DNA from: Sphingomonas sp. S2-65
GTDB lineage: Bacteria > Pseudomonadota > Alphaproteobacteria > Sphingomonadales > Sphingomonadaceae
Length of the DNA: 64,000 nucleotides
Direction: 5' to 3'
Assembly (NCBI RefSeq): GCF_021513175.1
Contig: NZ_CP090953.1
Span: forward strand, 3,406,501 to 3,470,500
Shown: positions 1 to 64,000 of the stretch, one piece after another
Layout of the letters: the number at the start of each line of letters is the position of its first letter
Position numbering within the stretch: position 1 is the first letter of the stretch
Notes under the pieces: model-generated
Databases searched by the model: none
Seen by the model: only the letters and a program-made list of their open reading frames with translations
What the model was told of the DNA's origin: nothing
Translations under genes and position numbers: made by a program

Positions 1-68
1 CGACGATCTTTCGACCGCGCTGCCTGCGCACGGCGGTCTTTCCGGTTCATCATTGGAACCTCGGACAT
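1..68 (-). CDS. N-terminal fragment of an unknown protein (MNRKxRRAQAA type)
   Basis: An ATG at 68 reads leftwards on the minus strand off the window edge without a stop. The visible peptide starts MSEVPMMNRKDRRAQAARSK and is strongly basic. A GGAG lies about 12 bases before the ATG, and a second in-frame ATG pair follows at residues 6-7. An MNRKxRRA start is one I associate with TPR-containing methyltransferase or glycosyltransferase proteins of sphingomonads, but too little is visible to assign a function. Only the N-terminal 22 codons or so lie in the window. Confidence 0.45.
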   Translation of the reverse strand, partial: MSEVPMMNRKDRRAQAARSKDR

Positions 69-217
69 AGTTAGTTCCGCTCCAGGGTGCGCCTCAGTAA
101 CGGGAACCGGCCTAGCGTCTCGCGGTTCCGCTCGGGAGCGTTGTCCGATGAGCGAGGAGCGATAAGCCGACTGGCAGTCGCGGCGCATTTCGGTACGCGC
201 TTGCGCCAGCACGCAAG

Positions 218-270
218 GCCCGTCTCCGAAGTCGCCATCCGAGACGGGCTGCAACCGGCCGATTGCAGCC
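218..270. other. Two adjacent hairpins in a gene-free stretch (69-396)
   Basis: GCCCGTCTC at 218-226 pairs with GAGACGGGC at 241-249, and GGCTGCAA at 247-254 pairs with TTGCAGCC at 263-270, so the two stems touch. Neither is followed by a T run on either strand. They lie between the unknown gene at the left edge and the end of the aldo/keto reductase gene. They could be a weak terminator or part of a small repeat. The rest of 69-396 has no frame with recognisable protein content. Confidence 0.35.
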
Positions 271-396
271 CGCCTGTGTCGCCGTGGAATGGTGGCGGTT
301 TCCCATCCCGTGAAGGTTCCGATTGAACATCACGGTCGAGCGCGCAACGCCCTGATCGGCCGTAAGGAAATCCCCTCCGTGGTGGATAGGAGCCGA

Positions 397-1431
397 TCAG
401 GCAGCGCTGCGCCCGGCGAGCGGGCGGCGGCGCAGATCGGGCTGCACAATCGGCGGCGGCGAATAGGCGGCCGCTTCCAGCGGTGCGACGTCCACGCCTG
501 GCGGGACGATCGCATCGATCCGGTCGAGCAGGTCATCGCTCAGCACGACGCCCGCACCGTCGAGTAGCCCGTCGAGCTGCTCCATCGTCCGCGGGCCGAT
601 GATCGCCGCGCTGAGCGCGGGATGCGCCACCACGAAGGCGAGCGCCATGTGCATCAGCGACATGCCTGCGCTCTCCGCCAGCGGGATCAGCTGCTCGACC
701 GCATCGAGGCTGCCGGAGTCGGACATCGCCTTGGGGAAGAACTTCGCCCGGGTCGTGTCCGGCGTCTGCTGTCCCTTGCGATACCGTCCCGTCAGCATCC
801 CCTTGGCAAGCGGGCTCCACGCCATCATGCCCATGCCGTAGCGCTGGCAGGCCGGCAGTACCTCGCGCTCGATCGAGCGGTTGAGGATCGAATAAGGCGG
901 CTGCTCGGTGCGGAAGCGCGCAAGGCCGCGGCGCTCGGCGACCCATTGCGCTTCGACGATGTCGGAAGCCGGAACGGTCGAGGCGCCGATCGCGCGAACC
1001 TTGCCGGCGCGCATCAGGTCGGTCAGCACCGACAGCGTCTCCTCGATGTCGGTGTCGGGCGCGAGCCGATGGATCTGGTAGAGGTCGATATGGTCGGTCT
1101 GCAGCCGCCGCAGTGAATCCTCGACCGCGCGGGTGATCCAGCGCCGCGAGTTGCCCTGCATGTTCGGGTCGTCGCCCATCGGGCCGTGGACCTTGGTCGC
1201 GAGCACGACGCGGTCGCGCCGACCTTTCAGCGCCTTGCCGACGATCTCCTCCGACTCGCCCGCGCTGTAGCGGTCGGCCGTGTCGATGAAATTGATCCCG
1301 GCATCGAGCGCCTTGTGGATCATGGCGGTACACTCGTCATGGTCGGGATTGCCGATCCCCCCGAACATCATCGCGCCGAGGCAATAGGGGCTGACCTTGA
1401 TGCCGGTCTGGCCGAGTGGGCGGTATTGCAC
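397..1431 (-). CDS. Aldo/keto reductase
   Basis: Predicted 344-residue NADPH-dependent oxidoreductase of the AKR superfamily, a TIM barrel acting on aldehydes or ketones in the cytoplasm. The start MQYRPLGQTGIKVS is typical of the family. The catalytic tetrad is visible as Asp50 and Tyr55 (in FIDTADRY), Lys80 (ATK) and His121 (YQIHR). I chose the GTG at 1431 because an AGGAG lies six bases before it and the family's conserved N-terminus begins there. The same frame stays open for another 220 codons upstream, but that part is antisense to the TetR gene. The gene is divergent from the TetR regulator, which probably represses it through the palindrome between them. The substrate cannot be told. 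Confidence 0.88.
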   Translation of the reverse strand: MQYRPLGQTGIKVSPYCLGAMMFGGIGNPDHDECTAMIHKALDAGINFIDTADRYSAGESEEIVGKALKGRRDRVVLATKVHGPMGDDPNMQGNSRRWITRAVEDSLRRLQTDHIDLYQIHRLAPDTDIEETLSVLTDLMRAGKVRAIGASTVPASDIVEAQWVAERRGLARFRTEQPPYSILNRSIEREVLPACQRYGMGMMAWSPLAKGMLTGRYRKGQQTPDTTRAKFFPKAMSDSGSLDAVEQLIPLAESAGMSLMHMALAFVVAHPALSAAIIGPRTMEQLDGLLDGAGVVLSDDLLDRIDAIVPPGVDVAPLEAAAYSPPPIVQPDLRRRPLAGRSAA

Positions 1432-1500
1432 GGCAATCTCCTGTGCTGGCGATCCTTGCCGCCATCGCTCCAGTGCGGTAGCAGGTAAACGGAACGCGAT

Positions 1501-1536
1501 CCACTTAATACGGAACGTGTTCCGTTTAGTAAGTGG
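1501..1536. promoter_or_regulatory. TetR operator overlapping divergent promoters
   Basis: ACGGAAC at 1510-1516 and GTTCCGT at 1519-1525 form a perfect inverted repeat around a GT centre. It is nested in a second repeat, CCACTTA (1501-1507) and TAAGTGG (1530-1536). A plausible plus-strand promoter is TTAATA (1505-1510), 16 bases, TAGTAA (1527-1532). Read on the other strand the same two hexamers give TTACTA, 16 bases, TATTAA, pointing at the reductase. A further AAACGGAAC half-site is at about 1487. The promoter boxes are inferred by eye. Confidence 0.7.
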
Positions 1537-1542
1537 AATCCG

Positions 1543-2157
1543 ATGGCCGACCGATCGACCGACCGAGATACCGGGGATGCGCGACCCGCTGGGCGCCGCG
1601 TGCGCGCCGATGCACAACGGAATCTGGTCACTCTTTTGAAGGCCGCCAAAGAGGTGTTCGCCGAGGGCGGCGTCGATGCGCCAGTGCGCGACATTGCCGA
1701 ACGGGCCGGGGTCGGCGTCGGCACGGTGTATCGGCACTTTCCGCGCCGCCCCGATCTCATCGCCGCCGTCTTCGCTCAGGAACTGGACAGCTGCGCCGAT
1801 GCGGCGGATGCTCTCGCGGCGACCCATCCCCCGTTTGAGGCGCTCGCGCTGTGGATGCGCAATTTCGTCGATCTCGCGGCCACCAAACACGGCCTTGCGC
1901 AGGCGCTGCACTCCGGCGATCCCGCCTTCGACGCGCTTCCCGCGCGCCGCGAGCAACGTCTCCGGCCCGCATTCCGGAAATTGTTCGAAGCGGCAGCGGC
2001 GGCGGGAGTCATCGCAAGCGAGATCGAGCCCGACGAATTCCTCAACGCCGCGGCGAGCCTGTGCATGGCCGCACGGGATGGTCATACCGAAGCCGCGCAA
2101 CGCGTGGTCGCGACGCTCGTAAATGGGCTCCGCTATGGCGTGAAAGACGGCGCCTAA
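1543..2157 (+). CDS. TetR-family transcriptional regulator
   Basis: Predicted 204-residue repressor. Residues about 25-75 form a TetR helix-turn-helix with the usual signature, including IAERAGVGVGTVYRHFPRRP and the following LIAAVF. The C-terminal half is a helical ligand-binding and dimer domain that names no ligand. It starts 17 bases downstream of the nearest palindrome arm and is divergent from the aldo/keto reductase, so autoregulation and control of the reductase are likely. About 128 bases follow before the convergent AraC gene ends. Confidence 0.88.
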   Translation: MADRSTDRDTGDARPAGRRVRADAQRNLVTLLKAAKEVFAEGGVDAPVRDIAERAGVGVGTVYRHFPRRPDLIAAVFAQELDSCADAADALAATHPPFEALALWMRNFVDLAATKHGLAQALHSGDPAFDALPARREQRLRPAFRKLFEAAAAAGVIASEIEPDEFLNAAASLCMAARDGHTEAAQRVVATLVNGLRYGVKDGA

Positions 2158-2285
2158 ATTGCCGGTTCGCGGTTCGACACGGTTGCCTGGGCACAGTTGA
2201 ATCTTGACCAGCGCGCACTGTGAGCGGCCGCTACTCCATTTCTATGACCGCAAGGCGCGCGGGCTGGCGGCGCGTCGCTCGGCCG

Positions 2286-3179
2286 TCACGAACAAGATCG
2301 CCTATATTTTTGGGGCGTCGTACCCGTGGCTCGCCGAAATGCCCGAGTGAAGTTGGCTTGCGAGGAGAAGCAGCAGGATAGCGCAACTTCGTAGAGGCTT
2401 GCGTGGCCGGAGGCGAGTAGCGCCTTTGCATGCTCCAGGCGCATGCGAGCGAGATGGCGGCCGGGGGTCGTGCCGACCCGATTGTGGAACATGCGGATGA
2501 AGTGAAACTGGCTGAGGCAAGCAACAGCGGCAAGATCCTCGATACCAAGTTCGGCATCCAGATGTGCAGCCATGTAGTCGAGCACACGTCGCAGGCGCCG
2601 GTCGTCGAGCCCGTGCCGGGTTTCCAGTCTGGTCAGCCGGTCGATGCCGGTTTCGGAATAAGACTGTACCAGCCTCGTCGTGAGCGACAATGCGAGCGAC
2701 TCTGCCAACACCCGTCCCGCTGCCGTGGGCGCGCGCAATTCGTTGAGAAGGGTCATCCCGATCTCTCGGATCAGGCTGTCGTTGACGTCCGCCAAATAGC
2801 GGATGTGGTCGGCGCGCACTGTCGCGCCGCCGAGCAGATCCGACAGATCGTCGAAGCGTGCCGACGGAAGATAGACGTGCAGGCAGTCGTGCCATTCGAC
2901 CAGCGAGATCTCCTCCTCGCGCACGCCTGCCGGACACGTCCAGATGGTGCCGCGGGTGACTGCGGTCCTCTGCCTGAGCCCGTTGCCGCAGCGCGTTACG
3001 ACCGCGCCCGGATGGCTGTCGATGGCAATGCCGATTTCTGTCTGTGCCAAGTCGAAAGCGGGAATGTCTCCGGCGGGATGATGCCGCAATTCGGCTGCCA
3101 CTCCAGACCAGGCGCAGCCCAGAGCGGTGCCAAGCACCCCAGCGCCGTATTTGCGGCGACCATGATCATAGAGATCCAT
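2286..3179 (-). CDS. AraC-family transcriptional regulator
   Basis: Predicted 297-residue regulator. The last 100 residues carry the two AraC helix-turn-helix motifs (LAAVACLSQFHFIRMF and, after a linker, ALSCCFSSQANFTRAFRRAT). The N-terminal part is a sensor domain of the type that begins with a conserved HPAG and WHDCLHVYLP stretch. I chose the ATG at 3179 (MDLYDHGRRKYG); the frame continues upstream to about 3410 but that stretch is cysteine-rich and unlike the family. The Shine-Dalgarno is weak. The gene is divergent from the quinone-oxidoreductase gene and probably controls it. The effector is unknown. Confidence 0.85.
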   Translation of the reverse strand: MDLYDHGRRKYGAGVLGTALGCAWSGVAAELRHHPAGDIPAFDLAQTEIGIAIDSHPGAVVTRCGNGLRQRTAVTRGTIWTCPAGVREEEISLVEWHDCLHVYLPSARFDDLSDLLGGATVRADHIRYLADVNDSLIREIGMTLLNELRAPTAAGRVLAESLALSLTTRLVQSYSETGIDRLTRLETRHGLDDRRLRRVLDYMAAHLDAELGIEDLAAVACLSQFHFIRMFHNRVGTTPGRHLARMRLEHAKALLASGHASLYEVALSCCFSSQANFTRAFRRATGTTPQKYRRSCS

Positions 3180-3330
3180 CGCGCTATCATCGTGACAGTA
3201 AAGCAAGAGATGCGCATCCGCTCTTTGGGTCGCCTGCGAAATAACGCAATTTGGGAACAAAGGACCGCAGCCGAGCCACAGAAGCACGTGCTGGAAAAGA
3301 CTAAAGCCGATCTTCGTCAAGGAGGTTCGA

Positions 3331-3393
3331 ATGGCTGCGGTTTCGCAACACGTCGATATTGCCTTGAGCCAAAAGGGGGAGCGACTGCGGTGA
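3331..3393 (+). CDS. Candidate 20-residue leader peptide
   Basis: An ATG at 3331 follows an almost ideal ribosome binding site (AAGGAGG, 3319-3325) and opens a 20-codon frame starting MAAVSQHVDIALS. Its TGA (3391-3393) overlaps the GTG start of the oxidoreductase (3390-3392) as GTGA, the usual sign of translational coupling. It could be a leader peptide controlling or boosting translation of the next gene, or the N-terminal stub of a lost gene. No homology is claimed. Confidence 0.45.
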   Translation: MAAVSQHVDIALSQKGERLR

Positions 3394-4310
3394 AGGCTGT
3401 CCGGGTACACGCATTCGGCGGGCTTGAAGCCATGATCTATGAGGAAGTGCCGCGACCCATCCCGGGAGCAGGCCAGGTCCTCGTCAAGGTTGCCGCGGCG
3501 GGCGTTGGGCCTTGGGACCTTTGGGTCCGCTCAGGACGCAGCGTGCTGCCCCAGCCCTTACCACTTACACTGGGCGCAGACCTGTCGGGCGTCGTCGAGG
3601 CGACCGGAGCCGGCGTCACGAACTTCGCGCCGGGGTCCGCAATCTATGGCGCGACCAATGCGCGCTTCACGGGCGCCTATGCCGAATATGCAATTGCCGA
3701 CGCGAGCATGATCGCCGAGCGCGCGATAGCGCTTGGCGACGTGGAAGCAGCGTCGGTGCCGGTCATCGCATGCACTGCGCTCCAGATGGTGTTCGAACAT
3801 GCCGGCGTCGACGCTGGTCAGACGGTGGTGGTGATCGGCGGCGCAGGCAATGTGGGTGCCTATGCAGTCCAGCTTGCGCTTCTCGCTGGCGCGCAGGTCG
3901 TAGCAATCGGCCGCGCCCACGAACTGGACCGCATCGCGGCAACGGGTGCCGTCGCAGTAGAAGCCGGCACTGCCATACCCGAGCGCTTCATGGGCGCCGC
4001 GGACGCCGTGATAGATACCGTGGGGGGCGACTCGCTGGCGGATGCGTTCGCGTGGCTGCGCACGGGCGGCGTACTCGTCTCCTCAGTCGCGGAGCCGGAT
4101 CAGGAGCTCGCGAGGCGTCATAAGGTCCGCGCCCAATTCATGCTGGTCGCGGTCACGACCCACAAACTGATCCAGCTCGCAGACCTGTTCGCCGCTGGGG
4201 ACCTGCAGGCGCGCGTCGGTGCGGTGCTTGAACTTTCCGACGCGCGCCGCGCCCACGCCATGATCGAGGCCGGCACGGCCCCGCCGGGCAAGCTGGTGCT
4301 CGTCCCCTGA
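3390..4310 (+). CDS. Quinone oxidoreductase-like NADP-dependent dehydrogenase
   Basis: Predicted 306-residue member of the zinc-free branch of the medium-chain dehydrogenases (quinone oxidoreductase type), which reduces enones or quinones with NADPH. The N-terminal GroES-like domain starts MKAVRVHAFGGLEAMIYEEV. The Rossmann motif VVVIGGAGNVGAYAVQLA is near residues 147-164. The cysteine ligands of the zinc enzymes are absent. The GTG start at 3390 has GGGGGAG upstream and overlaps the stop of a short leader frame. A small gene of unknown function follows after 26 bases, probably on the same transcript. Control by the divergent AraC regulator is likely from position. Confidence 0.85.
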   Translation: MKAVRVHAFGGLEAMIYEEVPRPIPGAGQVLVKVAAAGVGPWDLWVRSGRSVLPQPLPLTLGADLSGVVEATGAGVTNFAPGSAIYGATNARFTGAYAEYAIADASMIAERAIALGDVEAASVPVIACTALQMVFEHAGVDAGQTVVVIGGAGNVGAYAVQLALLAGAQVVAIGRAHELDRIAATGAVAVEAGTAIPERFMGAADAVIDTVGGDSLADAFAWLRTGGVLVSSVAEPDQELARRHKVRAQFMLVAVTTHKLIQLADLFAAGDLQARVGAVLELSDARRAHAMIEAGTAPPGKLVLVP

Positions 4311-4336
4311 ACGTCGCTTGCTGTAAAGGAAACCCG

Positions 4337-4624
4337 ATGACCCAGGTTCCCACGACACCGCTTGTCCCCGGCAACAGTTTGCTGACGGCGTCTCCTGAAG
4401 AGGGACGCGCATTGGCGATGATGCTCGCCAGGCACTCGGTGCACGCGATGCAGCACGAACTGGAAGTGTTGCAGAATGGCCGTTCGCAATATGCGCACGA
4501 CCCTTTCGGACTGATCGCGGCGAGCCACGTCATCGCAGTCGAGTTCGCAACGATCGCCGCCGCAAACGACTATTGGCGCGCCGCCGGGGCGGAAGGCCCC
4601 TGCGCGTCGACCCCAGGGAAATAA
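4337..4624 (+). CDS. Hypothetical protein, 95 residues
   Basis: A short protein starting MTQVPTTPLVPGNSLL, with an AAAGGAAA ribosome binding site eight bases before the ATG. The middle part looks like one or two helices and the end is alanine-rich. I see no signal peptide, membrane segment or known motif. It follows the oxidoreductase by 26 bases, so it is probably in the same AraC-linked transcript. I do not recognise the family. Confidence 0.65.
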   Translation: MTQVPTTPLVPGNSLLTASPEEGRALAMMLARHSVHAMQHELEVLQNGRSQYAHDPFGLIAASHVIAVEFATIAAANDYWRAAGAEGPCASTPGK

Positions 4625-4709
4625 ATCTCGGACGAATGTGGTTCACACGCTTTCGCTTTGCGGTAAGCTCCAGGCGACGTGGCGAAGACCACGCGAAGGG
4701 AGAGAGGCG

Positions 4710-5156
4710 ATGAGGATCACGCGTCGCGACGTGGCAGTGGCATCGGGCGCCGCACTGGCCACCTGCGCCATGGCTGCAGTCGCGCAGACCGCGCCCGCCA
4801 GGCTTGGACCGGCGGTGTTCGACTGGCGCACGATGGCGGTGCAGACGACGGATGTCGGCGCCGTCCGCAACCTCGTTCGACAGCCCACCGCGACGCTCGA
4901 CGAGCTCGAGATGCACGTCACGACTCTGAACCCGGGACGCGCATCCCACCCGCCGCACACCCACCCCAACGAGGAGCTGGTGATCGTTCGCGAAGGTACG
5001 GTCGAGGTTCTCAGCGGCGGCGCTTGGAAGCGCATCGGCCCAGGCTCGGTGATCTTCAACGCGTCCAACTCGCCCCACGCGCTGCGCAATGTCGGCGGCA
5101 CCCCGGCGACGTATCACGTGATCAACTGGAAGACTTCCGCCACGCCCGCGCGCTAG
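4710..5156 (+). CDS. Exported cupin-domain protein
   Basis: Predicted 148-residue single-domain cupin. The N-terminus MRITRRDVAVASGAAL has a twin-arginine type export signal ending near residue 26, so it should work in the periplasm. The cupin metal-site motif appears as HPPHTHPNEELVIVREG (two or three histidines plus glutamate), and the second motif as NSPHALRNVG. The start is set by GGAGAGAG before the ATG. It precedes the first Gfo/Idh gene by nine bases. Cupins next to sugar oxidoreductases are often isomerases or binding proteins, but the exact role here is not visible. Confidence 0.8.
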   Translation: MRITRRDVAVASGAALATCAMAAVAQTAPARLGPAVFDWRTMAVQTTDVGAVRNLVRQPTATLDELEMHVTTLNPGRASHPPHTHPNEELVIVREGTVEVLSGGAWKRIGPGSVIFNASNSPHALRNVGGTPATYHVINWKTSATPAR

Positions 5157-5165
5157 GAGACCTGC

Positions 5166-6323
5166 ATGCACCGTCGCACGATGCTCACGGGGGTGGGAAT
5201 GGCGGGGATCACCGCCGCGCTTCCTGCCGAACTGCTCGCCCAGTCCGTGAGCCAGGGCAATGCCGTGTCGGCTGATGCCGCGCCGGCCCAGCCGGAGCCC
5301 ACCGCGAAGCACCGCATCAAATTTGGCGTGATCGGTCTCGACCACGCCCACATCTATGGCATGACGGACGCGATGATCCGCGGCGGCGGAACCCCGGCCG
5401 CGTTCTTCGCCACCGATCCCAAGCAGATCGCTACGTTTCAGAAGCGATACGGCAACGGCGTAAAGCTCGCTCGAACCGAAGAGGAGATTCTGGACGACAA
5501 GGCGATCCAGCTGATCGTCGGCGCGCCGATCCCCGATCTGCGCGCGCCGCTCGGGATCCGCGCAATGCGGGCGGGCAAGGACTATCTGGGGGACAAGCCC
5601 GCGATCACCAGCCTGGAGCAGCTTGCCGACGTTCGCCGCGCGGTCACCGAAACGGGCCGCAAGTTCGCCATCATGTACTCCGAGCGGCTGGAGGTGCGCG
5701 CGGCGGTGCATGCCGGCGACCTCGTCGCGCAGGGTGCGATCGGCAAGGTCATCCAGGCCGTCAATCTCGCGCCGCACCGCGTGAGCGCGCCCACCCGCCC
5801 GGACTGGTTCTGGGACAAGGCGCGCTATGGCGGCATATTGACCGACATCGGCAGCCACCAGGCCGACCAGTTCCTGTTCTACACCGGCTCGACCTCGGCG
5901 CAGGTGGTCGCCGCGCAGACCGGCAACCTCCATTGGCCGGGCAAGCCGCAGTTCGAAGATTTCGGCGACATGATGGTCACCGGCAATGGCGGCACCGGCT
6001 ATATCCGCGTCGACTGGTTCACCCCCGATGGACTTCCGACCTGGGGGGACGGGCGGCTGTTCCTGGTCGGGACCGAGGGTTCGATCGAGCTGCGCAAATA
6101 TGTCGATGTGGCCGGAAGGCCGGGTGGCAACCACCTGTTCCTCACGGACAAGACGGGCGTGCGCTATATCGATTGCTCGAAGGTGCCCCTGCCGTTCGGC
6201 GCACAGTTCGTGACCGACGTGGTCGAACGCACGTCGACCGCCCAGAACCAGGCGCAGGCGCTGCTCGCCGCTGAACTGGTGCTCACTGCGCAAAAAAATG
6301 CCACCCGGCCCAAATTGTCCTGA
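5166..6323 (+). CDS. Exported Gfo/Idh/MocA-family oxidoreductase (first)
   Basis: Predicted 385-residue NAD(P)-dependent sugar or cyclitol oxidoreductase with a short twin-arginine-like signal (MHRRTMLTGVGMAG) and a probable cleavage near residue 26. The Rossmann start is FGVIGLDHAHIYG, a variant of the usual GxGxxG. The catalytic lysine motif of the family (EKP) appears here as DKPA near residue 146. The C-terminal domain holds DIGSHQADQFL, matching the family's DxGxH motif. It follows the cupin by nine bases and is 13 bases before a second Gfo/Idh gene. Substrate is unknown; exported members of the family can oxidise sugars or glycosides. Confidence 0.82.
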   Translation: MHRRTMLTGVGMAGITAALPAELLAQSVSQGNAVSADAAPAQPEPTAKHRIKFGVIGLDHAHIYGMTDAMIRGGGTPAAFFATDPKQIATFQKRYGNGVKLARTEEEILDDKAIQLIVGAPIPDLRAPLGIRAMRAGKDYLGDKPAITSLEQLADVRRAVTETGRKFAIMYSERLEVRAAVHAGDLVAQGAIGKVIQAVNLAPHRVSAPTRPDWFWDKARYGGILTDIGSHQADQFLFYTGSTSAQVVAAQTGNLHWPGKPQFEDFGDMMVTGNGGTGYIRVDWFTPDGLPTWGDGRLFLVGTEGSIELRKYVDVAGRPGGNHLFLTDKTGVRYIDCSKVPLPFGAQFVTDVVERTSTAQNQAQALLAAELVLTAQKNATRPKLS

Positions 6324-6336
6324 AGGGAAGAGGAAC

Positions 6337-7689
6337 ATGCAGTTTTCCCGACGCGGAGTCCTGAAGTCCGGCGCAGCGCTCGCTGCGCCGACCATCGTCC
6401 CGGCGAGCGTGTTCGGCCAGAACGCGCCCTCGAACCGGATCACCATCGGCGCCATCGGCGTCGGCCGTATCTCGCGCATCCACGACATGAAGGAAGTCCA
6501 CAAACATGCCGACGCGCAGATCGTCGCCGTGTGCGACGTCGATACGATCCGCCTCGGCGCCGGCAAGGAATTGGTCGACGCGCGCTATACCGCGAGCACC
6601 GGCAAGCCCTATTCGGGCACGCGGATGTATCATGACTATCGCGAGTTGCTCGCCAGCCGTGACATCGACGCGGTGCTGATCTCCACGCCCGACCATCAGC
6701 ACGCGCCCCAGGCGGTGCATGCGGTGCGTGCCGGCAAGCATGTCTATCTCCAAAAGCCCGCCGCCCTAACGATCCCCGAGGGCCGGGCGATGGCCGACGC
6801 GGTCAAGGCGAGCGGGAAGGTCCTTCAGATCGGTTCGCAGCAGCGTGGGCAGGACCCGTGGCCGCAATTCCACCGCGCCTGCGAGCTTGTCCGCAACGGT
6901 CGCATCGGCAGGATCCGCCATGTCGAAGTCGGGCTGCCGGGCGATCCTTCGGGTCCGCCGGCGCCGCCGGAACCGGTGCCGTCGAACCTCAACTACGACG
7001 CCTGGCTCGGCACCACGCCCGAGATTCCATATACCGAGATCGGCGTGCATCCGCAGGACTCGTTTGAGGGTCGTCCGGGCTGGCTGCGCCTCGAGCAGTT
7101 CGGCGCCGGGATGATTACTGGCTGGGGCTCGCACCATATCGACACTGCCCATTGGGGCATGGACATGGAGCATTCGGGCCCGATCGAGATCTGGGGCAGG
7201 GCCGAGTTCCCGAAGAGCGGGCTGTGGAACGTTCATGGCGCGTTCGAAACCCATGCGCGCTACGCCAATGGCGTTACGATGACCGTGTCGGGCGCGCTGC
7301 CCAACGGAATCAAGTTCATCGGCGACAAGGGGTGGATCTTCGTCACCCGAAGCGGCGCGGTGACGGCCAGCGATCCCGGCGCGGCGCAGGTCGAACCGCT
7401 TCACGCGTCCGATCCCAAGATCCTGACCAGCGTGATCGGCCCGAACGAAGTGCACTTGCTCAAGGTTTCCGAACAGCACCGCAACTGGCTCGACGCGATC
7501 CGTACCGGCGCTCCGTTGAGTGCGCCTGCCGAGATCGGCCATCGCTCCTTGTCGACCTGCCTGCTGCATTGGACGGCGATGAAGACCCAGCGCCGCCTGA
7601 AATGGGATCCGAAGGCCGAGCGCTTCTCAGGCGACGACGCCGCCAATGCGATGCTGAGCCGCCCGCAACGGGCGCGATACGCGATCTAG
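6337..7689 (+). CDS. Exported Gfo/Idh/MocA-family oxidoreductase (second)
   Basis: Predicted 450-residue oxidoreductase starting MQFSRRGVLKSGAALA, a Tat-type signal ending at about residue 28. The Rossmann motif is IGAIGVGRISR. The family's lysine motif is in GKHVYLQKPAALTIPEGRAM, and the C-terminal domain has GSHHIDTAHWGMDM. This longer form with an LQKP motif is the one common in exported bacterial oxidoreductases. The start follows GGAAGAGGAAC. It lies 13 bases after the first paralogue, from which it differs strongly in sequence, so the pair may act in successive or opposite steps on one substrate. No terminator is obvious before the receptor gene downstream. Confidence 0.84.
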   Translation: MQFSRRGVLKSGAALAAPTIVPASVFGQNAPSNRITIGAIGVGRISRIHDMKEVHKHADAQIVAVCDVDTIRLGAGKELVDARYTASTGKPYSGTRMYHDYRELLASRDIDAVLISTPDHQHAPQAVHAVRAGKHVYLQKPAALTIPEGRAMADAVKASGKVLQIGSQQRGQDPWPQFHRACELVRNGRIGRIRHVEVGLPGDPSGPPAPPEPVPSNLNYDAWLGTTPEIPYTEIGVHPQDSFEGRPGWLRLEQFGAGMITGWGSHHIDTAHWGMDMEHSGPIEIWGRAEFPKSGLWNVHGAFETHARYANGVTMTVSGALPNGIKFIGDKGWIFVTRSGAVTASDPGAAQVEPLHASDPKILTSVIGPNEVHLLKVSEQHRNWLDAIRTGAPLSAPAEIGHRSLSTCLLHWTAMKTQRRLKWDPKAERFSGDDAANAMLSRPQRARYAI

Positions 7690-7824
7690 CGACGACCTCG
7701 GAACTTCGATCACGGTTGGGGTCCCGCAGATCGGCGTGCGATGCATGTTAGTATCCGTGGCTGTCACGAACGCTTCACATCCATTGTCCAGCAGCCCTGA
7801 GACCAAACTCGGGGGAACACGAAC

Positions 7825-10200
7825 ATGATGTACCGGACGTCGCTGGCGGCCTTGCTCGCCACCACTGCGCTTGCCTCGGCGCCTGCGTTTGCGCAGAGCA
7901 CGATCGAGGATCCTGCCACCGCGCAGGAGGATCATGGCGACATCATCGTCACCGCGCAGAAGATCGAGCAGCGCGCGACCGACGTACCGATCACCATCTC
8001 GGCGATCACCGGCGAGCGCATGGCGCAGATCGGCGTGAGCGACCTTGATGAACTGTCGAACTACATCCCGGGCCTGAACATCCAGGAGCAGAGCGCGAAC
8101 AATCCCGGCATCGTGATTCGCGGCATCACCTCGGATTCCGGATCGTCGCAGCAGGGGCCGCGCGTCACGCTCTACTATAACGGCGTCGACATCTCGCGCT
8201 CGCGTGGCTCGTACCAGGCGATCTACGATCTCGAGCGCATCGAAGTCATCAAGGGGCCGCAGGCCACACTGTTCGGCACTGCCTCCGCCGTCGGCGCGAT
8301 CAGCCTCACCTCGGCCCGCCCGAAGCCGGGTTATTCCGGCGCGCTGACCGCCGGCTATGGCAATTTCGATTCCACCCTGCTCTCGGGCTTTCTCAATGCC
8401 GGCTCGGACACGCTTGCCGGCCGCGTCGCGTTCGAATGGAAGAAGCGCGACGGCTATGTCGAGAACCTGTCTCCGCGCCAGGACAAGGAACTCTACTCGC
8501 AGGACCAGCTCGGCGTCCGCGCATCGCTGCGCTACACGCCCACCGACGCGCTGAGCGTCGACCTGATCGGCACCTATGACCAGCAGCGCAATGGCGGCAC
8601 GCCGTTCATCTCGCGCGCGCTGCCGACCGAAGCAGGCCCGGGCGATCCGTTCGGCAAGGCCAATCTCGGCGGCTCGCCGCTATCGGCACAGGTGCTCGGC
8701 GACGACCAGCTTGGGCTCAACCGCGAAGTCTATGACGTCAACTTGACCGCAAGCTATGATTTCGGCTCGGGCGTCACCTTCACCACGGTCAACGGCTACC
8801 GCAAGTTCGACAGCCGCGAAGTGTTCGACGCCGACGGCTCCGCCGCGTGGTTCCTGGAATTCGCCGAAATCTCGAAGGGTTGGCAGGCCAGCCATGAGGG
8901 CCGCTTCTCGTACAGCGATCCCCATTGGCGCGCATCGTTCGGCTGGAACGTGTTCGTCGAGGACAATTTTCAGAACGTTCCCTTCTCCACCGAGGAGGGG
9001 ACCTTCATCCAGTGCCTGACCGCGCTTCGGGGCGCACCCGCGATCCCCGGCCTGCCGTGCATCAGCCCAACTGGCGTGGTGACGGCGGCACTTGCGACCG
9101 CCGGGGCGACCGGTGGCCGCCTGACGCAGGTCCCGTATCGGTCGGTCTATGAAAATCAGGGCCGCAACGACAGCTATTCGATGTTCGCGGACACCACTTG
9201 GATCCCTACGCCCTCGCTGGAACTGACGGCAGGCGTGCGCATCCTGATCGAGCAGCGCAAATCCGGCTACCGCGCGGACGTGCCGGTGCCGTTGCTCCCC
9301 AGCCTGCTTCCGGCGGCGGCGCGTGCGGCGCTGCTGGCGGTGGGCATCGGCCCCTCGCTGCTGCCGGGCCAGATCGACACGCGCGGCCAGACCTTTACCG
9401 CCCGGCAATCCTATTCGGCGGTGCTGCCGCGCTTCAATATCCTGTATCGCCTCGGCGACGATGTGAACGTGTTCGCCACGATCTCGAAGGGGCGTCGCTC
9501 CCCGGTCGTGCAGCTCAACGCGCGACGGCTGGCGACCGGGGCGCCGGCGGCCAACCTCCAGCTCGTTCCCGAGGAGAATGTCTGGAACTACGAGGCGGGC
9601 CTCAAGGGCAATGTCGGTCCGGTTTCGGGATCGCTCGGCGTCTATTACCAGAAATATGACGGCTTCCAGGTAAGCGTGCAGCAGCCCAACGGCACCTCGC
9701 TGACCCAGAGCGCCGGCACCGCGAGCAATCTCGGCGTCGAAGCCGAACTGAACGTGCGTGCCGGATCGTGGCTCAACCTGTTCGGCAATGTCGGCTACAT
9801 CAATGGCGGCATCGACGAGAATAGCCGTTTCGCGTCCACGTTCTCGGGCGCGCGCTTCCGCCTTCAGCCCGAATGGCAGGCGGCGGCAGGCTTCACCGTC
9901 GACGCGCCGCTGGGCAACGGCATGCGGTTCTTCGCGACGCCCAGCGTCACTTATCGCAGCCGCATCTTCTTTGAAGTGCCGAACAACATCGCCCTGTCGC
10001 AGGGTCCGGTCACGCTGGTGAACGCCCGCGCCGGCGTCAGCTTCATGGACGAACGCTTCGAACTGGCGGGCTATGTTCGCAACGCTACCGATGAGCGCTA
10101 TCTGCTCGATGCCGGCAACACCGGCGGCAGCTTCGGTACGCCTACCTTCATCCCGGCCGAGCCGCGCTTCTATGGCGCCCAGCTGACCGCGCGCTTCTAA
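7825..10200 (+). CDS. TonB-dependent outer-membrane receptor (first)
   Basis: Predicted 791-residue receptor with a Sec signal peptide (MMYRTSLAALLATTALASAP, cleaved after AFAQ). The plug domain starts at about residue 38 (GDIIVTAQKIEQRATDVPIT) and contains the usual ERIEVIKGPQATLFG stretch. The rest is the 22-strand barrel ending with an aromatic C-terminal residue (LTARF). It imports a substrate across the outer membrane using TonB energy. A 135-base gap separates it from the upstream oxidoreductase, enough for its own promoter. A PhoD-like gene follows after 11 bases. Context suggests a sugar or phosphorylated organic compound; the ligand cannot be read from sequence. Confidence 0.9.
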   Translation: MMYRTSLAALLATTALASAPAFAQSTIEDPATAQEDHGDIIVTAQKIEQRATDVPITISAITGERMAQIGVSDLDELSNYIPGLNIQEQSANNPGIVIRGITSDSGSSQQGPRVTLYYNGVDISRSRGSYQAIYDLERIEVIKGPQATLFGTASAVGAISLTSARPKPGYSGALTAGYGNFDSTLLSGFLNAGSDTLAGRVAFEWKKRDGYVENLSPRQDKELYSQDQLGVRASLRYTPTDALSVDLIGTYDQQRNGGTPFISRALPTEAGPGDPFGKANLGGSPLSAQVLGDDQLGLNREVYDVNLTASYDFGSGVTFTTVNGYRKFDSREVFDADGSAAWFLEFAEISKGWQASHEGRFSYSDPHWRASFGWNVFVEDNFQNVPFSTEEGTFIQCLTALRGAPAIPGLPCISPTGVVTAALATAGATGGRLTQVPYRSVYENQGRNDSYSMFADTTWIPTPSLELTAGVRILIEQRKSGYRADVPVPLLPSLLPAAARAALLAVGIGPSLLPGQIDTRGQTFTARQSYSAVLPRFNILYRLGDDVNVFATISKGRRSPVVQLNARRLATGAPAANLQLVPEENVWNYEAGLKGNVGPVSGSLGVYYQKYDGFQVSVQQPNGTSLTQSAGTASNLGVEAELNVRAGSWLNLFGNVGYINGGIDENSRFASTFSGARFRLQPEWQAAAGFTVDAPLGNGMRFFATPSVTYRSRIFFEVPNNIALSQGPVTLVNARAGVSFMDERFELAGYVRNATDERYLLDAGNTGGSFGTPTFIPAEPRFYGAQLTARF

Positions 10201-10211
10201 GGAACGCCGAC

Positions 10212-11843
10212 ATGACGATTGATCGGCGCAGCGCGCTTGCGCTGCTCGGCAGCGGCGCGGCGCTCGGGATCCCGGGCGCCGCGCAGGCCAGCCAGACTGC
10301 GGCGGGCCGCTTCGCACACGGCGTCGCCAGTGGCGATCCGGCGACGGACGGTGCCGTGATCTGGACCCGCATCAGCACCGATACGCGTGGGGATGTGCCC
10401 GTGACGTGGCACGTCGCCATCGCGGCGGATGCCAGGCCGCTCGCCAGTGGCAAGGCGACGGCGCGCGCCGCCGCCGATCACACGGTGAAGGTGGAAGTCG
10501 CGCGGCTGAAGCCGGGGCAGGAATATTGGTACTGGTTCACCACCGCCGCGGACGAGCGTTCGCCCGTCGGCCGCTTCCGTACGCTCCCCAAGGGATCGGT
10601 GGAGTCGCTGGTGCTCGCGGTGGCATCCTGCCAGCTCTATCCCGGCGGACTGTTCAACGCCTATGCCGACATGGCCGCGCTGCCGCGGCTCGACGCGGTG
10701 CTCCATCTGGGCGACTATATCTATGAATATGGCGCCGACGGATATGGCGCCGATGTCGGCCAGAAGCTCGGGCGGCTGCCCGATCCGCCGCACGAGATCC
10801 TCACGCTCGCCGACTATCGCCGCCGCCACGCCCAGGTGAAAGCCGATGCCGACATGCAGGCCGCGCATGCCCGCGCCGCGTTCATCTGCGTATGGGACGA
10901 TCACGAAGTCGCCAATGACGGCTGGATCGGGGGTGCCGAGAACCACGATCCTGCGACCGAAGGCGACTGGAAGGCGCGCAAGGCCGCGGCGATGCAGGCC
11001 TATTTCGAATGGATGCCCATTCGTGACCCCAAGCGCGGCCGGCCGTGGGAGGCGATCAACCGCAGCTTCGAATTCGGCGACCTCGCCACGCTGGCGATGG
11101 TAGAGACGCGGCTGCTCGCGCGCTCCGAGCAGGCGGAGGTGAAGGGGGGCACCCCCGGCGCCGATGAATATGCCGCGGTGATGGCAGAGCGTGCCCGTCC
11201 CGACCGCGAGATGCTGGGTGCCGATCAGCAGCGTTGGCTGGAGGGCGTCCTTGCCGGCTCGGTCCGCGCGAACCAGCCGTGGCAGGTGCTGGGCAACCAG
11301 GTGGTCATGGCGCGCGTCGCCGGACCCGACCTGAGCGGGTTCTCCGATCGCATCGCGAAGCTCCCGGCTGTCTATCGCGGCCGCCTGGAGCAGGCCGCGG
11401 CGGGCTACAAGGCGGGACTTCCGTTCAACTTCGACGCTTGGGACGGCTATCCCGCGGCGCGCGAACGTCTCTACGCCGCGTTCCGCCGCGCGGGATCGAA
11501 GCCCATCGTGCTGGCCGGCGACAGCCATGCCGCCTGGGCCAACGACCTGTACGACGATGCCGGAACGCTGGTGGCGTCGGAGTTCGGCGCGACGGCGATC
11601 ACCAGCCCGTCTTATGGCTCGCTTCTGCCCGGCCTCGGCACGGCACTGGCACAGGCCAACAAGGAGGTCGCCTTCTGCGACCAGGACGGCAAGGGCTATA
11701 CTCTGATGACGCTGACTCCGGCGGCGGCGACCGCGGAGTTCATCACGGTCTCCACGATCCTCTCCAAGCCGTTCGGCCGCAAGGTCGTCGCGACCTATCG
11801 TACGGCGCCGGGGGAGCGCCACGGGCCGCTCCAGCGGGTCTAG
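10212..11843 (+). CDS. PhoD-like alkaline phosphatase/phosphodiesterase
   Basis: Predicted 543-residue exported metallophosphoesterase of the PhoD family. The N-terminus MTIDRRSALALLGSGAAL is a twin-arginine signal. A fibronectin-like N-terminal domain (FAHGVASGDPATDGAVIWTR) comes first, then the metal-binding core with LHLGDYIYEYG and, near residue 228, WDDHEVAND, and later LAGDSHAAWAN. PhoD enzymes hydrolyse phosphate mono- or diesters with calcium and iron. It lies 11 bases behind the receptor gene and probably shares its transcript, which suggests that the receptor imports what this enzyme releases. A strong hairpin follows the stop codon. Confidence 0.88.
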   Translation: MTIDRRSALALLGSGAALGIPGAAQASQTAAGRFAHGVASGDPATDGAVIWTRISTDTRGDVPVTWHVAIAADARPLASGKATARAAADHTVKVEVARLKPGQEYWYWFTTAADERSPVGRFRTLPKGSVESLVLAVASCQLYPGGLFNAYADMAALPRLDAVLHLGDYIYEYGADGYGADVGQKLGRLPDPPHEILTLADYRRRHAQVKADADMQAAHARAAFICVWDDHEVANDGWIGGAENHDPATEGDWKARKAAAMQAYFEWMPIRDPKRGRPWEAINRSFEFGDLATLAMVETRLLARSEQAEVKGGTPGADEYAAVMAERARPDREMLGADQQRWLEGVLAGSVRANQPWQVLGNQVVMARVAGPDLSGFSDRIAKLPAVYRGRLEQAAAGYKAGLPFNFDAWDGYPAARERLYAAFRRAGSKPIVLAGDSHAAWANDLYDDAGTLVASEFGATAITSPSYGSLLPGLGTALAQANKEVAFCDQDGKGYTLMTLTPAAATAEFITVSTILSKPFGRKVVATYRTAPGERHGPLQRV

Positions 11844-11851
11844 ACGGGTCA

Positions 11852-11887
11852 GGCGCCGGCGCGGCCACATCCGGCCGCGCTGGCGCC
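11852..11887. terminator. Bidirectional hairpin terminator between convergent genes
   Basis: GGCGCCGGCGCGGCC (11852-11866) pairs over its full length with 11873-11887, with one G-T wobble, around a 6-base loop. It fills most of the 51-base gap between the convergent PhoD and transglutaminase genes. No T run follows on either side, so it may work as a pausing or RNA-stabilising hairpin rather than a classical terminator. Confidence 0.6.
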
Positions 11888-11894
11888 AACCAAC

Positions 11895-12743
11895 TCATCC
11901 CCAATGTTCAGGCGCGTCGCCATCCGGCTCGACCGGAAGCGACGCGGCATCGTCCGCATCGGGGGTATCGAGCCGCGTGACGCGAACCTGTTGGTTCACC
12001 AGCTGGGCGAACCCGAAGATCGTCATGAACGAGATGTCGGTGGCATCGCGCCCCACCGCGATGCGGACCAGTCCTTCGGTCGGCGCCAGCCCGCTCGCAT
12101 CGACCAGATGCCACCCATTGCCCAGCCAGACATCGACCACGGCGTGGAAGTCGGGCGGGTCGAGCCGCCAGGCATAAGCGGAGACGAGCCGGGCAGGGAT
12201 GCCGGCTGCGCGCGCGAACGCCGCCATCACGTGCGAGAAATCCCGGCAGACCCCCTCGCGCGCGATGAAGCTGTCGACGGCGCTGGTCTTCTCGTTGCTG
12301 GTGCCCAGGCGATAATCGATATTGCCGCGGATCCAGCGGGCCATCGCGTCGATCTTCGCGCCTCCCTCCAGATGCCCGAATTCGCGGATCACGAACGACA
12401 CGAAGCGGTCCGACTCGCAAAAGCGGCTGGGCCACAGATAGGGGATGACGTGCGCCGGAAGGTCCGGCCGCGACGCGGTCGGCAGGCCGGACAGCGAATC
12501 CCGGCCGCGCTCGACATCGAACACGCCGAAATAGGTCGCCAGGAAATCGCCCTGCGCCCGCGCCCAGGTCCTGCGCCCGATCCCGTCGTCACCGGGCACC
12601 GTGCGCAGCGGGCCGGTGCCGCTGACGGTCAGCTTGTCGTTCACCAGACGCTGCTCGTCCATCGGCGCGGCCTCGATCGCCAGCAGCACGTCGGCGCTTT
12701 GCGGCATGTGATAGGCAAGCGTTGCTTCTACCTTGAGGCGCAT
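11895..12743 (-). CDS. Transglutaminase-like protein
   Basis: Predicted 282-residue cytoplasmic protein with a transglutaminase-like cysteine-protease core. The triad is visible as Cys166 (in EGVCRDFSH), His200 (DFHAVVDVW) and Asp215 (HLVDASG). The N-terminal half is the beta-rich domain that precedes the core in bacterial transglutaminase-like proteins (start MRLKVEATLAYHMP). No signal peptide is seen. These proteins are thought to hydrolyse or crosslink peptides, but most have no known substrate. The gene stands alone, 101 bases downstream of the end of the esterase gene on the same strand. Confidence 0.86.
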   Translation of the reverse strand: MRLKVEATLAYHMPQSADVLLAIEAAPMDEQRLVNDKLTVSGTGPLRTVPGDDGIGRRTWARAQGDFLATYFGVFDVERGRDSLSGLPTASRPDLPAHVIPYLWPSRFCESDRFVSFVIREFGHLEGGAKIDAMARWIRGNIDYRLGTSNEKTSAVDSFIAREGVCRDFSHVMAAFARAAGIPARLVSAYAWRLDPPDFHAVVDVWLGNGWHLVDASGLAPTEGLVRIAVGRDATDISFMTIFGFAQLVNQQVRVTRLDTPDADDAASLPVEPDGDAPEHWG

Positions 12744-12844
12744 CGAAATATCCTGATCTGCTCACGAGCAAGCGTCGGAAACGCCTGAAACCGCAACAAC
12801 TTGGGTAAATGCCCATGCCGCATCATAGTGCCCGCTGCCCGGCT

Positions 12845-13996
12845 CTAGCGCATCAGCCCCGCGGCGCGAAGCGCGTCCTCGATCACCTGTGTCACGCCAC
12901 TACGCTTCCCCAAGCCATGCTCCGCCGTGCCGCTGTTTTCGGAGCGTTCGGGAGCTTGGGCAAGTTCGCGCGCAATGGCGGGCGTGGCGCCTTCTTGCCG
13001 GGTATCGCCGGTCTGCGGACGCTGCATGGGCTCGCCCTGCAACAGACCCCAAAACGCCGCGATCCGGCGCGTGGAGGAGATGCCGGCCTCCAGCATATAC
13101 GGACCGGCAACCCCGCATCCGTCCGACCCCGCCGTGTGCAGCGGCGTGCCATGCGCCATGCCGGCGATGCGGTACTCCTCGATCACCGTGCGGCCCTCGG
13201 CGTTGCGCCATGTCTGGTGCGCATGGCCATCGACGACGTCGCTGACGGTCGGCTCGGCGGGGACGCCGTGCAGTCCGCGCCACTGCTCGACGATCAGGCC
13301 CGCATTGACCGGGGCCACCGTCGCATCGCTGCCGCCATGCCACACCGACACCGTCGGCCATGGCCCGCCGTGCTCCGATGCTGCGCTCACCAGCGCACCC
13401 AGCGCACCGCCGGCAGGGCCGCCATGCCCGCGCATCCGGTCAAAGGCCTCGGGAACCGAGCGCGCGGTTCCGAAGGGCAGCCCGGCGATGATCGCGCCGC
13501 CGGCGAACACGTCGGGATAGGCGGCGAGCAACGTGGACGCCATCGCCCCGCCCGCCGACAGCCCGGTGACGTATACCCGCGACGCGTCGAGCCCATGCGC
13601 CGCGATCATCGCCGCGACCATCTGCCGGATCGACAGCGCCTCGCCGGAGCCGCGCCGGACATCCTCCGGGCTGAACCAGTTGAAACACAGATTGGCGTTG
13701 TTCGCCCTTTGCTGCTCGGGAAACAGCACCGCGAAACCATGTTCGTCGGCAAGCCGCGACCAGCCCGAGCCGTGGTCATACCCCGCCGCGCTCTGGGTGC
13801 AGCCGTGCAGGACCACCACCAGCGCCGCATCCGCACGCAGTTCGCCAGGCACGTGATACCGCGCCCGCAGCGCACCAGGGTTGGAGCCGAACCCCGTAAG
13901 ATCGGCGAGGCGGTCGTCGCCCTGCCGGGCCGGCATTGCCGGGGTAAGTTCCCGTAAAGCGCCGAGCCGGCGGATCGTGTCGTTCAAGCTTCGCAT
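12845..13996 (-). CDS. PHB-depolymerase-type alpha/beta-hydrolase esterase
   Basis: Predicted 383-residue serine esterase of the extracellular PHB depolymerase/feruloyl esterase family. The lipase box GLSAGG places the nucleophile at Ser147. The oxyanion region is VVVLHGCTQSAAGYDHGSGW, and the catalytic His lies in IAGMAHGTPLHTAG. The N-terminus shows no clear signal peptide, so the protein may be intracellular or leave by another route. The last 70 residues are a poorly ordered, charged tail. The substrate could be a short-chain polyhydroxyalkanoate or another ester; the family does not allow a firm choice. Confidence 0.83.
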   Translation of the reverse strand: MRSLNDTIRRLGALRELTPAMPARQGDDRLADLTGFGSNPGALRARYHVPGELRADAALVVVLHGCTQSAAGYDHGSGWSRLADEHGFAVLFPEQQRANNANLCFNWFSPEDVRRGSGEALSIRQMVAAMIAAHGLDASRVYVTGLSAGGAMASTLLAAYPDVFAGGAIIAGLPFGTARSVPEAFDRMRGHGGPAGGALGALVSAASEHGGPWPTVSVWHGGSDATVAPVNAGLIVEQWRGLHGVPAEPTVSDVVDGHAHQTWRNAEGRTVIEEYRIAGMAHGTPLHTAGSDGCGVAGPYMLEAGISSTRRIAAFWGLLQGEPMQRPQTGDTRQEGATPAIARELAQAPERSENSGTAEHGLGKRSGVTQVIEDALRAAGLMR

Positions 13997-14296
13997 CGCG
14001 GATCCCCGGGGTCACGGCGGAAGCCGCACCAACGCGCAACCCGCCGAACCGGCCATGCTGCATTGCACAATATCGGGGCAGTCGCCGGCTGCGGCAAGAT
14101 GCGCGCTGCCTCGATCGCCAATTTCGGGGGCCATGGGGTGGCGCGCACCGCCTGCACTCCCCATCTAGAGCCTATCGCGCCGTTCGCCACGAGCAGGAGC
14201 GCGGCTGAGAGTCTCTTCATGCTCCCGCTCCGACCTGGCGCGCGGCGTGCCGGCATTGCCGCACCGACGACGACATCAACCGAAGAGGAACCGGAC
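13997..14296. other. Intergenic stretch without a supported gene
   Basis: This 300-base gap lies between the start of the minus-strand esterase gene and a plus-strand 43-codon gene, so it should hold two divergent promoters. I see no conserved protein frame, RNA gene or clear operator in it. A minus-strand frame starting near 14220 begins like a signal peptide (MKRLSAALLLVANG) but quickly loses protein-like character. Confidence 0.5.
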
Positions 14297-14428
14297 ATGG
14301 CCAAGGGTCAACAAAAGAGCAGCAAGGAACTGCGCAAGCCCAAAAAGCCGCAGCCTCCCAAGCTGAACGCTTCCGCCCCCTCGCAGAAGGGCACGCCAGC
14401 CGCTGCCGCACCGTCCAAGAAGACCTGA
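14297..14428 (+). CDS. Lysine/proline-rich 43-residue protein
   Basis: A short, very basic protein starting MAKGQQKSSKELRKPKKPQP and ending in an alanine, serine and lysine tail. AGAGGAA lies before the ATG at a good distance. It has no hydrophobic segment and is predicted to be disordered. Small basic proteins with this MAKGQ-KKPKK start occur in many proteobacteria without assigned function. A second small gene follows 91 bases later. Confidence 0.6.
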   Translation: MAKGQQKSSKELRKPKKPQPPKLNASAPSQKGTPAAAAPSKKT

Positions 14429-14519
14429 CTCCGCGCCGCCGGCACGCGCCCCGCACCTGCCGGCACGCATTGCACGAACCATTGGCCTGACCCGGTCCCC
14501 CAGACGAAAGGACAATATC

Positions 14520-14780
14520 ATGCAGCCTACCTTGGCCCTGTGCCGCACCCAGGAGGCGCATCAGCGCGCCCTGGCATCGTCCGCCACGCTCGAGAATGTG
14601 AAGCTGGTCGCCAACGCCGCCGCCGCGGCCTGGGCGAAGGAAGCCCATGCTGCCGAGCAGCGGGAAACACGCAAGCTCCACGCGCGCGAAACCGCCGAGC
14701 GGATCGAACTCGAAGACGCCCTCCTCTTCGAAGCATCGATGTTCAGCGAGAACCCCGACCGCGGCTTGGCGAACCACTAA
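14520..14780 (+). CDS. Hypothetical helical protein, 86 residues
   Basis: Starts MQPTLALCRTQEAHQRALAS with AAAGGA at a proper distance before the ATG. The sequence from about residue 15 to 75 is rich in alanine, glutamate and arginine and should form long helices, possibly a coiled coil. There is no export signal. It follows a small lysine-rich gene and precedes the terminator of the opposite-strand receptor gene. I do not recognise the family. Confidence 0.6.
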   Translation: MQPTLALCRTQEAHQRALASSATLENVKLVANAAAAAWAKEAHAAEQRETRKLHARETAERIELEDALLFEASMFSENPDRGLANH

Positions 14781-14834
14781 TAAGCACCGTGCCCTCGCAT
14801 CGATCGCGCCTCACGGCCGGATCGCATGGCGCAT

Positions 14835-14866
14835 AAAAAAGGCCCGTCTTCCGAAGAAGACGGGCC
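14835..14866 (-). terminator. Rho-independent terminator of the N-glycan receptor operon
   Basis: Read on the minus strand, an 11-bp stem (GGCCCGTCTTC, 14856-14866 paired with 14841-14851) with a 4-base loop is followed by six T (14835-14840). This is a classical intrinsic terminator, 26 bases past the stop of the TonB-dependent receptor gene, and marks the end of the long minus-strand cluster. Confidence 0.9.
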
Positions 14867-14892
14867 CAAGTTTCCCTGGGAAGGGAGAGCGA

Positions 14893-17800
14893 TCAGAAGT
14901 TGATGGTGGTGCCGAACGCGATCTGACGGCCGAGCGAGTCGTACCGCGCAGAGATCGTGTTCGCCCGCGACAGGCCGATATCGTACGAGTTCGGCAGGAT
15001 CGGCGGGGTCTTGTCGAGGATGTTGTTTGCCGCGATCCGGAACGAGAAGCTCTTCTGGACGCGGAAGTTCAGCGACAAGTCGAAGTAGTCATACGCGCCG
15101 ATCCTGTAGAAGGTCTCGCGCTCGCCCGCCTGGGTCCAGCCGAGCGTCGGATCACCCGAGTTCGAGGTGCGCGTCAGCGGGCCCAGGTGGCGCCAGTTCA
15201 GCGAAGCGCTGAAGAACTGGTCCGACGTGGTGTAGGTGGTGCGCAGGTTGTGCGTCCACTTCGGGATGAACTGGCTGCAGCCAGCACCGCCGAAATAGCC
15301 CACGCAGTTGCGCTGGTTCAGGAACTCCGCGTCCTGCGCACCCGCCAGCGTGGTGAGCGAGCCCGCAAAGTCGAAGTCCAGCCGGCCGGCAGCGCCGAGC
15401 GGCAGGGCGTACTGACCCTGGAAGTCCCAACCATAGGACTTGCTCTGGTAATAGTTGGTCGTGCCCTGACGGATGAAGCCCGTTGCGGGATTGTCGCCCG
15501 GGGTGCTGAACAGCGTGCCGTTCGCATTGCGGACGAACATGCTGCAGAAGAACGGATCCGCCGTCTGCTGGCAGCCCTGCGAGAAGTAGCTGTAGTCGTT
15601 GTAGCCGATCGAATCGTCCAGATCGATCATGAAGCGATCGACCGACACGATCAGGCCGGGCAGGAAGCGCGGCTTGAGCACGACACCGAAGGTCTTGGTG
15701 TACGCGGTTTCCGGATCGGCGGTGAAGCCACCGGCGCGGTAGGTGCAGCCGACATCGGTCGGGCAGAGCAGGGTAGCGCTGCCGTAGAGATTGTCCGCCA
15801 GGCCGGTTGCCGCGCATGCCTCACGCGAAGCTGCCGGGGCGCCATAAACCGGAACCTGCTGGCCTGCCGCGTTGGTCGTGGTGCCGACGATGGCGGGAGC
15901 GCAGATGTCGTTATAGGCGGTGGTGATCCGGCCATAGCTGGTGTTCGAGGCCTGGAACGCCTCGACTACCGTCGGTGCGCGCTGGGCGCGGTTGATCGAG
16001 CCGCGGAAGGTGATGTCGGGGATCGGTGCCCAGATCGCCTCGGCCTTCCAGGTCGAGAAGGTGTTGGGGTTGCTGCTGTACTTGGACAGGCGGAACGCGC
16101 CGTTGACCTGGAGCAGGTCGGCGAACGGCTTGTGCTCGGCGATCGGGGCCTGGACCTCGACGTTTCCTTCCCAGACATGCTGCGACAGGTCGGAGTCGCT
16201 GCCGCCATTCTGCTCGCGCCAGTTGGCGTCGGCATAGCTCTTGAGCTGGTCCTCACGGAACTCGGCGCCGAACGCGATCGCCAGGCCCTGCTCGGCCCAG
16301 GGGCTCTGGATGCCATAGGTGCCCAGGTCGCCCTGAACGGTGGCGATGGCGTTATACAGCGTGTTGGTGGTCGTCGTGGTGCCGTAGGTACCCTCGAGCA
16401 GGTAATTGAACAGCGCGCTGTTGTTGGTCGCCGAATTGGCGCTGAACGGATCGAAGGGCACGCAGCCATTGGCCACGTCGTTGACGCAGCTGATCGTGCC
16501 GTTGTTGTTGACCGTGTTCAGCGCGTTGTTGACGCGATCCCAGTCCGGCGTTGCCCAGCTGGTGTCCATGCGGTTGCGCGCATAGACGCCGCCGACATCG
16601 TAGCTCCAGCCCTTGGCGAATTCGCCGCGGACGCCGCCGGTGATGCGCACGCCCTGGTTCAGGTAGCGATCTTCCTGGTCGGCGACGCCGGTGAAGCGAT
16701 AGCGCAGTTCGATCGGCACGAAGGTGGAGGTGCCGGCGGCACCGCCGCACACCGTCGCCGCCTGTGCGGCCGACAGGAACGGGTTGGCGCAGTTCAGCTG
16801 GTACGCACCCTGCGAGTAGTTGCTCGAGCTCAGCACGCGCGCCGGATAGAGGTTCACGGACTCGTCGCGGAACCACATCGCATTGGCATAGACTTCGGCG
16901 GCGTCCGAGATCTTGAACGAGGCGAAGCCGCCTGCATTCCAGCGCTCATCGGCGCGCTGGAACGAGTATCCGTCATACGGATTCTCGGCGACGGCATCCG
17001 AATAGGGCACGAACGTACGCGTGCCATTGGGATTGTTGACATAGGCGTTGCCCGAGCTGGGCCCCGTCCGCGGCGAGATGTAGCCGGTCTTGGTGTAGGT
17101 CGAAACCGTGCAGCTCAGCGGGCCGTCCTTGACCGTTTCGGTCAGCTGGCACCCCGAGGTTTCGCGCGCGCCGAAGGGGACGAGGTCCGCCTTGCGATAG
17201 TTGACGTAGCCCGAGACGTGGAAGCGGTCGTCGAACAGCTTCTTGCCGGCGGTCAGCGACAGGTCGACACGACCGCCGTCGAAGGCGTTGCCGGTGGTCG
17301 GCTGGCGGAAGCCATATTGGCTTGCCACCTGCGAGACGAGGCCCGCTTTGTTCTCGTGCGCGTAGAAGTTGTAGTTCGCGTTGGCCTGGATGCCCTCGAA
17401 ATCATTGTCGAGGATGAAGTTGACCACGCCGGCAACTGCGTCCGAACCGTAAACGGCCGAAGCGCCGCCGGTCAGCACGTCCACGCGCGAGATCAGCGCG
17501 GTCGGGATCATGTTGGCGTCGAGGCCGTTGACCGTGCCCAGGCGCTTGCCGTCGACCAGCACCAGCGTGCGCTCGAAACCGAGGTTACGCAGCTTGATGC
17601 GCTGGCGGCCGTCGGAATCCTGATAGTTCTGCTGGCTGTCGGGTGCGATCGACGGGATGCGGTTGAGCACTTCCTCGATGTTCACTGCTGCCTGGGCACG
17701 GATCGCTTCGGACGTCACCGAGGTGATCGGCGCTGCGGCGGCCACGTTCGGGCGGCTGATGCGCGAACCGGTGACGACGATCGCCTGGCCTTCGCCGCTC

Positions 17801-17937
17801 TGATCGTCGGTGTTCAGGTCGGCGGTGGCGGTGGTTTCGGCAACCGGGCCGCCGGTAGTGTTGGCTTCCTGCGACATCGCGGGGACTGCAAACATCGCCG
17901 CGAAACAGGTCGAACTCAGTAGAAGCGCGTTCTTCAT
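14893..17937 (-). CDS. TonB-dependent receptor of the N-glycan locus
   Basis: Predicted 1014-residue outer-membrane receptor, longer than the first one in this window and of the type common in polymer utilization loci of sphingomonads, caulobacters and xanthomonads. Signal peptide MKNALLLSSTCFAAMFAVPA, cleaved after AMSQ. The plug starts IVVTGSRISRPNV and includes RTLVLVDGKRLGTVNGLDAN and LTGGASAVYGSDAVAGVVNF. The barrel ends in GTTINF with a terminal aromatic. I chose the ATG at 17937 because GGGGGAAG lies just before it. It follows the asparaginase gene by 22 bases and ends at a strong terminator. Context argues for import of N-glycans or glycopeptides; the ligand itself is inferred. Confidence 0.88.
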   Translation of the reverse strand: MKNALLLSSTCFAAMFAVPAMSQEANTTGGPVAETTATADLNTDDQSGEGQAIVVTGSRISRPNVAAAAPITSVTSEAIRAQAAVNIEEVLNRIPSIAPDSQQNYQDSDGRQRIKLRNLGFERTLVLVDGKRLGTVNGLDANMIPTALISRVDVLTGGASAVYGSDAVAGVVNFILDNDFEGIQANANYNFYAHENKAGLVSQVASQYGFRQPTTGNAFDGGRVDLSLTAGKKLFDDRFHVSGYVNYRKADLVPFGARETSGCQLTETVKDGPLSCTVSTYTKTGYISPRTGPSSGNAYVNNPNGTRTFVPYSDAVAENPYDGYSFQRADERWNAGGFASFKISDAAEVYANAMWFRDESVNLYPARVLSSSNYSQGAYQLNCANPFLSAAQAATVCGGAAGTSTFVPIELRYRFTGVADQEDRYLNQGVRITGGVRGEFAKGWSYDVGGVYARNRMDTSWATPDWDRVNNALNTVNNNGTISCVNDVANGCVPFDPFSANSATNNSALFNYLLEGTYGTTTTTNTLYNAIATVQGDLGTYGIQSPWAEQGLAIAFGAEFREDQLKSYADANWREQNGGSDSDLSQHVWEGNVEVQAPIAEHKPFADLLQVNGAFRLSKYSSNPNTFSTWKAEAIWAPIPDITFRGSINRAQRAPTVVEAFQASNTSYGRITTAYNDICAPAIVGTTTNAAGQQVPVYGAPAASREACAATGLADNLYGSATLLCPTDVGCTYRAGGFTADPETAYTKTFGVVLKPRFLPGLIVSVDRFMIDLDDSIGYNDYSYFSQGCQQTADPFFCSMFVRNANGTLFSTPGDNPATGFIRQGTTNYYQSKSYGWDFQGQYALPLGAAGRLDFDFAGSLTTLAGAQDAEFLNQRNCVGYFGGAGCSQFIPKWTHNLRTTYTTSDQFFSASLNWRHLGPLTRTSNSGDPTLGWTQAGERETFYRIGAYDYFDLSLNFRVQKSFSFRIAANNILDKTPPILPNSYDIGLSRANTISARYDSLGRQIAFGTTINF

Positions 17938-17959
17938 TACTTCCCCCAATTGGGATGAC

Positions 17960-18982
17960 TTACTTGGTGTTGCCGTGCCCTTTTAGGCTTTCGGCGGCTC
18001 GGACTTGCGTGCTTCCCTGAAGGTCGGTCACGGCAAAGGTGAAGCCGGGCTGGAGCGCGAAGGCGCCCACTTCGCCGCGGCTGTTGATGGCCAGAAAGCC
18101 TACTTGCGCGTCGCGAATGGCGTCGCCGCGCAGCTTGGCGATGTGCAGCACGGCTTCGCGGCACGCGGCCTGGGGCGACATGCCGCCGCGCATCGACGAT
18201 ACGACACGTGCCGATCCGACAATGCGCGTGACTTCCTCGCCTACGCCGGTGGCAGTGGCGGCGCCCACGCCGGCCTCGACGAACAGGCCCGAGCCTGCCT
18301 GCGGCGAATCGCCGACGCGGCCGCGCAGCTTGAACGCCATGCCAGAGGTGGTGCACGCGCCGGCAAGCCGGCCGTCGGGGCCGCAGGCGACCATGCCGAT
18401 CGTGTCATGGTCCAGCGCCGATCCGCGGATGTTCTCGCTGTTCGCGACCGGCTTGTACTTGGCGGTCTTCAGCCATTCGCGCCACGCCTTTTCGGCTTCG
18501 GGCGTCAGCAGCTTGGTCTTTTCGAAACCCTGCTCGAGCGCGAACTGGTGCGCGCCTTCGCCGACCAGGAAGGTGTGCGGGGTCTTCTCCATCACGCGCC
18601 GCGCGACCGAGATCGGGTGCATGAAGTCTTCGAGCGCGGCGACCGCGCCGACATTGCCGCGGTCGTCCATGATGATCGCGTCGAGGGTCACATGGCCATC
18701 GCGGTCCGGATAGCCGGAATAGCCGACCGAGTGGTTCTCGGGGTCCGCTTCGGGAACCCAGGCGCCGACTTCGAGCGCGTCGACCAGGTTGCCGGTCTTC
18801 TTCCACTGGGCATAAGCGGCGGCATTCGCGGCGGCACCGAAATCCCAGGTCGAGACGATCAGCGCTCGTCCCTTGATCGGTGTGGAGGGCTTTGTCTGGG
18901 CTTGGGCGATAGTGGCAGTTGCACCGGCGGCGGCCGCTGCGCCGATCCCCAATGCCAATGCTCCGCGTCGAGACGTGTCCAT
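17960..18982 (-). CDS. N4-(beta-N-acetylglucosaminyl)-L-asparaginase (aspartylglucosaminidase)
   Basis: Predicted 340-residue Ntn-hydrolase that cleaves the GlcNAc-Asn bond, the last step in taking apart an N-glycan. The nucleophile is Thr194 in the self-cleavage motif DHDTIGMV (cut between Asp193 and Thr194). The later stretches CTTSGMAFKLRGRVGDSP and GSGLFVEAGVGAATATG are typical substrate-site segments of the family. MDTSRRGALALGIGAAAAAG is a twin-arginine signal, so the enzyme should act in the periplasm. The start ATG at 18982 has GAGG nine bases before it. It heads a two-gene unit with the TonB-dependent receptor 22 bases downstream. A relative, isoaspartyl peptidase, is less likely given the glycosidase neighbours. 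Confidence 0.9.
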   Translation of the reverse strand: MDTSRRGALALGIGAAAAAGATATIAQAQTKPSTPIKGRALIVSTWDFGAAANAAAYAQWKKTGNLVDALEVGAWVPEADPENHSVGYSGYPDRDGHVTLDAIIMDDRGNVGAVAALEDFMHPISVARRVMEKTPHTFLVGEGAHQFALEQGFEKTKLLTPEAEKAWREWLKTAKYKPVANSENIRGSALDHDTIGMVACGPDGRLAGACTTSGMAFKLRGRVGDSPQAGSGLFVEAGVGAATATGVGEEVTRIVGSARVVSSMRGGMSPQAACREAVLHIAKLRGDAIRDAQVGFLAINSRGEVGAFALQPGFTFAVTDLQGSTQVRAAESLKGHGNTK

Positions 18983-19090
18983 CGATGCAATCCTCAAGGC
19001 TTGGCTGCCTCATGCAGCCTTGAGCCCGGCGCCTACGTCACCCGAACGTCCTCGCCTTGCAACCAGATTGTCACAGGTGAAATATCACTT

Positions 19091-19144
19091 CAATACCAAA
19101 AACGAAATTGGTGCTATCGGACTGTCGCATATTGCATACCAGTG
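19091..19144. promoter_or_regulatory. Candidate GntR/NagR operator cluster before the asparaginase-receptor operon
   Basis: Three TGGT-type half-sites fall in this AT-rich part of the 267-base gap: TTTGGTATTG (minus, 19091-19100), ATTGGTGCTA (plus, 19107-19116) and ACTGGTATGC (minus, 19135-19144). They resemble the half-site of the dre elements bound by NagR/DasR-type GntR regulators. Similar words occur before the other sugar operons here. No other gene or terminator is visible in the rest of the gap. Confidence 0.5.
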
Positions 19145-19249
19145 TCGAAAGATCGGCAGGCGTCGGTCGCCGGCGCAGGGCGCAGCCCCGCGGGCGTCGA
19201 TCCGCTAACTCATGACGCTTCAACGATTAACGCGTGCCGAACTGCGGCT

Positions 19250-21163
19250 TCACTGCTTGGGCGTGAAGCCGCCAATGCCGGCGATCGCCAGGCGAGTGGC
19301 AGATACCGCTGTCTCTGCAAAGGTTATCCGCAGATAGCGTGATGTGCGAGCCCGGTCGAAGACGACGCGCTGGGTAGAGAGGGCATAGGCGATGTTGGAG
19401 AACTCGCCTTTGGCGGCCGGCTCCCAATGCATGCCATCGGCGCTGGTCTCCGCGTCATAGCCGCGGGGCGGCGCCGCACCGGTCATCACCTGGCGCGATG
19501 GCGTCAGGCTGAAACCGGCCAGTTGCGTGGCTGCCCCCAGGTCGACGACGACGCGGGCCGGCTTGCCCGGAGTGGGACTCGGCTGTGCCCAGATCGTGCC
19601 GGCTTCGTTGTCCAGCAGCTTCTCGGCCCCCGGCGCGCTCGCCTCGACGATGCGCCACTTGGTCACGTCGAGCACGGTCGGGTCGGTCGAGACGATCGCC
19701 GGCACCGGCACCGGCGCCACCGACTGGAACAGCGCGAACTCACTGATCGCCGGCGAGGCCGGCGCGGCGAGCACGCGCAGCCGCACCCGGCGCGGCGCGA
19801 TCGGCGCGGGCAGGCGGATGATCCGCTGCGCCGAGATGCACGCGTGTTCGGCCAGCGTCTGCCACTTGCCGCCGATCTCGGCATCTACCGCGAACCGCGT
19901 CACGCGCACGCCGAGCGGCAGATACTCGCGCAGCCGGATCACGTCGAAGCGGGTGCCGGGCTTGAGGTCGAGCGTCAGCGTCGGGTTCGCGACGCCATCG
20001 GGGCTGGCCCAATAGGTTTCGCGATTGCCGTCCAGCACGCGGGCGGGCGCGAAGCCTGCGCGGCTGTGGCTGGCGCTCGCCACTGCGCCCTTGGCGAGGT
20101 CGCGTGCGAAGGTCGCGCGGATCGCGTCGCCGAACGATTTGAGGATCTTGAAGTCCTGGTCCGGAATGCGGCCGCGACGGTCCGGGGGAATGTTCAGGTT
20201 CAGATTGGTGCCGCGCCCGACCGACTCGTCATACAGCCGGATCAGCCGCTCGGGGCTTTTGACCTTGGAGTCCTCGTCGGCGTGATAGAACCAGCCCGGC
20301 CGGATCGACACGTCGGTTTCCGCCGGCCACCAGATCGCGCCGCCGCGCACCCCGGCATTGCCGTTCTTCTGGTCATAGGGCTCGTCGGGCATCGTCGGCC
20401 AGCACGGATCGCCCGCCACGCCGTCCTCATTGCCCACCCAGCGGATGTCGGCGCCCAGCGGATCGAAGGTGCAGGCGTTCGGCTGCAGCTCGTGGACCAG
20501 CGCGACGATCGAGGGCCAGTTGTAATAGCGCGGCGCATCGATCTTCCGCGCCTCGCGCGCGCCGCCATAATAGCCGTCGCCGCCATTGGCGCCGTCGAAC
20601 CACACTTCGAACAGCTCGCCATAGCGGGTGCACAATTCGGTCAGCTGCGCGCGGTAATAGTCGACATAGGCCGGCCGGCCATAGTCGGCATGGTTGCGGT
20701 CCCAGGGCGAGAGGTACAGCCCGAACGGCAGCTTGGCGCGCTTGCACGCGTCGGCCATCTCGCGGACGATGTCGCCCTTGCCGCCTTTGTAGGGGCTGTT
20801 GCGGATGCAATGCTCGGTCAGCAGCGTCGGCCACAGGCAGAAGCCGTCATGATGCTTGGCAGTGAGGATCAGCCCGGTGAGCCCGCCAGCCTTCGCCGCG
20901 GCGACGATCTGGTCGGGGTCGAAGTCGCTGGGGTCGAACAGCTTGGGGCTCTCGTCGCCGAACCCCCATTCCTTGTCGGTGTAGGTGTTGATCGAGAAAT
21001 GGACGAACGCGTATTGCTCGCGCCCATGCCAGCGCCACTGGCGCGGGTGCGGCGTCGCGCCGAACGGCTTGGGGCCAGGCTCGGCGGCGAGCGCGGGGGC
21101 GGCGGGCAGGGCTGCGCCGGCCAGTCCGGTGGCGATCAGCGTGCGCCGGGAAAATGCAGTCAT
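19250..21163 (-). CDS. GH29 alpha-L-fucosidase with two discoidin-like domains
   Basis: Predicted 637-residue exported enzyme. MTAFSRRTLIATGLAGAALP is a Tat-type signal. The GH29 barrel covers about residues 40-350, with VHFSINTYTDKEWGFGDESP, LTAKHHDGFCLWPT and the nucleophile Asp190 in VWFDGANGG. Two beta-sandwich domains follow (about 375-500 and 520-635), each like F5/8 type C/CBM32 modules (VLDGNRETYWASP; LLDNEAGTIWAQP). The start follows GAGGATTTCG. The gene is last in the glycosidase operon, 14 bases after the GH92 gene. In this setting it would remove core or antennary fucose. The linkage (alpha-1,3/4 or 1,6) cannot be settled by eye. Confidence 0.9.
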   Translation of the reverse strand: MTAFSRRTLIATGLAGAALPAAPALAAEPGPKPFGATPHPRQWRWHGREQYAFVHFSINTYTDKEWGFGDESPKLFDPSDFDPDQIVAAAKAGGLTGLILTAKHHDGFCLWPTLLTEHCIRNSPYKGGKGDIVREMADACKRAKLPFGLYLSPWDRNHADYGRPAYVDYYRAQLTELCTRYGELFEVWFDGANGGDGYYGGAREARKIDAPRYYNWPSIVALVHELQPNACTFDPLGADIRWVGNEDGVAGDPCWPTMPDEPYDQKNGNAGVRGGAIWWPAETDVSIRPGWFYHADEDSKVKSPERLIRLYDESVGRGTNLNLNIPPDRRGRIPDQDFKILKSFGDAIRATFARDLAKGAVASASHSRAGFAPARVLDGNRETYWASPDGVANPTLTLDLKPGTRFDVIRLREYLPLGVRVTRFAVDAEIGGKWQTLAEHACISAQRIIRLPAPIAPRRVRLRVLAAPASPAISEFALFQSVAPVPVPAIVSTDPTVLDVTKWRIVEASAPGAEKLLDNEAGTIWAQPSPTPGKPARVVVDLGAATQLAGFSLTPSRQVMTGAAPPRGYDAETSADGMHWEPAAKGEFSNIAYALSTQRVVFDRARTSRYLRITFAETAVSATRLAIAGIGGFTPKQ

Positions 21164-21177
21164 CGAAATCCTCAGGT

Positions 21178-23496
21178 TCAAGCGGGCGTATGGCCGAACG
21201 ACGGCGGCCGGTCGGCAAGCGCGCGGCCGAAGGCGCGGTTGGGCGTACGCGACATGGTGAAGCGCAGCGTGCCGCCCGCGGCGAGGTCGCGGTGCGAGAT
21301 CCAGCTCCTCGTCCATGGCTTCTCGTTCCAGGTCACCGCCGCGACATAGGGCGTGTCCGGCCCGTTCCCCGGCGCCTCGATCACCAGCTTCCTGGTGCCC
21401 AGCTTCAGCGTCGCGCGGGTGAACAGCGGCGATCCGAACACGTACGCCGCCTCCACCGGATCGACCGGATAGAAGCCCAGCGCCGAGAACACGAACCACG
21501 CGCTCATCTGCCCGCAATCGTCGTTGCCGATGATCCCGTCGGGGTCGTTCTTGTACATCTCGGTGCACAGCCGCCGCACCATCGCCTGCGTTTTCCACGC
21601 CGCCCCGGCATAGGCGTACAGGTAAGGCGCATGCTGGTCCGGCTCGTTGCCGTGCGCATATTGCCCCACCAGCCCCGAAATGTCGGGCGGCGCGTTGGCG
21701 GGCAGGGTGGAGGGCGCGGAGAACAGCGCGTCGAGCTTCGCCTCGAACTTCGCGTCGCCGCCCAGATGCGCGATCAGGCCATAGACGTCATGCTGGTTCA
21801 GGAACGTCGCCTGCCAGCCATTCGCCTCGGTATAGTCGCGCCAGTCGGGCTCGGGCATGTGCCCCAACTGGATCGGATCATAGTCCTTCCACCAGCGGCC
21901 ATCGGCGAACTTTGGCCGCGCAAAGCCGATGTTCGGGTCGATCACGTTGCGCCAATTGCCCGATCGCTTGCGCAGCCGCTCGGCGTCCGCCCCCGCGCCG
22001 GCCACCCGCGCCAGCCGCGCCGAGGCCCAGTCGTCATAGGCATATTCCTGCGTCCGGCTGACGCTCTCATTGACCTTGTCGGCCGGCACATAGCCCAGGC
22101 TGTCGTACAGCCTGCGCCCGCGGCTGTTCTCCAGGTCGCGCGCGCCGAAGTCGAAGCTGCGTTTGCGGATCGCCGGCCACGCCGCGGCATAATCGGCCGG
22201 TATCCCCTTGGCCTGCGCCTCGGCGATCGGCACCACCCCGTGCCAGCCGATCATCGTCCCGGTCTCCTTGCCCTGGAGCGGCCACACCAGCGGCCCGAAC
22301 GGCGACTGCGCGGTCTGGCGGATCAGGTCGTCGACCAGCAGCTTGGTCCGCTCGGGCGCCACCAGGGTCAGCAGCGGGTGCACCGCGCGATAGGTGTCCC
22401 ACAGCGAATAGCTGCTGAACGCCGCGCCCTCGGCGGGAACCGCCCGCACCGTGCCGTCGAGCGCGGGGTAGCGGCCATCCACATCCGAAACCAGCGTCGG
22501 CGCCACCTGCGCATGGTACAGCGCCGAGGACAGGATGGTCCGCTGATCCGCGGTCCCCCCTTCGACCTGCACCGCGCCCAGCGCCGCCTTCCACCGCGCC
22601 GAAGCCGCCCCGCGCACCCGGTCGAAGTCCCAATGCCGCGCCTCGGCGTCCAGGTTCGCCCGCGCGCCCGCGGCATCCACTGCCGAGATCCCGCACCGCA
22701 CCACCACCGGCGCCGCCCCGGCATCGTCATAATGCAGCACCGCCTTCAGCCGCTTGCCCGCCGCCCGCGTCGACCCGGCGGGCAGCGCGACATCGCCATC
22801 GCCGACCAGCGTCACTCGGTCCGGCTTGCGCGACAGCTGCATCGCGAAAAAGATCCGCCGTCCCTTGGCCCAGCGGAACACCCGCCGCGTGCCGGTCAGC
22901 GTGCCATCGGCCTCCAGCGCCAGCAGCGCCTCGTCGATCAGCGGCCGCGATCCCGCCCGCTCGAGCACCAGGTGCGACAAGTCGATCAGCAGATGCCCCG
23001 CGCCCTTGGGGAAGCGGTAGCGATGCCACCCCGTCCGCTCGGTCACGGTCAGCTCGGCCTGCACCCCGGTCTCCAGCGCCACCCGGTAATAGCCCGGCTC
23101 GGCATGCTCGCCCGAAAAGCGCTGGCGATACCCCGCGTCGGGGTCTTCCAGCGTGCCGGGCTGCAACTGCACCGGCCCGGCCGAAGGCACCACCAGCACG
23201 TCGAGCATGTCGCCGATCCCAGTGCCCGACAGATGCGTGTGCGAGAACCCCAGGATCGACGTGTCGGTGCGGTAATAGCCCGAGCACGTCTCCCACCTTT
23301 CCACCCCGGTATCGGGGCTCAGCTGCACCATCCCGAACGGCACGGTCGCGCCGGGATAGGTGTGCCCGGTCCCACCCGTGCCGATGAACAGATTGGGTGC
23401 CGCACCCGCCTGCCGCGCCCGCGCGCTGGCCGGCAGGGCAGAGGCAGCGAGCCCGAACGCGCTCGAGGCGAGAAGTTGACGGCGTGTAGGAGTCAC
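21178..23496 (-). CDS. GH92 alpha-mannosidase
   Basis: Predicted 772-residue exported exo-alpha-mannosidase of the calcium-dependent, inverting GH92 family, which trims alpha-1,2 and other mannose links from N-glycans. The signal is [20 protein letters not shown]. Family stretches include [31 protein letters not shown], and near the C-terminus [20 protein letters not shown]. The GTG start at 23496 overlaps the stop of the GH125 gene as GTGA. The usual length of the family is 700-780 residues, so it looks complete. It sits between GH125 and GH29 genes in one transcript. Confidence 0.93.
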
Positions 23497-24914
23497 AGGG
23501 TTTCCGCCAGCAGCTTGGGCCGAGTGTCGGCCAGGTGGACGATCAGCTCGCCGAACAGGCCATTGGCCCAGGCGAACCATTCGCGGGTGAACTTGCTCGG
23601 ATCATCATGGTCGACCGCTTCGTGAATGAAGCCCGTCCCGCCATCGCTGTCGCGGATCATGCGCAGGCATTGCCGGATCGTCGCGTCGTCGCTCGACGAC
23701 AATGCCCGCATCACCAGCGACATCGGCCACACCTGGCCCAGCCCGACATGCGGCCCGCCAATCCCCTCGACCACGCGCCCGCGCGACCAATAGGGATTGT
23801 GCTCGCTCCACGCCGCCGCGGCGGTGCGCTGGAAAAGCGGATCGCTCGCCGGCAGGCACCCCAGATAGGCCAGCGCCGAAAGCGACGGCACATTGGCGTC
23901 GTCCATGAAGATCGCGTTGCCATAGCCGTCGACTTCGAACGGGATGACCTCGCTGCCATCGGGCAGCCGCATCCGCGCGTACTTGCGCAGCGCCGCGTCC
24001 ACTTCGTCGGCGAGCGCCACTGCGTCCGCCGCCAGCGCCGCATCGCCACGCGCGGCGTCCGCCACCACCGCCAGCTCGCGCAACGCGGTCACTGCGAAGT
24101 AATTGGACGGAATCAGGAACGGATACACGCACGCGTCGTCCGAAGGGCGGAAGCCCGAATGGATCAGCCCCACCGGCCGTGTCGGCGCGCCATAGCCGTC
24201 GAGCATCAGCGATTCGCCGGGGATGTTGCTCTTGCGCTGGAAGCGATACGGCCCCTTGCCGTCCTTCCGCTGCTGCTCGCGGAACGTCGCGATGCTCAGC
24301 CGCGCGGCTTGTGCCCAGCGCACGTCGAATGGCGTCTTGTCACGCGTCGCCTGCCAATAGCCATGCGCCAGCCGCATCGGATAGCATAGCGAATCCACTT
24401 CCCACTTCCGCTCGGCAACGCCCGGCTTGAGCGGGAAGCGGTCGTCCAGCGACCAGCTCAGATTGGTCTTGGCGGTCGGGTCCTCCATGAACGCGTTGGC
24501 GTACGGATCGATCAGGATCGACCGCGACTGGCGCGCGATCAGCCCGTGGTAGAGCCGCCGCAGATCGGCGTCCCCCTTGGCCAGATGCAGATACGGCTTC
24601 ACCTGCGCCGAGCTGTCGCGCAGCCACAGCGCGTTGATGTCGCCGGTCCGCACGAACGCGTCGGGCGCGCCGTCGATCGTCCGCATCGCCACGGTGGTGT
24701 CCAGTGTGTTGGGATAGCAATTCCCGAACATCCAGCGCAGCTTGGGATCGCCGATCTTCAGCGACACCCGCACGATCTCGCGCTCGACCGACTTGCTGAC
24801 GAACTTGCGCGCGCTAGGCTCCGGGCGGTTGCTGGCGAACGCGGTCGTCTGCGCAAAGGCGGGCGCTGCGGCGAGCGCGAGCCCGGCGCCCATGATCCCA
24901 CGGCGGTCTATCAC
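23493..24914 (-). CDS. GH125 exo-alpha-1,6-mannosidase
   Basis: Predicted 473-residue metal-independent inverting exo-mannosidase (alpha-1,6 preferred). A short export signal ([20 protein letters not shown], cut after AQ) precedes the (alpha/alpha)6 barrel. The conserved [14 protein letters not shown] lies at residues 91-104, with further family stretches [20 protein letters not shown] and [20 protein letters not shown]. The GTG start at 24914 overlaps the GH3 stop by four bases (GTGA), and its own stop overlaps the GH92 start. It would act on the alpha-1,6 branch left after GH92 trimming. Confidence 0.92.
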
Positions 24915-27472
24915 TTCGGCAGCTCCTGCGCTTCGCCGCTCAGCGTGAAGTCGGCCCATTGCCCCGGCGCGGTGCCCGGCTGGCCACCGCCAACCCACAG
25001 CCGGTACGCACCCGGCACCACCCGCCGCGTGCCGTCACGCGCCACCGTGCTGATGCTGCGGGAATCGAGCGTGAAGCGCAGCGTCGACGCCTTGCCCGGC
25101 TTGAGCGCCACCCGGCGGAAGCCGGCCAGCGCGCGCTGGAGCACCGGCGTGGTCATGCCCGCGCCCTGGCCCTTGGGCGGCACCAGATAGGCCTGCACCA
25201 CCTCTTCGCCCGCCCGCGCGCCGCTGTTGCGCACGCGCACGCTGACTTCGACCGGCGCCGCCGTGCTGCCCGCTCGGGCGCTCAGCGCATCATAGGCGAA
25301 ACTGGTATAGCTCAGCCCGTGGCCGAAGCCCCATAGCGGCGTGCCGGTGAAGAAGCGGTAGGTCCGCTCCTTCATGCCGTAATCGACGAACGCCGGCAGG
25401 TCCGATGCGGACTTGTAGAAGGTCACCGGCAATCGGCCCGAGGGATTGTTGAGCCCGGCCAGCGTCTCGGCGATCGCCGTGCCGCCGGATTCGCCGGGAT
25501 ACCAGGCCGCGAGGATCGCATCGGCCATTGCCGGATCGACCGACACCGCGCTGCCGCTGGTCAGCACCACCACCACCGGCTTGCCGGTGTCGCGCAGCGC
25601 TTGCAGCAGACGTTGTTGTGCGAAGGGCAGGGTGATCTCGGTCCGGTCGCCGCCGACAAAGCCGGGCACCGTCACTTGCAGCGCCTCGCCCTCCAGGTCC
25701 GGCGACAGGCCAAGCACCGCGACCACAACATCGGACTCCTTTGCCGCGCTCACCGCCTGGGCGAGCAACGGTTCGGCGGGCGGCAGCCAGAGCAGGCGAA
25801 GCCCCTCATCCTCGCCGGCATGGTCGATCTCCATGCGAAACGCATGGCGGCGGCCGTCCGTCGTGAACGGCACTTCCACCCGCGCCTTGCCCAGCAGGCC
25901 TTCGTGCAGCGGCTTGCCGTCGATCCACAGCCGCACGCTGTCATGCGTCTTGCAGTCCTTCCAGCACGCCGGAATGTCGATCGCCAGCGTATAGCGCCCG
26001 GGTCCCGGCGGCACGATCTCGCCCGACCAGCGCACTGCGAAGCCCTTGGGATCGAGCCCGTCGAGCGGCGCGGCGCGCGTATAGTTGAAGTCGATCCGGC
26101 GGTCCTGCCGCACGCTGACCGGGGTGCCGGTCACCGTCGGGCTGGCGAAATACTCGCCCTTCAGTCCCGGCTTGCCGTTGGCCATGAATGCGGTTTCGGG
26201 CATCACCACCGGCGCGCCATCGGCGAGCACGGATCCCTGCGCATAAAGTATGTTTGCCGCGTCGAATTGGCGGCGCATGCCGTCCAGCGGCGTCACCGGC
26301 GCCTTGGCGGTGCCGTGATAATTGCCCTCCAGCACGCCCAGGTCGTCGGCGTCGGCGCCGACCACCGCAATGCGGCTGCCCGCCTTGAGCGGCAGCCGGT
26401 CGGCATCGTTCTTCAGCAGCACGATCGCCTTGCGCGCGGCATCCAGCGCCAGCGCGCGGTTGGCCGGCGTACCGACTTCGCTCGGGCGAATGCGGTTCCA
26501 CGGGCTGGTCGCGCCCAGGATCGTGCCCAGCGCCTGCCGCGCCGCCAGCGACCGGGTCAGTGCGGTGTCGACCTCGGCCTCGCTCACCAGCCCGCGCGCG
26601 ACCGCCTGGGGCAGCGCGGCGAAGGTGTTGCCGCAGTTCAGGTCGTTGCCGCCCTTGATCGCCGCTGCGGAGGCCGCCGCGCCGTCCAGCCGGTAATGGT
26701 GGAACATGTGGATGTTCGCCACCGCGTCGCAGTCCGACACGGTGAAGCCGTTAAAGCCCCAGTCGGTGCGCAACCGCGTGACCATCAGCTCGGGCAGCGC
26801 GCACGCCGGCACGCCGTGGATCGAATTGTACGCGCACATCAGCGATCGCGCCTTGCCCTCGGTGATCGCCAGCCGGAAGGCGGGAAGGTAGGTCGATTCC
26901 AGGTCCTGCGGGCTGGGATCGACGTCGAAGCCGTCGCGCCCGGCCTCGGGGCCGCTATGCACCGCGAAATGCTTGGGGGTGGCGATGACCTTGGGGTATT
27001 TCGGATCGGGTCCCTGCAGCCCGCGGATGAACGCGACGCCCAGATGCCCCGTCAGATACGGGTCCTCGCCATAGGTCTCCTGGCCACGGCCCCAGCGCGG
27101 ATCGCGGAAGATGTTGATGTTGGGCGACCAGATCGTCAGCCCTTCGTAAATCCGCCGGTCGGCGTTCAGCGGCCGGGCATTGAACTTCGCCCGCGCCTCG
27201 GTGGCGACCACGTTGCCCACCTTGCCAATCAGGTCGACGTCCCAGGTCGCGGCCAGCCCGATTGCCTGCGGGAACACCGTGGCGTGGCCGTTGCGGGCTA
27301 GGCCGTGCAGGCCCTCGTTCCACCAATCGAACGCCGGCAGCCCGGCTTCCTTGTCGGCGGGAGCGGTGCTTTGCAGCTGCGCGGCCTTCTCCTCGATCGT
27401 CATCGTCGCGATCGCCTTGGCGAGCGCGTCGGGGTCGGGCTCGGCGGCGGCGAGAAGCAGGAACGGGATCAT
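24911..27472 (-). CDS. GH3 beta-glycosidase with PA14 domain (beta-xylosidase/glucosidase type)
   Basis: Predicted 853-residue multidomain GH3 enzyme. The N-terminal barrel has PKHFA (Lys167, His168) and the nucleophile Asp247 in [15 protein letters not shown]14-like insert (about residues 440-570, [12 protein letters not shown] to [13 protein letters not shown]) lies within the second domain, followed by a fibronectin III-like end. The hydrophobic N-terminus [10 protein letters not shown] is short for a signal peptide, so export is likely but not sure. The SDCDA form is frequent in beta-xylosidase-like members, which would suit plant N-glycan core xylose; glucosidase activity remains possible. 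It overlaps both neighbours by four bases (ATGA upstream, GTGA downstream). Confidence 0.9.
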
Positions 27473-30108
27473 TGCTGGGGTCCAAGCGTGCGAAGAGTGA
27501 GGGCGCGTTGCAGCGCTTGCGGGTCCGCGGCTGACCGCACTTCGATGGTCACGCTTTCGCCGGGCAACAGGTCGAACCCGTCGTCGGAGGGTTGGGCGGC
27601 GACACTGCCGAAGTCGAGCATCACCGCGCGGGCGAGTGCCGATGCAGTGATCGTCACGCGGTTGCCGTCCCAGCGCGTGGTCAGGCCCGGCGCGGGATAG
27701 GCCATGTCCTTGGGCAGCGCGCGCTCGACGATCGTGCGCGACACGCTGCGCCCGCCGATGATCAGTTCGGCGACGGCATAGCTGGCGTTCGCAGGCGCGC
27801 CGCCGAACAGGTCCGCGTCGGCGATCTTGGCGACTTCCTGAGCACCGAGCGGCGTCAGCGTCACCGCGGCGCCACCCGCGCCAAGCGCCGCGTCGAGAGG
27901 CGTGTGCGTCGCATCGCTGCCGCGCTCGCTAATCGGCCTGCCGGCCATGTCGAACGCGCGGATCCGCCACTGCGCAGCGATCGGCTGAGTCGCGTCGGAC
28001 ACCAGAGCGACGCGGGTGGCGCCGTCACGATGCTCGGTGACGATCGCCTGGGGCGCGAAGAAGCGGCGCGCGGCGTAATGGAGCAGCTTCCACTGGCCGT
28101 AATAATCGACGCTCGCCCACGAGATCGCCGGCCAGGTGTCGTTGAGCTGCCAGTATAGCGAGCCCATCGTCGTCGGGCGGCAGGCGCGGTGGTGCCGCGC
28201 GGCCATGTCGATCGCCTGCGCCTGGTTGACCTGGGTCAAATACACCGTGTCGGCGAAGTCCCTGGGCGCACGCAGCCGCTGGTCCATGTACAGCTTCAGG
28301 CGGCTATTGCCTTCGCCCGCCAGGAACTTCTGGTGCGCCTTGAGCACCGGGCTCTCCAGCGTCAGCGGCCCGTCGCCCGCGAAACCGCGCACCGTCGACA
28401 TGTCCGGCATTGCCTGGAAGCCGTATTCGGACATGAAGCGCGAGCAGCCGTCCAGATAGCGCTCGACCGGCTTGGAGCCTGACCAGACATCCCAGAAATG
28501 GCGGTCGCCATTCGTCTCTGTGTCGATCTGCCCCTCATAATCGGTCGAGGGCGAGTTGTTCCAATAGGGCGTACCCGGGGAACGGGTCAGCACGGCGTTG
28601 CGCAGCACGCGGTCGAACAGCACGGCCATGCCGACACCGATCCGCTCCTGCTCGTCCGCGCCGACGCGCTTCTTGAACGCCTTGCGGTCCGACCAATTCT
28701 CCCAGCCGGCCAGGATCTCGTTGCCGCCCGACCAGGCGATCACCGACGGGTGCGGCTGGAGCCGCTCGACCTGTTCCTCGGCTTCGATCCGGACATTCTC
28801 GCGGAACGCCGCGTCGGGGGGCGTCACGGCGCCGCCGAACATGAAGTCCTGCCAGATCATCAGGCCCATTTTGTCGGCAATTTCGTAAAAAACGTCTTCC
28901 AGATAGTATCCGCCGCCCCAAACGCGGATCATGTTCATGTGCACGTCGCGCGCGCTTTGCAGGATCTGCTCGATCTGCGCGCGCGGCACGCGGGCCGGGA
29001 AATTGTCGAACGGGATCAGGTTCGCGCCCTTCGCGAAGATTGGTATCCCATTGACCTTGAAGCCGAAACTGCCGTCCTTGCGGATTAGCTCGACGCTGCG
29101 CAGCCCGATCGACTGGGTGACGCGGTCACTGGTTTCGCTGCCCTGGGCCAGTACACCGGCGACCTGATAGAGCGGCTGGGCGCCATATCCGACCGGCCAC
29201 CAGCGCTGCGGCTTGTTGACGCTAAGCGGGATGCTCAAGTCGTTGATTCCAGGCGAAACTACAAAGCTGCGCTTGACGCTTTGCTTCTTTCCGGCGGGAG
29301 TCGTCAGCGTCAAGTTCAACGTCAACCTGGCCGCGCGGTCGGCCACCACTCGGAACCGCGCCACCAACCGCGCCTCCTCCGCGTTGATCGCCTCCTGCTC
29401 CACCCGCAACCCGTCGATCCGCGCCGCGTCCCACGCCTCCAGTTTCACCGGCCGCCACAGCCCGATATTCACCAGCCGCGGACCCCAGTCCCAGCTCCAA
29501 TGGTATTTCGGCTTGCGAATATAAGGCGACGTCTGCTTGCCCTTGGGCTCGTCGCCAAATTCGGATTCATACTCGCCAGGCAGCGGATTCGCCTCGGCCA
29601 GCACCCGCGGCTGAAGCGTGCGAATGGGCGACGCGAACGACACGATCAATTCGTTGCTGCCGGCCTTGAGCGCCGATTTGGCATCCACCCGCCAGCGGCG
29701 ATGCGCGTTGTCGGCGGCGAGCAGCCGGCGCCCGTTGAGCGACACGGTGGCGAAGGTGTCGAGCCCATCGAACACCAGCTCGAGATGATCGCGCTTCAGC
29801 ATCGCCGGGGTGACCTGGATCACCTTGCGGAACTGCCAGCTGGTCAGGCCAGCCCATTGGATCGGCGCCTGGTTGATACCCTTGAACGGATCGGGCGCGC
29901 GGCCGCTGGCGATCAGATCCTGCTGGACACTGCCGGGCACGCGCGCGGCGAACCACGCCGCCTCGCCCGGATGCGCCTTGGCGGCGGCACTGTCAGCGGG
30001 ATCGATGCGGACCTCCCACGCGCCGTCGAGCGACAGCGTCTCGCGCGGATCGGCAAGCGCAGGGAGGGCGGCAAACAGCAGCGGCAGGGGGAGGATGCGT
30101 GCCTTCAC
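27469..30108 (-). CDS. GH2 beta-mannosidase
   Basis: Predicted 879-residue retaining beta-mannosidase that would release the single beta-mannose of the N-glycan core. Signal peptide MKARILPLPLLFAALPALA. The jelly-roll domain includes SWQFRKVIQV and YIRKPKYHWSWDWGPRLVNI, a hallmark of the mannosidase branch of GH2. Acid/base Glu464 is in SGGNEILAGWENW and nucleophile Glu561 in SEYGFQAMP. The GTG at 30108 overlaps the GH20 stop as GTGA. Its own stop overlaps the GH3 start as ATGA. Length and domain order match the family. Confidence 0.92.
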   Translation of the reverse strand: MKARILPLPLLFAALPALADPRETLSLDGAWEVRIDPADSAAAKAHPGEAAWFAARVPGSVQQDLIASGRAPDPFKGINQAPIQWAGLTSWQFRKVIQVTPAMLKRDHLELVFDGLDTFATVSLNGRRLLAADNAHRRWRVDAKSALKAGSNELIVSFASPIRTLQPRVLAEANPLPGEYESEFGDEPKGKQTSPYIRKPKYHWSWDWGPRLVNIGLWRPVKLEAWDAARIDGLRVEQEAINAEEARLVARFRVVADRAARLTLNLTLTTPAGKKQSVKRSFVVSPGINDLSIPLSVNKPQRWWPVGYGAQPLYQVAGVLAQGSETSDRVTQSIGLRSVELIRKDGSFGFKVNGIPIFAKGANLIPFDNFPARVPRAQIEQILQSARDVHMNMIRVWGGGYYLEDVFYEIADKMGLMIWQDFMFGGAVTPPDAAFRENVRIEAEEQVERLQPHPSVIAWSGGNEILAGWENWSDRKAFKKRVGADEQERIGVGMAVLFDRVLRNAVLTRSPGTPYWNNSPSTDYEGQIDTETNGDRHFWDVWSGSKPVERYLDGCSRFMSEYGFQAMPDMSTVRGFAGDGPLTLESPVLKAHQKFLAGEGNSRLKLYMDQRLRAPRDFADTVYLTQVNQAQAIDMAARHHRACRPTTMGSLYWQLNDTWPAISWASVDYYGQWKLLHYAARRFFAPQAIVTEHRDGATRVALVSDATQPIAAQWRIRAFDMAGRPISERGSDATHTPLDAALGAGGAAVTLTPLGAQEVAKIADADLFGGAPANASYAVAELIIGGRSVSRTIVERALPKDMAYPAPGLTTRWDGNRVTITASALARAVMLDFGSVAAQPSDDGFDLLPGESVTIEVRSAADPQALQRALTLRTLGPQQ

Positions 30109-32438
30109 TTGGCCGTCCCTTCGCTCAGCACGACCTTTTCGACCGTGTAGAAGGGAGCGGATGCCGGCGAAGTGAACTGGAAGCACAAGTCTTCGTCTCC
30201 CTGCATCTCGGGAAACGTCCCGGAGAAGCTGAACTGAGTGGGGGCGGTTGCGGGGTCGGGCAGCGCGAAGCTGCCGATCACGATCGGCTTGATGGTCTTG
30301 TCGGTAGCAGCCGCCGTGCAGCGCGCGCTGATCACCAGCTCGCCATGCAGGGTGGCGGGATACGGATCGCGGCGCCGGCCGGTGTCGTGTGCCAGCCCCC
30401 AATGCCGCGCCAGCCGGGCGACGCTGACGGTGAAGCCCTTGGCGACATCGAGCGGCGCGGCGGGGTAGGCGGTGCAGGTGTTGAACAGGTCGACATTGTA
30501 CACCGGCGCAGTGGCGGCCTGATCCGGCGTGAGGGGCACCCGCAGATAAAGCGAACCGCCCGGGCAAGCGGTCATGTCCGAAGTGGTGCGGGTGAGCAGT
30601 GCGGCGCGGCTGGTGTCAAAGGCGCGCGGGGCGGCGGTGGCATTGCCCGCCTTGTCGAACGCAGCGGCGCGTATCTTCGCACCCGGCTTGAGCGTCAGGG
30701 GCCCCTTATAGGCGGGCGACTTCGCCGTCGGTTCGCTGCCGTTGGTGGTGTAGCGGATCGTGCCGTAGGGCGCCTGGGTCGATAGCGCGACCACCGCCTT
30801 GCCGGCGCGCAACGCATCGCCGCGGCTGCCCTGAAGCTGGTACCCGACCGCGAAGGCGCCATCGGCGACATGCATGCCCGATCGCTCCCATCGTCCGATC
30901 TGCGGCTGGACGCGTTCGAGGAAGCTGAAAAAGTCGCGCTTGTCCTTGGCCGACCAGGTCATCTCGGCGATGGCGGCGGCGCGCGGGAAATAGGCGTGCT
31001 GCACCTGGCCCGGCGTGATCAGATACTCGCTCCACGCATTGCCCTGCGCGCCGAGCACATGCTTGGCCTTTTCCGCATCGATTCCGGCCGGCACCGGCTC
31101 GTATCTGTAGATCTTCTCGAGCGACTGGACTGCCAGGCGGCCGTTGAACTCGTCGGGAAGGCCACTCTGCAACTGGTCGAGATAGAGCAAAGGCGCGGGG
31201 CTCAGCACCACGTCATGCCCCTGATTGGCGGCCTCGACCGCACCCTTTTCACCGCGCCATGACATCACCGATGCCGAGGCGGGCAGGCCGCCTTCCAGGA
31301 TCTCGTCCCAGCCGATCAGCCGACGCCCCTTGCCGGCGAGATACGCGCCGAACTGCTCGATCATCCAGCTTTGCAGCTGGTTCTCGCTCGTGAGGCCCAG
31401 CGCCTTGATCTGCGCCTGCACCTTGGGCGAGCGTTCCCACTGGTCCTTGATCGCCTCATCGCCGCCCAGATGAATGAAGTTGCTCGGGAACACCGCCACC
31501 AGTTCGTCGAGCACGTTCTTGACGAACTGGATGCCCTCGGGCGCCGGGTTGAACAGATAGGGCATCACGCCCCAGTCGTGGCCGACTTCGGGCGCGTCGG
31601 CGAACACGCTGAATTCGGGATAGGCGGCGGCAAGGGCCTGGGCGTGGCCGGGCAGGTCGATCTCGGGAACGATCGTCACGCCGCGTTCGGCGGCATAGGC
31701 GACCAGCGCCTTCAATTGGTCTTGGGTGTAGAAGCCGCCATGCTTCGGCCCGGCCGGACCGCCGCTCGACGGCGGCGTGCGCCAGCCGCCGATCTCGGTC
31801 AGCTTGGGGTAGCGCTTGACCTCGAAGCGCCAGCCCTGATCGTCGGTCAGATGGAGGTGCAGCGTGTTCAGCTTCACCGAGGCCATCTGGTCGACCACCT
31901 TGTACACTTCTTCTATCGGCTGGAAGTGTCGGGCGACGTCCATCAGCAGCCCGCGCCAGGCGAAGCGCGGCGCGTCCTCGATCGTCATCGCCGGCACCTT
32001 GACCGGCCTGCCATAGGCGCGGTCCGGGCTGAGCAGCTGCGCGACGCTCATCGTGCCGTAGAGCAGCCCGCGATCGCTCGATGCAGTGATATGGATGCCC
32101 TGTGCATCGACCTTCAAGCGGTAGGCTTCGTCGCCCCCGACCGAGGCATCCCGCACGAACTGGATCGCGCCCGCTCCGGGCCGCGCCACCAGGTTCAGCC
32201 CGCGCTCCGTCCTTACATGGGCAGCAAGCACGCGTGCTGCAGCCGCGATGCCGGCATCGCTTGCGAGGATATCGATACCATCGCCATCCCGCACCGTGAA
32301 CGATCCGGTTCCCAGCGTGATCGAAGCCGGTAGCGGCGTCAGCGGAAGCGTAGCGGCGCTCTGGGCGAATGCGGACGAGGTTGCCAGCAACGCGGCCCAG
32401 CCAAGGTGCCGAACCCGTCCTACCACTACCTTGCGCAT
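30105..32438 (-). CDS. GH20 beta-N-acetylhexosaminidase
   Basis: Predicted 777-residue exported hexosaminidase removing terminal GlcNAc (or GalNAc) by substrate-assisted catalysis. Signal peptide about residues 1-26 (ending SSAFAQ). A GH20b domain (30-150) precedes the barrel with GLLMDVARHFQPIEEVYKVV, HLHLTDDQGWRFE and the catalytic pair Asp327-Glu328 in HLGGDEA. The C-terminus carries a chitobiase-type beta domain (TIRYTTNGSEPTAKSPAYKG) and about 130 further residues of unclear fold. The ATG at 32438 follows GGGAGGCG. It is the first gene of the glycosidase operon and is divergent from the GntR regulator. Confidence 0.93.
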   Translation of the reverse strand: MRKVVVGRVRHLGWAALLATSSAFAQSAATLPLTPLPASITLGTGSFTVRDGDGIDILASDAGIAAAARVLAAHVRTERGLNLVARPGAGAIQFVRDASVGGDEAYRLKVDAQGIHITASSDRGLLYGTMSVAQLLSPDRAYGRPVKVPAMTIEDAPRFAWRGLLMDVARHFQPIEEVYKVVDQMASVKLNTLHLHLTDDQGWRFEVKRYPKLTEIGGWRTPPSSGGPAGPKHGGFYTQDQLKALVAYAAERGVTIVPEIDLPGHAQALAAAYPEFSVFADAPEVGHDWGVMPYLFNPAPEGIQFVKNVLDELVAVFPSNFIHLGGDEAIKDQWERSPKVQAQIKALGLTSENQLQSWMIEQFGAYLAGKGRRLIGWDEILEGGLPASASVMSWRGEKGAVEAANQGHDVVLSPAPLLYLDQLQSGLPDEFNGRLAVQSLEKIYRYEPVPAGIDAEKAKHVLGAQGNAWSEYLITPGQVQHAYFPRAAAIAEMTWSAKDKRDFFSFLERVQPQIGRWERSGMHVADGAFAVGYQLQGSRGDALRAGKAVVALSTQAPYGTIRYTTNGSEPTAKSPAYKGPLTLKPGAKIRAAAFDKAGNATAAPRAFDTSRAALLTRTTSDMTACPGGSLYLRVPLTPDQAATAPVYNVDLFNTCTAYPAAPLDVAKGFTVSVARLARHWGLAHDTGRRRDPYPATLHGELVISARCTAAATDKTIKPIVIGSFALPDPATAPTQFSFSGTFPEMQGDEDLCFQFTSPASAPFYTVEKVVLSEGTAK

Positions 32439-32483
32439 GTTATCGCCTCCCGCAGCACCGCTTGCCCGCGGCCTGAACGGGTG

Positions 32484-32601
32484 TAACCAATATAAGTCCT
32501 TAGGCACAATAGCATGATGCTGCACCGGTCGCCGTCAGCGACATATCCTTACAATTCAGCTGAGCTCCTTCCGAGCTCTCCGCATACCAATGTGGATCCA
32601 C
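32484..32601. promoter_or_regulatory. Candidate GntR operators in the gh20/gntR divergent region
   Basis: On the minus strand ATTGGTTAC (32483-32491) lies about 45 bases before the GH20 start, next to a TATATT that could be its -10 box. On the minus strand ACATTGGTATGC (32582-32593) lies about 95 bases before the GntR start and touches a perfect 10-base palindrome GTGGATCCAC (32592-32601). The ATTGGT word is the one shared with the other sugar operons. The 249-base gap (32439-32687) holds no further gene. Confidence 0.5.
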
Positions 32602-32687
32602 CACGATGCCCGTTGTTACCTGCGCGCAGTTGCGATAGCCTCGCCAGCCAAAGAACCGCGCAAGGGGCGGCGCGTAGGGGAGTATCG

Positions 32688-33425
32688 ATGACGTTTTCGG
32701 ATCAGGTGGGGCGTTTCCGCGAGGATAATCCGTCCCCCCTCTACCTTCAACTCCAGCAGCTGATCCGCGACGGGATCGGCGCGAACGTCCTGAGCCAGGG
32801 CGACGCCATTCCACCCGAGCGCGATCTGGCGATCGAGTATGACGTATCGCGCATCACCGTGCGCAAGGCGATCGGCGGTCTGGTGGAGGAGGGGCTGCTC
32901 ACCCGCCGTCGTGGCGCCGGCACCTTCGTCGCCGGACGAGTGGAGAAGAGCTTCTCCAAGCTGTCCTCATTCACCGAGGACATGGCCGCGCGCGGCCGCA
33001 AGGCGAGCAGCAGCTGGATCTCGCGCGCGCCGGGCCAGGTTAACCCGGAGGAAGCGATGATGCTCGGCCTTTCGCCCGGCGCGCCGGTCTTGCGGTTCGC
33101 CCGCATCCGCTATGCCGACGAAGAGCCGATGGCGCTCGAATTCACGACGATCCCGGGCTATTGCCTGGCCTCGGTCGAGGCGGTCGAGGACTCGCTCTAC
33201 GGAGCGCTCGAGAAGATCGGCAACCGCCCCGTGCGCGCGCTCCAGCGGCTGCGTGCGGTGCCGTTCGGCGGCGAGCACGCCCGCATGCTCGGCGTCGACC
33301 CCGGCCATGCCGGCCTGCTGATCGAGCGGCGTGCGTTCCTGCGTGACGGTCGCCCGGCCGAAGTCACCCGCTCTTATTATCGCGGCGACGCCTATGATTT
33401 CGTTGCCGAGTTGAGCGACATCTAA
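32688..33425 (+). CDS. GntR/HutC-family regulator of the GlcNAc/N-glycan locus
   Basis: Predicted 245-residue regulator. The winged helix at residues 15-80 includes PLYLQLQQLIRDGI, GDAIPPERDLAIEYDVSRIT and RRRGAGTFVAG. The C-terminal UTRA domain (about 100-240) has FARIRYADEEPMALEFTTIP and is the effector site, which in NagR/DasR relatives binds GlcNAc-6-phosphate or glucosamine-6-phosphate. The start follows TAGGGGAG. It is divergent from the GH20 operon and 64 bases before a GH2 gene on the same strand. A role as repressor of the surrounding sugar genes is inferred from place and from shared half-sites. Confidence 0.88.
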   Translation: MTFSDQVGRFREDNPSPLYLQLQQLIRDGIGANVLSQGDAIPPERDLAIEYDVSRITVRKAIGGLVEEGLLTRRRGAGTFVAGRVEKSFSKLSSFTEDMAARGRKASSSWISRAPGQVNPEEAMMLGLSPGAPVLRFARIRYADEEPMALEFTTIPGYCLASVEAVEDSLYGALEKIGNRPVRALQRLRAVPFGGEHARMLGVDPGHAGLLIERRAFLRDGRPAEVTRSYYRGDAYDFVAELSDI

Positions 33426-33489
33426 CGCGCAACGCAATCCTGTTCTTGTTTCAGGCCGCGCAGTGTCGCGGCCCAGTCGGAGTTTCGCC

Positions 33490-36387
33490 ATGGATCGTCG
33501 TCAAGTCCTTCGCGGGAGCGTGGGTGCCGGCGCCCTGGTCGCGGTTCCGCTCCGCGAGGCATCCGCCGCGGCGCTGCGCGACGATGGCTTCCCGATGCCG
33601 CAGCCGGTACCCGGGCCACGGCCACGGCTTCCCGGATCCGACCCGTCGCGCACGTTGCTGGAGCTTGGCTGGCGCTTCCACGAAGGCGACATCCGCACCG
33701 CCGAGCCGCAGGGGCATCACGAGACCTATCTGAGCGTCAAGGCCGGCAACGCGCTGGGCGCGGCGGCAATGGGCTATGACGACAGCGACTGGAGCGAGGT
33801 CCGGCTCCCGCACGACTGGGCGGCGGCGCAGCCGTTCGTCGAGAGCGCCAATGTCTCGCAAGGCTATCGTCCGCGCGGCATCGGCTGGTACCGCCGCACG
33901 CTGCGCCTCGACCCCGCCGACCGCGGCAAGACGATCGAGCTGCATTTCGACGGCATCGCCACCAACGCCACGATCTGGGTCAACGGCAGCATCGTCGCGC
34001 ATAATTGGTCCGCCTATAACAGCATCCATGTCGACCTGACCCCGTTCGCGCGCTTCGCCCAGGAAATGAACGTCATCGCCATCCGCGTCGACGCCGATGC
34101 CAAGGAGGGCTGGTGGTACGAGGGCGCCGGGCTGTATCGCCACGCCTGGCTTGTCCGCCGCGCGCCGGTATCGATCGTCAGTGACGGGGTGCATTGCGAC
34201 CCCAGGCTCGTCGGTGGCCGCTGGCAGGTCCCCGTGACCGCGACGCTCGGCAACGTCGGACGTGAGGCTGCGGCAGTGACGGTCGAGGCCGCTTTGTTAG
34301 ATCCCGAAGGTCGTGAGATCGCCACCGCACGGGCCGACGCCAGCGTCTCCGCGCTCGGCCGCGCCGATGCCCAGCTGACCCTCGATCCCGGAACGCCGCG
34401 GCTGTGGTCGGTCGAGACCCCGGCGCTCTACACCGTGCGTACCCGCGTGCTCCGCGACGGCGTCGTGGTCGACGAGCGCCGCGTCGCGATCGGCTTCCGC
34501 ACGATCCGCTTCGATCCCGACCAGGGTCTGTTCGTCAACGATGCCCCTGTGAAGCTGAAGGGCGTTTGCCTGCACCAGGACCATGCCGGCGTCGGCGTGG
34601 CACTGCCCGATGCGCTGATCGCCTGGCGGCTCGAGCGGCTGAAGGCGATGGGCTGCAACGCGATCCGCATGTCGCATAATGCCGCCACTGCCGAGCTGAT
34701 GGACTGGTGCGACCGGATGGGCTTCCTGGTCATGGCCGAGAACCGGCTGTTCAATCCAGCGCCCGATTACATGGCGCAGCTCGAATGGCTGGTGCGGCGC
34801 GACCGCAACCGGCCCAGCGTGATCCTGTGGTCGGTGTTCAACGAAGAGCCGATGCAGGGCACCGAAGCAGGTGTCGAGATGGTCCGCCGCATGGCCGCCG
34901 CCGTGCATCGCCTCGACGGCAGCCGGCCGGTCACCGGCGCGATGAACGGATCCTTCTACAACCCGGTCAACGTGTCGAGCGAACTCGATGTGATGGGGTT
35001 CAATTACTATCAGGCCGACTACGACAAGTTCCACGCGCTCAACCCCACCAAGCCGATTACCAGCTCGGAGGATACCAGCGCCTACGAGACACGTGGCGCG
35101 TTCGAGACGAACGCTGCCGGCCACGTCATCACTTCCTACGATACCGAGGCGACGAGCTGGGGCGCGACTCACCGCGACACCTGGAAGAACATCGCTGCGC
35201 GGCCGTTCGTCGCGGGCGGGTTCGTGTGGACCGGGTTCGACTATCATGGCGAACCGACGCCGCATGACTGGCCGACGATCGCCAGCTTCTTCGGTATCCT
35301 CGATCTGTGCGGCTTCCCCAAGACTGCGTTCGACATCCACCGCGCGCATTGGATGGACGACAAACCGGTGGTGGCGATCGCCCCGCATTGGACCTGGCCG
35401 GGGCGCGAGGGACAGCCGATCAAGGTGTTCGTGAGCAGCAATGCCGAAACCGTCGCTTTGCGGCTGAACGGACGCGAACTCGGAGTCCAGAAGGTCGACC
35501 GCATCATGGGCAACGAATGGAGCGTGCCCTACGCGCCCGGCCGGATCGAAGCACTGGCGATGCGCGGCGGCAAGGTCGTCGCGCATGCGGTGCACGAGAC
35601 CGCCGGCGCTCCGGTCGCGCTGCGACTGACGCCGGCGCGAACCGCAATGGCCGGCGATGATGAGGATAGCCAGCCGATCACGATCAGCGCCGTGGATGCC
35701 CGCGGTCGCCACGTGCCCACCGCGAACCTGATGACGCGCTTCACGGTTTCCGGCGCGACGATCCTGGGCGTTGGGAATGGGGATCCCAACAGCCATGAGC
35801 CCGAGCAGGTCGCGCCTGGCGCGGGCAGCCGCTCGCTGTTCAACGGTCTTGCGCAGCTGATCGTGCGCGCAGGCAAGGGGCGTGGCAGCATCACCGTGCA
35901 AGCGATGGCGAATGGATTGAAACCAGCGACGCTGACGATCGCGCGCGCGGACATCGCGCCGCGTCTTCAGGTGGCGGTGATGCCGCAGGTCCAGGCGCTC
36001 ACCGACTGGCGGCGCTCCGCCCGCTTCACGGATCAGCCCGCGCCGACGCTGGCTCCGGCGGACGGCGACAACAACAGTTGGGACTTCGTCAAGAGCGGCA
36101 CGGCGACACCTGCCGATGCGCAGCCCGGCTGGCGCGCCTACCGCACCCGCGCGACGCCGTGGAAGCGCGTCGCCGCACAGGGAGGAACGATCCTGTTTGA
36201 AAGCGTGGGCGGCCGCGCCGAGCTGTGGGTCGATGGGCGCAAGCTGGCGCACAAGGCCGACGCCGCGCCGGGTCCGCTGCGCGCCCCGCTGGCAGCGGGG
36301 CAGGGAACCCGTACGATCGTTCTGCTGGTCGAGGCGCCGGCGGGTGCCCGCTCGGGGCTCCTGGGGCCGGTGACGATCGTGCCGTGA
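33490..36387 (+). CDS. GH2 beta-galactosidase-type hydrolase
   Basis: Predicted 965-residue exported GH2 enzyme of the beta-galactosidase (GalA-like) branch. MDRRQVLRGSVGAGALVAVP is a twin-arginine signal. The jelly-roll domain has RLPHDWAAAQPF and GIGWYRRTL. The barrel has acid/base Glu452 in SVFNEEPMQ and probable nucleophile Glu527 in ITSSEDTSAYETRG. The C-terminal part holds Ig-like domains (residues 640-770) and a further beta domain. It follows the GntR gene and probably shares its transcript. In an N-glycan pathway it would remove terminal galactose of complex antennae; other beta-linked sugars remain possible. Confidence 0.85.
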   Translation: MDRRQVLRGSVGAGALVAVPLREASAAALRDDGFPMPQPVPGPRPRLPGSDPSRTLLELGWRFHEGDIRTAEPQGHHETYLSVKAGNALGAAAMGYDDSDWSEVRLPHDWAAAQPFVESANVSQGYRPRGIGWYRRTLRLDPADRGKTIELHFDGIATNATIWVNGSIVAHNWSAYNSIHVDLTPFARFAQEMNVIAIRVDADAKEGWWYEGAGLYRHAWLVRRAPVSIVSDGVHCDPRLVGGRWQVPVTATLGNVGREAAAVTVEAALLDPEGREIATARADASVSALGRADAQLTLDPGTPRLWSVETPALYTVRTRVLRDGVVVDERRVAIGFRTIRFDPDQGLFVNDAPVKLKGVCLHQDHAGVGVALPDALIAWRLERLKAMGCNAIRMSHNAATAELMDWCDRMGFLVMAENRLFNPAPDYMAQLEWLVRRDRNRPSVILWSVFNEEPMQGTEAGVEMVRRMAAAVHRLDGSRPVTGAMNGSFYNPVNVSSELDVMGFNYYQADYDKFHALNPTKPITSSEDTSAYETRGAFETNAAGHVITSYDTEATSWGATHRDTWKNIAARPFVAGGFVWTGFDYHGEPTPHDWPTIASFFGILDLCGFPKTAFDIHRAHWMDDKPVVAIAPHWTWPGREGQPIKVFVSSNAETVALRLNGRELGVQKVDRIMGNEWSVPYAPGRIEALAMRGGKVVAHAVHETAGAPVALRLTPARTAMAGDDEDSQPITISAVDARGRHVPTANLMTRFTVSGATILGVGNGDPNSHEPEQVAPGAGSRSLFNGLAQLIVRAGKGRGSITVQAMANGLKPATLTIARADIAPRLQVAVMPQVQALTDWRRSARFTDQPAPTLAPADGDNNSWDFVKSGTATPADAQPGWRAYRTRATPWKRVAAQGGTILFESVGGRAELWVDGRKLAHKADAAPGPLRAPLAAGQGTRTIVLLVEAPAGARSGLLGPVTIVP

Positions 36388-36392
36388 ACTGC

Positions 36393-36415
36393 TCCCCTCC
36401 CGTGTGAGGAGGGGA
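36393..36415. terminator. Hairpin between convergent GH2 and PTS genes
   Basis: TCCCCTCC (36393-36400) pairs with GGAGGGGA (36408-36415) around a 7-base loop in the 33-base gap between the convergent stop codons. No T run follows. The stem resembles the CCCCTCCCT hairpins near 50.4 kb and may be a shared type of terminal hairpin in this genome. Confidence 0.5.
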
Positions 36416-36420
36416 ATGCG

Positions 36421-38142
36421 TTATCCGGTCAGCACGGCGTTCATGGTGCCGGGAGGCAGCAGCAGGTGAACCAGCCCGTTGCCGGGACGGGCCACCGAGC
36501 GGACACCTAGCGCCGTCAGCGCCGTCTCGACGGCCTTGGCGGGATCGTTCAGTTCCACGCGCACGCGCGATCCGTATACGCTTACGCCGCAGACATTGTC
36601 CGCCCCACCCAGCGCGCTCAGCGCCTCCGGAGTGAGCGCTGCGCTGGAGGCCGAGAGCGCCGTCGGCGTTGCCGCCGCTGTCACGGCCAACTGCCCACCA
36701 CCCGCTGCCAACGCGTCGCGAATTTCCACCGCCACTGAGTCCGCGATGGGGCCCAGCACCACCTGCAGCGCATGCGCAGAAGGCTTGATGATCCCGCGCG
36801 CACCCAGCGCCTTGAGCGCCGCCTCGTCGACCTTCGCCTGGTCGGCGACCATCAGCCGCAGCCGAGTGGTGCAGGCGTTGACGCTCGTCAGGTTGGCCGC
36901 GCCGCCAAGTGCCCGGGCAAAGGCTGCGCCGCGTTCACCGGCGGTCACCGCCGCCGCCACTGGGACCGCCGCTTCGGGCTCGCGGCCGGGAGTCTGCAAG
37001 TTGAAGCGCCGGATGACGAAGCTGAAGATGCCGTAATACAGCGCGAAATAGACCGCGCCGACAGGCAGCAGCAGCAGCGGCCGGGTGGCCTTGCCGAAGT
37101 TCAGAACATAGTCGAACAGCCCCGCCGAGAAGCCGAAGCCAAGCTTCACGCCCAGCAGGTCCATCAGCACCATCGCCACGCCGGTCAGCACCGCATGCAC
37201 GGCGTAGAGCGCCGGCGCCAGGAACATGAAGCTGAATTCGATCGGCTCGGTCACCCCGGTGAGCATCGACGTGAGCGCCAGGCTGAACAGCAGTCCGCCT
37301 ACTGCCTTGCGCCGTTCGGGCAGCGCCGACCGGTACATGGCCAGGCACGCGGCGGGCAGGCCGAACATCATCACCGGGAAAAAACCTGCCATGAAGCTTC
37401 CCGCAGTAGGATCACCGGCGAAGAAGCGGCGAAGGTCGCCACCGACGCCGTGGAAGTCGCCTTGCACGAACCAGAACACGTTGTTCAGGATGTGATGAAG
37501 GCCGGTGACCAACAGCAGCCGGTTGAGCAGGCCGAACAGGAACAGGCCCAGGCTGCCCGAACCCGCGATACCGCGGCCAAGCCCGTCGATCCCGGCGCTC
37601 AGGTGCGAGAAGCCGAGCCCGAAGATCAGCGCCAGTGCGACCCCGGCAAGACCACTGACGATCGGCACGAAGCGGCGACCGCCGAAAAACGCCAGATATT
37701 CGGGGAGCTTGATCGTTGAAAAACGATTGTAGAAGGTGCCGCCGATCAGTCCCGACAGGATGCCGATCGGCACGTCGAGCCGCGAGATCGCCTTGGCCTT
37801 CCACGCTGCGACGGTGATGTCGAGGGTGGGTCCGCTCAGTCCGGCGCCGATGTCGGCGGGCACGGTCATCAGCACCTTGGCGGATTCAGTCGCGACCAGG
37901 AAGCAGACGATGCCTGCCAGGGGGGCGGCACCGTTGCCGTCCTTGGCATAGCCCGTGGCGACACCGATCGCGAACAACAGGCCCAGGTGAGAGAACAGCG
38001 CGTCACCGGCGGCGCTCAGAAAGGCGATGTCGAGCAGATCGGGCTGACCCAGCCGCAGCAACAGGCCTGCGACCGGCAGTACGGCGATCGGCAGCATCAG
38101 GGCACGGCCCAGCGGCTGCAGCAGTTCCAGGATCGACTTCAT
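36421..38142 (-). CDS. nagE: PTS GlcNAc-type EIIBC component
   Basis: Predicted 573-residue inner-membrane sugar phosphotransferase permease of the glucose/GlcNAc family. The EIIC part (residues 1-385) has about ten hydrophobic segments and GLHHILNNVFW and TGVTEPIEFSFMF, typical of the sugar site. EIIB follows with phospho-acceptor Cys424 in SVNACTTRLRL. A second EIIB-like copy (about 503-573) has Tyr523 where the cysteine should be, so it cannot carry phosphate. There is no EIIA; that is supplied by the fusion protein encoded just upstream. Its ATG overlaps that gene's stop as ATGA. GlcNAc is inferred from the neighbouring nag genes. Confidence 0.88.
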   Translation of the reverse strand: MKSILELLQPLGRALMLPIAVLPVAGLLLRLGQPDLLDIAFLSAAGDALFSHLGLLFAIGVATGYAKDGNGAAPLAGIVCFLVATESAKVLMTVPADIGAGLSGPTLDITVAAWKAKAISRLDVPIGILSGLIGGTFYNRFSTIKLPEYLAFFGGRRFVPIVSGLAGVALALIFGLGFSHLSAGIDGLGRGIAGSGSLGLFLFGLLNRLLLVTGLHHILNNVFWFVQGDFHGVGGDLRRFFAGDPTAGSFMAGFFPVMMFGLPAACLAMYRSALPERRKAVGGLLFSLALTSMLTGVTEPIEFSFMFLAPALYAVHAVLTGVAMVLMDLLGVKLGFGFSAGLFDYVLNFGKATRPLLLLPVGAVYFALYYGIFSFVIRRFNLQTPGREPEAAVPVAAAVTAGERGAAFARALGGAANLTSVNACTTRLRLMVADQAKVDEAALKALGARGIIKPSAHALQVVLGPIADSVAVEIRDALAAGGGQLAVTAAATPTALSASSAALTPEALSALGGADNVCGVSVYGSRVRVELNDPAKAVETALTALGVRSVARPGNGLVHLLLPPGTMNAVLTG

Positions 38143-40682
38143 GCGGTGAACTCCCGGGCAAGCGAGCGGACATCGGCTGCGGTCGCGCAGCCGAGCGCGG
38201 CAGCGGCATGGGAGCGGACCGCTTCGCGCGTCAGGCTCGATACCAGCGCCTTGATGTCGGGAACGATCGCTGGCGTCGCGGACAGTTCGGTGACGCCCAG
38301 GCCCAGCAGGATCGGCACGGCGAGTGGATCCGATGCCAGCCCGCCGCACACACCGATCCACCGGCCATGGGCCCGCGCGCCGCGGCATGTGTCGGCGATC
38401 AGCCGCAGCACCGCCGGGTGCAGCCCATCGACGGCACTCGCCACCGCCGCGTTTCCGCGGTCCATGGCGAGGGTGTACTGAGTAAGATCGTTGGTCCCGA
38501 TCGACAGGAAATCGGCTTCTGCCGCCAGCAGGTCCGCCGTGGCCGCCGCGGCAGGCGTTTCCACCATCACTCCCAGCTCGATCCGCCCGATGATGCCCAG
38601 TTCGACGCGGATCCGCTCCAGCACCGTCCGTACCTGGCGCAGTTCGTCGACGCCTGCGATCATCGGCACCATGATCCGGCATTGACCGACCGGCTGGACC
38701 TGCAGGATCGCGCGGATCTGGTCTTCCAGCAGCTGCGGATGCGCAAAGCCGACGCGGATGCCGCGCAGGCCGAGCGCCGGGTTTTCCTCCGCTGCGATCG
38801 GCAGATAGGGCGCTGGCTTGTCGCCGCCGATATCGAGCAGGCGGACGATCAGCGGGCGACCGTCCAACGTGTCGGCGATCGCCTGATAGTCGGCGGTCTG
38901 TTCGTCGACGCTCGGCGCGGTATCGCGGTCGAGGAACAGGAACTCGGTGCGCAGCAACCCCGAGCCTTCGGCCCCGTTGGCGACGGCCAGCTCGGCATCT
39001 GTGCGTGATCCGAGATTGGCGAACACTTCGATCCGCGTGCCGTCGGCCATGTGGCAGGGATTGGCTGCGGTCGCTTTGGCGGCAGCGCGGCGCGCGGCGC
39101 GTTCCGCGACGGTCGCGGTCGCCTGCGCGAGTGCCGCGTCATCGGGGCCGACATGCAACTGACCCAGTCCGGCATCCAGTACCAGCGCAGTCTCGTCGTC
39201 GATCTGGCGTAACACTGGCCCCAGCGCGACCAGCATCGGGAGCCCCATGCTAGCGGCGAGGATCGCAACGTGCGAGGTCGGCCCCCCACGCTCGACACAC
39301 AGGCCCAGAACATTCGCCGGATCGATCGCCATTAGTTGCGAGGGCAGCAGGTCCTCGGCGATCAGGATCGTTCCGGCCGGCAACGCTAGCGGCGCTTCCT
39401 CACGTCCGGCGAGGATCAGCAGCACGCGCCGTTCCAGATCGCGCAAATCGTCGGCGCGCTCAGCCAGCCGGGCATCGCCCGCAGCCCGCAGCGCCTCCGC
39501 CTGCGGCCGGATCGCCGCGCGCCAGGCCTCGACCGCGCTCGCGCCGCCGCCAATCGCTTCCGCCGCGGCGGCGAGCAGCCCGGCATCGTCCAGCATCGCG
39601 CGATGCGCTTCGACGATCGCCCGCTGTGCGCCGCTACTATGCGCCACCTCGGCGTCCAGCCGCGCCGCCAGCGTAGCCCGTGCGGCGTCGAGCCGTGCCT
39701 GCGCATCGGCGGCGTCCTCGCGCACGGGATGTACCTCGACATCCGGCAGCACGAAACGGCGCGCGTGGCCGACCGCGAGCCCCGGCGACGCGGTCACCCC
39801 GGCAAGCTTGCCGTCGGCCGGAAGCGTGGTCGCTGCGATCGCCGGTGCCGCGCTGGTTTGTACGGGAGCAGGCGCATGGCCCTTTTCGCCCATGCCGCTC
39901 TCGATCAGCGCCGCCAGCGCGGCCACCGCTTCCTCGGCCTGCAGCCCCTCTGCGGCGATGGTGATCGTATCGCCGAAACCGATCGCCAGCGTGAGCAGCC
40001 CCACCGGGCTCCGCACGTCGGCGCTACGGCCCCCCTTGCGCAGGGTGATGTCGGCGGACAGCCCGGCGACGGCATCGCGAAGCCGCGCGGCCGGGCGGGC
40101 ATGGATGCCGTGCGCCAGCGGGACGACGACGATCCGCTCGGCGCGTTCACCTGCTGCCTGCGCCACTGCGCGCGGCGCATCGGCAACCCGGCGCGGCCGC
40201 AACGCGAAGATGTCGTCGCCCGCCGTCACTGCCCCGTCCTCGCGGGTGCGCACCAGCGCATAGCCCGGCGTTTCCAGCAGCAGCACCGGCGTGATCACTG
40301 CGGGCGCCGCGCACACCACCGCGTCCAGGTCGAAGCGGATCAGCGGATCGCCCTTGCGCACTCGGTCGCCCACCGCGACGCACGGGGCGAAGCCCTCGCC
40401 GTTCAACGCGACGGTATCCAGGCCGATGTGCATCAGGATCTGCGCGCCCTCGGCCGCGATGATCGTCACTGCATGGCCGCTCGGCTGGAGCACGCTCACT
40501 TCGCCGTCGCATGGCGCGACCAGGCAGCCCTCGGTCGGGTCGATCGCCACTCCGTCGCCCAGCATGCGCTGCGCGAAGACCGGATCGGCCACTTCGTCCA
40601 GCCCCGAGAGCCAGCCGGTGAGGGGCGCGCCGATGGCGATGCTCGCCCCGGCATTGTCGTCGTTGGGAAGCGGCGAAATCAT
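38139..40682 (-). CDS. nagF: Fused PTS EIIA-HPr-Enzyme I
   Basis: Predicted 847-residue cytoplasmic phosphotransferase fusion carrying phosphate from PEP to the EIIBC permease. EIIA-Glc domain: residues 15-160, with His70 and active His85 in LMHIGLDTVALNGEGF. HPr: 182-265, with His194 in AHGIHARPAARL. Enzyme I: 290-847, with His471 in ERGGPTSHVAILA and C-terminal SIGTNDLTQYTLAMDRGN and GVCGGLASDP. This three-part fusion is the form found in GlcNAc loci of several proteobacteria. It starts 27 bases after nagA and is coupled to the permease gene by a 4-base overlap. All three phospho-histidines are present. Confidence 0.92.
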   Translation of the reverse strand: MISPLPNDDNAGASIAIGAPLTGWLSGLDEVADPVFAQRMLGDGVAIDPTEGCLVAPCDGEVSVLQPSGHAVTIIAAEGAQILMHIGLDTVALNGEGFAPCVAVGDRVRKGDPLIRFDLDAVVCAAPAVITPVLLLETPGYALVRTREDGAVTAGDDIFALRPRRVADAPRAVAQAAGERAERIVVVPLAHGIHARPAARLRDAVAGLSADITLRKGGRSADVRSPVGLLTLAIGFGDTITIAAEGLQAEEAVAALAALIESGMGEKGHAPAPVQTSAAPAIAATTLPADGKLAGVTASPGLAVGHARRFVLPDVEVHPVREDAADAQARLDAARATLAARLDAEVAHSSGAQRAIVEAHRAMLDDAGLLAAAAEAIGGGASAVEAWRAAIRPQAEALRAAGDARLAERADDLRDLERRVLLILAGREEAPLALPAGTILIAEDLLPSQLMAIDPANVLGLCVERGGPTSHVAILAASMGLPMLVALGPVLRQIDDETALVLDAGLGQLHVGPDDAALAQATATVAERAARRAAAKATAANPCHMADGTRIEVFANLGSRTDAELAVANGAEGSGLLRTEFLFLDRDTAPSVDEQTADYQAIADTLDGRPLIVRLLDIGGDKPAPYLPIAAEENPALGLRGIRVGFAHPQLLEDQIRAILQVQPVGQCRIMVPMIAGVDELRQVRTVLERIRVELGIIGRIELGVMVETPAAAATADLLAAEADFLSIGTNDLTQYTLAMDRGNAAVASAVDGLHPAVLRLIADTCRGARAHGRWIGVCGGLASDPLAVPILLGLGVTELSATPAIVPDIKALVSSLTREAVRSHAAAALGCATAADVRSLAREFTA

Positions 40683-40709
40683 GCTCAGGGCTGGTCTCTC
40701 GGCGAAAGT

Positions 40710-41840
40710 TCAGGCGGTACGGATGCCGGCGATCCAGGTGCCGGCGGGCTGCAGATCGCGCGTCAGTTGAACCCAGTCGGCGGTCAGGCCGGGTGCCAGC
40801 GCGCCGCGCTCGCCACGCAGGCCCAGGAACGCGGCGGGGCTGGTCGCGGCCATCGCGGCGGCGTCGGCGTGCGACAGCCCGATCCGCGTCACGGCATTGC
40901 GGAACGCGCCGGCCATGTCGAGCGACGATCCGGCCAGCGTCCCGTCCTCGCCCAGGCAGCGCCCGCCCTCGACCAGGATGCGCCGGCCGTGCAAGTCGAA
41001 CTCGGCGACATCGGCGCCCACGCTCGGCATCGCGTCGGTGACGAGCAAGAACCGGTCGTGCGGCCGCGCGCGCACCGCGATGCGCACCGCCGCGTCATGG
41101 ACGTGGAAGCCGTCCAGGATCAGCCCGCAATAGATCGCCTGGTCCTCGATCGCCGCGCCGACCACGCCGGGCGCGCGGTGCAGCAGCGGCGACATCGCGT
41201 TGAACAGGTGCGTGACCCCGGTCATCCCCGCGGCGATCGCCGCCTTGGCGGTGTCGTAATCGGCGTCGCTGTGGCCGATGCTCAGGATCACTCCTGCGGC
41301 GTGCAGCCGGCGGATATCCTCGAGCGACACCATTTCGGGCGCCAGCGTCAGCATCACCTTGCCCCGGCGCGGCCGTGTCAGCAGCGCCAGGAGATCCTCG
41401 TCTAGCCGGCGAAATTTCTCCGGGTCGTGGATGCCCTTGCGGGTCACGCTGATGATCGGCCCCTCGATGTGCACGCCGATGCACCCCGCAACGCCCGCCT
41501 CGATCGCGGCGTCGGTAGCGTCGAGCGCGCGTGCGATCACCTCGGGCGAATCGCTGATCAGCGTCGGCAGGAAGCCGGTGGTGCCATAGCGCGCATGCGC
41601 CCGGCCGATGGCGTCGATGCCCTCGACCGTCGGCGCGTCGTTGAACAACACCCCGCCGCCGCCATTGACCTGGGTGTCGATGAAGCCCGGGACGAGCCAG
41701 CCGCCATCCAGGTCGACCGTCTCGAACGAAGTCTGGTCGTCGATGGCGGCGATGCGGCCGCCCTCTACGGCGATGGTGGCATTCGCCAGAACGCTGGCGG
41801 GCGTGACGACATGCCCGTTGGTAAAGCGGATCGCGGTCAT
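40710..41840 (-). CDS. nagA: N-acetylglucosamine-6-phosphate deacetylase
   Basis: Predicted 376-residue amidohydrolase that removes acetate from GlcNAc-6-phosphate after PTS uptake. The metal and catalytic residues are visible as Glu126 (VHIEGPIIS), His190 (SIGHSDADY), His211 (THLFNAMSP) and Asp269 (VTDAMPSVG). The binding loop DTQVNGGGGV is intact. Its ATG overlaps the stop of the SIS-domain gene as ATGA, so both are translated together. Product glucosamine-6-phosphate would go to that deaminase. Length is normal for the family. Confidence 0.93.
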   Translation of the reverse strand: MTAIRFTNGHVVTPASVLANATIAVEGGRIAAIDDQTSFETVDLDGGWLVPGFIDTQVNGGGGVLFNDAPTVEGIDAIGRAHARYGTTGFLPTLISDSPEVIARALDATDAAIEAGVAGCIGVHIEGPIISVTRKGIHDPEKFRRLDEDLLALLTRPRRGKVMLTLAPEMVSLEDIRRLHAAGVILSIGHSDADYDTAKAAIAAGMTGVTHLFNAMSPLLHRAPGVVGAAIEDQAIYCGLILDGFHVHDAAVRIAVRARPHDRFLLVTDAMPSVGADVAEFDLHGRRILVEGGRCLGEDGTLAGSSLDMAGAFRNAVTRIGLSHADAAAMAATSPAAFLGLRGERGALAPGLTADWVQLTRDLQPAGTWIAGIRTA

Positions 41841-42886
41841 CGCGTTTCGGTGACCTTCTTTAGGTAAAGTGGCCGGTCGGGATCATGCCCGCGCGACACG
41901 GACAGCGCATTGGCCATGTGGTAGAAGCTCTGCACCATCAGGATCGGCTCGATCGCCGGATGGGCGCGCAACGCCGGCAGGGTGGCAGTCGACCCGCCCC
42001 GGGCATCGGCCAGGCACACCCGCGCGCCGCGCTCGGCGAACTCGGCCGCCGCCTCGCGCACGCTGTCCCCCGCGGCGTCGGAAGTCGCGAACGCCAGCAC
42101 CGGAAAGCCCTCGCCGACGATCGCCATCGGCCCGTGCCGGACTTCGGCGGCGCTGAACGCCTCGGCGTGCAATCCGCAGGTTTCCTTGAACTTCAGCGCG
42201 GCTTCCTGGGCGATGCCGAAGCTGTAGCCGCGCCCGATCACGAACAGGTTGGTCGCATCCTGCAGCACCCGCACCGCGTCGCTCCAGTCGATCGCGCCGG
42301 CTTGTTCGAGCTGCGCGGGCAGTTCCGCCAGCGCAGTGCGCAGGGCGTCATCGTCGGCCCATTCCGCCACCAGCGCCACGAACGCAGCCAGCGAGGCGAT
42401 ATAGGATTTGGTCGCCGCCACCGATCGCTCGGGTCCGGCCTTCAGCCCGATGCAGGTGTCGGCCAGCGCCGCCAGCGGCGATTCCTCGTCGTTGACGAAC
42501 GCGACGACCTGCGCGCCGGCTTCCTGATGTGCCTTGACGGTGGCGAGCAGGTCGGGGCTGCGCCCGCTCTGCGAGATCGCGATGCACAGCGCGTTGCCCG
42601 TGGCCACCGGCGCCGCGAACACCGACGCCGTCGAAGGCGCCGCCGAGGCGACCGGAATGCCGATCAGCGTCTCGATCAAATACTTGCCATAGCTCGCCGC
42701 ATGGTCGGACGAACCCCGCGCGCAGGTGACGATCCGCGCGGGCGGGTCGCTGCGCAGCTTGGCCGCCAGCGCCTTGAGCGCCGGCTCGTTCGCTTGCGTC
42801 AGCCGACGTACCACTTCGGCAGCCTCCGCCGCCTCGCTCTTCATCAGCGTCGCGCCCTCTGCGACCGCCTGCTGCTCAGCCCCCAT
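41837..42886 (-). CDS. SIS-domain glucosamine-6-phosphate deaminase (NagB-II type)
   Basis: Predicted 349-residue protein with two SIS domains (about 40-170 and 200-330), like the isomerase half of GlmS but without the glutaminase part. Sugar-phosphate motifs are CARGSSDHAASYGKYLIE, AISQSGRSPDLL and EVRHGPMAIV. This is the NagB-II form that turns glucosamine-6-phosphate into fructose-6-phosphate and ammonia in proteobacteria lacking classical NagB. First gene of the nagB-nagA-nagF-nagE unit. The ATG at 42886 has only a weak binding site; an in-frame ATG at 42844 with GAGGGCG before it is a possible alternative. A fructosamine deglycase is the main alternative function. Confidence 0.87.
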   Translation of the reverse strand: MGAEQQAVAEGATLMKSEAAEAAEVVRRLTQANEPALKALAAKLRSDPPARIVTCARGSSDHAASYGKYLIETLIGIPVASAAPSTASVFAAPVATGNALCIAISQSGRSPDLLATVKAHQEAGAQVVAFVNDEESPLAALADTCIGLKAGPERSVAATKSYIASLAAFVALVAEWADDDALRTALAELPAQLEQAGAIDWSDAVRVLQDATNLFVIGRGYSFGIAQEAALKFKETCGLHAEAFSAAEVRHGPMAIVGEGFPVLAFATSDAAGDSVREAAAEFAERGARVCLADARGGSTATLPALRAHPAIEPILMVQSFYHMANALSVSRGHDPDRPLYLKKVTETR

Positions 42887-42924
42887 CGCCCCGTTCTTTC
42901 GTTCCGTGTTGTACGATGGGTAAG

Positions 42925-43683
42925 TTATATATTGGTACTGTTCAAGGTCCTATGAGCGTCCAAATACGCCCGCAACACCGCGACCTTGCCGGCATCGGTA
43001 CGAAGCGTGGGGCCGCTCTGGAAGCCGAAGCGTTGCTCCGCCTCGCTCGCGTCGCCGTCCGGGCCGCGGCAGGAGGCATGCACTTCGGGTACTCCGGTGC
43101 TCAGGATTGCAGGAAGCGTCGCCGCATCGACGCCACTACCCGCCAGGATGAGGATGCGTCCGTCCGCGCGTTGCACCAGCGATGCCAGCGTTCCCAATGC
43201 GTCCACGGCGCGGGGTTGCCCGCCGGAGGTGAGGATCCTCTCGAAGCCCAGGTCGATGGCAATGTCCAACGCATCGATCAGGTCGGGGCAGAGGTCGAAA
43301 GCGCGATGCAGCGTAAGTGACAGCGGCCGGCCGCGCTTTTCGCCCTCGGCCCGCGCCAGTGCCACCCAGTCCTTGAGCAACCCGCCGTCGAGCTTCCCGT
43401 CGGGGTCGCTCGCGCCGATCACCACGCCGGCAAGCCCCGCCTCGGCGGTCGCTCGAATGTCCTCGGCGACCAGCGCGGCCTCCGCAGCGCCATAGCGGAA
43501 ATTGCCGTCGCGCGGACGCGCCAACAGGTGCGCGGGGAGGGGCGCCGCCGCGGCATATCGGATCAGCGACTGCGGCGGCGTCAGCCCGCCCAGGGCAAGC
43601 GCGGAACAAAGCTCGATCCGATCGGCGCCACCGGCAATCGCCGCGTCGATCCCCGCCGTGGTCTCCACGCAAATTTCCAGCAT
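42925..43683 (-). CDS. cutC: CutC-family protein
   Basis: Predicted 252-residue TIM-barrel protein of the CutC family. It starts MLEICVETTAGIDAAIAGGA and has the family stretches RIELCSALALGGLTPP, LTLHRAFDLC and ILTSGGQPRAVDALGTL. CutC was named for copper homeostasis in E. coli, but that role is disputed and the fold looks like an enzyme. Here it sits directly upstream of the nag-PTS operon (38 bases) with its own ATTGGTA half-sites before it, which points to amino-sugar or glycan metabolism. No signal peptide. The reaction is unknown. Confidence 0.9.
   Translation of the reverse strand: MLEICVETTAGIDAAIAGGADRIELCSALALGGLTPPQSLIRYAAAAPLPAHLLARPRDGNFRYGAAEAALVAEDIRATAEAGLAGVVIGASDPDGKLDGGLLKDWVALARAEGEKRGRPLSLTLHRAFDLCPDLIDALDIAIDLGFERILTSGGQPRAVDALGTLASLVQRADGRILILAGSGVDAATLPAILSTGVPEVHASCRGPDGDASEAEQRFGFQSGPTLRTDAGKVAVLRAYLDAHRTLNSTNI
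42929..42938. promoter_or_regulatory. Candidate GntR half-site before the nag-PTS operon
   Basis: The plus strand reads ATATTGGTAC; the minus strand reads GTACCAATAT followed by ATAAC, so it borders a possible -10 box (TATAAC) about 30 bases before the SIS-domain gene. It falls inside the last codons of cutC. The word is shared with the other sugar promoters. Confidence 0.45.
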
Positions 43684-43766
43684 CTTGCTCTAAAACCTTC
43701 AGCTACGCCGTTGCCGCAGGATCCGTCCGCAGCCACCGCGTGCGGGTGGCCTGGAACATCATCCCA

Positions 43767-43784
43767 GATACCAATCGATACCTA
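43767..43784. promoter_or_regulatory. Candidate operator before cutC: two GATACC repeats
   Basis: GATACCAA (43767-43774) and GATACCTA (43777-43784) are direct repeats with a 10-base period, one helical turn. On the minus strand the first reads ATTGGTATC, matching the half-site seen before the other sugar operons. It lies 85-100 bases before the cutC start, in the 112-base gap after the TetR gene. Confidence 0.45.
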
Positions 43785-43795
43785 ACAGATGCGCA

Positions 43796-44401
43796 TCAAC
43801 GCGCCAGCGCGTCGATGCGCTCGTCGATGATCGCCGACACGCACCGGTACAGCGGCTGGATCTTCAGGTCCGGGTCGAACCCACGCCGCATCATCACCCC
43901 AATGCCGAGGGCCAGGATGAGGTCGATCAGACACTCGCGATCTTCCTCGCAATCTTCTCGCGACGCGATCGCGCGCAGTGCCGCGGAAAGACTGGTGCGG
44001 ATCCGGACGTCGATCGAACGGTTGAACTCGGCAATCCGCACGTTGCGGCCGACCTCTGCGACGATTTCGCTCATCAGCCGGCATTCCTCGACAGGCTCGT
44101 CGCAGGACAGAAATCGGTCCATCCAGTCGCGGACCGCTCTCAAGTCACCCGCCGCTACTGCCGCGGCAAGGATTTCTTCTTCCAGCCATTCGGACACGTC
44201 GCGCTCGCAGATTGCGGCAATGATGTCTTCCTTGCTATGGAAGTCGCGATAGATCTGGCCGACCTTGATCCCCGAGGCGGCGGCGATCTGCGCCATTCCC
44301 GTTTGGTGGAAGCCATGTTCGATGAACAATGTGCGGGCGGTTTCAAGCAGATGTTCGCGCCGCGTCTCCGCGCGGGTCGGCTGCAATGCATTCTGTTCCA
44401 T
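43796..44401 (-). CDS. TetR/AcrR-family regulator of the RND efflux operon
   Basis: Predicted 201-residue repressor. The helix-turn-helix is in residues 15-60 (ARTLFIEHGFHQTGMAQIAA, SGIKVGQIYRDFHSKEDII). The C-terminal domain has several cysteines (SCDEPVEECRL; DCEEDRECL), which is unusual and might sense redox state, though this is speculation. I chose the ATG at 44401 with GGAG 11 bases upstream. It is divergent from the three-gene RND efflux operon and a palindrome lies between them, the usual layout of an AcrR/TtgR-type repressor. Confidence 0.86.
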   Translation of the reverse strand: MEQNALQPTRAETRREHLLETARTLFIEHGFHQTGMAQIAAASGIKVGQIYRDFHSKEDIIAAICERDVSEWLEEEILAAAVAAGDLRAVRDWMDRFLSCDEPVEECRLMSEIVAEVGRNVRIAEFNRSIDVRIRTSLSAALRAIASREDCEEDRECLIDLILALGIGVMMRRGFDPDLKIQPLYRCVSAIIDERIDALAR

Positions 44402-44464
44402 TCGGTATCTTTCTCCGGTTGCCAAGCCGGGGTCCTCTCCATATAAGCCCGCCCACCATATGTG

Positions 44465-44482
44465 TGTGAGCGTTCACTCACA
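44465..44482. promoter_or_regulatory. TetR operator of the RND efflux operon
   Basis: TGTGAG (44465-44470) and CTCACA (44477-44482) form a perfect inverted repeat with a 6-base spacer. It lies 22 bases before the membrane fusion protein gene and 63 bases before the divergent TetR start, as expected for a repressor site. Confidence 0.6.
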
Positions 44483-44504
44483 ACTCCTATCCTCCGGTGA
44501 TTGC

Positions 44505-45698
44505 ATGAAAAAACTTACGGCAGCTTTTGGCGTGGCGCTGATTCTGGGCGGCTGCGGCGGCAATGATGCTGCGGAGCAGCAAAAAGCTGCCGCGGCGGCT
44601 GCCGCTCCGCCCCAGGTGGGTGTGATCACCGTGCAGGAGCAGCCGGTGACGCTCAGCACCGAGCTGCCGGGACGCACTGCAGCCTATGAGACGTCGGAAG
44701 TGCGTCCGCAGGTGAACGGCATCGTGCTCCAGCGCCTGTTCGAGGAAGGCGACATGGTTCGCGCCGGTCAGCCGCTCTACAAGATCGATCCCGCGCCCTA
44801 TCAGGCGCAGGTCGCCAGCGCCCAGGCGGCGCTCGCCCGCTCGCGTGCGGCGATCGCCTCCACCGGCGCGCTGTCGCGCCGCTACAACGAGCTGGTTCGC
44901 ATCAACGCGATCTCGCGCCAGGAGGCGGAGAACGCCGTGACCGGTGCGCAACAGGCCCGGGCCGACGTTGCCGCACAGCAGGCGGCGCTGCGCTCGGCAC
45001 AGATTGACTTGGCACGCACCACCATCCGCGCCCCGATCTCGGGACGGATCGGCCGGTCGACCTTCACCACCGGCGCGCTGGTCTCGGCCTCGCAGACCGA
45101 ACCGCTGACCACTATCCAGCGCCTCGACCCTATCTTCGTCGACATCCAGCAGTCCAGCGCCGAGGTGCTGAACCTGCGCCAGCAGATCATGGACGGGCAG
45201 CTCAGCCGTGGCAGCGGCGCCGCCCGCGTGCGCCTGAAGCTGGAGAACGGCTCGACCTACCCGTCGGAAGGCACGCTGAAGTTCACCGACGTGACCGTGG
45301 ATCCGACTACGGGCAGCCAGGTCATCCGGGCGGTCTTCTCCAATCCGCGCGGCCTGTTGCTGCCGGGCATGTTCGCGCGTGCCCAGCTGGCTGAGGGCAC
45401 GAAGTCGAACGCGATCCTGGTGCCGCAGCGCGCCGTCAGCCGCGATGAGCGCGGCAACGCCACGGCGATGGTCGTGGGTGCGGGAGGCAAGATCGAGCCG
45501 CGTGCGCTCAAGACCGACCGCACGGTCGGCGACAATTGGCTGGTGACCGGCGGCCTGAAGACGGGTGACAAGGTGATCGTCGAGGGCGGCATGATGCTGC
45601 GCCCCGGCATGGCCGTGCAGCCGAAACCCTGGAACCCGAATGCCGCGGCGCCGGGTGGAACCCAGCCTCAGGCACAGGCTCAAAGTCAGGCGAAGTAA
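44505..45698 (+). CDS. RND efflux periplasmic adaptor (membrane fusion lipoprotein)
   Basis: Predicted 397-residue lipoprotein of the AcrA/MexA type. The lipobox is LGGC with Cys17. Then come the lipoyl half-motifs (ELPGRTAAYETSEVRPQVNG, IRAPISGRIGRSTF), a coiled-coil hairpin (about residues 95-170) and beta-barrel domains. The tail is rich in Gln, Pro and Ala. It links the inner-membrane pump and the outer-membrane channel encoded downstream, six bases and one overlap away. The Shine-Dalgarno is poor. Likely repressed by the divergent TetR protein. Confidence 0.9.
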   Translation: MKKLTAAFGVALILGGCGGNDAAEQQKAAAAAAAPPQVGVITVQEQPVTLSTELPGRTAAYETSEVRPQVNGIVLQRLFEEGDMVRAGQPLYKIDPAPYQAQVASAQAALARSRAAIASTGALSRRYNELVRINAISRQEAENAVTGAQQARADVAAQQAALRSAQIDLARTTIRAPISGRIGRSTFTTGALVSASQTEPLTTIQRLDPIFVDIQQSSAEVLNLRQQIMDGQLSRGSGAARVRLKLENGSTYPSEGTLKFTDVTVDPTTGSQVIRAVFSNPRGLLLPGMFARAQLAEGTKSNAILVPQRAVSRDERGNATAMVVGAGGKIEPRALKTDRTVGDNWLVTGGLKTGDKVIVEGGMMLRPGMAVQPKPWNPNAAAPGGTQPQAQAQSQAK

Positions 45699-45704
45699 CC
45701 AGCC

Positions 45705-48700
45705 ATGTCACGCTATTTCATCGATCGCCCGATCTTCGCCTATGTGCTGGCGGTTATGGTCCTCATCGCCGGCATTCTGGCGGTGCGCACCTTGCCCATC
45801 GCACAGTTCCCGGCGATCGCGCCGCCAGCGGTTTCGATCACCGCGACCTATCCTGGTGCCGACGCGCAGACGCTGGAGAACACCACGACCCAGATCATCG
45901 AGCAGCAGATGAAGGGGATCGATCACCTTCGCTACTTCTCGTCCTCGTCCTCGTCGGCCGGCACCGTCTCGATCACCCTGACCTTCGAGCAGGGCACCGA
46001 TCCCGACACTGCCCAGGTCCAGGTGCAGAACAAGCTGCAGGCGGCGACGCCGCTGCTTCCGCAGGAAGTGCAGCGCCAGGGCATCATCGTCGCCAAGGCG
46101 ACTCAGAACATCCTGCTGTTCGTCGGCCTCTATTCGGAAAATGGAGCGCACAACGACGAAGACCTGGCCGACATCGTCGCCACCAGGATTGCGGATCCGC
46201 TCTCGCGCGTTACCGGCGTGGGCGATACCCAGGTGTTCGGCTCGCAATATGCGATGCGCATCTGGGTCGATCCGATCAAGCTCAACAATTACGCGCTGAC
46301 CATGGCTGACGTTACCGCTGCGGTGACGGCGCAGAACGCGCAGGTTTCCGCCGGTCAGATCGGCGCCCAGCCCGCCCCCAAGGAGCAGATGCTCAACGCG
46401 ACGGTGTCGGTCTCGTCGCGGCTGACCTCTCCGGAAGAATTCGCGAAGATCCGGCTGAAGAGCGGTACGAACGGATCGGTCGTGCGCCTCGGCGATGTCG
46501 CGCGGGTCGCGATCGGTTCGGAGAATTACGGCTTTTCCGCGCAGTGGAACGGCAAGGCTGCATCGGGCATCGCGGTCAAGCTGGCCCCGGGGGCCAACGC
46601 GCTCGACACCGTCGTTGCGGTCAAGGACCGGGTGAATGAACTCGCCAAGCAGTTCCCGTCCGACGTCAAGGTCATCTTCCCTTACGACACCTCGCCCTTC
46701 GTGCGGCTGTCGATCGAGCAGGTGATCGAGACGCTGGTCGAGGCGGTCGTGCTCGTCTTCCTCGTCATGTTCCTGTTCCTGCAGAACTTCCGTGCGACGC
46801 TGATCCCGACGATCGCGGTGCCGGTGGTGCTGACGGGCACGTTCGCCGTGCTCGCGATGTTCGGCTATTCGATCAACACGCTGACTCTGTTCGGCATGGT
46901 GCTCGCCATCGGGTTGCTGGTCGACGACGCGATCGTCGTGGTCGAGAATGTCGAGCGCTTGATCACCGACGAGCACCTGTCGCCCAGGGAGGCGGCCCGC
47001 AAGTCGATGGACGAGATCAGCGGTGCGCTGATCGGCATCGGCCTGGTGCTTTCGGCGGTGTTCCTGCCGATGGCATTCTTCGGGGGCTCGACCGGCGTCA
47101 TCTATCGCCAGTTCTCTATCACCATCGTGTCGGCCATGGTGCTGTCGGTCGCGGTCGCGCTGATCCTGACCCCGGCGCTCTGCGCGACCATCCTCAAGCC
47201 TCATGATCCTAACAAGGGCGAGGGGAACGGTCCGCTTGCGCGCTTCTTCCGCTGGTTCAACCGCACGTTCGACCGCGGACGCGATCGCTACGAGCGAGGC
47301 ACCCGCTCGACCGCGCGCCGATGGGGCCGCTCGCTCATCGCCTATGCATTGATCCTGGCGGGGCTGACCTTCCTGTTCGCACGGTTGCCGACCGGCTTTC
47401 TGCCTGAGGAGGATCAGGGCGTGATGATCGCGCTGGTGCAGGGGCCGTCGGGCGCCACCACCGCGCGGACCCAGAAGGGGCTCGACCTGGTTCGCGACCA
47501 CTTCCTGCAGAATGCCGGCGGCGCGATCCGGGGCGTCTACACCGTCAACGGCTTCAGCTTCTCGGGCACCGGCCAGAACAGCGGCATCGCGTTCATTCCG
47601 ATGAAGGAGTGGAAGGACCGTCCCGGCGCCGAGAACCGGGCGCAGGCGATCGTCGGCCGCGCGATGGGTGCGTTCTCGCAGTACAAGGACGGCCTGATCT
47701 TCGCGGTGATCCCGCCGGCGGTCCAGGAACTGGGCAACGCCACCGGCTTCGACCTCCAGCTCGTCGACGAAGCCGGCATCGGCCATGACAGGCTGCTCGC
47801 CGCGCGTAACCAGTTGCTCGGCATGGCGTCGCAGAACAAGTTGCTGGTGGGCGTGCGCCCCAACGCGCTCGACGACGCGCCGCAGCTCAAGGTCGACGTC
47901 GATCAGGACAAGGCGCGCGCGCTCGGGCTCGATCTGGCGACGGTGAACAGCACCATCGCCACGGCGTGGGGCGGGTCGTACGTCAACGACTTCATCGATC
48001 GCGGGCGGGTCAAGCGCGTGTATCTCCAGGCCGATGCACCCTATCGCATGGCGCCGGAGGACATTGGCGACCTGTACGTACGCGGCGAAACCGGCACCAT
48101 GGCGCCGTTCACGGCCTTCTCCACGCTGTCCTGGCGCCAGGGGCCGATGCAGCTGACTCGCTACAATGGCCAGCCGTCGATGGAAATCCTGGGCCAGCCG
48201 GCGCCGGGGGTCTCGTCCGGCGCTGCGCTGAAGGCGATGCAGGAGATGCAGGCTAAGCTGCCGCCGGGCACGCGGCTCGACTGGACCGGGCTCAGCTATG
48301 AGGAGCAGCTGTCGGGCGGACAGGCTCCGGCGCTCTATGCCCTGTCGCTGCTGATCGTGTTCCTGTGCCTGGCCGCATTGTACGAAAGCTGGTCGGTGCC
48401 GATCGCGGTGCTGCTGGTGGTGCCGCTGGGCGTGCTCGGCGCGATGCTGGCGGCGTGGTTCACTGGGCTGAACAACGACATCTACCTCCAGGTCGGCCTG
48501 ATCACCACGATCGGCGTCTCGGCGAAGAACGCGATCCTGATCGTCGAGTTCGCCGAGGAGCGGGTGCGCGACGGCATGAACGCCTTCGACGCGGCGGTGG
48601 AAGCCGCCAAGCTCCGGCTCCGCCCGATCCTGATGACGAGCCTTGCGTTCATCTTCGGCGTGATGCCGCTGGCGGTCTCCACCGGCGCGGGTGCCGGCGG

Positions 48701-48896
48701 CCAGAACGCGATCGGCCGCGCCGTGGTCGGCGGCATGTTGTCGGCCACCGTGCTCGCCATCTTCTTCGTGCCGATGTTCTTCGTGGTCGTGAGCCGGTTG
48801 TTCGGACACGGCCAGGGAGAGAGCGCCGCGACCGATGTCGCGCCCGACGCCGGCAACAAATCCTCCGATGGCGGCCGTCCGCCGCAGGGAGCATGA
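45705..48896 (+). CDS. RND multidrug efflux transporter (HAE1 family)
   Basis: Predicted 1063-residue inner-membrane proton antiporter with 12 membrane segments and two large periplasmic loops. The N-terminus [20 protein letters not shown] is typical of AcrB/MexB. The proton relay is present as the paired aspartates in [15 protein letters not shown] (TM4) and the lysine in [11 protein letters not shown] (TM10). The periplasmic porter loops are complete, so it should be active. It lies six bases after the adaptor gene and overlaps the outer-membrane factor gene. Substrates are probably hydrophobic drugs, but cannot be named from sequence. Confidence 0.94.
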
Positions 48897-48901
48897 CTAT
48901 C

Positions 48902-50353
48902 ATGACGAAACCCATCCTCGCGCTCCTGGCAGGCGCGACCATGCTCGCGGGCTGCAATTTCGCGCCCAAATACGTCCGTCCCGAAGGCGCGGTGCCGGCC
49001 GCGCTCCCTGAGGGCGGCATCTACCCGCGCGCCGCCACCGACGCGCCGGACATCACCGCGGTCGGCTGGCGCGACTTCTTCCTCGATCCCCGCCTGCGCC
49101 AGGTGATCGACACTGGGCTCGCCAACAACCGCGACCTGCGCATCGCCGCGGGCAACGTGCTCCAGGCGCGCGCCCAGCTGCGCACCCAGCGCTCCGAGCT
49201 GTTCCCGACCGCGTCGGTCAACGGCAGCGCCACCTACACCAACAATATCGGCGCGGGGGGCGCCGGAGCGGGGGCGGGCGCCGGCGCCGGCACCGGCGCA
49301 GGAGTCGGCACCGGCGGCTCGAGCAACCTCGAAATCTACTCGCTCAACGCCGGCATCTCGGCCTATGAGCTCGACCTGTTCGGCCGTGTCCGCAACCTCA
49401 CCCAGGCCGCGCAGGAGCAGGTGTTCGCCAGCGAGGAGGCCCAGCGCTCCACCCGCGTCAGCCTGATTGCCGAGATCGCCAACGCCTGGCTCCAGATGGC
49501 CTCCGACCAGGAACAGCTTCGCCTCTCGCGCGAGACGCTCAAGGCGTTCCAGGAAACCTTCCGCCTCACCAGCGAGCAGTTCCGCGTCGGCGTCGGCTCC
49601 GAGCTCGAGGTCCGCCAGGCCGAGACCAATTACCAGGCCGCGCGCAACGACATCGCCGCGCTCGAGACCCGCATCGCGCAGGACCAGAACGCGCTCAACC
49701 TCCTCGCCGGCACCACGGTGCCGAGCGAACTGCTCCCCGCCAGCTTCGGCGCCGAGCCGGTGACCCGCGACGCGCTCCCCGCCAATTTGTCGTCGCAAGT
49801 GCTGCTGCGCCGTCCCGACGTGCTGCGCGCCGAGCACCAGCTGATCGCCGAAAGCGCCAATATCGGCGCGGCCCGCGCGGCGTTCTTCCCGACGATCTCG
49901 CTGACCGGCCTGGTCGGCACGATCAGCACCGCGCTCTCGGGCCTGTTCGGCGGCGGCAGCTTCACCTACCAGGCGGGGCCGTCCATCGGCCTGCCGATCT
50001 TCGACGGTGGCCGCCGCTCGGGCAACCTCCAATATGCCCGCGCCTCGCAACAGGTCGCCGCCGCCACCTATGAGCGCACCATCCAGGTGGCGTTCCGCGA
50101 AGTCGCCGACGCGCTCGCCCAGCGCGGCCGCATCGGCGAACAGGTCAGCGCCCAGTCGCAGCGCGCCAACGCCGCGCAGGTCGCCGCGCGCCTGTCCGAA
50201 GCCCGGTTCCGCGCCGGCATTGACTCGTTCCTCAACACCCTAGACGCCCAGCGCACGGCCTACGCCGCCCAGCAACAGCTGGTCACCACGCGCCTCACTC
50301 AGGCGAACAACCTGGTCGAACTCTACCGCTCGCTCGGCGGCGGGCTGAACTAG
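48902..50353 (+). CDS. Outer-membrane efflux channel lipoprotein (OprM/NodT type), first
   Basis: Predicted 483-residue outer-membrane factor for the RND pump. Lipobox LAGC with Cys18. Two repeats of the alpha-hairpin/beta-strand unit are seen (EIYSLNAGISAYELDLFGRV; PSIGLPIFDGGRRSGNLQ). A glycine/alanine-only stretch of about 25 residues (117-141) sits in the first outer loop. I place the start at the ATG at 48902, ten bases after AGGGAG. An earlier in-frame ATG at 48893 overlaps the pump stop as ATGA and would add three residues. Last gene of the operon; hairpins follow. Confidence 0.9.
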   Translation: MTKPILALLAGATMLAGCNFAPKYVRPEGAVPAALPEGGIYPRAATDAPDITAVGWRDFFLDPRLRQVIDTGLANNRDLRIAAGNVLQARAQLRTQRSELFPTASVNGSATYTNNIGAGGAGAGAGAGAGTGAGVGTGGSSNLEIYSLNAGISAYELDLFGRVRNLTQAAQEQVFASEEAQRSTRVSLIAEIANAWLQMASDQEQLRLSRETLKAFQETFRLTSEQFRVGVGSELEVRQAETNYQAARNDIAALETRIAQDQNALNLLAGTTVPSELLPASFGAEPVTRDALPANLSSQVLLRRPDVLRAEHQLIAESANIGAARAAFFPTISLTGLVGTISTALSGLFGGGSFTYQAGPSIGLPIFDGGRRSGNLQYARASQQVAAATYERTIQVAFREVADALAQRGRIGEQVSAQSQRANAAQVAARLSEARFRAGIDSFLNTLDAQRTAYAAQQQLVTTRLTQANNLVELYRSLGGGLN

Positions 50354-50360
50354 GCCCCTT

Positions 50361-50397
50361 TCTCCCCTCCCTGAAAGGGAGGGGCAGGGGGGTGGGT
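50361..50397 (+). repeat. CCCCTCCCT hairpin element, copy A
   Basis: CCCCTCCCT (50364-50372) and AGGGAGGGG (50376-50384) form a 9-bp stem with a 3-base loop, followed by GCAGGGGGGTGGGT. An inverted copy lies about 100 bases to the right, and the two face each other between the two efflux channel genes. Confidence 0.6.
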
Positions 50398-50400
50398 TCT

Positions 50401-50433
50401 GCAGAAGTCGGGGCTCGATGCCCCGGCTTCTGC
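50401..50433 (+). terminator. Terminator of the RND operon
   Basis: GCAGAAGTCGGGGC (50401-50414) pairs with GCCCCGGCTTCTGC (50420-50433) through 14 pairs including one G-T, with a 5-base loop. TTTAAAT follows, giving a moderate T run on the plus strand. It lies 47 bases after the channel gene. Confidence 0.7.
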
Positions 50434-50478
50434 TTTAAATCGTCAAGCCGTGAGTCTCTTGGGCGCGCAGACGCGCGC

Positions 50479-50515
50479 ACCCACCCCTGACCCCTCCCTG
50501 CTTACAGGGAGGGGG
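50479..50515 (-). repeat. CCCCTCCCTG hairpin element, copy B (inverted)
   Basis: CCCCTCCCTG (50491-50500) and CAGGGAGGGG (50505-50514) form a 10-bp stem with a 4-base loop, preceded by ACCCACCCCTGA. Its reverse complement matches copy A at 50361-50397, apart from the loop. It lies 12 bases past the stop of the second channel gene. Confidence 0.6.
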
Positions 50516-50526
50516 ACTATCCCTGC

Positions 50527-52053
50527 TTACCGATCCTTGGACGCGCCACCCGCCACCGGCTCCCAGCCAAGCCCCAGCGCCTTTTGCAGCGCCACATAAT
50601 CCCCGGTCAGTGCCGCGGTCGCCTGTGCCAGATTCTGCTCGGCCAACACCCGCTGCCGCTCGGCATCCAGCGCGTCGATCAGCCGCACCGTCCCCGCGCG
50701 ATAGCGCTGCTGGGTCAGCCCCGCCGCACGCACCGCCGAAGCGCGCACCCGCACCAGGCTCGCCACCGTCGCGCGGCGATGGCCGAAGCGCGACAGCGAA
50801 TCCTCGGCGTCCTGCAACGCCCGCAGCACCGCGCCGCGATACTGCGCCTCGGCTTCGTCGCGGGCGCCCTGCGCCTGCTCGACGCGCCCGCGCCCGCGCC
50901 CGAAATCCAGGAAGCTCCATTGCAGCCGCGGCATCGCCAGCGCCGCGAGATTGTCGAGGTCGACCAGCGCCTCGGGCGACGTCCCGCCCAGCCCCAGCAT
51001 CCCCATCAGGCTCAACCGGGGAAAGCGCGACGCCTCCGCCACGCCGATCCGCGCGGTATAGGCCGCCAGCTGCCGCTCCGCCGCGCGAATGTCGGGCCGC
51101 CGCTGGAGCAGCGCCGCGGGATCGCCCACCGCCACTTGCGCGGGCGGCAACGGCGTCGGCGCGGGCGTGCGCAGCACCGTGTCGAGCGATCCGGGCTCCG
51201 CCCCGGTCAGCACCGCCAGCGCGTTCAGATACGCCTCGATCTCGGCGGCGAGCGGCACCTGCTCGGCCTCCGTCGCCTCCAGCTGGGTGCGCAGCCGCTC
51301 CACCTCCAGCGCCGACGCCGTGCCCCGCGCCGCGCGCTGCTCGGTCAGCTGGAACATCTGCCGCTGCAACACGCCCGACTGCCGCGACAGTTCCAGCCGC
51401 TGCTGCCGGTCGCGCAGGCCGACATAGGCGTTGGCGACGTCGGCGGCCAACCGCACCTGCGCGTCGGCGACATTAGCCTCTGCCGCCTGCACGTTGGCGC
51501 GCGTCGCCTCGACCGTGCGGCGCTGGCCGCCGAACAGGTCGATCTCCCAGCTCGCATCGAGTCCCGCGTTGAAGAAGTCGAGCGAGCCCAGGTCGGGCAC
51601 TTCGGCGCCAGCCGCGCCGCCACCGGCACCCGCTTCACCGCCCCCGGCCGCGCCGCCGCCACCCTGGCCCGAGCCGCCGGTCAGGCTGCCCAGGTCGATG
51701 CCGGGCAACTCGGCATGGACGTACATGCCCGACGCGCCCGCCTGGGGCAGTTGGTTGGCCCGCTCCACCCGCAAGGCGCCGCGCGCCTGGCGCAGCCGCG
51801 CCTGCGCCACCGCCACGCTGGGATTGGACGCCAGCGCACGAGTCTCGAGCATGTCCAAAGTCGGGTCGTTCAACGCCGTCCACCACCGCGCCGGCTGCGG
51901 CGCCGCCGCCGTGGCGGCATCGCCCCCGCGCACGAAGCTGGCGGGCGGCTGTCCGGCACTGCCGACGCGCGGCGGCCCGGCATAGTCCGGGCCCAGGGTG
52001 CAAGCGCCGAGCAGCACCAGCGAGAGGAGGGGGAAGGGGGCAAGTTTGCGCAT
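50527..52053 (-). CDS. Outer-membrane efflux channel lipoprotein (NodT type), second
   Basis: Predicted 508-residue outer-membrane factor. Lipobox LGAC with Cys18 after MRKLAPFPLLSLVLLGAC. Conserved segments include NPSVAVAQARLRQARGALRV, ASWEIDLFGGQRRTVEATRA and LLQRRPDIRAAERQLAAYTA. A glycine-rich stretch of about 25 residues (126-150) sits just before the second beta-strand, at the same place as in the first channel gene. The start has GAGG seven bases before it. It follows the EmrB-like gene by nine bases and completes a tripartite EmrAB-type system. Confidence 0.9.
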   Translation of the reverse strand: MRKLAPFPLLSLVLLGACTLGPDYAGPPRVGSAGQPPASFVRGGDAATAAAPQPARWWTALNDPTLDMLETRALASNPSVAVAQARLRQARGALRVERANQLPQAGASGMYVHAELPGIDLGSLTGGSGQGGGGAAGGGEAGAGGGAAGAEVPDLGSLDFFNAGLDASWEIDLFGGQRRTVEATRANVQAAEANVADAQVRLAADVANAYVGLRDRQQRLELSRQSGVLQRQMFQLTEQRAARGTASALEVERLRTQLEATEAEQVPLAAEIEAYLNALAVLTGAEPGSLDTVLRTPAPTPLPPAQVAVGDPAALLQRRPDIRAAERQLAAYTARIGVAEASRFPRLSLMGMLGLGGTSPEALVDLDNLAALAMPRLQWSFLDFGRGRGRVEQAQGARDEAEAQYRGAVLRALQDAEDSLSRFGHRRATVASLVRVRASAVRAAGLTQQRYRAGTVRLIDALDAERQRVLAEQNLAQATAALTGDYVALQKALGLGWEPVAGGASKDR

Positions 52054-52062
52054 TCGCAAGCC

Positions 52063-53658
52063 TCAATGCATGGCGATGGGGCCGCCCTGCGGAAGCGGGC
52101 GGAGGAACAGGACGAGCGGCGTCACGCACAGGATGCCGACGGCCAGCAGCCAGAACATGTCGTTATACGTCATCAACAGCGCCTGCTGGCTGATCATGCC
52201 GCCCAGATTGCGCAGCGCCGCGGTCTGGCCGCCGGCCGATTGCGCCATCCCTGCGACATAGTCCTGCACCGCTACCGAATTGGCGGACAGCGACTCCTCC
52301 AGCCGGCGGGCATGGAAATAGCTGCGCTGCTCCTGCACGGTGGCGAGCATCGCCAGCCCGACCGATCCGCCGATGTTGCGCGCGGCGTTGAACAATCCCG
52401 CCGCGTCGCCGGCCTGTTCGGGCGGCACCGATCGGATCGCCGCCTGGTTCAGGAACAGCATCACGAAGATCGTGCCCACGCCGCGCATCAGCTGTGAATC
52501 GGTGAAGGCGCTGCCGGTGGAATCGCCGGTCAGGCTGGTGTCGATCCAGCAGCTGAGCGCCATCACGCACAGTCCGAACGCCACGGCGATGCGGATGTCG
52601 ATATAGCGCATCAGCAAGGGCGTGAACGGCATCAGGATCAGGCTGGGAATACCCGCCAGCAGCACGACATGCCCGGCCTGCAACGCATTATAGTCCGCGA
52701 TGATCGCGACGAACTGCGGGATGACGTATGACGTGCCGTACAGCACCATGCCCAGCACCACCGCCATCGCCGCGACGCTGCCGAACTGGCGGTCGAGCAA
52801 CAGCTTCAGCCGGATCACCGGCCGCTGCGCCACGAACTGCCCGGCGAACAGCAGCACGAACCCAAACAGCGACACCGCGCTCAGCTGAAGGATCAGCGCG
52901 CTTTCGAACCATTGCTCGCGCTGCCCTTCCTCCAGCACCACGGTAAGCCCGCCCAGCCCCAGCGCCAGCCCGGCAATTCCCAGCCAGTCAGCCTGGACGA
53001 TCTCATGCAGCCGCGCCTTCTGATGGGGCAGCCCGACCAGCAGCAGCGTGATCAGCACCGCGCTCACCGGCACGTTGAGGAAAAAGGCGTAGTGCCAGCT
53101 GATATTCTCGGTGAGCCATCCGCCGATCAGCGGCCCCAGCACCGGCCCCAGGATCGCGGTCACGCCGAACATCGCCGTGCCGATCGGCTGTTGCTGCGGC
53201 GGTAGCCGGGTGGCGATGATCGTCATCGCGGTGGGGATCAGCGCACCGCCGGTGATCCCCTGGCCGACGCGCCCGACGATCATCATCGACAGGCTGGTCG
53301 ATAGCCCGCACATCACCGAAAACGCCGTGAACAGCACCGTGGCGATCAACAGGAAGGTGCGCAGCCCCAGCATCCGCTCCAGCCAGCCGGACAGCGGAAT
53401 GATGATGATCTCCGCGACCAGATAGCTCGTCGCGATCCAGGTGCCTTCGGTGCCACTCGCGCCGATCTCGCCCTGGATGGTGGGCAGCGAGGAGTTGACG
53501 ATGGAGATGTCGAGCGTCGCCATCAGCGCGCCCAGGCTGCCGGCCGCGACCGCCAGCCACGCGCCGAGGTCCGCCTTCTGCACCTGGCCGCCGCTGCGGG
53601 CACCGCCCTTGGGCTTGCCGACCGCGGCGGGATCGGCCGAGGTCGCGCCCGCGCTCAT
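52063..53658 (-). CDS. EmrB-type MFS drug transporter (DHA2 family)
   Basis: Predicted 531-residue inner-membrane protein with 14 hydrophobic segments, the DHA2 form of the major facilitator family. Motif C appears as FGVTAILGPVLGPLIGGWL, and the first segment has ALMATLDISIVNSSLPTIQG, which is typical of EmrB. A short hydrophilic N-terminus (about 30 residues) precedes. Its ATG overlaps the stop of the EmrA-like gene as ATGA. With the adaptor and the channel gene it should form a proton-driven pump spanning both membranes. Confidence 0.92.
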   Translation of the reverse strand: MSAGATSADPAAVGKPKGGARSGGQVQKADLGAWLAVAAGSLGALMATLDISIVNSSLPTIQGEIGASGTEGTWIATSYLVAEIIIIPLSGWLERMLGLRTFLLIATVLFTAFSVMCGLSTSLSMMIVGRVGQGITGGALIPTAMTIIATRLPPQQQPIGTAMFGVTAILGPVLGPLIGGWLTENISWHYAFFLNVPVSAVLITLLLVGLPHQKARLHEIVQADWLGIAGLALGLGGLTVVLEEGQREQWFESALILQLSAVSLFGFVLLFAGQFVAQRPVIRLKLLLDRQFGSVAAMAVVLGMVLYGTSYVIPQFVAIIADYNALQAGHVVLLAGIPSLILMPFTPLLMRYIDIRIAVAFGLCVMALSCWIDTSLTGDSTGSAFTDSQLMRGVGTIFVMLFLNQAAIRSVPPEQAGDAAGLFNAARNIGGSVGLAMLATVQEQRSYFHARRLEESLSANSVAVQDYVAGMAQSAGGQTAALRNLGGMISQQALLMTYNDMFWLLAVGILCVTPLVLFLRPLPQGGPIAMH

Positions 53659-54845
53659 TTCCTGCGCGCCTCGTTATGCGCCTTCTGCTCGCGCTCGATC
53701 GCCTCGCGCTGGTTCTTGGCGGCGATCGTGTCGACGGTGACGTCCACCGACATGCCCGGCAGGATCAGCTTGCGCGCAGTCGGGCCCAGGTCGATCGCGA
53801 TGCGCACCGGGATACGTTGGACGATCTTGGTGAAATTGCCGGTCGCGTTCTGCGGCGGCAACAGCGAGAATTGCGCGCCCGTGCCGGGCGAGAAGCTCTC
53901 GACTCGGCCATGGATCTCGACGCCGTCCAGCGCATCGACCTTCACCGTCACCGGCTGGCCGACTCGCATCAGCCCGATCTGCGTCTCCTTGAAATTGGCT
54001 TCGACATAGAGCTGCTGGTCGGGAACGATCGACATCAGCCGCACGCCCGGCTGGACCAGCTGGCCCGGCTGCACCGTCTTGTCGCCGACGCGGCCATCGC
54101 GGCTGGCGCGCAGGATCGACGAGGTTGCGTTGACGTTCGCGGCGGCAAGCTGCGCCCGCGCCGCGCGGCCTTGCGACTGCGCCTGGGTGATCTGGGTGCG
54201 CAGCGTGCCGACGCGCCGCTGTGCCGCGTCCAGCCCGGCACGCGCGGTGGCGACCTGCGCGGCGGCCTGGCGCTCCTGGTCGCGCAGTTGCGACAGCCGC
54301 TCGCGCGTTTCCGCGCCGGTCGCCGCCAGCGGCGTGTAGCGCGCCACTTCCGAACGCGCGAAGGTGAGGGCACTCTGCGCCGCCGACAGCTGCGCCCGCG
54401 CCTGGTCGATCGCGGCACCCTGTTCGCGGATTTGCGCGCGCACGCCTTCGGCGTTGGCGGCGGCGACGTCGATCTGCGCCTGGGCCTGCTCGGCCTGGGC
54501 GCGGTAATCGCGCGCATCGATCTGGAGCAGCGGCTGGCCCGCCTTCACCTGCTGGTTCTCGGCCACCAGCACCTTCTCGACATAGCCTGAGATACGCGAC
54601 GACACGACCACCGCGTCCGCCTGGACATAGGCGTCGTTGGTGGCTTGCAGATATTTGCCGCGGCTCTGGTAGCGCGCGAACCACAGCCCGCCGAGCACCA
54701 GGATTGCCGCGACGATCAGCAACAGGATGATGCGGACGCGCGGGTTCTTGAGCGGCGACTTTTTAACGGGCGCTGCATCTTCTGCGTTGGATGGGTCGTT
54801 GGCGGCGTCAGCCTCTGCGCTCTCGCGCTGATCCTGTTCGGACAT
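53655..54845 (-). CDS. EmrA-type membrane fusion protein (HlyD family)
   Basis: Predicted 396-residue adaptor. A cytoplasmic tail rich in Asp, Glu and Lys (1-35) precedes one membrane anchor (about 37-57, IILLLIVAAILVLGGLWF). The lipoyl domain (DAYVQADAVVVSSRISGYVE, VSSRISGYV) flanks a long coiled coil (about 100-240), and the C-terminal barrel has YVEANFKETQIGLMRVGQPV, a typical EmrA stretch. First gene of the emrA-emrB-channel operon; divergent from the MarR gene, with two palindromes between. Confidence 0.91.
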   Translation of the reverse strand: MSEQDQRESAEADAANDPSNAEDAAPVKKSPLKNPRVRIILLLIVAAILVLGGLWFARYQSRGKYLQATNDAYVQADAVVVSSRISGYVEKVLVAENQQVKAGQPLLQIDARDYRAQAEQAQAQIDVAAANAEGVRAQIREQGAAIDQARAQLSAAQSALTFARSEVARYTPLAATGAETRERLSQLRDQERQAAAQVATARAGLDAAQRRVGTLRTQITQAQSQGRAARAQLAAANVNATSSILRASRDGRVGDKTVQPGQLVQPGVRLMSIVPDQQLYVEANFKETQIGLMRVGQPVTVKVDALDGVEIHGRVESFSPGTGAQFSLLPPQNATGNFTKIVQRIPVRIAIDLGPTARKLILPGMSVDVTVDTIAAKNQREAIEREQKAHNEARRK

Positions 54846-54898
54846 CGGACGGTGTGATCCCTGTCAAATGCGACAATGGCAGCGGCTAATGCTCGCGC

Positions 54899-54936
54899 TT
54901 GCGGGATAGCGCAAGACCATTTATTGAGGGCCCTCA
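54899..54936. promoter_or_regulatory. Promoter and palindromes between emrA-like and marR genes
   Basis: TGAGGGCCCTCA (54925-54936) is a perfect 12-base palindrome just before the marR start. A second inverted repeat, CTTGCG (54898-54903) and CGCAAG (54910-54915), lies upstream. A plus-strand promoter can be drawn as TTGCGG (54899-54904), 17 bases, TATTGA (54922-54927), so the first palindrome would cover the -10 end and the transcription start. Autoregulation by the MarR protein is the likely use. Confidence 0.5.
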
Positions 54937-54942
54937 TAAGTT

Positions 54943-55419
54943 ATGACAGACCTCGATCAGCTATCCACCGAATTCGGCAGCCTGTTCCTGCGCATGCACC
55001 GGCTGCTCGACCGGCGGATGAGCGCGTCGGGAGCCTCGCTCGCCCGCACCAAGCTGCTGATGTATGTCGATCGCCACGGCCCGGCGCGCGCCGCCGACAT
55101 CGCCGATCTGTTCGGGCTGGCGCCGCGCACCGTCACCGAAGCGCTGGACGGCATGGAGCGCGACGGCTTGGTCCTGCGCGAACCCGACGCACGCGATCGC
55201 CGGGTGAAGCGGATCTCGATCACTCCGGCCGGCAAGCGTGCGATCGAGACGACCGAGCCGCTGCGCGCGAAGTTGGTGGATCTCGTCTTCGGCACGCTGG
55301 ATCCTCAGGAAGCCGCGCAACTCTCGGGCATCGTGGCGAAGCTGGCTGCCGCCGTCGCGCGGGAAGAGGAGGGCGCCGGGCTCGGCTGCGCCGATCCGGA
55401 ACGCGACGTTCGGGATTAG
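54943..55419 (+). CDS. MarR-family regulator
   Basis: Predicted 158-residue winged-helix repressor. The DNA-binding part is residues 40-105 (AADIADLFGLAPRTVTEALD, GLVLREPDARDRRVKRISIT), with the usual DxRxxR wing. It is divergent from the EmrAB-like pump operon, so it most likely represses the pump and itself, as MarR/EmrR proteins do, and is released by a phenolic or drug-like ligand. The C-terminus is short and acidic. A TetR gene follows after 40 bases on the same strand. Confidence 0.88.
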   Translation: MTDLDQLSTEFGSLFLRMHRLLDRRMSASGASLARTKLLMYVDRHGPARAADIADLFGLAPRTVTEALDGMERDGLVLREPDARDRRVKRISITPAGKRAIETTEPLRAKLVDLVFGTLDPQEAAQLSGIVAKLAAAVAREEEGAGLGCADPERDVRD

Positions 55420-55459
55420 CTATGGATTTTCCGATATTTATGCTTATGTACCGACAGTT

Positions 55460-56071
55460 ATGAAACTTTCCCTATGTCCTGGTGGCAAGGGTCGCCCGCG
55501 TGAATTCGACGTTGACGATGCCCTTGCAGCGGCGCTCCGCGTATTCTGGAGCAAGGGCTATGAAGGCGCCTCGCTGACCGACCTGACGGAGGCGATGGGG
55601 ATCACGCGTCCCAGCCTCTACGCTGCCTTCGGCAACAAGGAGTCGTTGTTCCGCAAGGCACTCGACCTCTACGAGCGTGAGAAGCTCGCTTACATGCAGC
55701 CCGCGCTCGACGCGCCTACCGCCCGCGGCGTGGCGGAACGCGTCCTGCTCGGCGCGCTCGAGATGCACGCCAGTGAGGGGGAGCCCAAGGGCTGCCTGCG
55801 GGTGATCAGCTCGGTTGCGTGCGGTGTCGAGGCGGAGTCGATCCGCGCCGAGGTGATCGAACGCCGCAAGTCGTCCGGCCGGCTGCTTATCGAGCGTTTT
55901 CAGAAGGCTAAGGACGCCGGCGAGCTGCCCGATACGCTCACCGCGGAAGGGTTGGCGTCCTACCTCATCGCCCTGGTCCAGGGCATGTCGCTCCAGGCCG
56001 GTGCCGGTGCCAGCCGCGCCGAATTGTCGGGCTTGGTGGAAACCAGCCTGGCGGTCTGGCCCACGCGCTAG
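55460..56071 (+). CDS. TetR-family regulator
   Basis: Predicted 203-residue repressor of the branch with GRPREFDVDDALAAALRVFW near the N-terminus and the recognition helix in TDLTEAMGITRPSLYAAFGN. The C-terminal domain has CLRVISSVACG, seen in related proteins. I take the ATG at 55460; the frame runs through from upstream without a better start. A TACCG word lies just before it. Two TACCG-N2-CGGTA palindromes lie directly after its stop codon, over a promoter for the next gene, so it probably represses the 122-residue protein downstream. Confidence 0.85.
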   Translation: MKLSLCPGGKGRPREFDVDDALAAALRVFWSKGYEGASLTDLTEAMGITRPSLYAAFGNKESLFRKALDLYEREKLAYMQPALDAPTARGVAERVLLGALEMHASEGEPKGCLRVISSVACGVEAESIRAEVIERRKSSGRLLIERFQKAKDAGELPDTLTAEGLASYLIALVQGMSLQAGAGASRAELSGLVETSLAVWPTR

Positions 56072-56078
56072 ATAAAAA

Positions 56079-56139
56079 TACCGGACGGTACAAAAACCTG
56101 CTTGACCCGGTAATCCGCGGTTAATATACCGCCCGGTAT
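56079..56139 (+). promoter_or_regulatory. Promoter with two TetR operators
   Basis: TTGACC (56102-56107), 17 bases, TATACC (56125-56130) is a near-consensus promoter. TACCG-GA-CGGTA (56079-56090) lies just upstream of the -35 box, and ATACCG-CC-CGGTAT (56126-56139) covers the -10 box and start point. The operator type fits the TetR gene that ends at 56071. The first possible transcript start is near 56137, about 60 bases before the next ATG. Confidence 0.7.
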
Positions 56140-56199
56140 GGAAGCTGGAAGACCAGCATTCCGCACAACTTTCGCCAACTTCCAAAATGGCAGGTTTTC

Positions 56200-56568
56200 A
56201 TGGCCTATCTGAATTTCAGCCCCCTCCAGGGCCAACCCCTCGCCGACGCGATTCCGACCAAGCGCGCCGCAACCGGCTTCTCGGCACTCGAGTGGCAAGT
56301 AGTCGCCATCGCGCAGCGCGACGGCCTCTCGTCGCTCCGCCGCCCCGGTCGTTTGTCGATGGCGCTCGGCGTCGTGTTCGGCGGCCAGCGCACCAGCCCC
56401 CGCCTCGCCGACGAACGGCTCGAAGCACTCCGCCGCGCCGCCGTGATCGCCTGGCGCCGCGGCCCGGCGCTTCCACCGCATGAAGTCCGCGCCTTTCACA
56501 AAGCGGGCTTCACGCCCGAGCAGTATGACACGCTGCTCGCCAGCATCAGCCGCGGTCGCGCCAACTGA
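56200..56568 (+). CDS. Hypothetical protein, 122 residues, under TetR-type control
   Basis: A small basic protein starting MAYLNFSPLQGQPLADAIPT, with an AGG a few bases before the ATG. No signal peptide or membrane segment. The middle (about 30-90) is helical and arginine-rich (LEALRRAAVIAWRRG), and the end has HEVRAFHKAGFTPEQYDTLL. I do not recognise a family. It has a strong promoter with two TetR operators, so it is probably induced by a specific signal. Confidence 0.65.
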   Translation: MAYLNFSPLQGQPLADAIPTKRAATGFSALEWQVVAIAQRDGLSSLRRPGRLSMALGVVFGGQRTSPRLADERLEALRRAAVIAWRRGPALPPHEVRAFHKAGFTPEQYDTLLASISRGRAN

Positions 56569-56614
56569 TCTAAAGCACTCGCATGCCGACCTAGCTTTCG
56601 GTAGCAGGCCGGCC

Positions 56615-57253
56615 ATGCGCCATTTGTTTGCCTCTGCTACCCTCCTGCTGTTCTGCCTTACGGCATCCGCCTCTCCGCCGCCGTCGGCCTTTGTTCGCGT
56701 GAGGATCGTGACCTCGGAAGGTCCGATTGTCGTGGCGCTGGAGGCTGGCCGCGCGCCCAAGACCACCGCGAATTTCCTCGCCTATGTCGATGACGGGCGC
56801 TTCGACGGCACTTCCATCTATCGCTCCGCCCGCCGAAAAGCGGATCCCAAGTTCGGCTTCATCCAGGGCGGGATCGGAACCGATGCGCGCCGCATCCTGC
56901 CGTCGCCGCCGCTCGAGCCCACCGATAAGACCGGCATACGCCACTTGAGTGGCGCCATTTCGATGGCACATGGCAGCAACCCGGATTCCGCCACGGGCAA
57001 TTTCTCGATCATGGTGGGCGACAATCCGGGGCTGGACGCGAAACCCGGTTCGCGAGGGTTCGCCGCCTTCGGGCATGTGGTGTCCGGAATGGATGTGGTG
57101 AAGCGTATTCTCGGCAAGTCGACCTGCTGCGGACGCGACGCGATGCGCGGCCAGATGATCCAGCCTCCCGTGAAGTTGATCCGCGTGCAGCGTCTGGACG
57201 GCACACCCCGACCTACCGGCTTGCCCAAGCCTTGGACGCTGGGCTTACGCTAG
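56615..57253 (+). CDS. Cyclophilin-type peptidyl-prolyl isomerase, exported
   Basis: Predicted 212-residue periplasmic folding enzyme. Signal peptide MRHLFASATLLLFCLTASAS. The cyclophilin domain has VRIVTSEGPIVVALEAGRAP, FDGTSIYRSA, FGFIQGGIGTD and GAISMAHGSNPDSATGNFSI, and GFAAFGHVVSGMDVVKRIL. Some active-site residues vary from the classic form (for example FIQGG is kept, but the usual FHRVI is IYRSA), so activity may be low. The stop codon shares the bases CTAG with the stop of the convergent methyltransferase gene. Confidence 0.84.
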   Translation: MRHLFASATLLLFCLTASASPPPSAFVRVRIVTSEGPIVVALEAGRAPKTTANFLAYVDDGRFDGTSIYRSARRKADPKFGFIQGGIGTDARRILPSPPLEPTDKTGIRHLSGAISMAHGSNPDSATGNFSIMVGDNPGLDAKPGSRGFAAFGHVVSGMDVVKRILGKSTCCGRDAMRGQMIQPPVKLIRVQRLDGTPRPTGLPKPWTLGLR

Positions 57254-58827
57254 GTGCTGCTCGGCGCCCGAACCAGGAGTTGGTACATGCCGGCAAAAAG
57301 TGCTGGGTGCTCCTGCTCCAATTGACCCCAGAGCCTCAGGTCCAGTCGGTCAGCATCGCCGAAGCGGTCTCGGAACATCGACAGCGCGTCCTGCGAGGCA
57401 TCAAACCCGACGAGGTTCAACGCGCCAGTAAGCGCTGCTACCTCGGGTAACGTGAACTGGCGCTCGTGGACGTGGAAGACGAGGTCGCGGCATCCGCTGA
57501 GCGTGTAGAAGTCGTCGCTTTCGCGCAGGAGGGCGAGCGGGGCCTCCAAGGGCAGGCTGAGCACGTGGCGGCGAAAAGCGCGGATGTCGTCAGGTACGGG
57601 CTGCCAGCCGCGGTCGAGGATCAGGCGATGGGCGGTCCGGACCAACTCCCTTGCGCGGTGACTGTAGAGCGACAGACGTAACAGCCCCCCGGGGCGGGTC
57701 ACCGCGACCAACGCGGCAAGGCCGGCCGCCGGATCGGCTATGTGGTGGAGGACACCGGTGCTGGTGACGAAGTCGAAGCGTTCGTCGAGCAAGTGCAGAT
57801 CGAGCAGGTCGCCATGCAGGAAGCGGAGGTTTGTTACGCCAAGTTCATTCGCCATCCGCTGGGCGTAGGCGAGGCTGGCGCGGCTGAGGTCGAGGGCAGT
57901 GACGGTGACGGTCGGATCGGTGCGAGCCAGATCGATCGCTTCGAACCCCGTGCCGCAGCCGGCGACGAGGACCTGGAACGTGGCCGAGAGTTTCGCGCCG
58001 AAGCTCTGAACGAAGGCACGAAGGTCGCGTGGCGCAGGCGCCGGCGGGGCTTGCCAGCGCGGATAGGGATTGGCCTCGTACTGCGCGGCGACTGCCAGGG
58101 AGGTTGCGTCGGCGAGCGGTGCCAGGCTGGGGAGCGCGGCTGCGAGCCGACGCTCCTCGATCAGGTCTTCGCGCGTGCGGCGGGCTAGTTCGTTCCATGG
58201 TTCGCCATCTGGAAACTCTAGGTTTGGAAGGTCGATGAGGGGGGTGTCGAGGAGTTGGTGGAGGGGGGTTGCTGGACGCTCTTGTTGACGCTGGAGATAC
58301 TCATTTGAGAAGGCCTGCAAGGCGAGGGCGGGGAGGAGGGGCGAGGCTGCGCCGACCTTTTGCCTAAGTTGTTGAATTCGCGCCTCCATTGCCGGATCGA
58401 CATTGATGCAGCGCGTCAGGAAGGCGTGCCAGAGCGGATCCTGTTCCGCCAACATTATGTCGGGTTCAGAATGCTTTAGCAGGAGCAGGCGGGCCGCGAA
58501 GCGGGCGAGCGGCTGTGGGTCGTCCATGCAGGCGAGCACGGCCCGCTCCAGGCTCAAATGCCACGTTTTCGGCGTGAGTTTTGGTAGCGTTGCACGCAAA
58601 ATCGGCGTGATTTGCGCTCGAAATTCGGGAAATTTGTCCAATGCGTGCGTCAACAGCTGTATTGTGACGCCCGGCTGCGTCGGTTCCACCAACTCGGCGA
58701 GCGTCAGAAAGGCCGGGCCGAACGCCGGATGGCGATCGACGCAGGCGGTGAGCGCGTCGAGCGCCTGCTGCGGGCGATCGGCGCGAAGATGAGCCTGAGC
58801 CTGAAGATAGAGCGCGGGAGCGTGCAT
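57250..58827 (-). CDS. SAM-dependent methyltransferase with N-terminal TPR-like region
   Basis: Predicted 525-residue protein. Residues 1-60 look like a tetratricopeptide repeat pair (ALYLQAQAHLRADRPQQALD). A long helical linker follows. The class I methyltransferase domain starts near residue 285 with VLVAGCGTGFEAIDLA and goes on through VTALDLSRASLAYAQRMA, LHGDLLDLHLL and FDFVTSTGVLHHIADPAAGL. The last 100 residues are unassigned (HVHERQFTLPEVAAL). The start ATG at 58827 has GGGAG before it. The target of methylation is unknown. It converges with the cyclophilin gene and is divergent from dacB. Confidence 0.84.
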   Translation of the reverse strand: MHAPALYLQAQAHLRADRPQQALDALTACVDRHPAFGPAFLTLAELVEPTQPGVTIQLLTHALDKFPEFRAQITPILRATLPKLTPKTWHLSLERAVLACMDDPQPLARFAARLLLLKHSEPDIMLAEQDPLWHAFLTRCINVDPAMEARIQQLRQKVGAASPLLPALALQAFSNEYLQRQQERPATPLHQLLDTPLIDLPNLEFPDGEPWNELARRTREDLIEERRLAAALPSLAPLADATSLAVAAQYEANPYPRWQAPPAPAPRDLRAFVQSFGAKLSATFQVLVAGCGTGFEAIDLARTDPTVTVTALDLSRASLAYAQRMANELGVTNLRFLHGDLLDLHLLDERFDFVTSTGVLHHIADPAAGLAALVAVTRPGGLLRLSLYSHRARELVRTAHRLILDRGWQPVPDDIRAFRRHVLSLPLEAPLALLRESDDFYTLSGCRDLVFHVHERQFTLPEVAALTGALNLVGFDASQDALSMFRDRFGDADRLDLRLWGQLEQEHPALFAGMYQLLVRAPSST

Positions 58828-58896
58828 CGCGGCACGATAAGCGCAGCGGTGATCCTGGACAATTGCCGCGAACGGCCGGCGCCCGTAGAAGTAACC

Positions 58897-60324
58897 ATGA
58901 TCCGTATCGCCTTCGCGCTCGCGCTGCTCTTCGCCACCCCCGCCGTTGCCCAGAGCCTTCAGCGCAAGGCCGAGGCGGCGCTGGCGGAGGCGCCGCGCGG
59001 CACGCGCTTCGGGTTCGTCGTGGTGGACGAAAAGGGGCGCGAGATCGTTGCCGTGAACCCCGACGGGCGCTTCATGCCGGCGTCCAACACCAAGATCGTC
59101 ACCACCGCCGCCGCGTATTGGGTGCTGGCTGGCATCGATCGGCCGGACACGACGGGCGGCGCGGCGGTGCGGTTGGAAGGACAGGATGTCGTGCTGCAGG
59201 GCAATGGCGATGCGCGGCTGTCGAGCACCCCCGATTGCATGACCGACTGCCTGTCGGTGCTTGCGGATGCGGTTGCCAAACGAACCAGGTCCGTTCGCAA
59301 TGTCATCGGCGACGACACGGCGCTTCCCGACCAGCGGTGGAGCCCAGGGATGAGTTGGAACAACATCCCAGGCGGGTCCGGAACGGGCGTGTCGGCCCTG
59401 ACGCTGGATGACAACGAAGTGCGGCTGAAGGTGTCGCCAGGGCCGGCAGGACGGCAGCCGGTGGTGGAGATGCTGCCTTATTACCAGGTCGAGAACCGCG
59501 CGGTGACCGTCGCATCCGGGCCCACCACGATAAGCTACGACCGGGATCTGAACGGCAAGCTGCTTCGCGTCTCGGGGCAGATCGCAGTCACCGCACCGCC
59601 CAGGACGCTGCGGCTGGGGCTGGACGATCCCGCGCACTATGCCGCGTGGCGGCTGAAGACGCTGCTGGAGGCTCGCGGCGTGCGAGTGACGGGGCAAGTG
59701 ACCGTGCGGCACCGTGCGCTGACGCCACAGGATGACCCCGCCGTCCGCGGCAACGCGCTGCCGGTCCGGGGACAAACGCTGCCGGTGCTGGCAAGGCTGA
59801 CTCCGCCGCCGTTGGCGGGCGACGTGGCGACGACCAACAAGACGAGCCAGAACCTCCATGCCGAACTGCTGCTGCGGCGCATCGCGCTCCAAACGGGATC
59901 CGGGTCGATTGCCGACGGGCAGGTGCGCATCGACGCGATGCTGAGCGGCGCGGGGCTGCCGCGCACGGCCTATGACTTTTCCGACGGATCGGGGATGTCC
60001 ACGTACAACCGGATCGCGCCGCGTGGCATGGTGACGCTCCTGCGCTGGATCGCGGCGCAGCCCTGGGGCGGCGCATGGCGGGCGACGCTGCCGATCGGCG
60101 GCGTCGACGGCACGCTCGCGCGGCGGTTCAAGGGCACGGCGCTGGAGGGGCGGGTGTTCGCCAAGACCGGGACGCTGAACGGCACGAGTGCGCTGTCGGG
60201 CTATCTGGTGGCGCGAAGCGGCAGGACGTTGAGCTTTTCGTTGATCGCAAACGACATTCCGCAGGACGGCGACGTGTCGCGCGTGATGGAGGCGGCGCTG
60301 CTCACCGTGGCGGAGGGGAGCTGA
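58897..60324 (+). CDS. dacB: D-alanyl-D-alanine carboxypeptidase/endopeptidase (S13, DacB type)
   Basis: Predicted 475-residue periplasmic penicillin-binding protein 4-like enzyme that trims or cuts peptidoglycan crosslinks. Signal peptide MIRIAFALALLFATPAVAQ. The three active-site motifs are present: Ser63-xx-Lys66 in PASNTK, SDGSGMS as the SxN-equivalent, and Lys423-Thr-Gly in FAKTGTLNG. The inserted domain II (about 90-250) is of normal size. It is divergent from the methyltransferase gene by 69 bases. Confidence 0.91.
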   Translation: MIRIAFALALLFATPAVAQSLQRKAEAALAEAPRGTRFGFVVVDEKGREIVAVNPDGRFMPASNTKIVTTAAAYWVLAGIDRPDTTGGAAVRLEGQDVVLQGNGDARLSSTPDCMTDCLSVLADAVAKRTRSVRNVIGDDTALPDQRWSPGMSWNNIPGGSGTGVSALTLDDNEVRLKVSPGPAGRQPVVEMLPYYQVENRAVTVASGPTTISYDRDLNGKLLRVSGQIAVTAPPRTLRLGLDDPAHYAAWRLKTLLEARGVRVTGQVTVRHRALTPQDDPAVRGNALPVRGQTLPVLARLTPPPLAGDVATTNKTSQNLHAELLLRRIALQTGSGSIADGQVRIDAMLSGAGLPRTAYDFSDGSGMSTYNRIAPRGMVTLLRWIAAQPWGGAWRATLPIGGVDGTLARRFKGTALEGRVFAKTGTLNGTSALSGYLVARSGRTLSFSLIANDIPQDGDVSRVMEAALLTVAEGS

Positions 60325-60357
60325 GATCGGCGCCCGGCAAAGACTGGTCCGATTTGG

Positions 60358-61065
60358 TCAGTGCGGAAGGCTGAACGTGGCGATACCGCGCAATTTCGGG
60401 CCGCGAATCCAGCGCGGTGCGTCGGAAAACACCGTTTCATGCTCTGGATTGACGTAAATCACGGTGACACGGGCGTTGCCGGTATCCACCGCCTGCTCCA
60501 GGCAGGTGCGGACCTGCTCCATGACCGACGCGTCAAACGGATTGTAGAAATAAGCGACGATCGAGGTGCCTGCCGGCTGATGGGTGGCCGCGTTCGCGGC
60601 AATGATGCGGGCCGGCTTCAACCCGGGATTTTGGGCTGAAAAACGGGCAAGGTTGGCCTCGGCCACGTCGCATAGCCGCTGGGAAAGCTCGATCCCGGTG
60701 ACCGAGCGGAACCCCATCTCCATCGCCATCATCAAAACGCGGCCCTTGCCTGCGCCATAGTCGATGAAGTCGTGTTCGCCGGGATCGAGCCCCAGCGCCT
60801 TCACCGGAGTGCGAAGCATCTCTTCGCTGCTGGGGTCATAGCGCTTGGAATGTTCCAGTAGATCGCCGGTATACCCCAGGTCGCGCGTGCTCTGCCCCTC
60901 GCTGGTGTCCGTCCCCCAGCGTCGATCGAAAGCGCGGTCGGACGCGATCGCCGATCTGGCCGCCGGAGACAGTTGAAAGATCCGATGGCGGATGTTGAGG
61001 ATCGCCAATCGCCAGATCTCTGTCGGCGAGCGGCCTTGCAGACGATTCAGGATGGAGTTTGCCAT
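60358..61065 (-). CDS. SAM-dependent methyltransferase (class I)
   Basis: Predicted 235-residue protein from the ATG at 61065 (MANSILNRLQGRSPTEIWRL); an in-frame ATG at 61113 would add 16 residues but neither has a clear binding site. The SAM-binding motif is DFIDYGAGKGRVLMMAMEMG (about 105-125), followed by VTGIELSQRLCDVAEANL. The stretch VAYFYNPFDASVMEQV is typical of a class of small bacterial methyltransferases with no known target. It converges with dacB, 33 bases away. Confidence 0.8.
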   Translation of the reverse strand: MANSILNRLQGRSPTEIWRLAILNIRHRIFQLSPAARSAIASDRAFDRRWGTDTSEGQSTRDLGYTGDLLEHSKRYDPSSEEMLRTPVKALGLDPGEHDFIDYGAGKGRVLMMAMEMGFRSVTGIELSQRLCDVAEANLARFSAQNPGLKPARIIAANAATHQPAGTSIVAYFYNPFDASVMEQVRTCLEQAVDTGNARVTVIYVNPEHETVFSDAPRWIRGPKLRGIATFSLPH

Positions 61066-61366
61066 TGCCCGGCGATAACTCAGAAACGCTACGGACAAGT
61101 AAATAGATGGCATGTTCTATCGTCATCAAAGAAACGATAGTTCGCGTCCGAGATTTCATAAGCTGCCGTGCGTTGCTCTTCCGAGGCCGATCGGCCGGAG
61201 CGAGGCAAGACTGCCTCCCTCCGGCGTTCAGCGATTGGATTCCCAGGCGCCAGAGCGCGGCATGCGCCCGGCGCCGCAGCAGGAGCGCGGGAACAGGACG
61301 ATCGCGCCGTGCATATTCCCCCGCAGCGCGCTAGCGAGAGCGCCACATCGGAAAAGGGGAATGCCA
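61066..61366. other. Intergenic stretch between divergent genes
   Basis: About 300 bases without a supported gene. CTATCGT (61117-61123) and ACGATAG (61134-61140) form an inverted repeat with a 10-base spacer in the AT-rich part near the methyltransferase start and could be an operator or a hairpin. No protein frame here has family-like content. Confidence 0.4.
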
Positions 61367-62305
61367 ATGGCAGGTGGTTTGGTCGCGCTGCTGGACGATA
61401 TCGCGGCACTTGCGAAGCTGGCCGCAGCGTCGGTGGACGACGTGACCGCTGCTGCGGGACGGGCAAGCGCAAAGGCGGCCGGCGTGGTGATCGACGATAC
61501 CGCGGTGACGCCGCGCTACGTCGTCGGGCTGTCGCCCGACCGCGAGCTGCCGATCATCTGGAAGATCGCGCTGGGATCGCTGCGCAACAAATTGCTCTTC
61601 ATCCTGCCGGCCGCGCTGGCACTGAGCGCCTTGGCGCCGTGGGCGATCACCCCGATCCTGATGGTGGGCGGCGCCTATCTCTGTTTCGAGGCAGCCGAGA
61701 AGATCGTCGAGGCATTGAGCGGGCACCACCATGCCGAGGAAGTCGAGACGATCTCCGACCCCAAGGAACTCGAAGCGCGGCAAGTGAGCGGGGCGGTGCG
61801 GACCGACTTCATCCTCTCGGCCGAGATCATGGCGATCGCGCTGTCCGATCTTCCGGCAATGTCGCTGGGGACGCGCGCGCTGGTGCTGGCGGTGGTCGCA
61901 GTGGCGATCACGATCGGCGTGTATGGCGTCGTCGCCTTGATCGTGAAGATGGATGATATCGGACTGCATCTGAGCCGGCGGGCGTCGTCGGGCGTCCGGG
62001 CGTTGGGCCGCGGGCTGGTGAAGGCGATGCCGGTGCTGCTGAAGGCGCTGTCGCATATCGGCGTGGCGGCGATGGTGTGGGTCGGCGGCGGCATCCTGCT
62101 GCACGGGCTGGACATTTTTGGCTTGGGCGCGATCCCGCACGCCGTGGAGCATTTCGCCGAGCAAGTGGCGCACGGCGTGCCCGCGGGGCAGGGCGTGGTC
62201 GTCTGGCTGGTGAACGCAATCGCAGCGGCGATACTGGGCCTGATCGTCGGGGGCATCATCGTCGGGTTGCTGCACCTGGTGCCGCGCAAGGCTGCCCATG
62301 GCTGA
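61367..62305 (+). CDS. yedI: DUF808 family inner-membrane protein (YedI-like)
   Basis: Predicted 312-residue protein matching the E. coli YedI type: start MAGGLVALLDDIAALAKLAA, then VVGLSPDRELPIIWKIALGS, PWAITPILMVGGAYLCFEAA and VRTDFILSAEIMAIALSDLP. Six to eight hydrophobic segments. The histidine-rich HHHAEEV loop near residue 118 is in a cytoplasmic or periplasmic loop. The ATG at 61367 has AAGGGGA at a good distance; another ATG six bases earlier is too close to it. The function of the family is unknown. Confidence 0.9.
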   Translation: MAGGLVALLDDIAALAKLAAASVDDVTAAAGRASAKAAGVVIDDTAVTPRYVVGLSPDRELPIIWKIALGSLRNKLLFILPAALALSALAPWAITPILMVGGAYLCFEAAEKIVEALSGHHHAEEVETISDPKELEARQVSGAVRTDFILSAEIMAIALSDLPAMSLGTRALVLAVVAVAITIGVYGVVALIVKMDDIGLHLSRRASSGVRALGRGLVKAMPVLLKALSHIGVAAMVWVGGGILLHGLDIFGLGAIPHAVEHFAEQVAHGVPAGQGVVVWLVNAIAAAILGLIVGGIIVGLLHLVPRKAAHG

Positions 62306-62345
62306 AGTCGCCCGCATGCTTCCCGGGTAGATGCGCCCTTGGCCC

Positions 62346-63386
62346 TTATGGGCGGCGGACGCGGTGGATGTGCAGTCCCGGGGCGCTTTCTTCAGGAAGC
62401 GTCCGCAACAGCGCCAGAGCGGCCTGGGCGTCGTCCGCGCCGCTTTGCTCGCGATCACGCAAGGTAGCGGGCGAAAAGTCGTAGGTCTTTTCCTGACCCG
62501 CCTCGTGCGCCGGCCCTCGATAGCTCAGGTGCAGGACGGTGCTGGCTTCCGCGCTTTCGAGCCGGGCTTCCAGCGCGCGCTCGCGGCGCAAGCCCGCGAG
62601 GCGCAGCGTGGTCTGGGTGGCGAATTTCAGGTCGGTGGCGCGCTCGACCGTGGCTTCCAGGCCGACGGGGAGCGGGCCATCGGGGGGGAACAGATCGAGT
62701 ATCACGCACAGCGGCGGTGCCGGGCACGGCCGTTCCGAGCACAGCACGGGTTCGAGCGGCACGTTCGCGGAGAAGCCGCCATCGCCCAGCCAGCGGCCGT
62801 CGATCTGCACCGGCTCGAACGCGGGCAGCAGCGCGCTGGAGGCCAGGATATGGTCCGGGGTGATGCGGTCGCCAAGCGCAGTGTCGAACAGGATGGTCTC
62901 GCCGGTTTCCACATCGGTGGTTGCGATCGCGAACCGCACCGGGCCTTGGTTGAGAAGGTCGAAGTCGACCAGCTCGGTCAAGGACTCGGCGAGAGGGCCG
63001 GCATCATAGAGGCTCGGCACGCGGCTGCGGCCCATGCCTGGCAGACGCGGCTGGAACAGCCCGGGCGTGCCGGTGGTCCGGGTCGCGAGGATGTTGCCCC
63101 AGTTGCGCAAGTGGCGCAGCGGGCCGGTGCGCGCTAGGGCGAGCGGATCGACCCATTCGTCCGGTGCGGCCTCTCGCTCGACGCGTTTCCAGAAGCTGCG
63201 CAGCCTGGGGAGGCGCTGCTCGGGCGGATTTCCGGCGAGGATCGCGCCGTTGATGGCGCCGATCGACGAGCCCGCGACGGCCTGAAGCTCGATCGCGCCG
63301 CTGGCTTCCAGGGCGGCATAGGCGCCGAGCTGATAGGCGCCGAGGCCGACGCCGCCCCCCAGGATCAGTGCGGTTCCGGTCGGCAT
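62346..63386 (-). CDS. Patatin-like phospholipase
   Basis: Predicted 346-residue acyl hydrolase with a Ser-Asp dyad. The oxyanion loop is LILGGGVGLGAYQLGAY, the nucleophile Ser41 lies in GSSIG, and the Asp in DGGFSANVP (near residue 203). It has no signal peptide. The ATG at 63386 overlaps the SDR stop as TGATG, so the two are translated together. It may act on phospholipids or, since the SDR partner is unknown, on another acyl ester. Confidence 0.88.
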   Translation of the reverse strand: MPTGTALILGGGVGLGAYQLGAYAALEASGAIELQAVAGSSIGAINGAILAGNPPEQRLPRLRSFWKRVEREAAPDEWVDPLALARTGPLRHLRNWGNILATRTTGTPGLFQPRLPGMGRSRVPSLYDAGPLAESLTELVDFDLLNQGPVRFAIATTDVETGETILFDTALGDRITPDHILASSALLPAFEPVQIDGRWLGDGGFSANVPLEPVLCSERPCPAPPLCVILDLFPPDGPLPVGLEATVERATDLKFATQTTLRLAGLRRERALEARLESAEASTVLHLSYRGPAHEAGQEKTYDFSPATLRDREQSGADDAQAALALLRTLPEESAPGLHIHRVRRP

Positions 63387-64000
63387 CAACTCGTCTTCTG
63401 GTCGAGCGGTTCGATGCGCAGGTTAACGATGTTCGCCGAGCGCGTGAGGGTCCAGATGATCGCGTCGGCGACCTCCTGAGCGTGGAGCATCTGCTGCTTT
63501 TCGACCGCTTCGGCTTTCTCGTCGTCGCTGCATTCCTGCATGTCGGTTTCGACCGAACCGGGCTGGATCACCGAGACCTTGATGTTCTTTTGCGCCGAGA
63601 TCTCCTTGCGCAGCGTCTCGGCAAAGGCCTGGATGCCCGCCTTGGTGGCGGAGTACACGCTTTCGCCGGCGGCCTTGATCTCGGTGCTGATCGATCCGAC
63701 GAAGAGGAGGTGGCCGCCGCCGGCCTGGTCCAGCCGCTGGATGGCGCGCTGGGCGCTGGCGAGATAGCCGACCAGGTTGGTTTCGATGACGTAGCGCCAA
63801 TCGTCCTCGGCCATTTCGGTGAGCGGATCGGCGCCGAGCGCGGCGCACGCGACCAGCATGTCGAGCCCGGCCAGCTTCTCGTCTACCGCGGCGAACACCG
63901 CGTCCAGACCTTCGCGCGTGCCGGCGTCGGCGGTTATGCCGAAAACTTCGCCGTCGCCGCTGCCCGCCTGCGCCACCACTTCGTCCAGCGGTTCCTGGCT
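63386..64000 (-). CDS. Short-chain dehydrogenase/reductase (3' part)
   Basis: The last 204 codons of an SDR gene whose start lies beyond the right edge. Visible parts are the VACAALGADPLTEMA region, the active-site motif with Ser and YSATK (SISTEIKAAGESVYSATKAG) and IQPGSVETDM. The N-terminal cofactor motif is outside the window. It reads into the patatin gene with one shared base. The substrate is unknown; this form is often annotated as a clavaldehyde- or serine-dehydrogenase-like SDR. Confidence 0.88.
   Translation of the reverse strand, partial: SQEPLDEVVAQAGSGDGEVFGITADAGTREGLDAVFAAVDEKLAGLDMLVACAALGADPLTEMAEDDWRYVIETNLVGYLASAQRAIQRLDQAGGGHLLFVGSISTEIKAAGESVYSATKAGIQAFAETLRKEISAQKNIKVSVIQPGSVETDMQECSDDEKAEAVEKQQMLHAQEVADAIIWTLTRSANIVNLRIEPLDQKTS

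Follow-up and report, generated by a model that had tools for sequence, protein, structure and literature searches.

A predicted N-glycan and N-acetylglucosamine utilisation locus in Sphingomonas sp. S2-65 and the link of its CutC protein to amino-sugar genes

The described systems closest to the locus reported here are those of Xanthomonas, Bacteroides massiliensis and Caulobacter; the Caulobacter cluster, nagRFE-nagABDC, encodes a PTS. In Xanthomonas, nine hydrolase genes for N-glycan bonds (nixD-L) are accompanied by a TonB receptor, and N-acetylglucosamine (GlcNAc) catabolism is controlled by the GntR regulator NagQ (PMC5700972, PMC13055268). An asparaginase of Xanthomonas, XAC3092, has been connected with N-glycan catalysis (PMC5700972). 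The TonB receptor, the hydrolase set, GntR-ruled GlcNAc catabolism and the asparaginase are common to both systems. The nix and nag genes, however, form two clusters in Xanthomonas and a single locus here, GlcNAc enters by the non-PTS transporter NagP with separate kinases rather than by a PTS, and NixF, which is reported to cut the GlcNAc-GlcNAc bond (GH18-like in our reading), has no counterpart in our locus. The plant N-glycan pathway of B. massiliensis employs a GH92 alpha-1,3-mannosidase, a GH3 beta-xylosidase, GH29, a GH2 beta-1,3-galactosidase and GH20, families that our locus shares, but there a PNGase acts first and the genes are spread over several loci (Crouch et al., 2022, PMC9522356). 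Our locus instead has a glycosylasparaginase for the chain end and GH125 and GH2 for the last mannoses, and no PNGase family was seen among its genes. The Caulobacter GlcNAc cluster contains a GntR-family NagR, as here, and the sections consulted of its description mention neither N-glycan enzymes nor CutC (PMC13055268).

The Sphingomonas locus comprises 15 genes in three transcription units at positions 14893-43683 of the analysed 64,000-nt stretch of DNA, hereafter the window (Table 1). Unit 1 combines six exo-glycosidases with the glycosylasparaginase (AGA) and a TonB receptor, the second unit consists of the GntR regulator and the galactosidase GalA, and unit 3 encodes CutC, NagB-II, NagA, EIIA-HPr-EI and a GlcNAc-type EIICB. 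All genes named in the first-pass annotation were recovered with Pfam. Signal peptides, judged by eye, are RR-type (Tat-like) in GH125, GH92, GH29, AGA and GalA, in agreement on this reading with the Tat export signal claimed earlier for the aspartylglucosaminidase; they are Sec-like in GH20, GH2, GH3 and the TonB receptor, and none was found in the nag enzymes or CutC. Other sphingomonad genomes were searched for the same gene order, as had been suggested, and the order of the six glycosidases is kept in nine relatives of the same genus. Relatives of the TonB receptor (54-58% identity) adjoin AGA-CutC in six relative loci, and those of the GntR regulator (76-87%) occur in comparable loci.

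Table 1. Features of the locus, with positions in the window. Corrected gene starts (the higher coordinate on the minus strand) are given for GH20, GH2, GH125, GH92, GH29, AGA, the TonB receptor, GntR, GalA and EIICB.
Feature	Position	Strand	Basis
TonB-dependent receptor (Plug + beta-barrel), last of unit 1	14893..17937	-	Pfam; presumed glycopeptide/glycan uptake
Glycosylasparaginase (aspartylglucosaminidase, Asparaginase_2), RR-type signal peptide	17960..18982	-	Pfam; PDB 3ljq, 338 bits
GH29 alpha-L-fucosidase, F5/8-type C domains, RR-type signal peptide	19250..21163	-	Pfam; PDB 8ayr, E=1.7e-153
GH92 alpha-mannosidase	21178..23496	-	Nearest structure 7ZGM, near tie with 6f8z
GH125 exo-alpha-mannosidase	23493..24914	-	Pfam; PDB
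GH3 with PA14, beta-xylosidase type	24911..27472	-	Pfam; PDB 7vc7 (xylan 1,4-beta-xylosidase); NCBIfam Xyl3A best, below cut-off
GH2 beta-mannosidase	27469..30108	-	Pfam; PDB 6bye, E=2.4e-266
GH20 beta-N-acetylhexosaminidase, first of unit 1	30105..32438	-	Pfam; PDB
Divergent intergenic region GH20/GntR	32439..32687	.	One ATACCA half-site at 32584 (suggestive only)
GntR/UTRA (HutC-type) regulator, NagQ/NagR-like by position	32688..33425	+	Pfam; no NCBIfam model above cut-off
GH2 beta-galactosidase GalA, RR-type signal peptide	33490..36387	+	NCBIfam NF041462, 1113 bits (cut-off 900)
PTS EIICB, N-acetylglucosamine type, last of unit 3	36421..38142	-	TIGR01998 (PTS-II-BC-nag), 631.9 bits (cut-off 553.2)
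Fused PTS EIIA-HPr-EI	38139..40682	-	Pfam; TIGR01417, 412 (cut-off 341.7)
NagA, GlcNAc-6-phosphate deacetylase	40710..41840	-	TIGR00221, 297.9 (cut-off 225.65)
NagB-II type glucosamine-6-phosphate deaminase, two SIS stretches	41837..42886	-	Pfam; PDB; best NCBIfam match NF046059, 331.6, below cut-off 430
CutC-family TIM barrel, first of unit 3	42925..43683	-	Pfam; PDB; gene context, fusion, fold

We posit, with a probability of about 0.78 for the whole explanation including the CutC proposal below, that the locus serves N-glycan utilisation in Sphingomonas and is suited to complex glycans of the plant type. Gene content, gene order, their conservation and the linkage and fusion of CutC are its observed part. 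Exo-glycosidase families for the antenna, core xylose and fucose, alpha-mannose and beta-mannose are all present (at family level, with predicted activities), a dedicated outer-membrane receptor of presumed substrate sits in the glycosidase unit, and the enzyme set matches published pathways for plant complex N-glycans. The asparaginase, as the Asn-side enzyme that would free the last GlcNAc, is by its sequence of the glycosylasparaginase type: it scores 338 bits against 3ljq but at most 105 bits against isoaspartyl peptidases in the PDB comparison, and it keeps the Ntn Thr that starts the beta chain (1ayy_B aligned from query residue 199). Its inclusion had been proposed as a sphingomonad trait; the enzyme is indeed built in, but XAC3092 indicates that this is not special to sphingomonads (PMC5700972, as far as the covered sections go).

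Both the nearest structures and the provenance of the relatives bear on which glycan is used. The closest solved GH92 relative is 7ZGM, a plant N-glycan alpha-1,3-mannosidase nearly tied with 6f8z, and of the residues named for its +1 mannose, H and E align as conserved and the third is changed from S to P, as judged from the sequence letters. Since the same families act on insect, animal and high-mannose N-glycans, and the plant-system PNGase of B. massiliensis is described as also accepting insect glycans (PMC9522356, in part), the locus might serve those glycans instead of plant complex ones. We regard this as unlikely, if still a serious contender, because the operon has a centrally placed GH3, with beta-xylosidases as its nearest structures, that suits plant beta-1,2-xylose, and the relatives include the isolates Leaf339, Leaf230 and Leaf208 and S. 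phyllosphaerae.

A different assignment would give the glycosidase unit to fungal alpha-mannan, plant beta-mannan or xylan, with the GlcNAc unit a neighbour of convenience for GlcNAc from cell walls or chitin. Mannan and xylan enzymes are among the GH2 and GH3 relatives, and a second cluster (GH92-GH125-GH92-GH43-TonB receptor, with a NAGidase gene) lies elsewhere in the genome. We nevertheless consider this assignment quite improbable, as we know of no role for GH20 or glycosylasparaginase in mannan or xylan, no endo-mannanase family was detected by Pfam among the locus genes, and the nine relatives keep the GlcNAc and glycosidase genes together. Fungal mannan systems do contain GH92 and GH125, according to the part of the literature considered (PMC10154615). 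Neither GH18 nor GH85 had a match in the whole genome, which argues against chitin use and endoglycosidase release; the genome searches for PNGase (PF09113) and GH19 were uninformative, with silent controls, so that release by a PNGase, or a GH19 chitinase, may occur. Enzyme set, nearest structures, missing GH18 and GH85 and the gene order conserved in the genus lend good support to the N-glycan and GlcNAc reading of the first-pass annotation, while its wording "complete to fructose-6-phosphate" holds for GlcNAc and not for mannose, galactose, fucose and xylose, for which no catabolic route was seen among the locus genes.

For the N-glycan pathway, we infer the substrate of each enzyme and the order of steps in the periplasm. 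Glycopeptides would pass the outer membrane by the TonB receptor, after which GH29 would remove fucose, GalA and GH20 the antennal galactose and GlcNAc, GH92 the alpha-1,3-mannose, GH3 the beta-1,2-xylose and GH125 the alpha-1,6-mannose (the linkage typical of this family). Removal of the core beta-mannose would then fall to GH2, and that of the outer GlcNAc of the chitobiose to GH20. Glycosylasparaginase would act last, converting GlcNAc-Asn to aspartate and 1-amino-GlcNAc or GlcNAc. The locus's own PTS (EIIA-HPr-EI and EIICB) would then import GlcNAc as GlcNAc-6-P, which NagA and NagB-II would convert to fructose-6-P under the control of the GntR regulator. A nearly full N-glycan pathway would thereby be found in one place, including the steps for alpha-1,6- and beta-mannose and the asparaginase end step, and the locus may be useful as an enzyme toolbox.

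A GntR-family regulator accompanied by nagA, nagB and a transporter for GlcNAc corresponds to the NagQ-regulon core (PMC5343134). In the searches for a tandem-type operator ahead of the units, TGGT-N6-ACCA palindromes showed no excess (8 found, 9.88 expected), and no convincing shared palindrome was found in sets of 17 and 26 intergenic stretches, the matches being mostly GC-rich or from near relatives. The best palindrome motif, which is GC-rich, was shared by 5 of the 26 stretches, whereas simple shuffles gave 2-3, and we do not accept it as a binding site of the regulator. A suggestive half-site, ATACCA, occurs four times in three stretches totalling 629 bp, where about 0.12 would be expected; this motif was chosen after looking.

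The most informative gene of the locus is cutC, which the first-pass annotation listed without comment, and its link to amino-sugar genes is the new part of our findings. Of 77 sampled CutC loci, 29 have GlcNAc or N-glycan genes nearby, compared with 1 of 40 control places; three of the 29 (L195, L199, L203) are counted solely for a GH2 match of 34-36% identity about 6 kb away. The other 48 loci, including every row of families f57 and f61, have no tested gene within 8 kb, and in P. distasonis CutC adjoins the ATP synthase operon. The partners differ between lineages (NagB-II/NagA, AGA, a ROK or BadF kinase, GH20). An Asparaginase_2 gene near CutC in locus L025, which belongs to another family, was rejected as an AGA because of its 29% identity. 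True AGA (above 300 bits, the next score being 166.6; the line was set after the gap was seen) occurs in 20 of 397 Pseudomonadota genomes, 15 of which also encode CutC (p = 5e-8), with the two genes at most 300 bp apart in 11. They are unlinked in G332 and G241 and 24 kb apart in the window, and the five AGA genomes without CutC all belong to genus g37, so that AGA can be present without CutC. In one Sphingomonas lineage CutC is fused to NagB-II, in 14 protein clusters; this single search used the S. dokdonensis protein as query, is biased to its kin, and yielded no CutC-asparaginase fusion. The HPS-PHI fusion (3-hexulose-6-phosphate synthase/isomerase; 16% identity, other chemistry) is comparable as an analogy only.

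The linkage could reflect shared inheritance of a mobile block with no role in the pathway. CutC of a Hymenobacter plasmid falls with the Pseudomonadota rows of f54 and f75, and the AGA-CutC pair has therefore probably moved as a block. Inheritance alone has little to recommend it in our view, as the changing partners stay within one pathway, labels change on the CutC tree at least six times for AGA and at least six times for NAG, and the fusion is seen in 14 protein clusters.

CutC matches the PF03932 profile over its whole length and has a TIM-barrel fold, which by itself shows no function; the fold comparison named no enzyme family, within a comparison set that may miss one. Near-invariant residues lie at the strand ends of the barrel, and E3, R22, E24, R56, H126, R127, D130, G154 and H202 are conserved in 99-100% of CutC rows. 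The annotation of the family would instead make CutC a copper protein (PRK11572, which the window protein matches with 142.5 bits, the cut-off being 311), placed in the operon by chance or for copper homeostasis. The window protein carries both C5 and C26, which correspond to the two cysteines that have been proposed to bind copper in the human protein. Of 103 rows, 12 have lost one or both of them while the nine residues above are retained, and eight of the 12 fall within the AGA/GH-linked clade of 10 rows (f54, f75 and two Hymenobacter, which keep both cysteines). The copper sensitivity of E. coli cutC mutants is reported, in the part of the source covered, to be wholly due to the small RNA MicL (PMC6538781), which leaves the protein without a firm function. 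Together with the linkage to and fusion with amino-sugar genes, this makes a copper role a slim prospect.

We infer from gene context and sequence that CutC is an enzyme of amino sugars or their phosphates. In the cytoplasm, it would act on GlcNAc or on GlcNAc-6-P/GlcN-6-P, most likely at C1. It might open the glycosylamine that the asparaginase leaves behind, or exchange anomers for the kinase or PTS and NagB. Extended to the family from bacteria to humans, the idea of a phosphosugar TIM barrel that performs either reaction at C1 of GlcNAc or GlcNAc-6-P, in partnership with glycosylasparaginase, GlcNAc kinase or NagB-II (the one fused in one lineage), is tentative, and we rate it at somewhat below even odds. 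The real job of CutC is now directly testable, as the fusion and the recurring association of CutC with glycosylasparaginase and GlcNAc enzymes name a pathway and candidate substrates. In the literature searched, CutC was found neither together with glycosylasparaginase nor together with asparaginase and hexosaminidase. VirK has been predicted to be linked with CutC, nixI and an asparaginase (PMC5700972), so that the association has been hinted at in print. An aphid symbiont genome paper, as far as covered, mentions CutC, nagA and nagB. Among the fusion proteins, the single clusters P0015-P0017 join CutC to SDR, acyltransferase or GNAT domains.

The N-glycan and GlcNAc gene cluster proposed in the first-pass annotation is real. 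According to gene calls and profile searches it comprises 15 genes between 14893 and 43683, arranged in three transcription units that were assigned from strand and spacing, within a genome consisting of one contig of 3.80 Mb. Unit 1 contains a gap of about 270 bases 5' of the glycosylasparaginase (AGA) gene. The functional reading of the cluster was mostly right, its N-glycan part being supported by the enzyme set, the solved relatives and the conserved gene order. Systems of this kind are known, and the locus is a new form of them with an unusually compact layout.

Features of the locus, its surroundings and related stretches
Feature	Position	Strand	Content
Unit 1	from 32438 downward	minus	GH20, GH2 beta-mannosidase, GH3, GH125, GH92, GH29, AGA, TonB-dependent receptor
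Unit 2		plus	GntR/UTRA regulator, GH2 galactosidase GalA
Unit 3	from 43683 downward	minus	CutC, NagB-II, NagA, EIIA-HPr-EI, EIICB
EIICB C-terminal end	36421-36700		by eye, resembles a second, degenerate EIIB domain with the active-site Cys replaced
RND efflux operon	44265-50353	opposite to the locus	HlyD-type, AcrB-type, outer membrane factor; directly past the locus
Second mannosidase cluster, same genome	L292:10083-12044 and 13588-19735, L293:732-4914 (G000:C1, about 591-605 kb)		NAGidase (GH84 type), GH92, GH125, GH92, GH43, TonB receptor
GH20-like gene, Rhizobiales and relatives	L105:7228-9965; similarly L084, L090, L092, L099, L103, L112, L117		34-39%, about 3-4 kb upstream of CutC
CutC group, Asticcacaulis plasmid	L127:6389-9630		CutC flanked by a tryptophan halogenase family gene and a BadF-type ATPase; adjoins TonB receptor, GH2, GH3

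Comparison with the PDB returned a glycosylasparaginase as the best solved relative of AGA, the beta-mannosidase 6bye (E = 2.4e-266) for the GH2 mannosidase, 8ayr for GH29, and the plant N-glycan alpha-1,3-mannosidase 7ZGM, almost tied with 6f8z, for GH92. Among solved structures GH20 is closest to hexosaminidases, GH3 to beta-xylosidases, and GH125 to a set of chains that includes some with the name exo-alpha-1,6-mannosidase. Profile searches of the genome gave no match to GH18 (control matched in 6 of 14) or GH85 (1 of 14); these absences argue against chitin as a substrate and against an endoglycosidase step. In the PNGase and GH19 searches the controls gave no match. The second mannosidase cluster, in which the GH92 listed first and the GH125 share 65% and 61% with the window proteins, possibly serves high-mannose or fungal glycans.

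In the pathway of Bacteroides massiliensis, as outlined by Crouch et al. (PMC9522356), PNGase, GH29, GH2 galactosidase, GH20, GH92, GH3 xylosidase and GH29 act in sequence, leaving Man-alpha-1,6-Man-beta-1,4-GlcNAc2. The window shares the families of that outline, but with a single GH29, which would take off antennal fucose as well, and additionally has GH125, GH2 mannosidase and glycosylasparaginase for the remaining glycan; the order of trimming steps is one that we infer.

EIICB and NagA exceed their NCBIfam thresholds; for the SIS protein NagB-II is the top hit, though its score falls short of the threshold. This GlcNAc arm matches the nagA, nagB and PTS core of the published GlcNAc regulons NagC, NagQ and NagR, of which NagQ is the GntR-family member (PMC5343134). 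Xanthomonas takes up GlcNAc via NagP without a PTS and keeps nag and nix as two separate clusters, whereas the window has a PTS. Intergenic motif searches gave no proof of an operator common to the units.

The suggested search of other sphingomonad genomes for a shared gene order was borne out. Among 18 CutC-bearing relatives (60 searched), the order GH20-GH2-GH3-GH125-GH92-GH29 adjoins nag/CutC genes in nine (G002, G008, G017, G018, G022, G023, G024, G031, G034), and GH2-GH3-GH125-GH92 alone does so in two further genomes (G029, G032). G002 and G023 have a stretch of about 2.2 kb, matched by no window gene, between GH92 and GH29; AGA comes after GH29 there, just as it does in the window. AGA and a TonB receptor adjoin CutC instead in six relatives (G009, G018, G020, G022, G024, G031). 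Extended stretches covered 14 of the 18, that of G054 being misplaced and G001, G004, G016 and G020 left out.

The unexpected gene is CutC, which heads the nag operon and is the part of the locus most worth pursuing. Of 19 loci from relatives, 16 have it adjacent to nagB-II and nagA or separated by one gene, eight have it near a true AGA (68-76% identity), and 18 show at least one of these two associations. G001 carries two copies (L026, L121), each an in-frame fusion to NagB-II, with the joining stretch read for one, and the same domain pair occurs in 14 protein clusters. Three single metagenomic clusters (P0015-P0017) join CutC to SDR, acyltransferase or GNAT domains and could be assembly errors.

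Among 80 named CutC loci, which are best matches rather than a random sample and derive in part from genomes of the 19-locus set, NagA was found in 27, NagB-II in 25, the AGA family in 17 (12 at 62% identity or more, five at 31-33%) and GH20 in 12 (11 at 33-39%). A ROK-family kinase gene lies immediately 5' of CutC in 8/9 Rhizobiales ORFs tested. Kozakia groups nagA, ROK, CutC, GH20 and nagB; on S. meliloti pSymB, ROK-CutC is followed by an IS element and then nagA-SIS-GntR-nagK; and two Hymenobacter plasmids carry GH92 close to an AGA-CutC pair whose genes overlap by 4 bp. P. distasonis is a counter-example to this linkage. The GH20-like/CutC arrangement of Rhizobiales and relatives is a further CutC operon type; in L105 the intervening genes encode a peptidase of family M81 (MlrC-type) and a transporter of the MFS class.

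Excluding the window, 29 of 77 CutC stretches (+/-8 kb, shorter at contig ends) held a GlcNAc/N-glycan gene, against 1 of 40 control stretches 100-200 kb away on the same contigs; on matched contigs the counts were 15/40 and 1/40 (p = 6e-5). AGA occurred in 12, the kinase in 15, NagA and NagB-II in five, and glycosidases alone in four, three of them weak. None of the tested genes was found in 48 of the 77, chiefly in families f57 and f61 and genus g44.

The link to AGA was also seen in 397 Pseudomonadota genomes chosen independently of the CutC question, 78 of which carry CutC. We took as true AGA the matches above 300 bits in 20 genomes (that of G441 crosses one stop), the next scoring 167 bits and lower. 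CutC is present in 15 of these 20 versus 63 of the 377 others (p = 5.2e-8), and in 12 of 17 with the own genus left out (p = 3.2e-6); the five lacking it all belong to genus g37. Where both occur, the match ends lie less than 300 bp apart in 11 of 15 genomes, nine on the same strand; the distance is about 2 kb in G183 and 24 kb in the window, and the genes are unlinked in G332 and G241. On a CutC tree with rows labelled by neighbours, the AGA label requires nine changes, at least six of these forced by well-supported branches, the AGA rows L235 and L237 being long branches of unsure placement. None of 500 shuffles clustered the labels as strongly, a result that inheritance of gene order would be expected to give.
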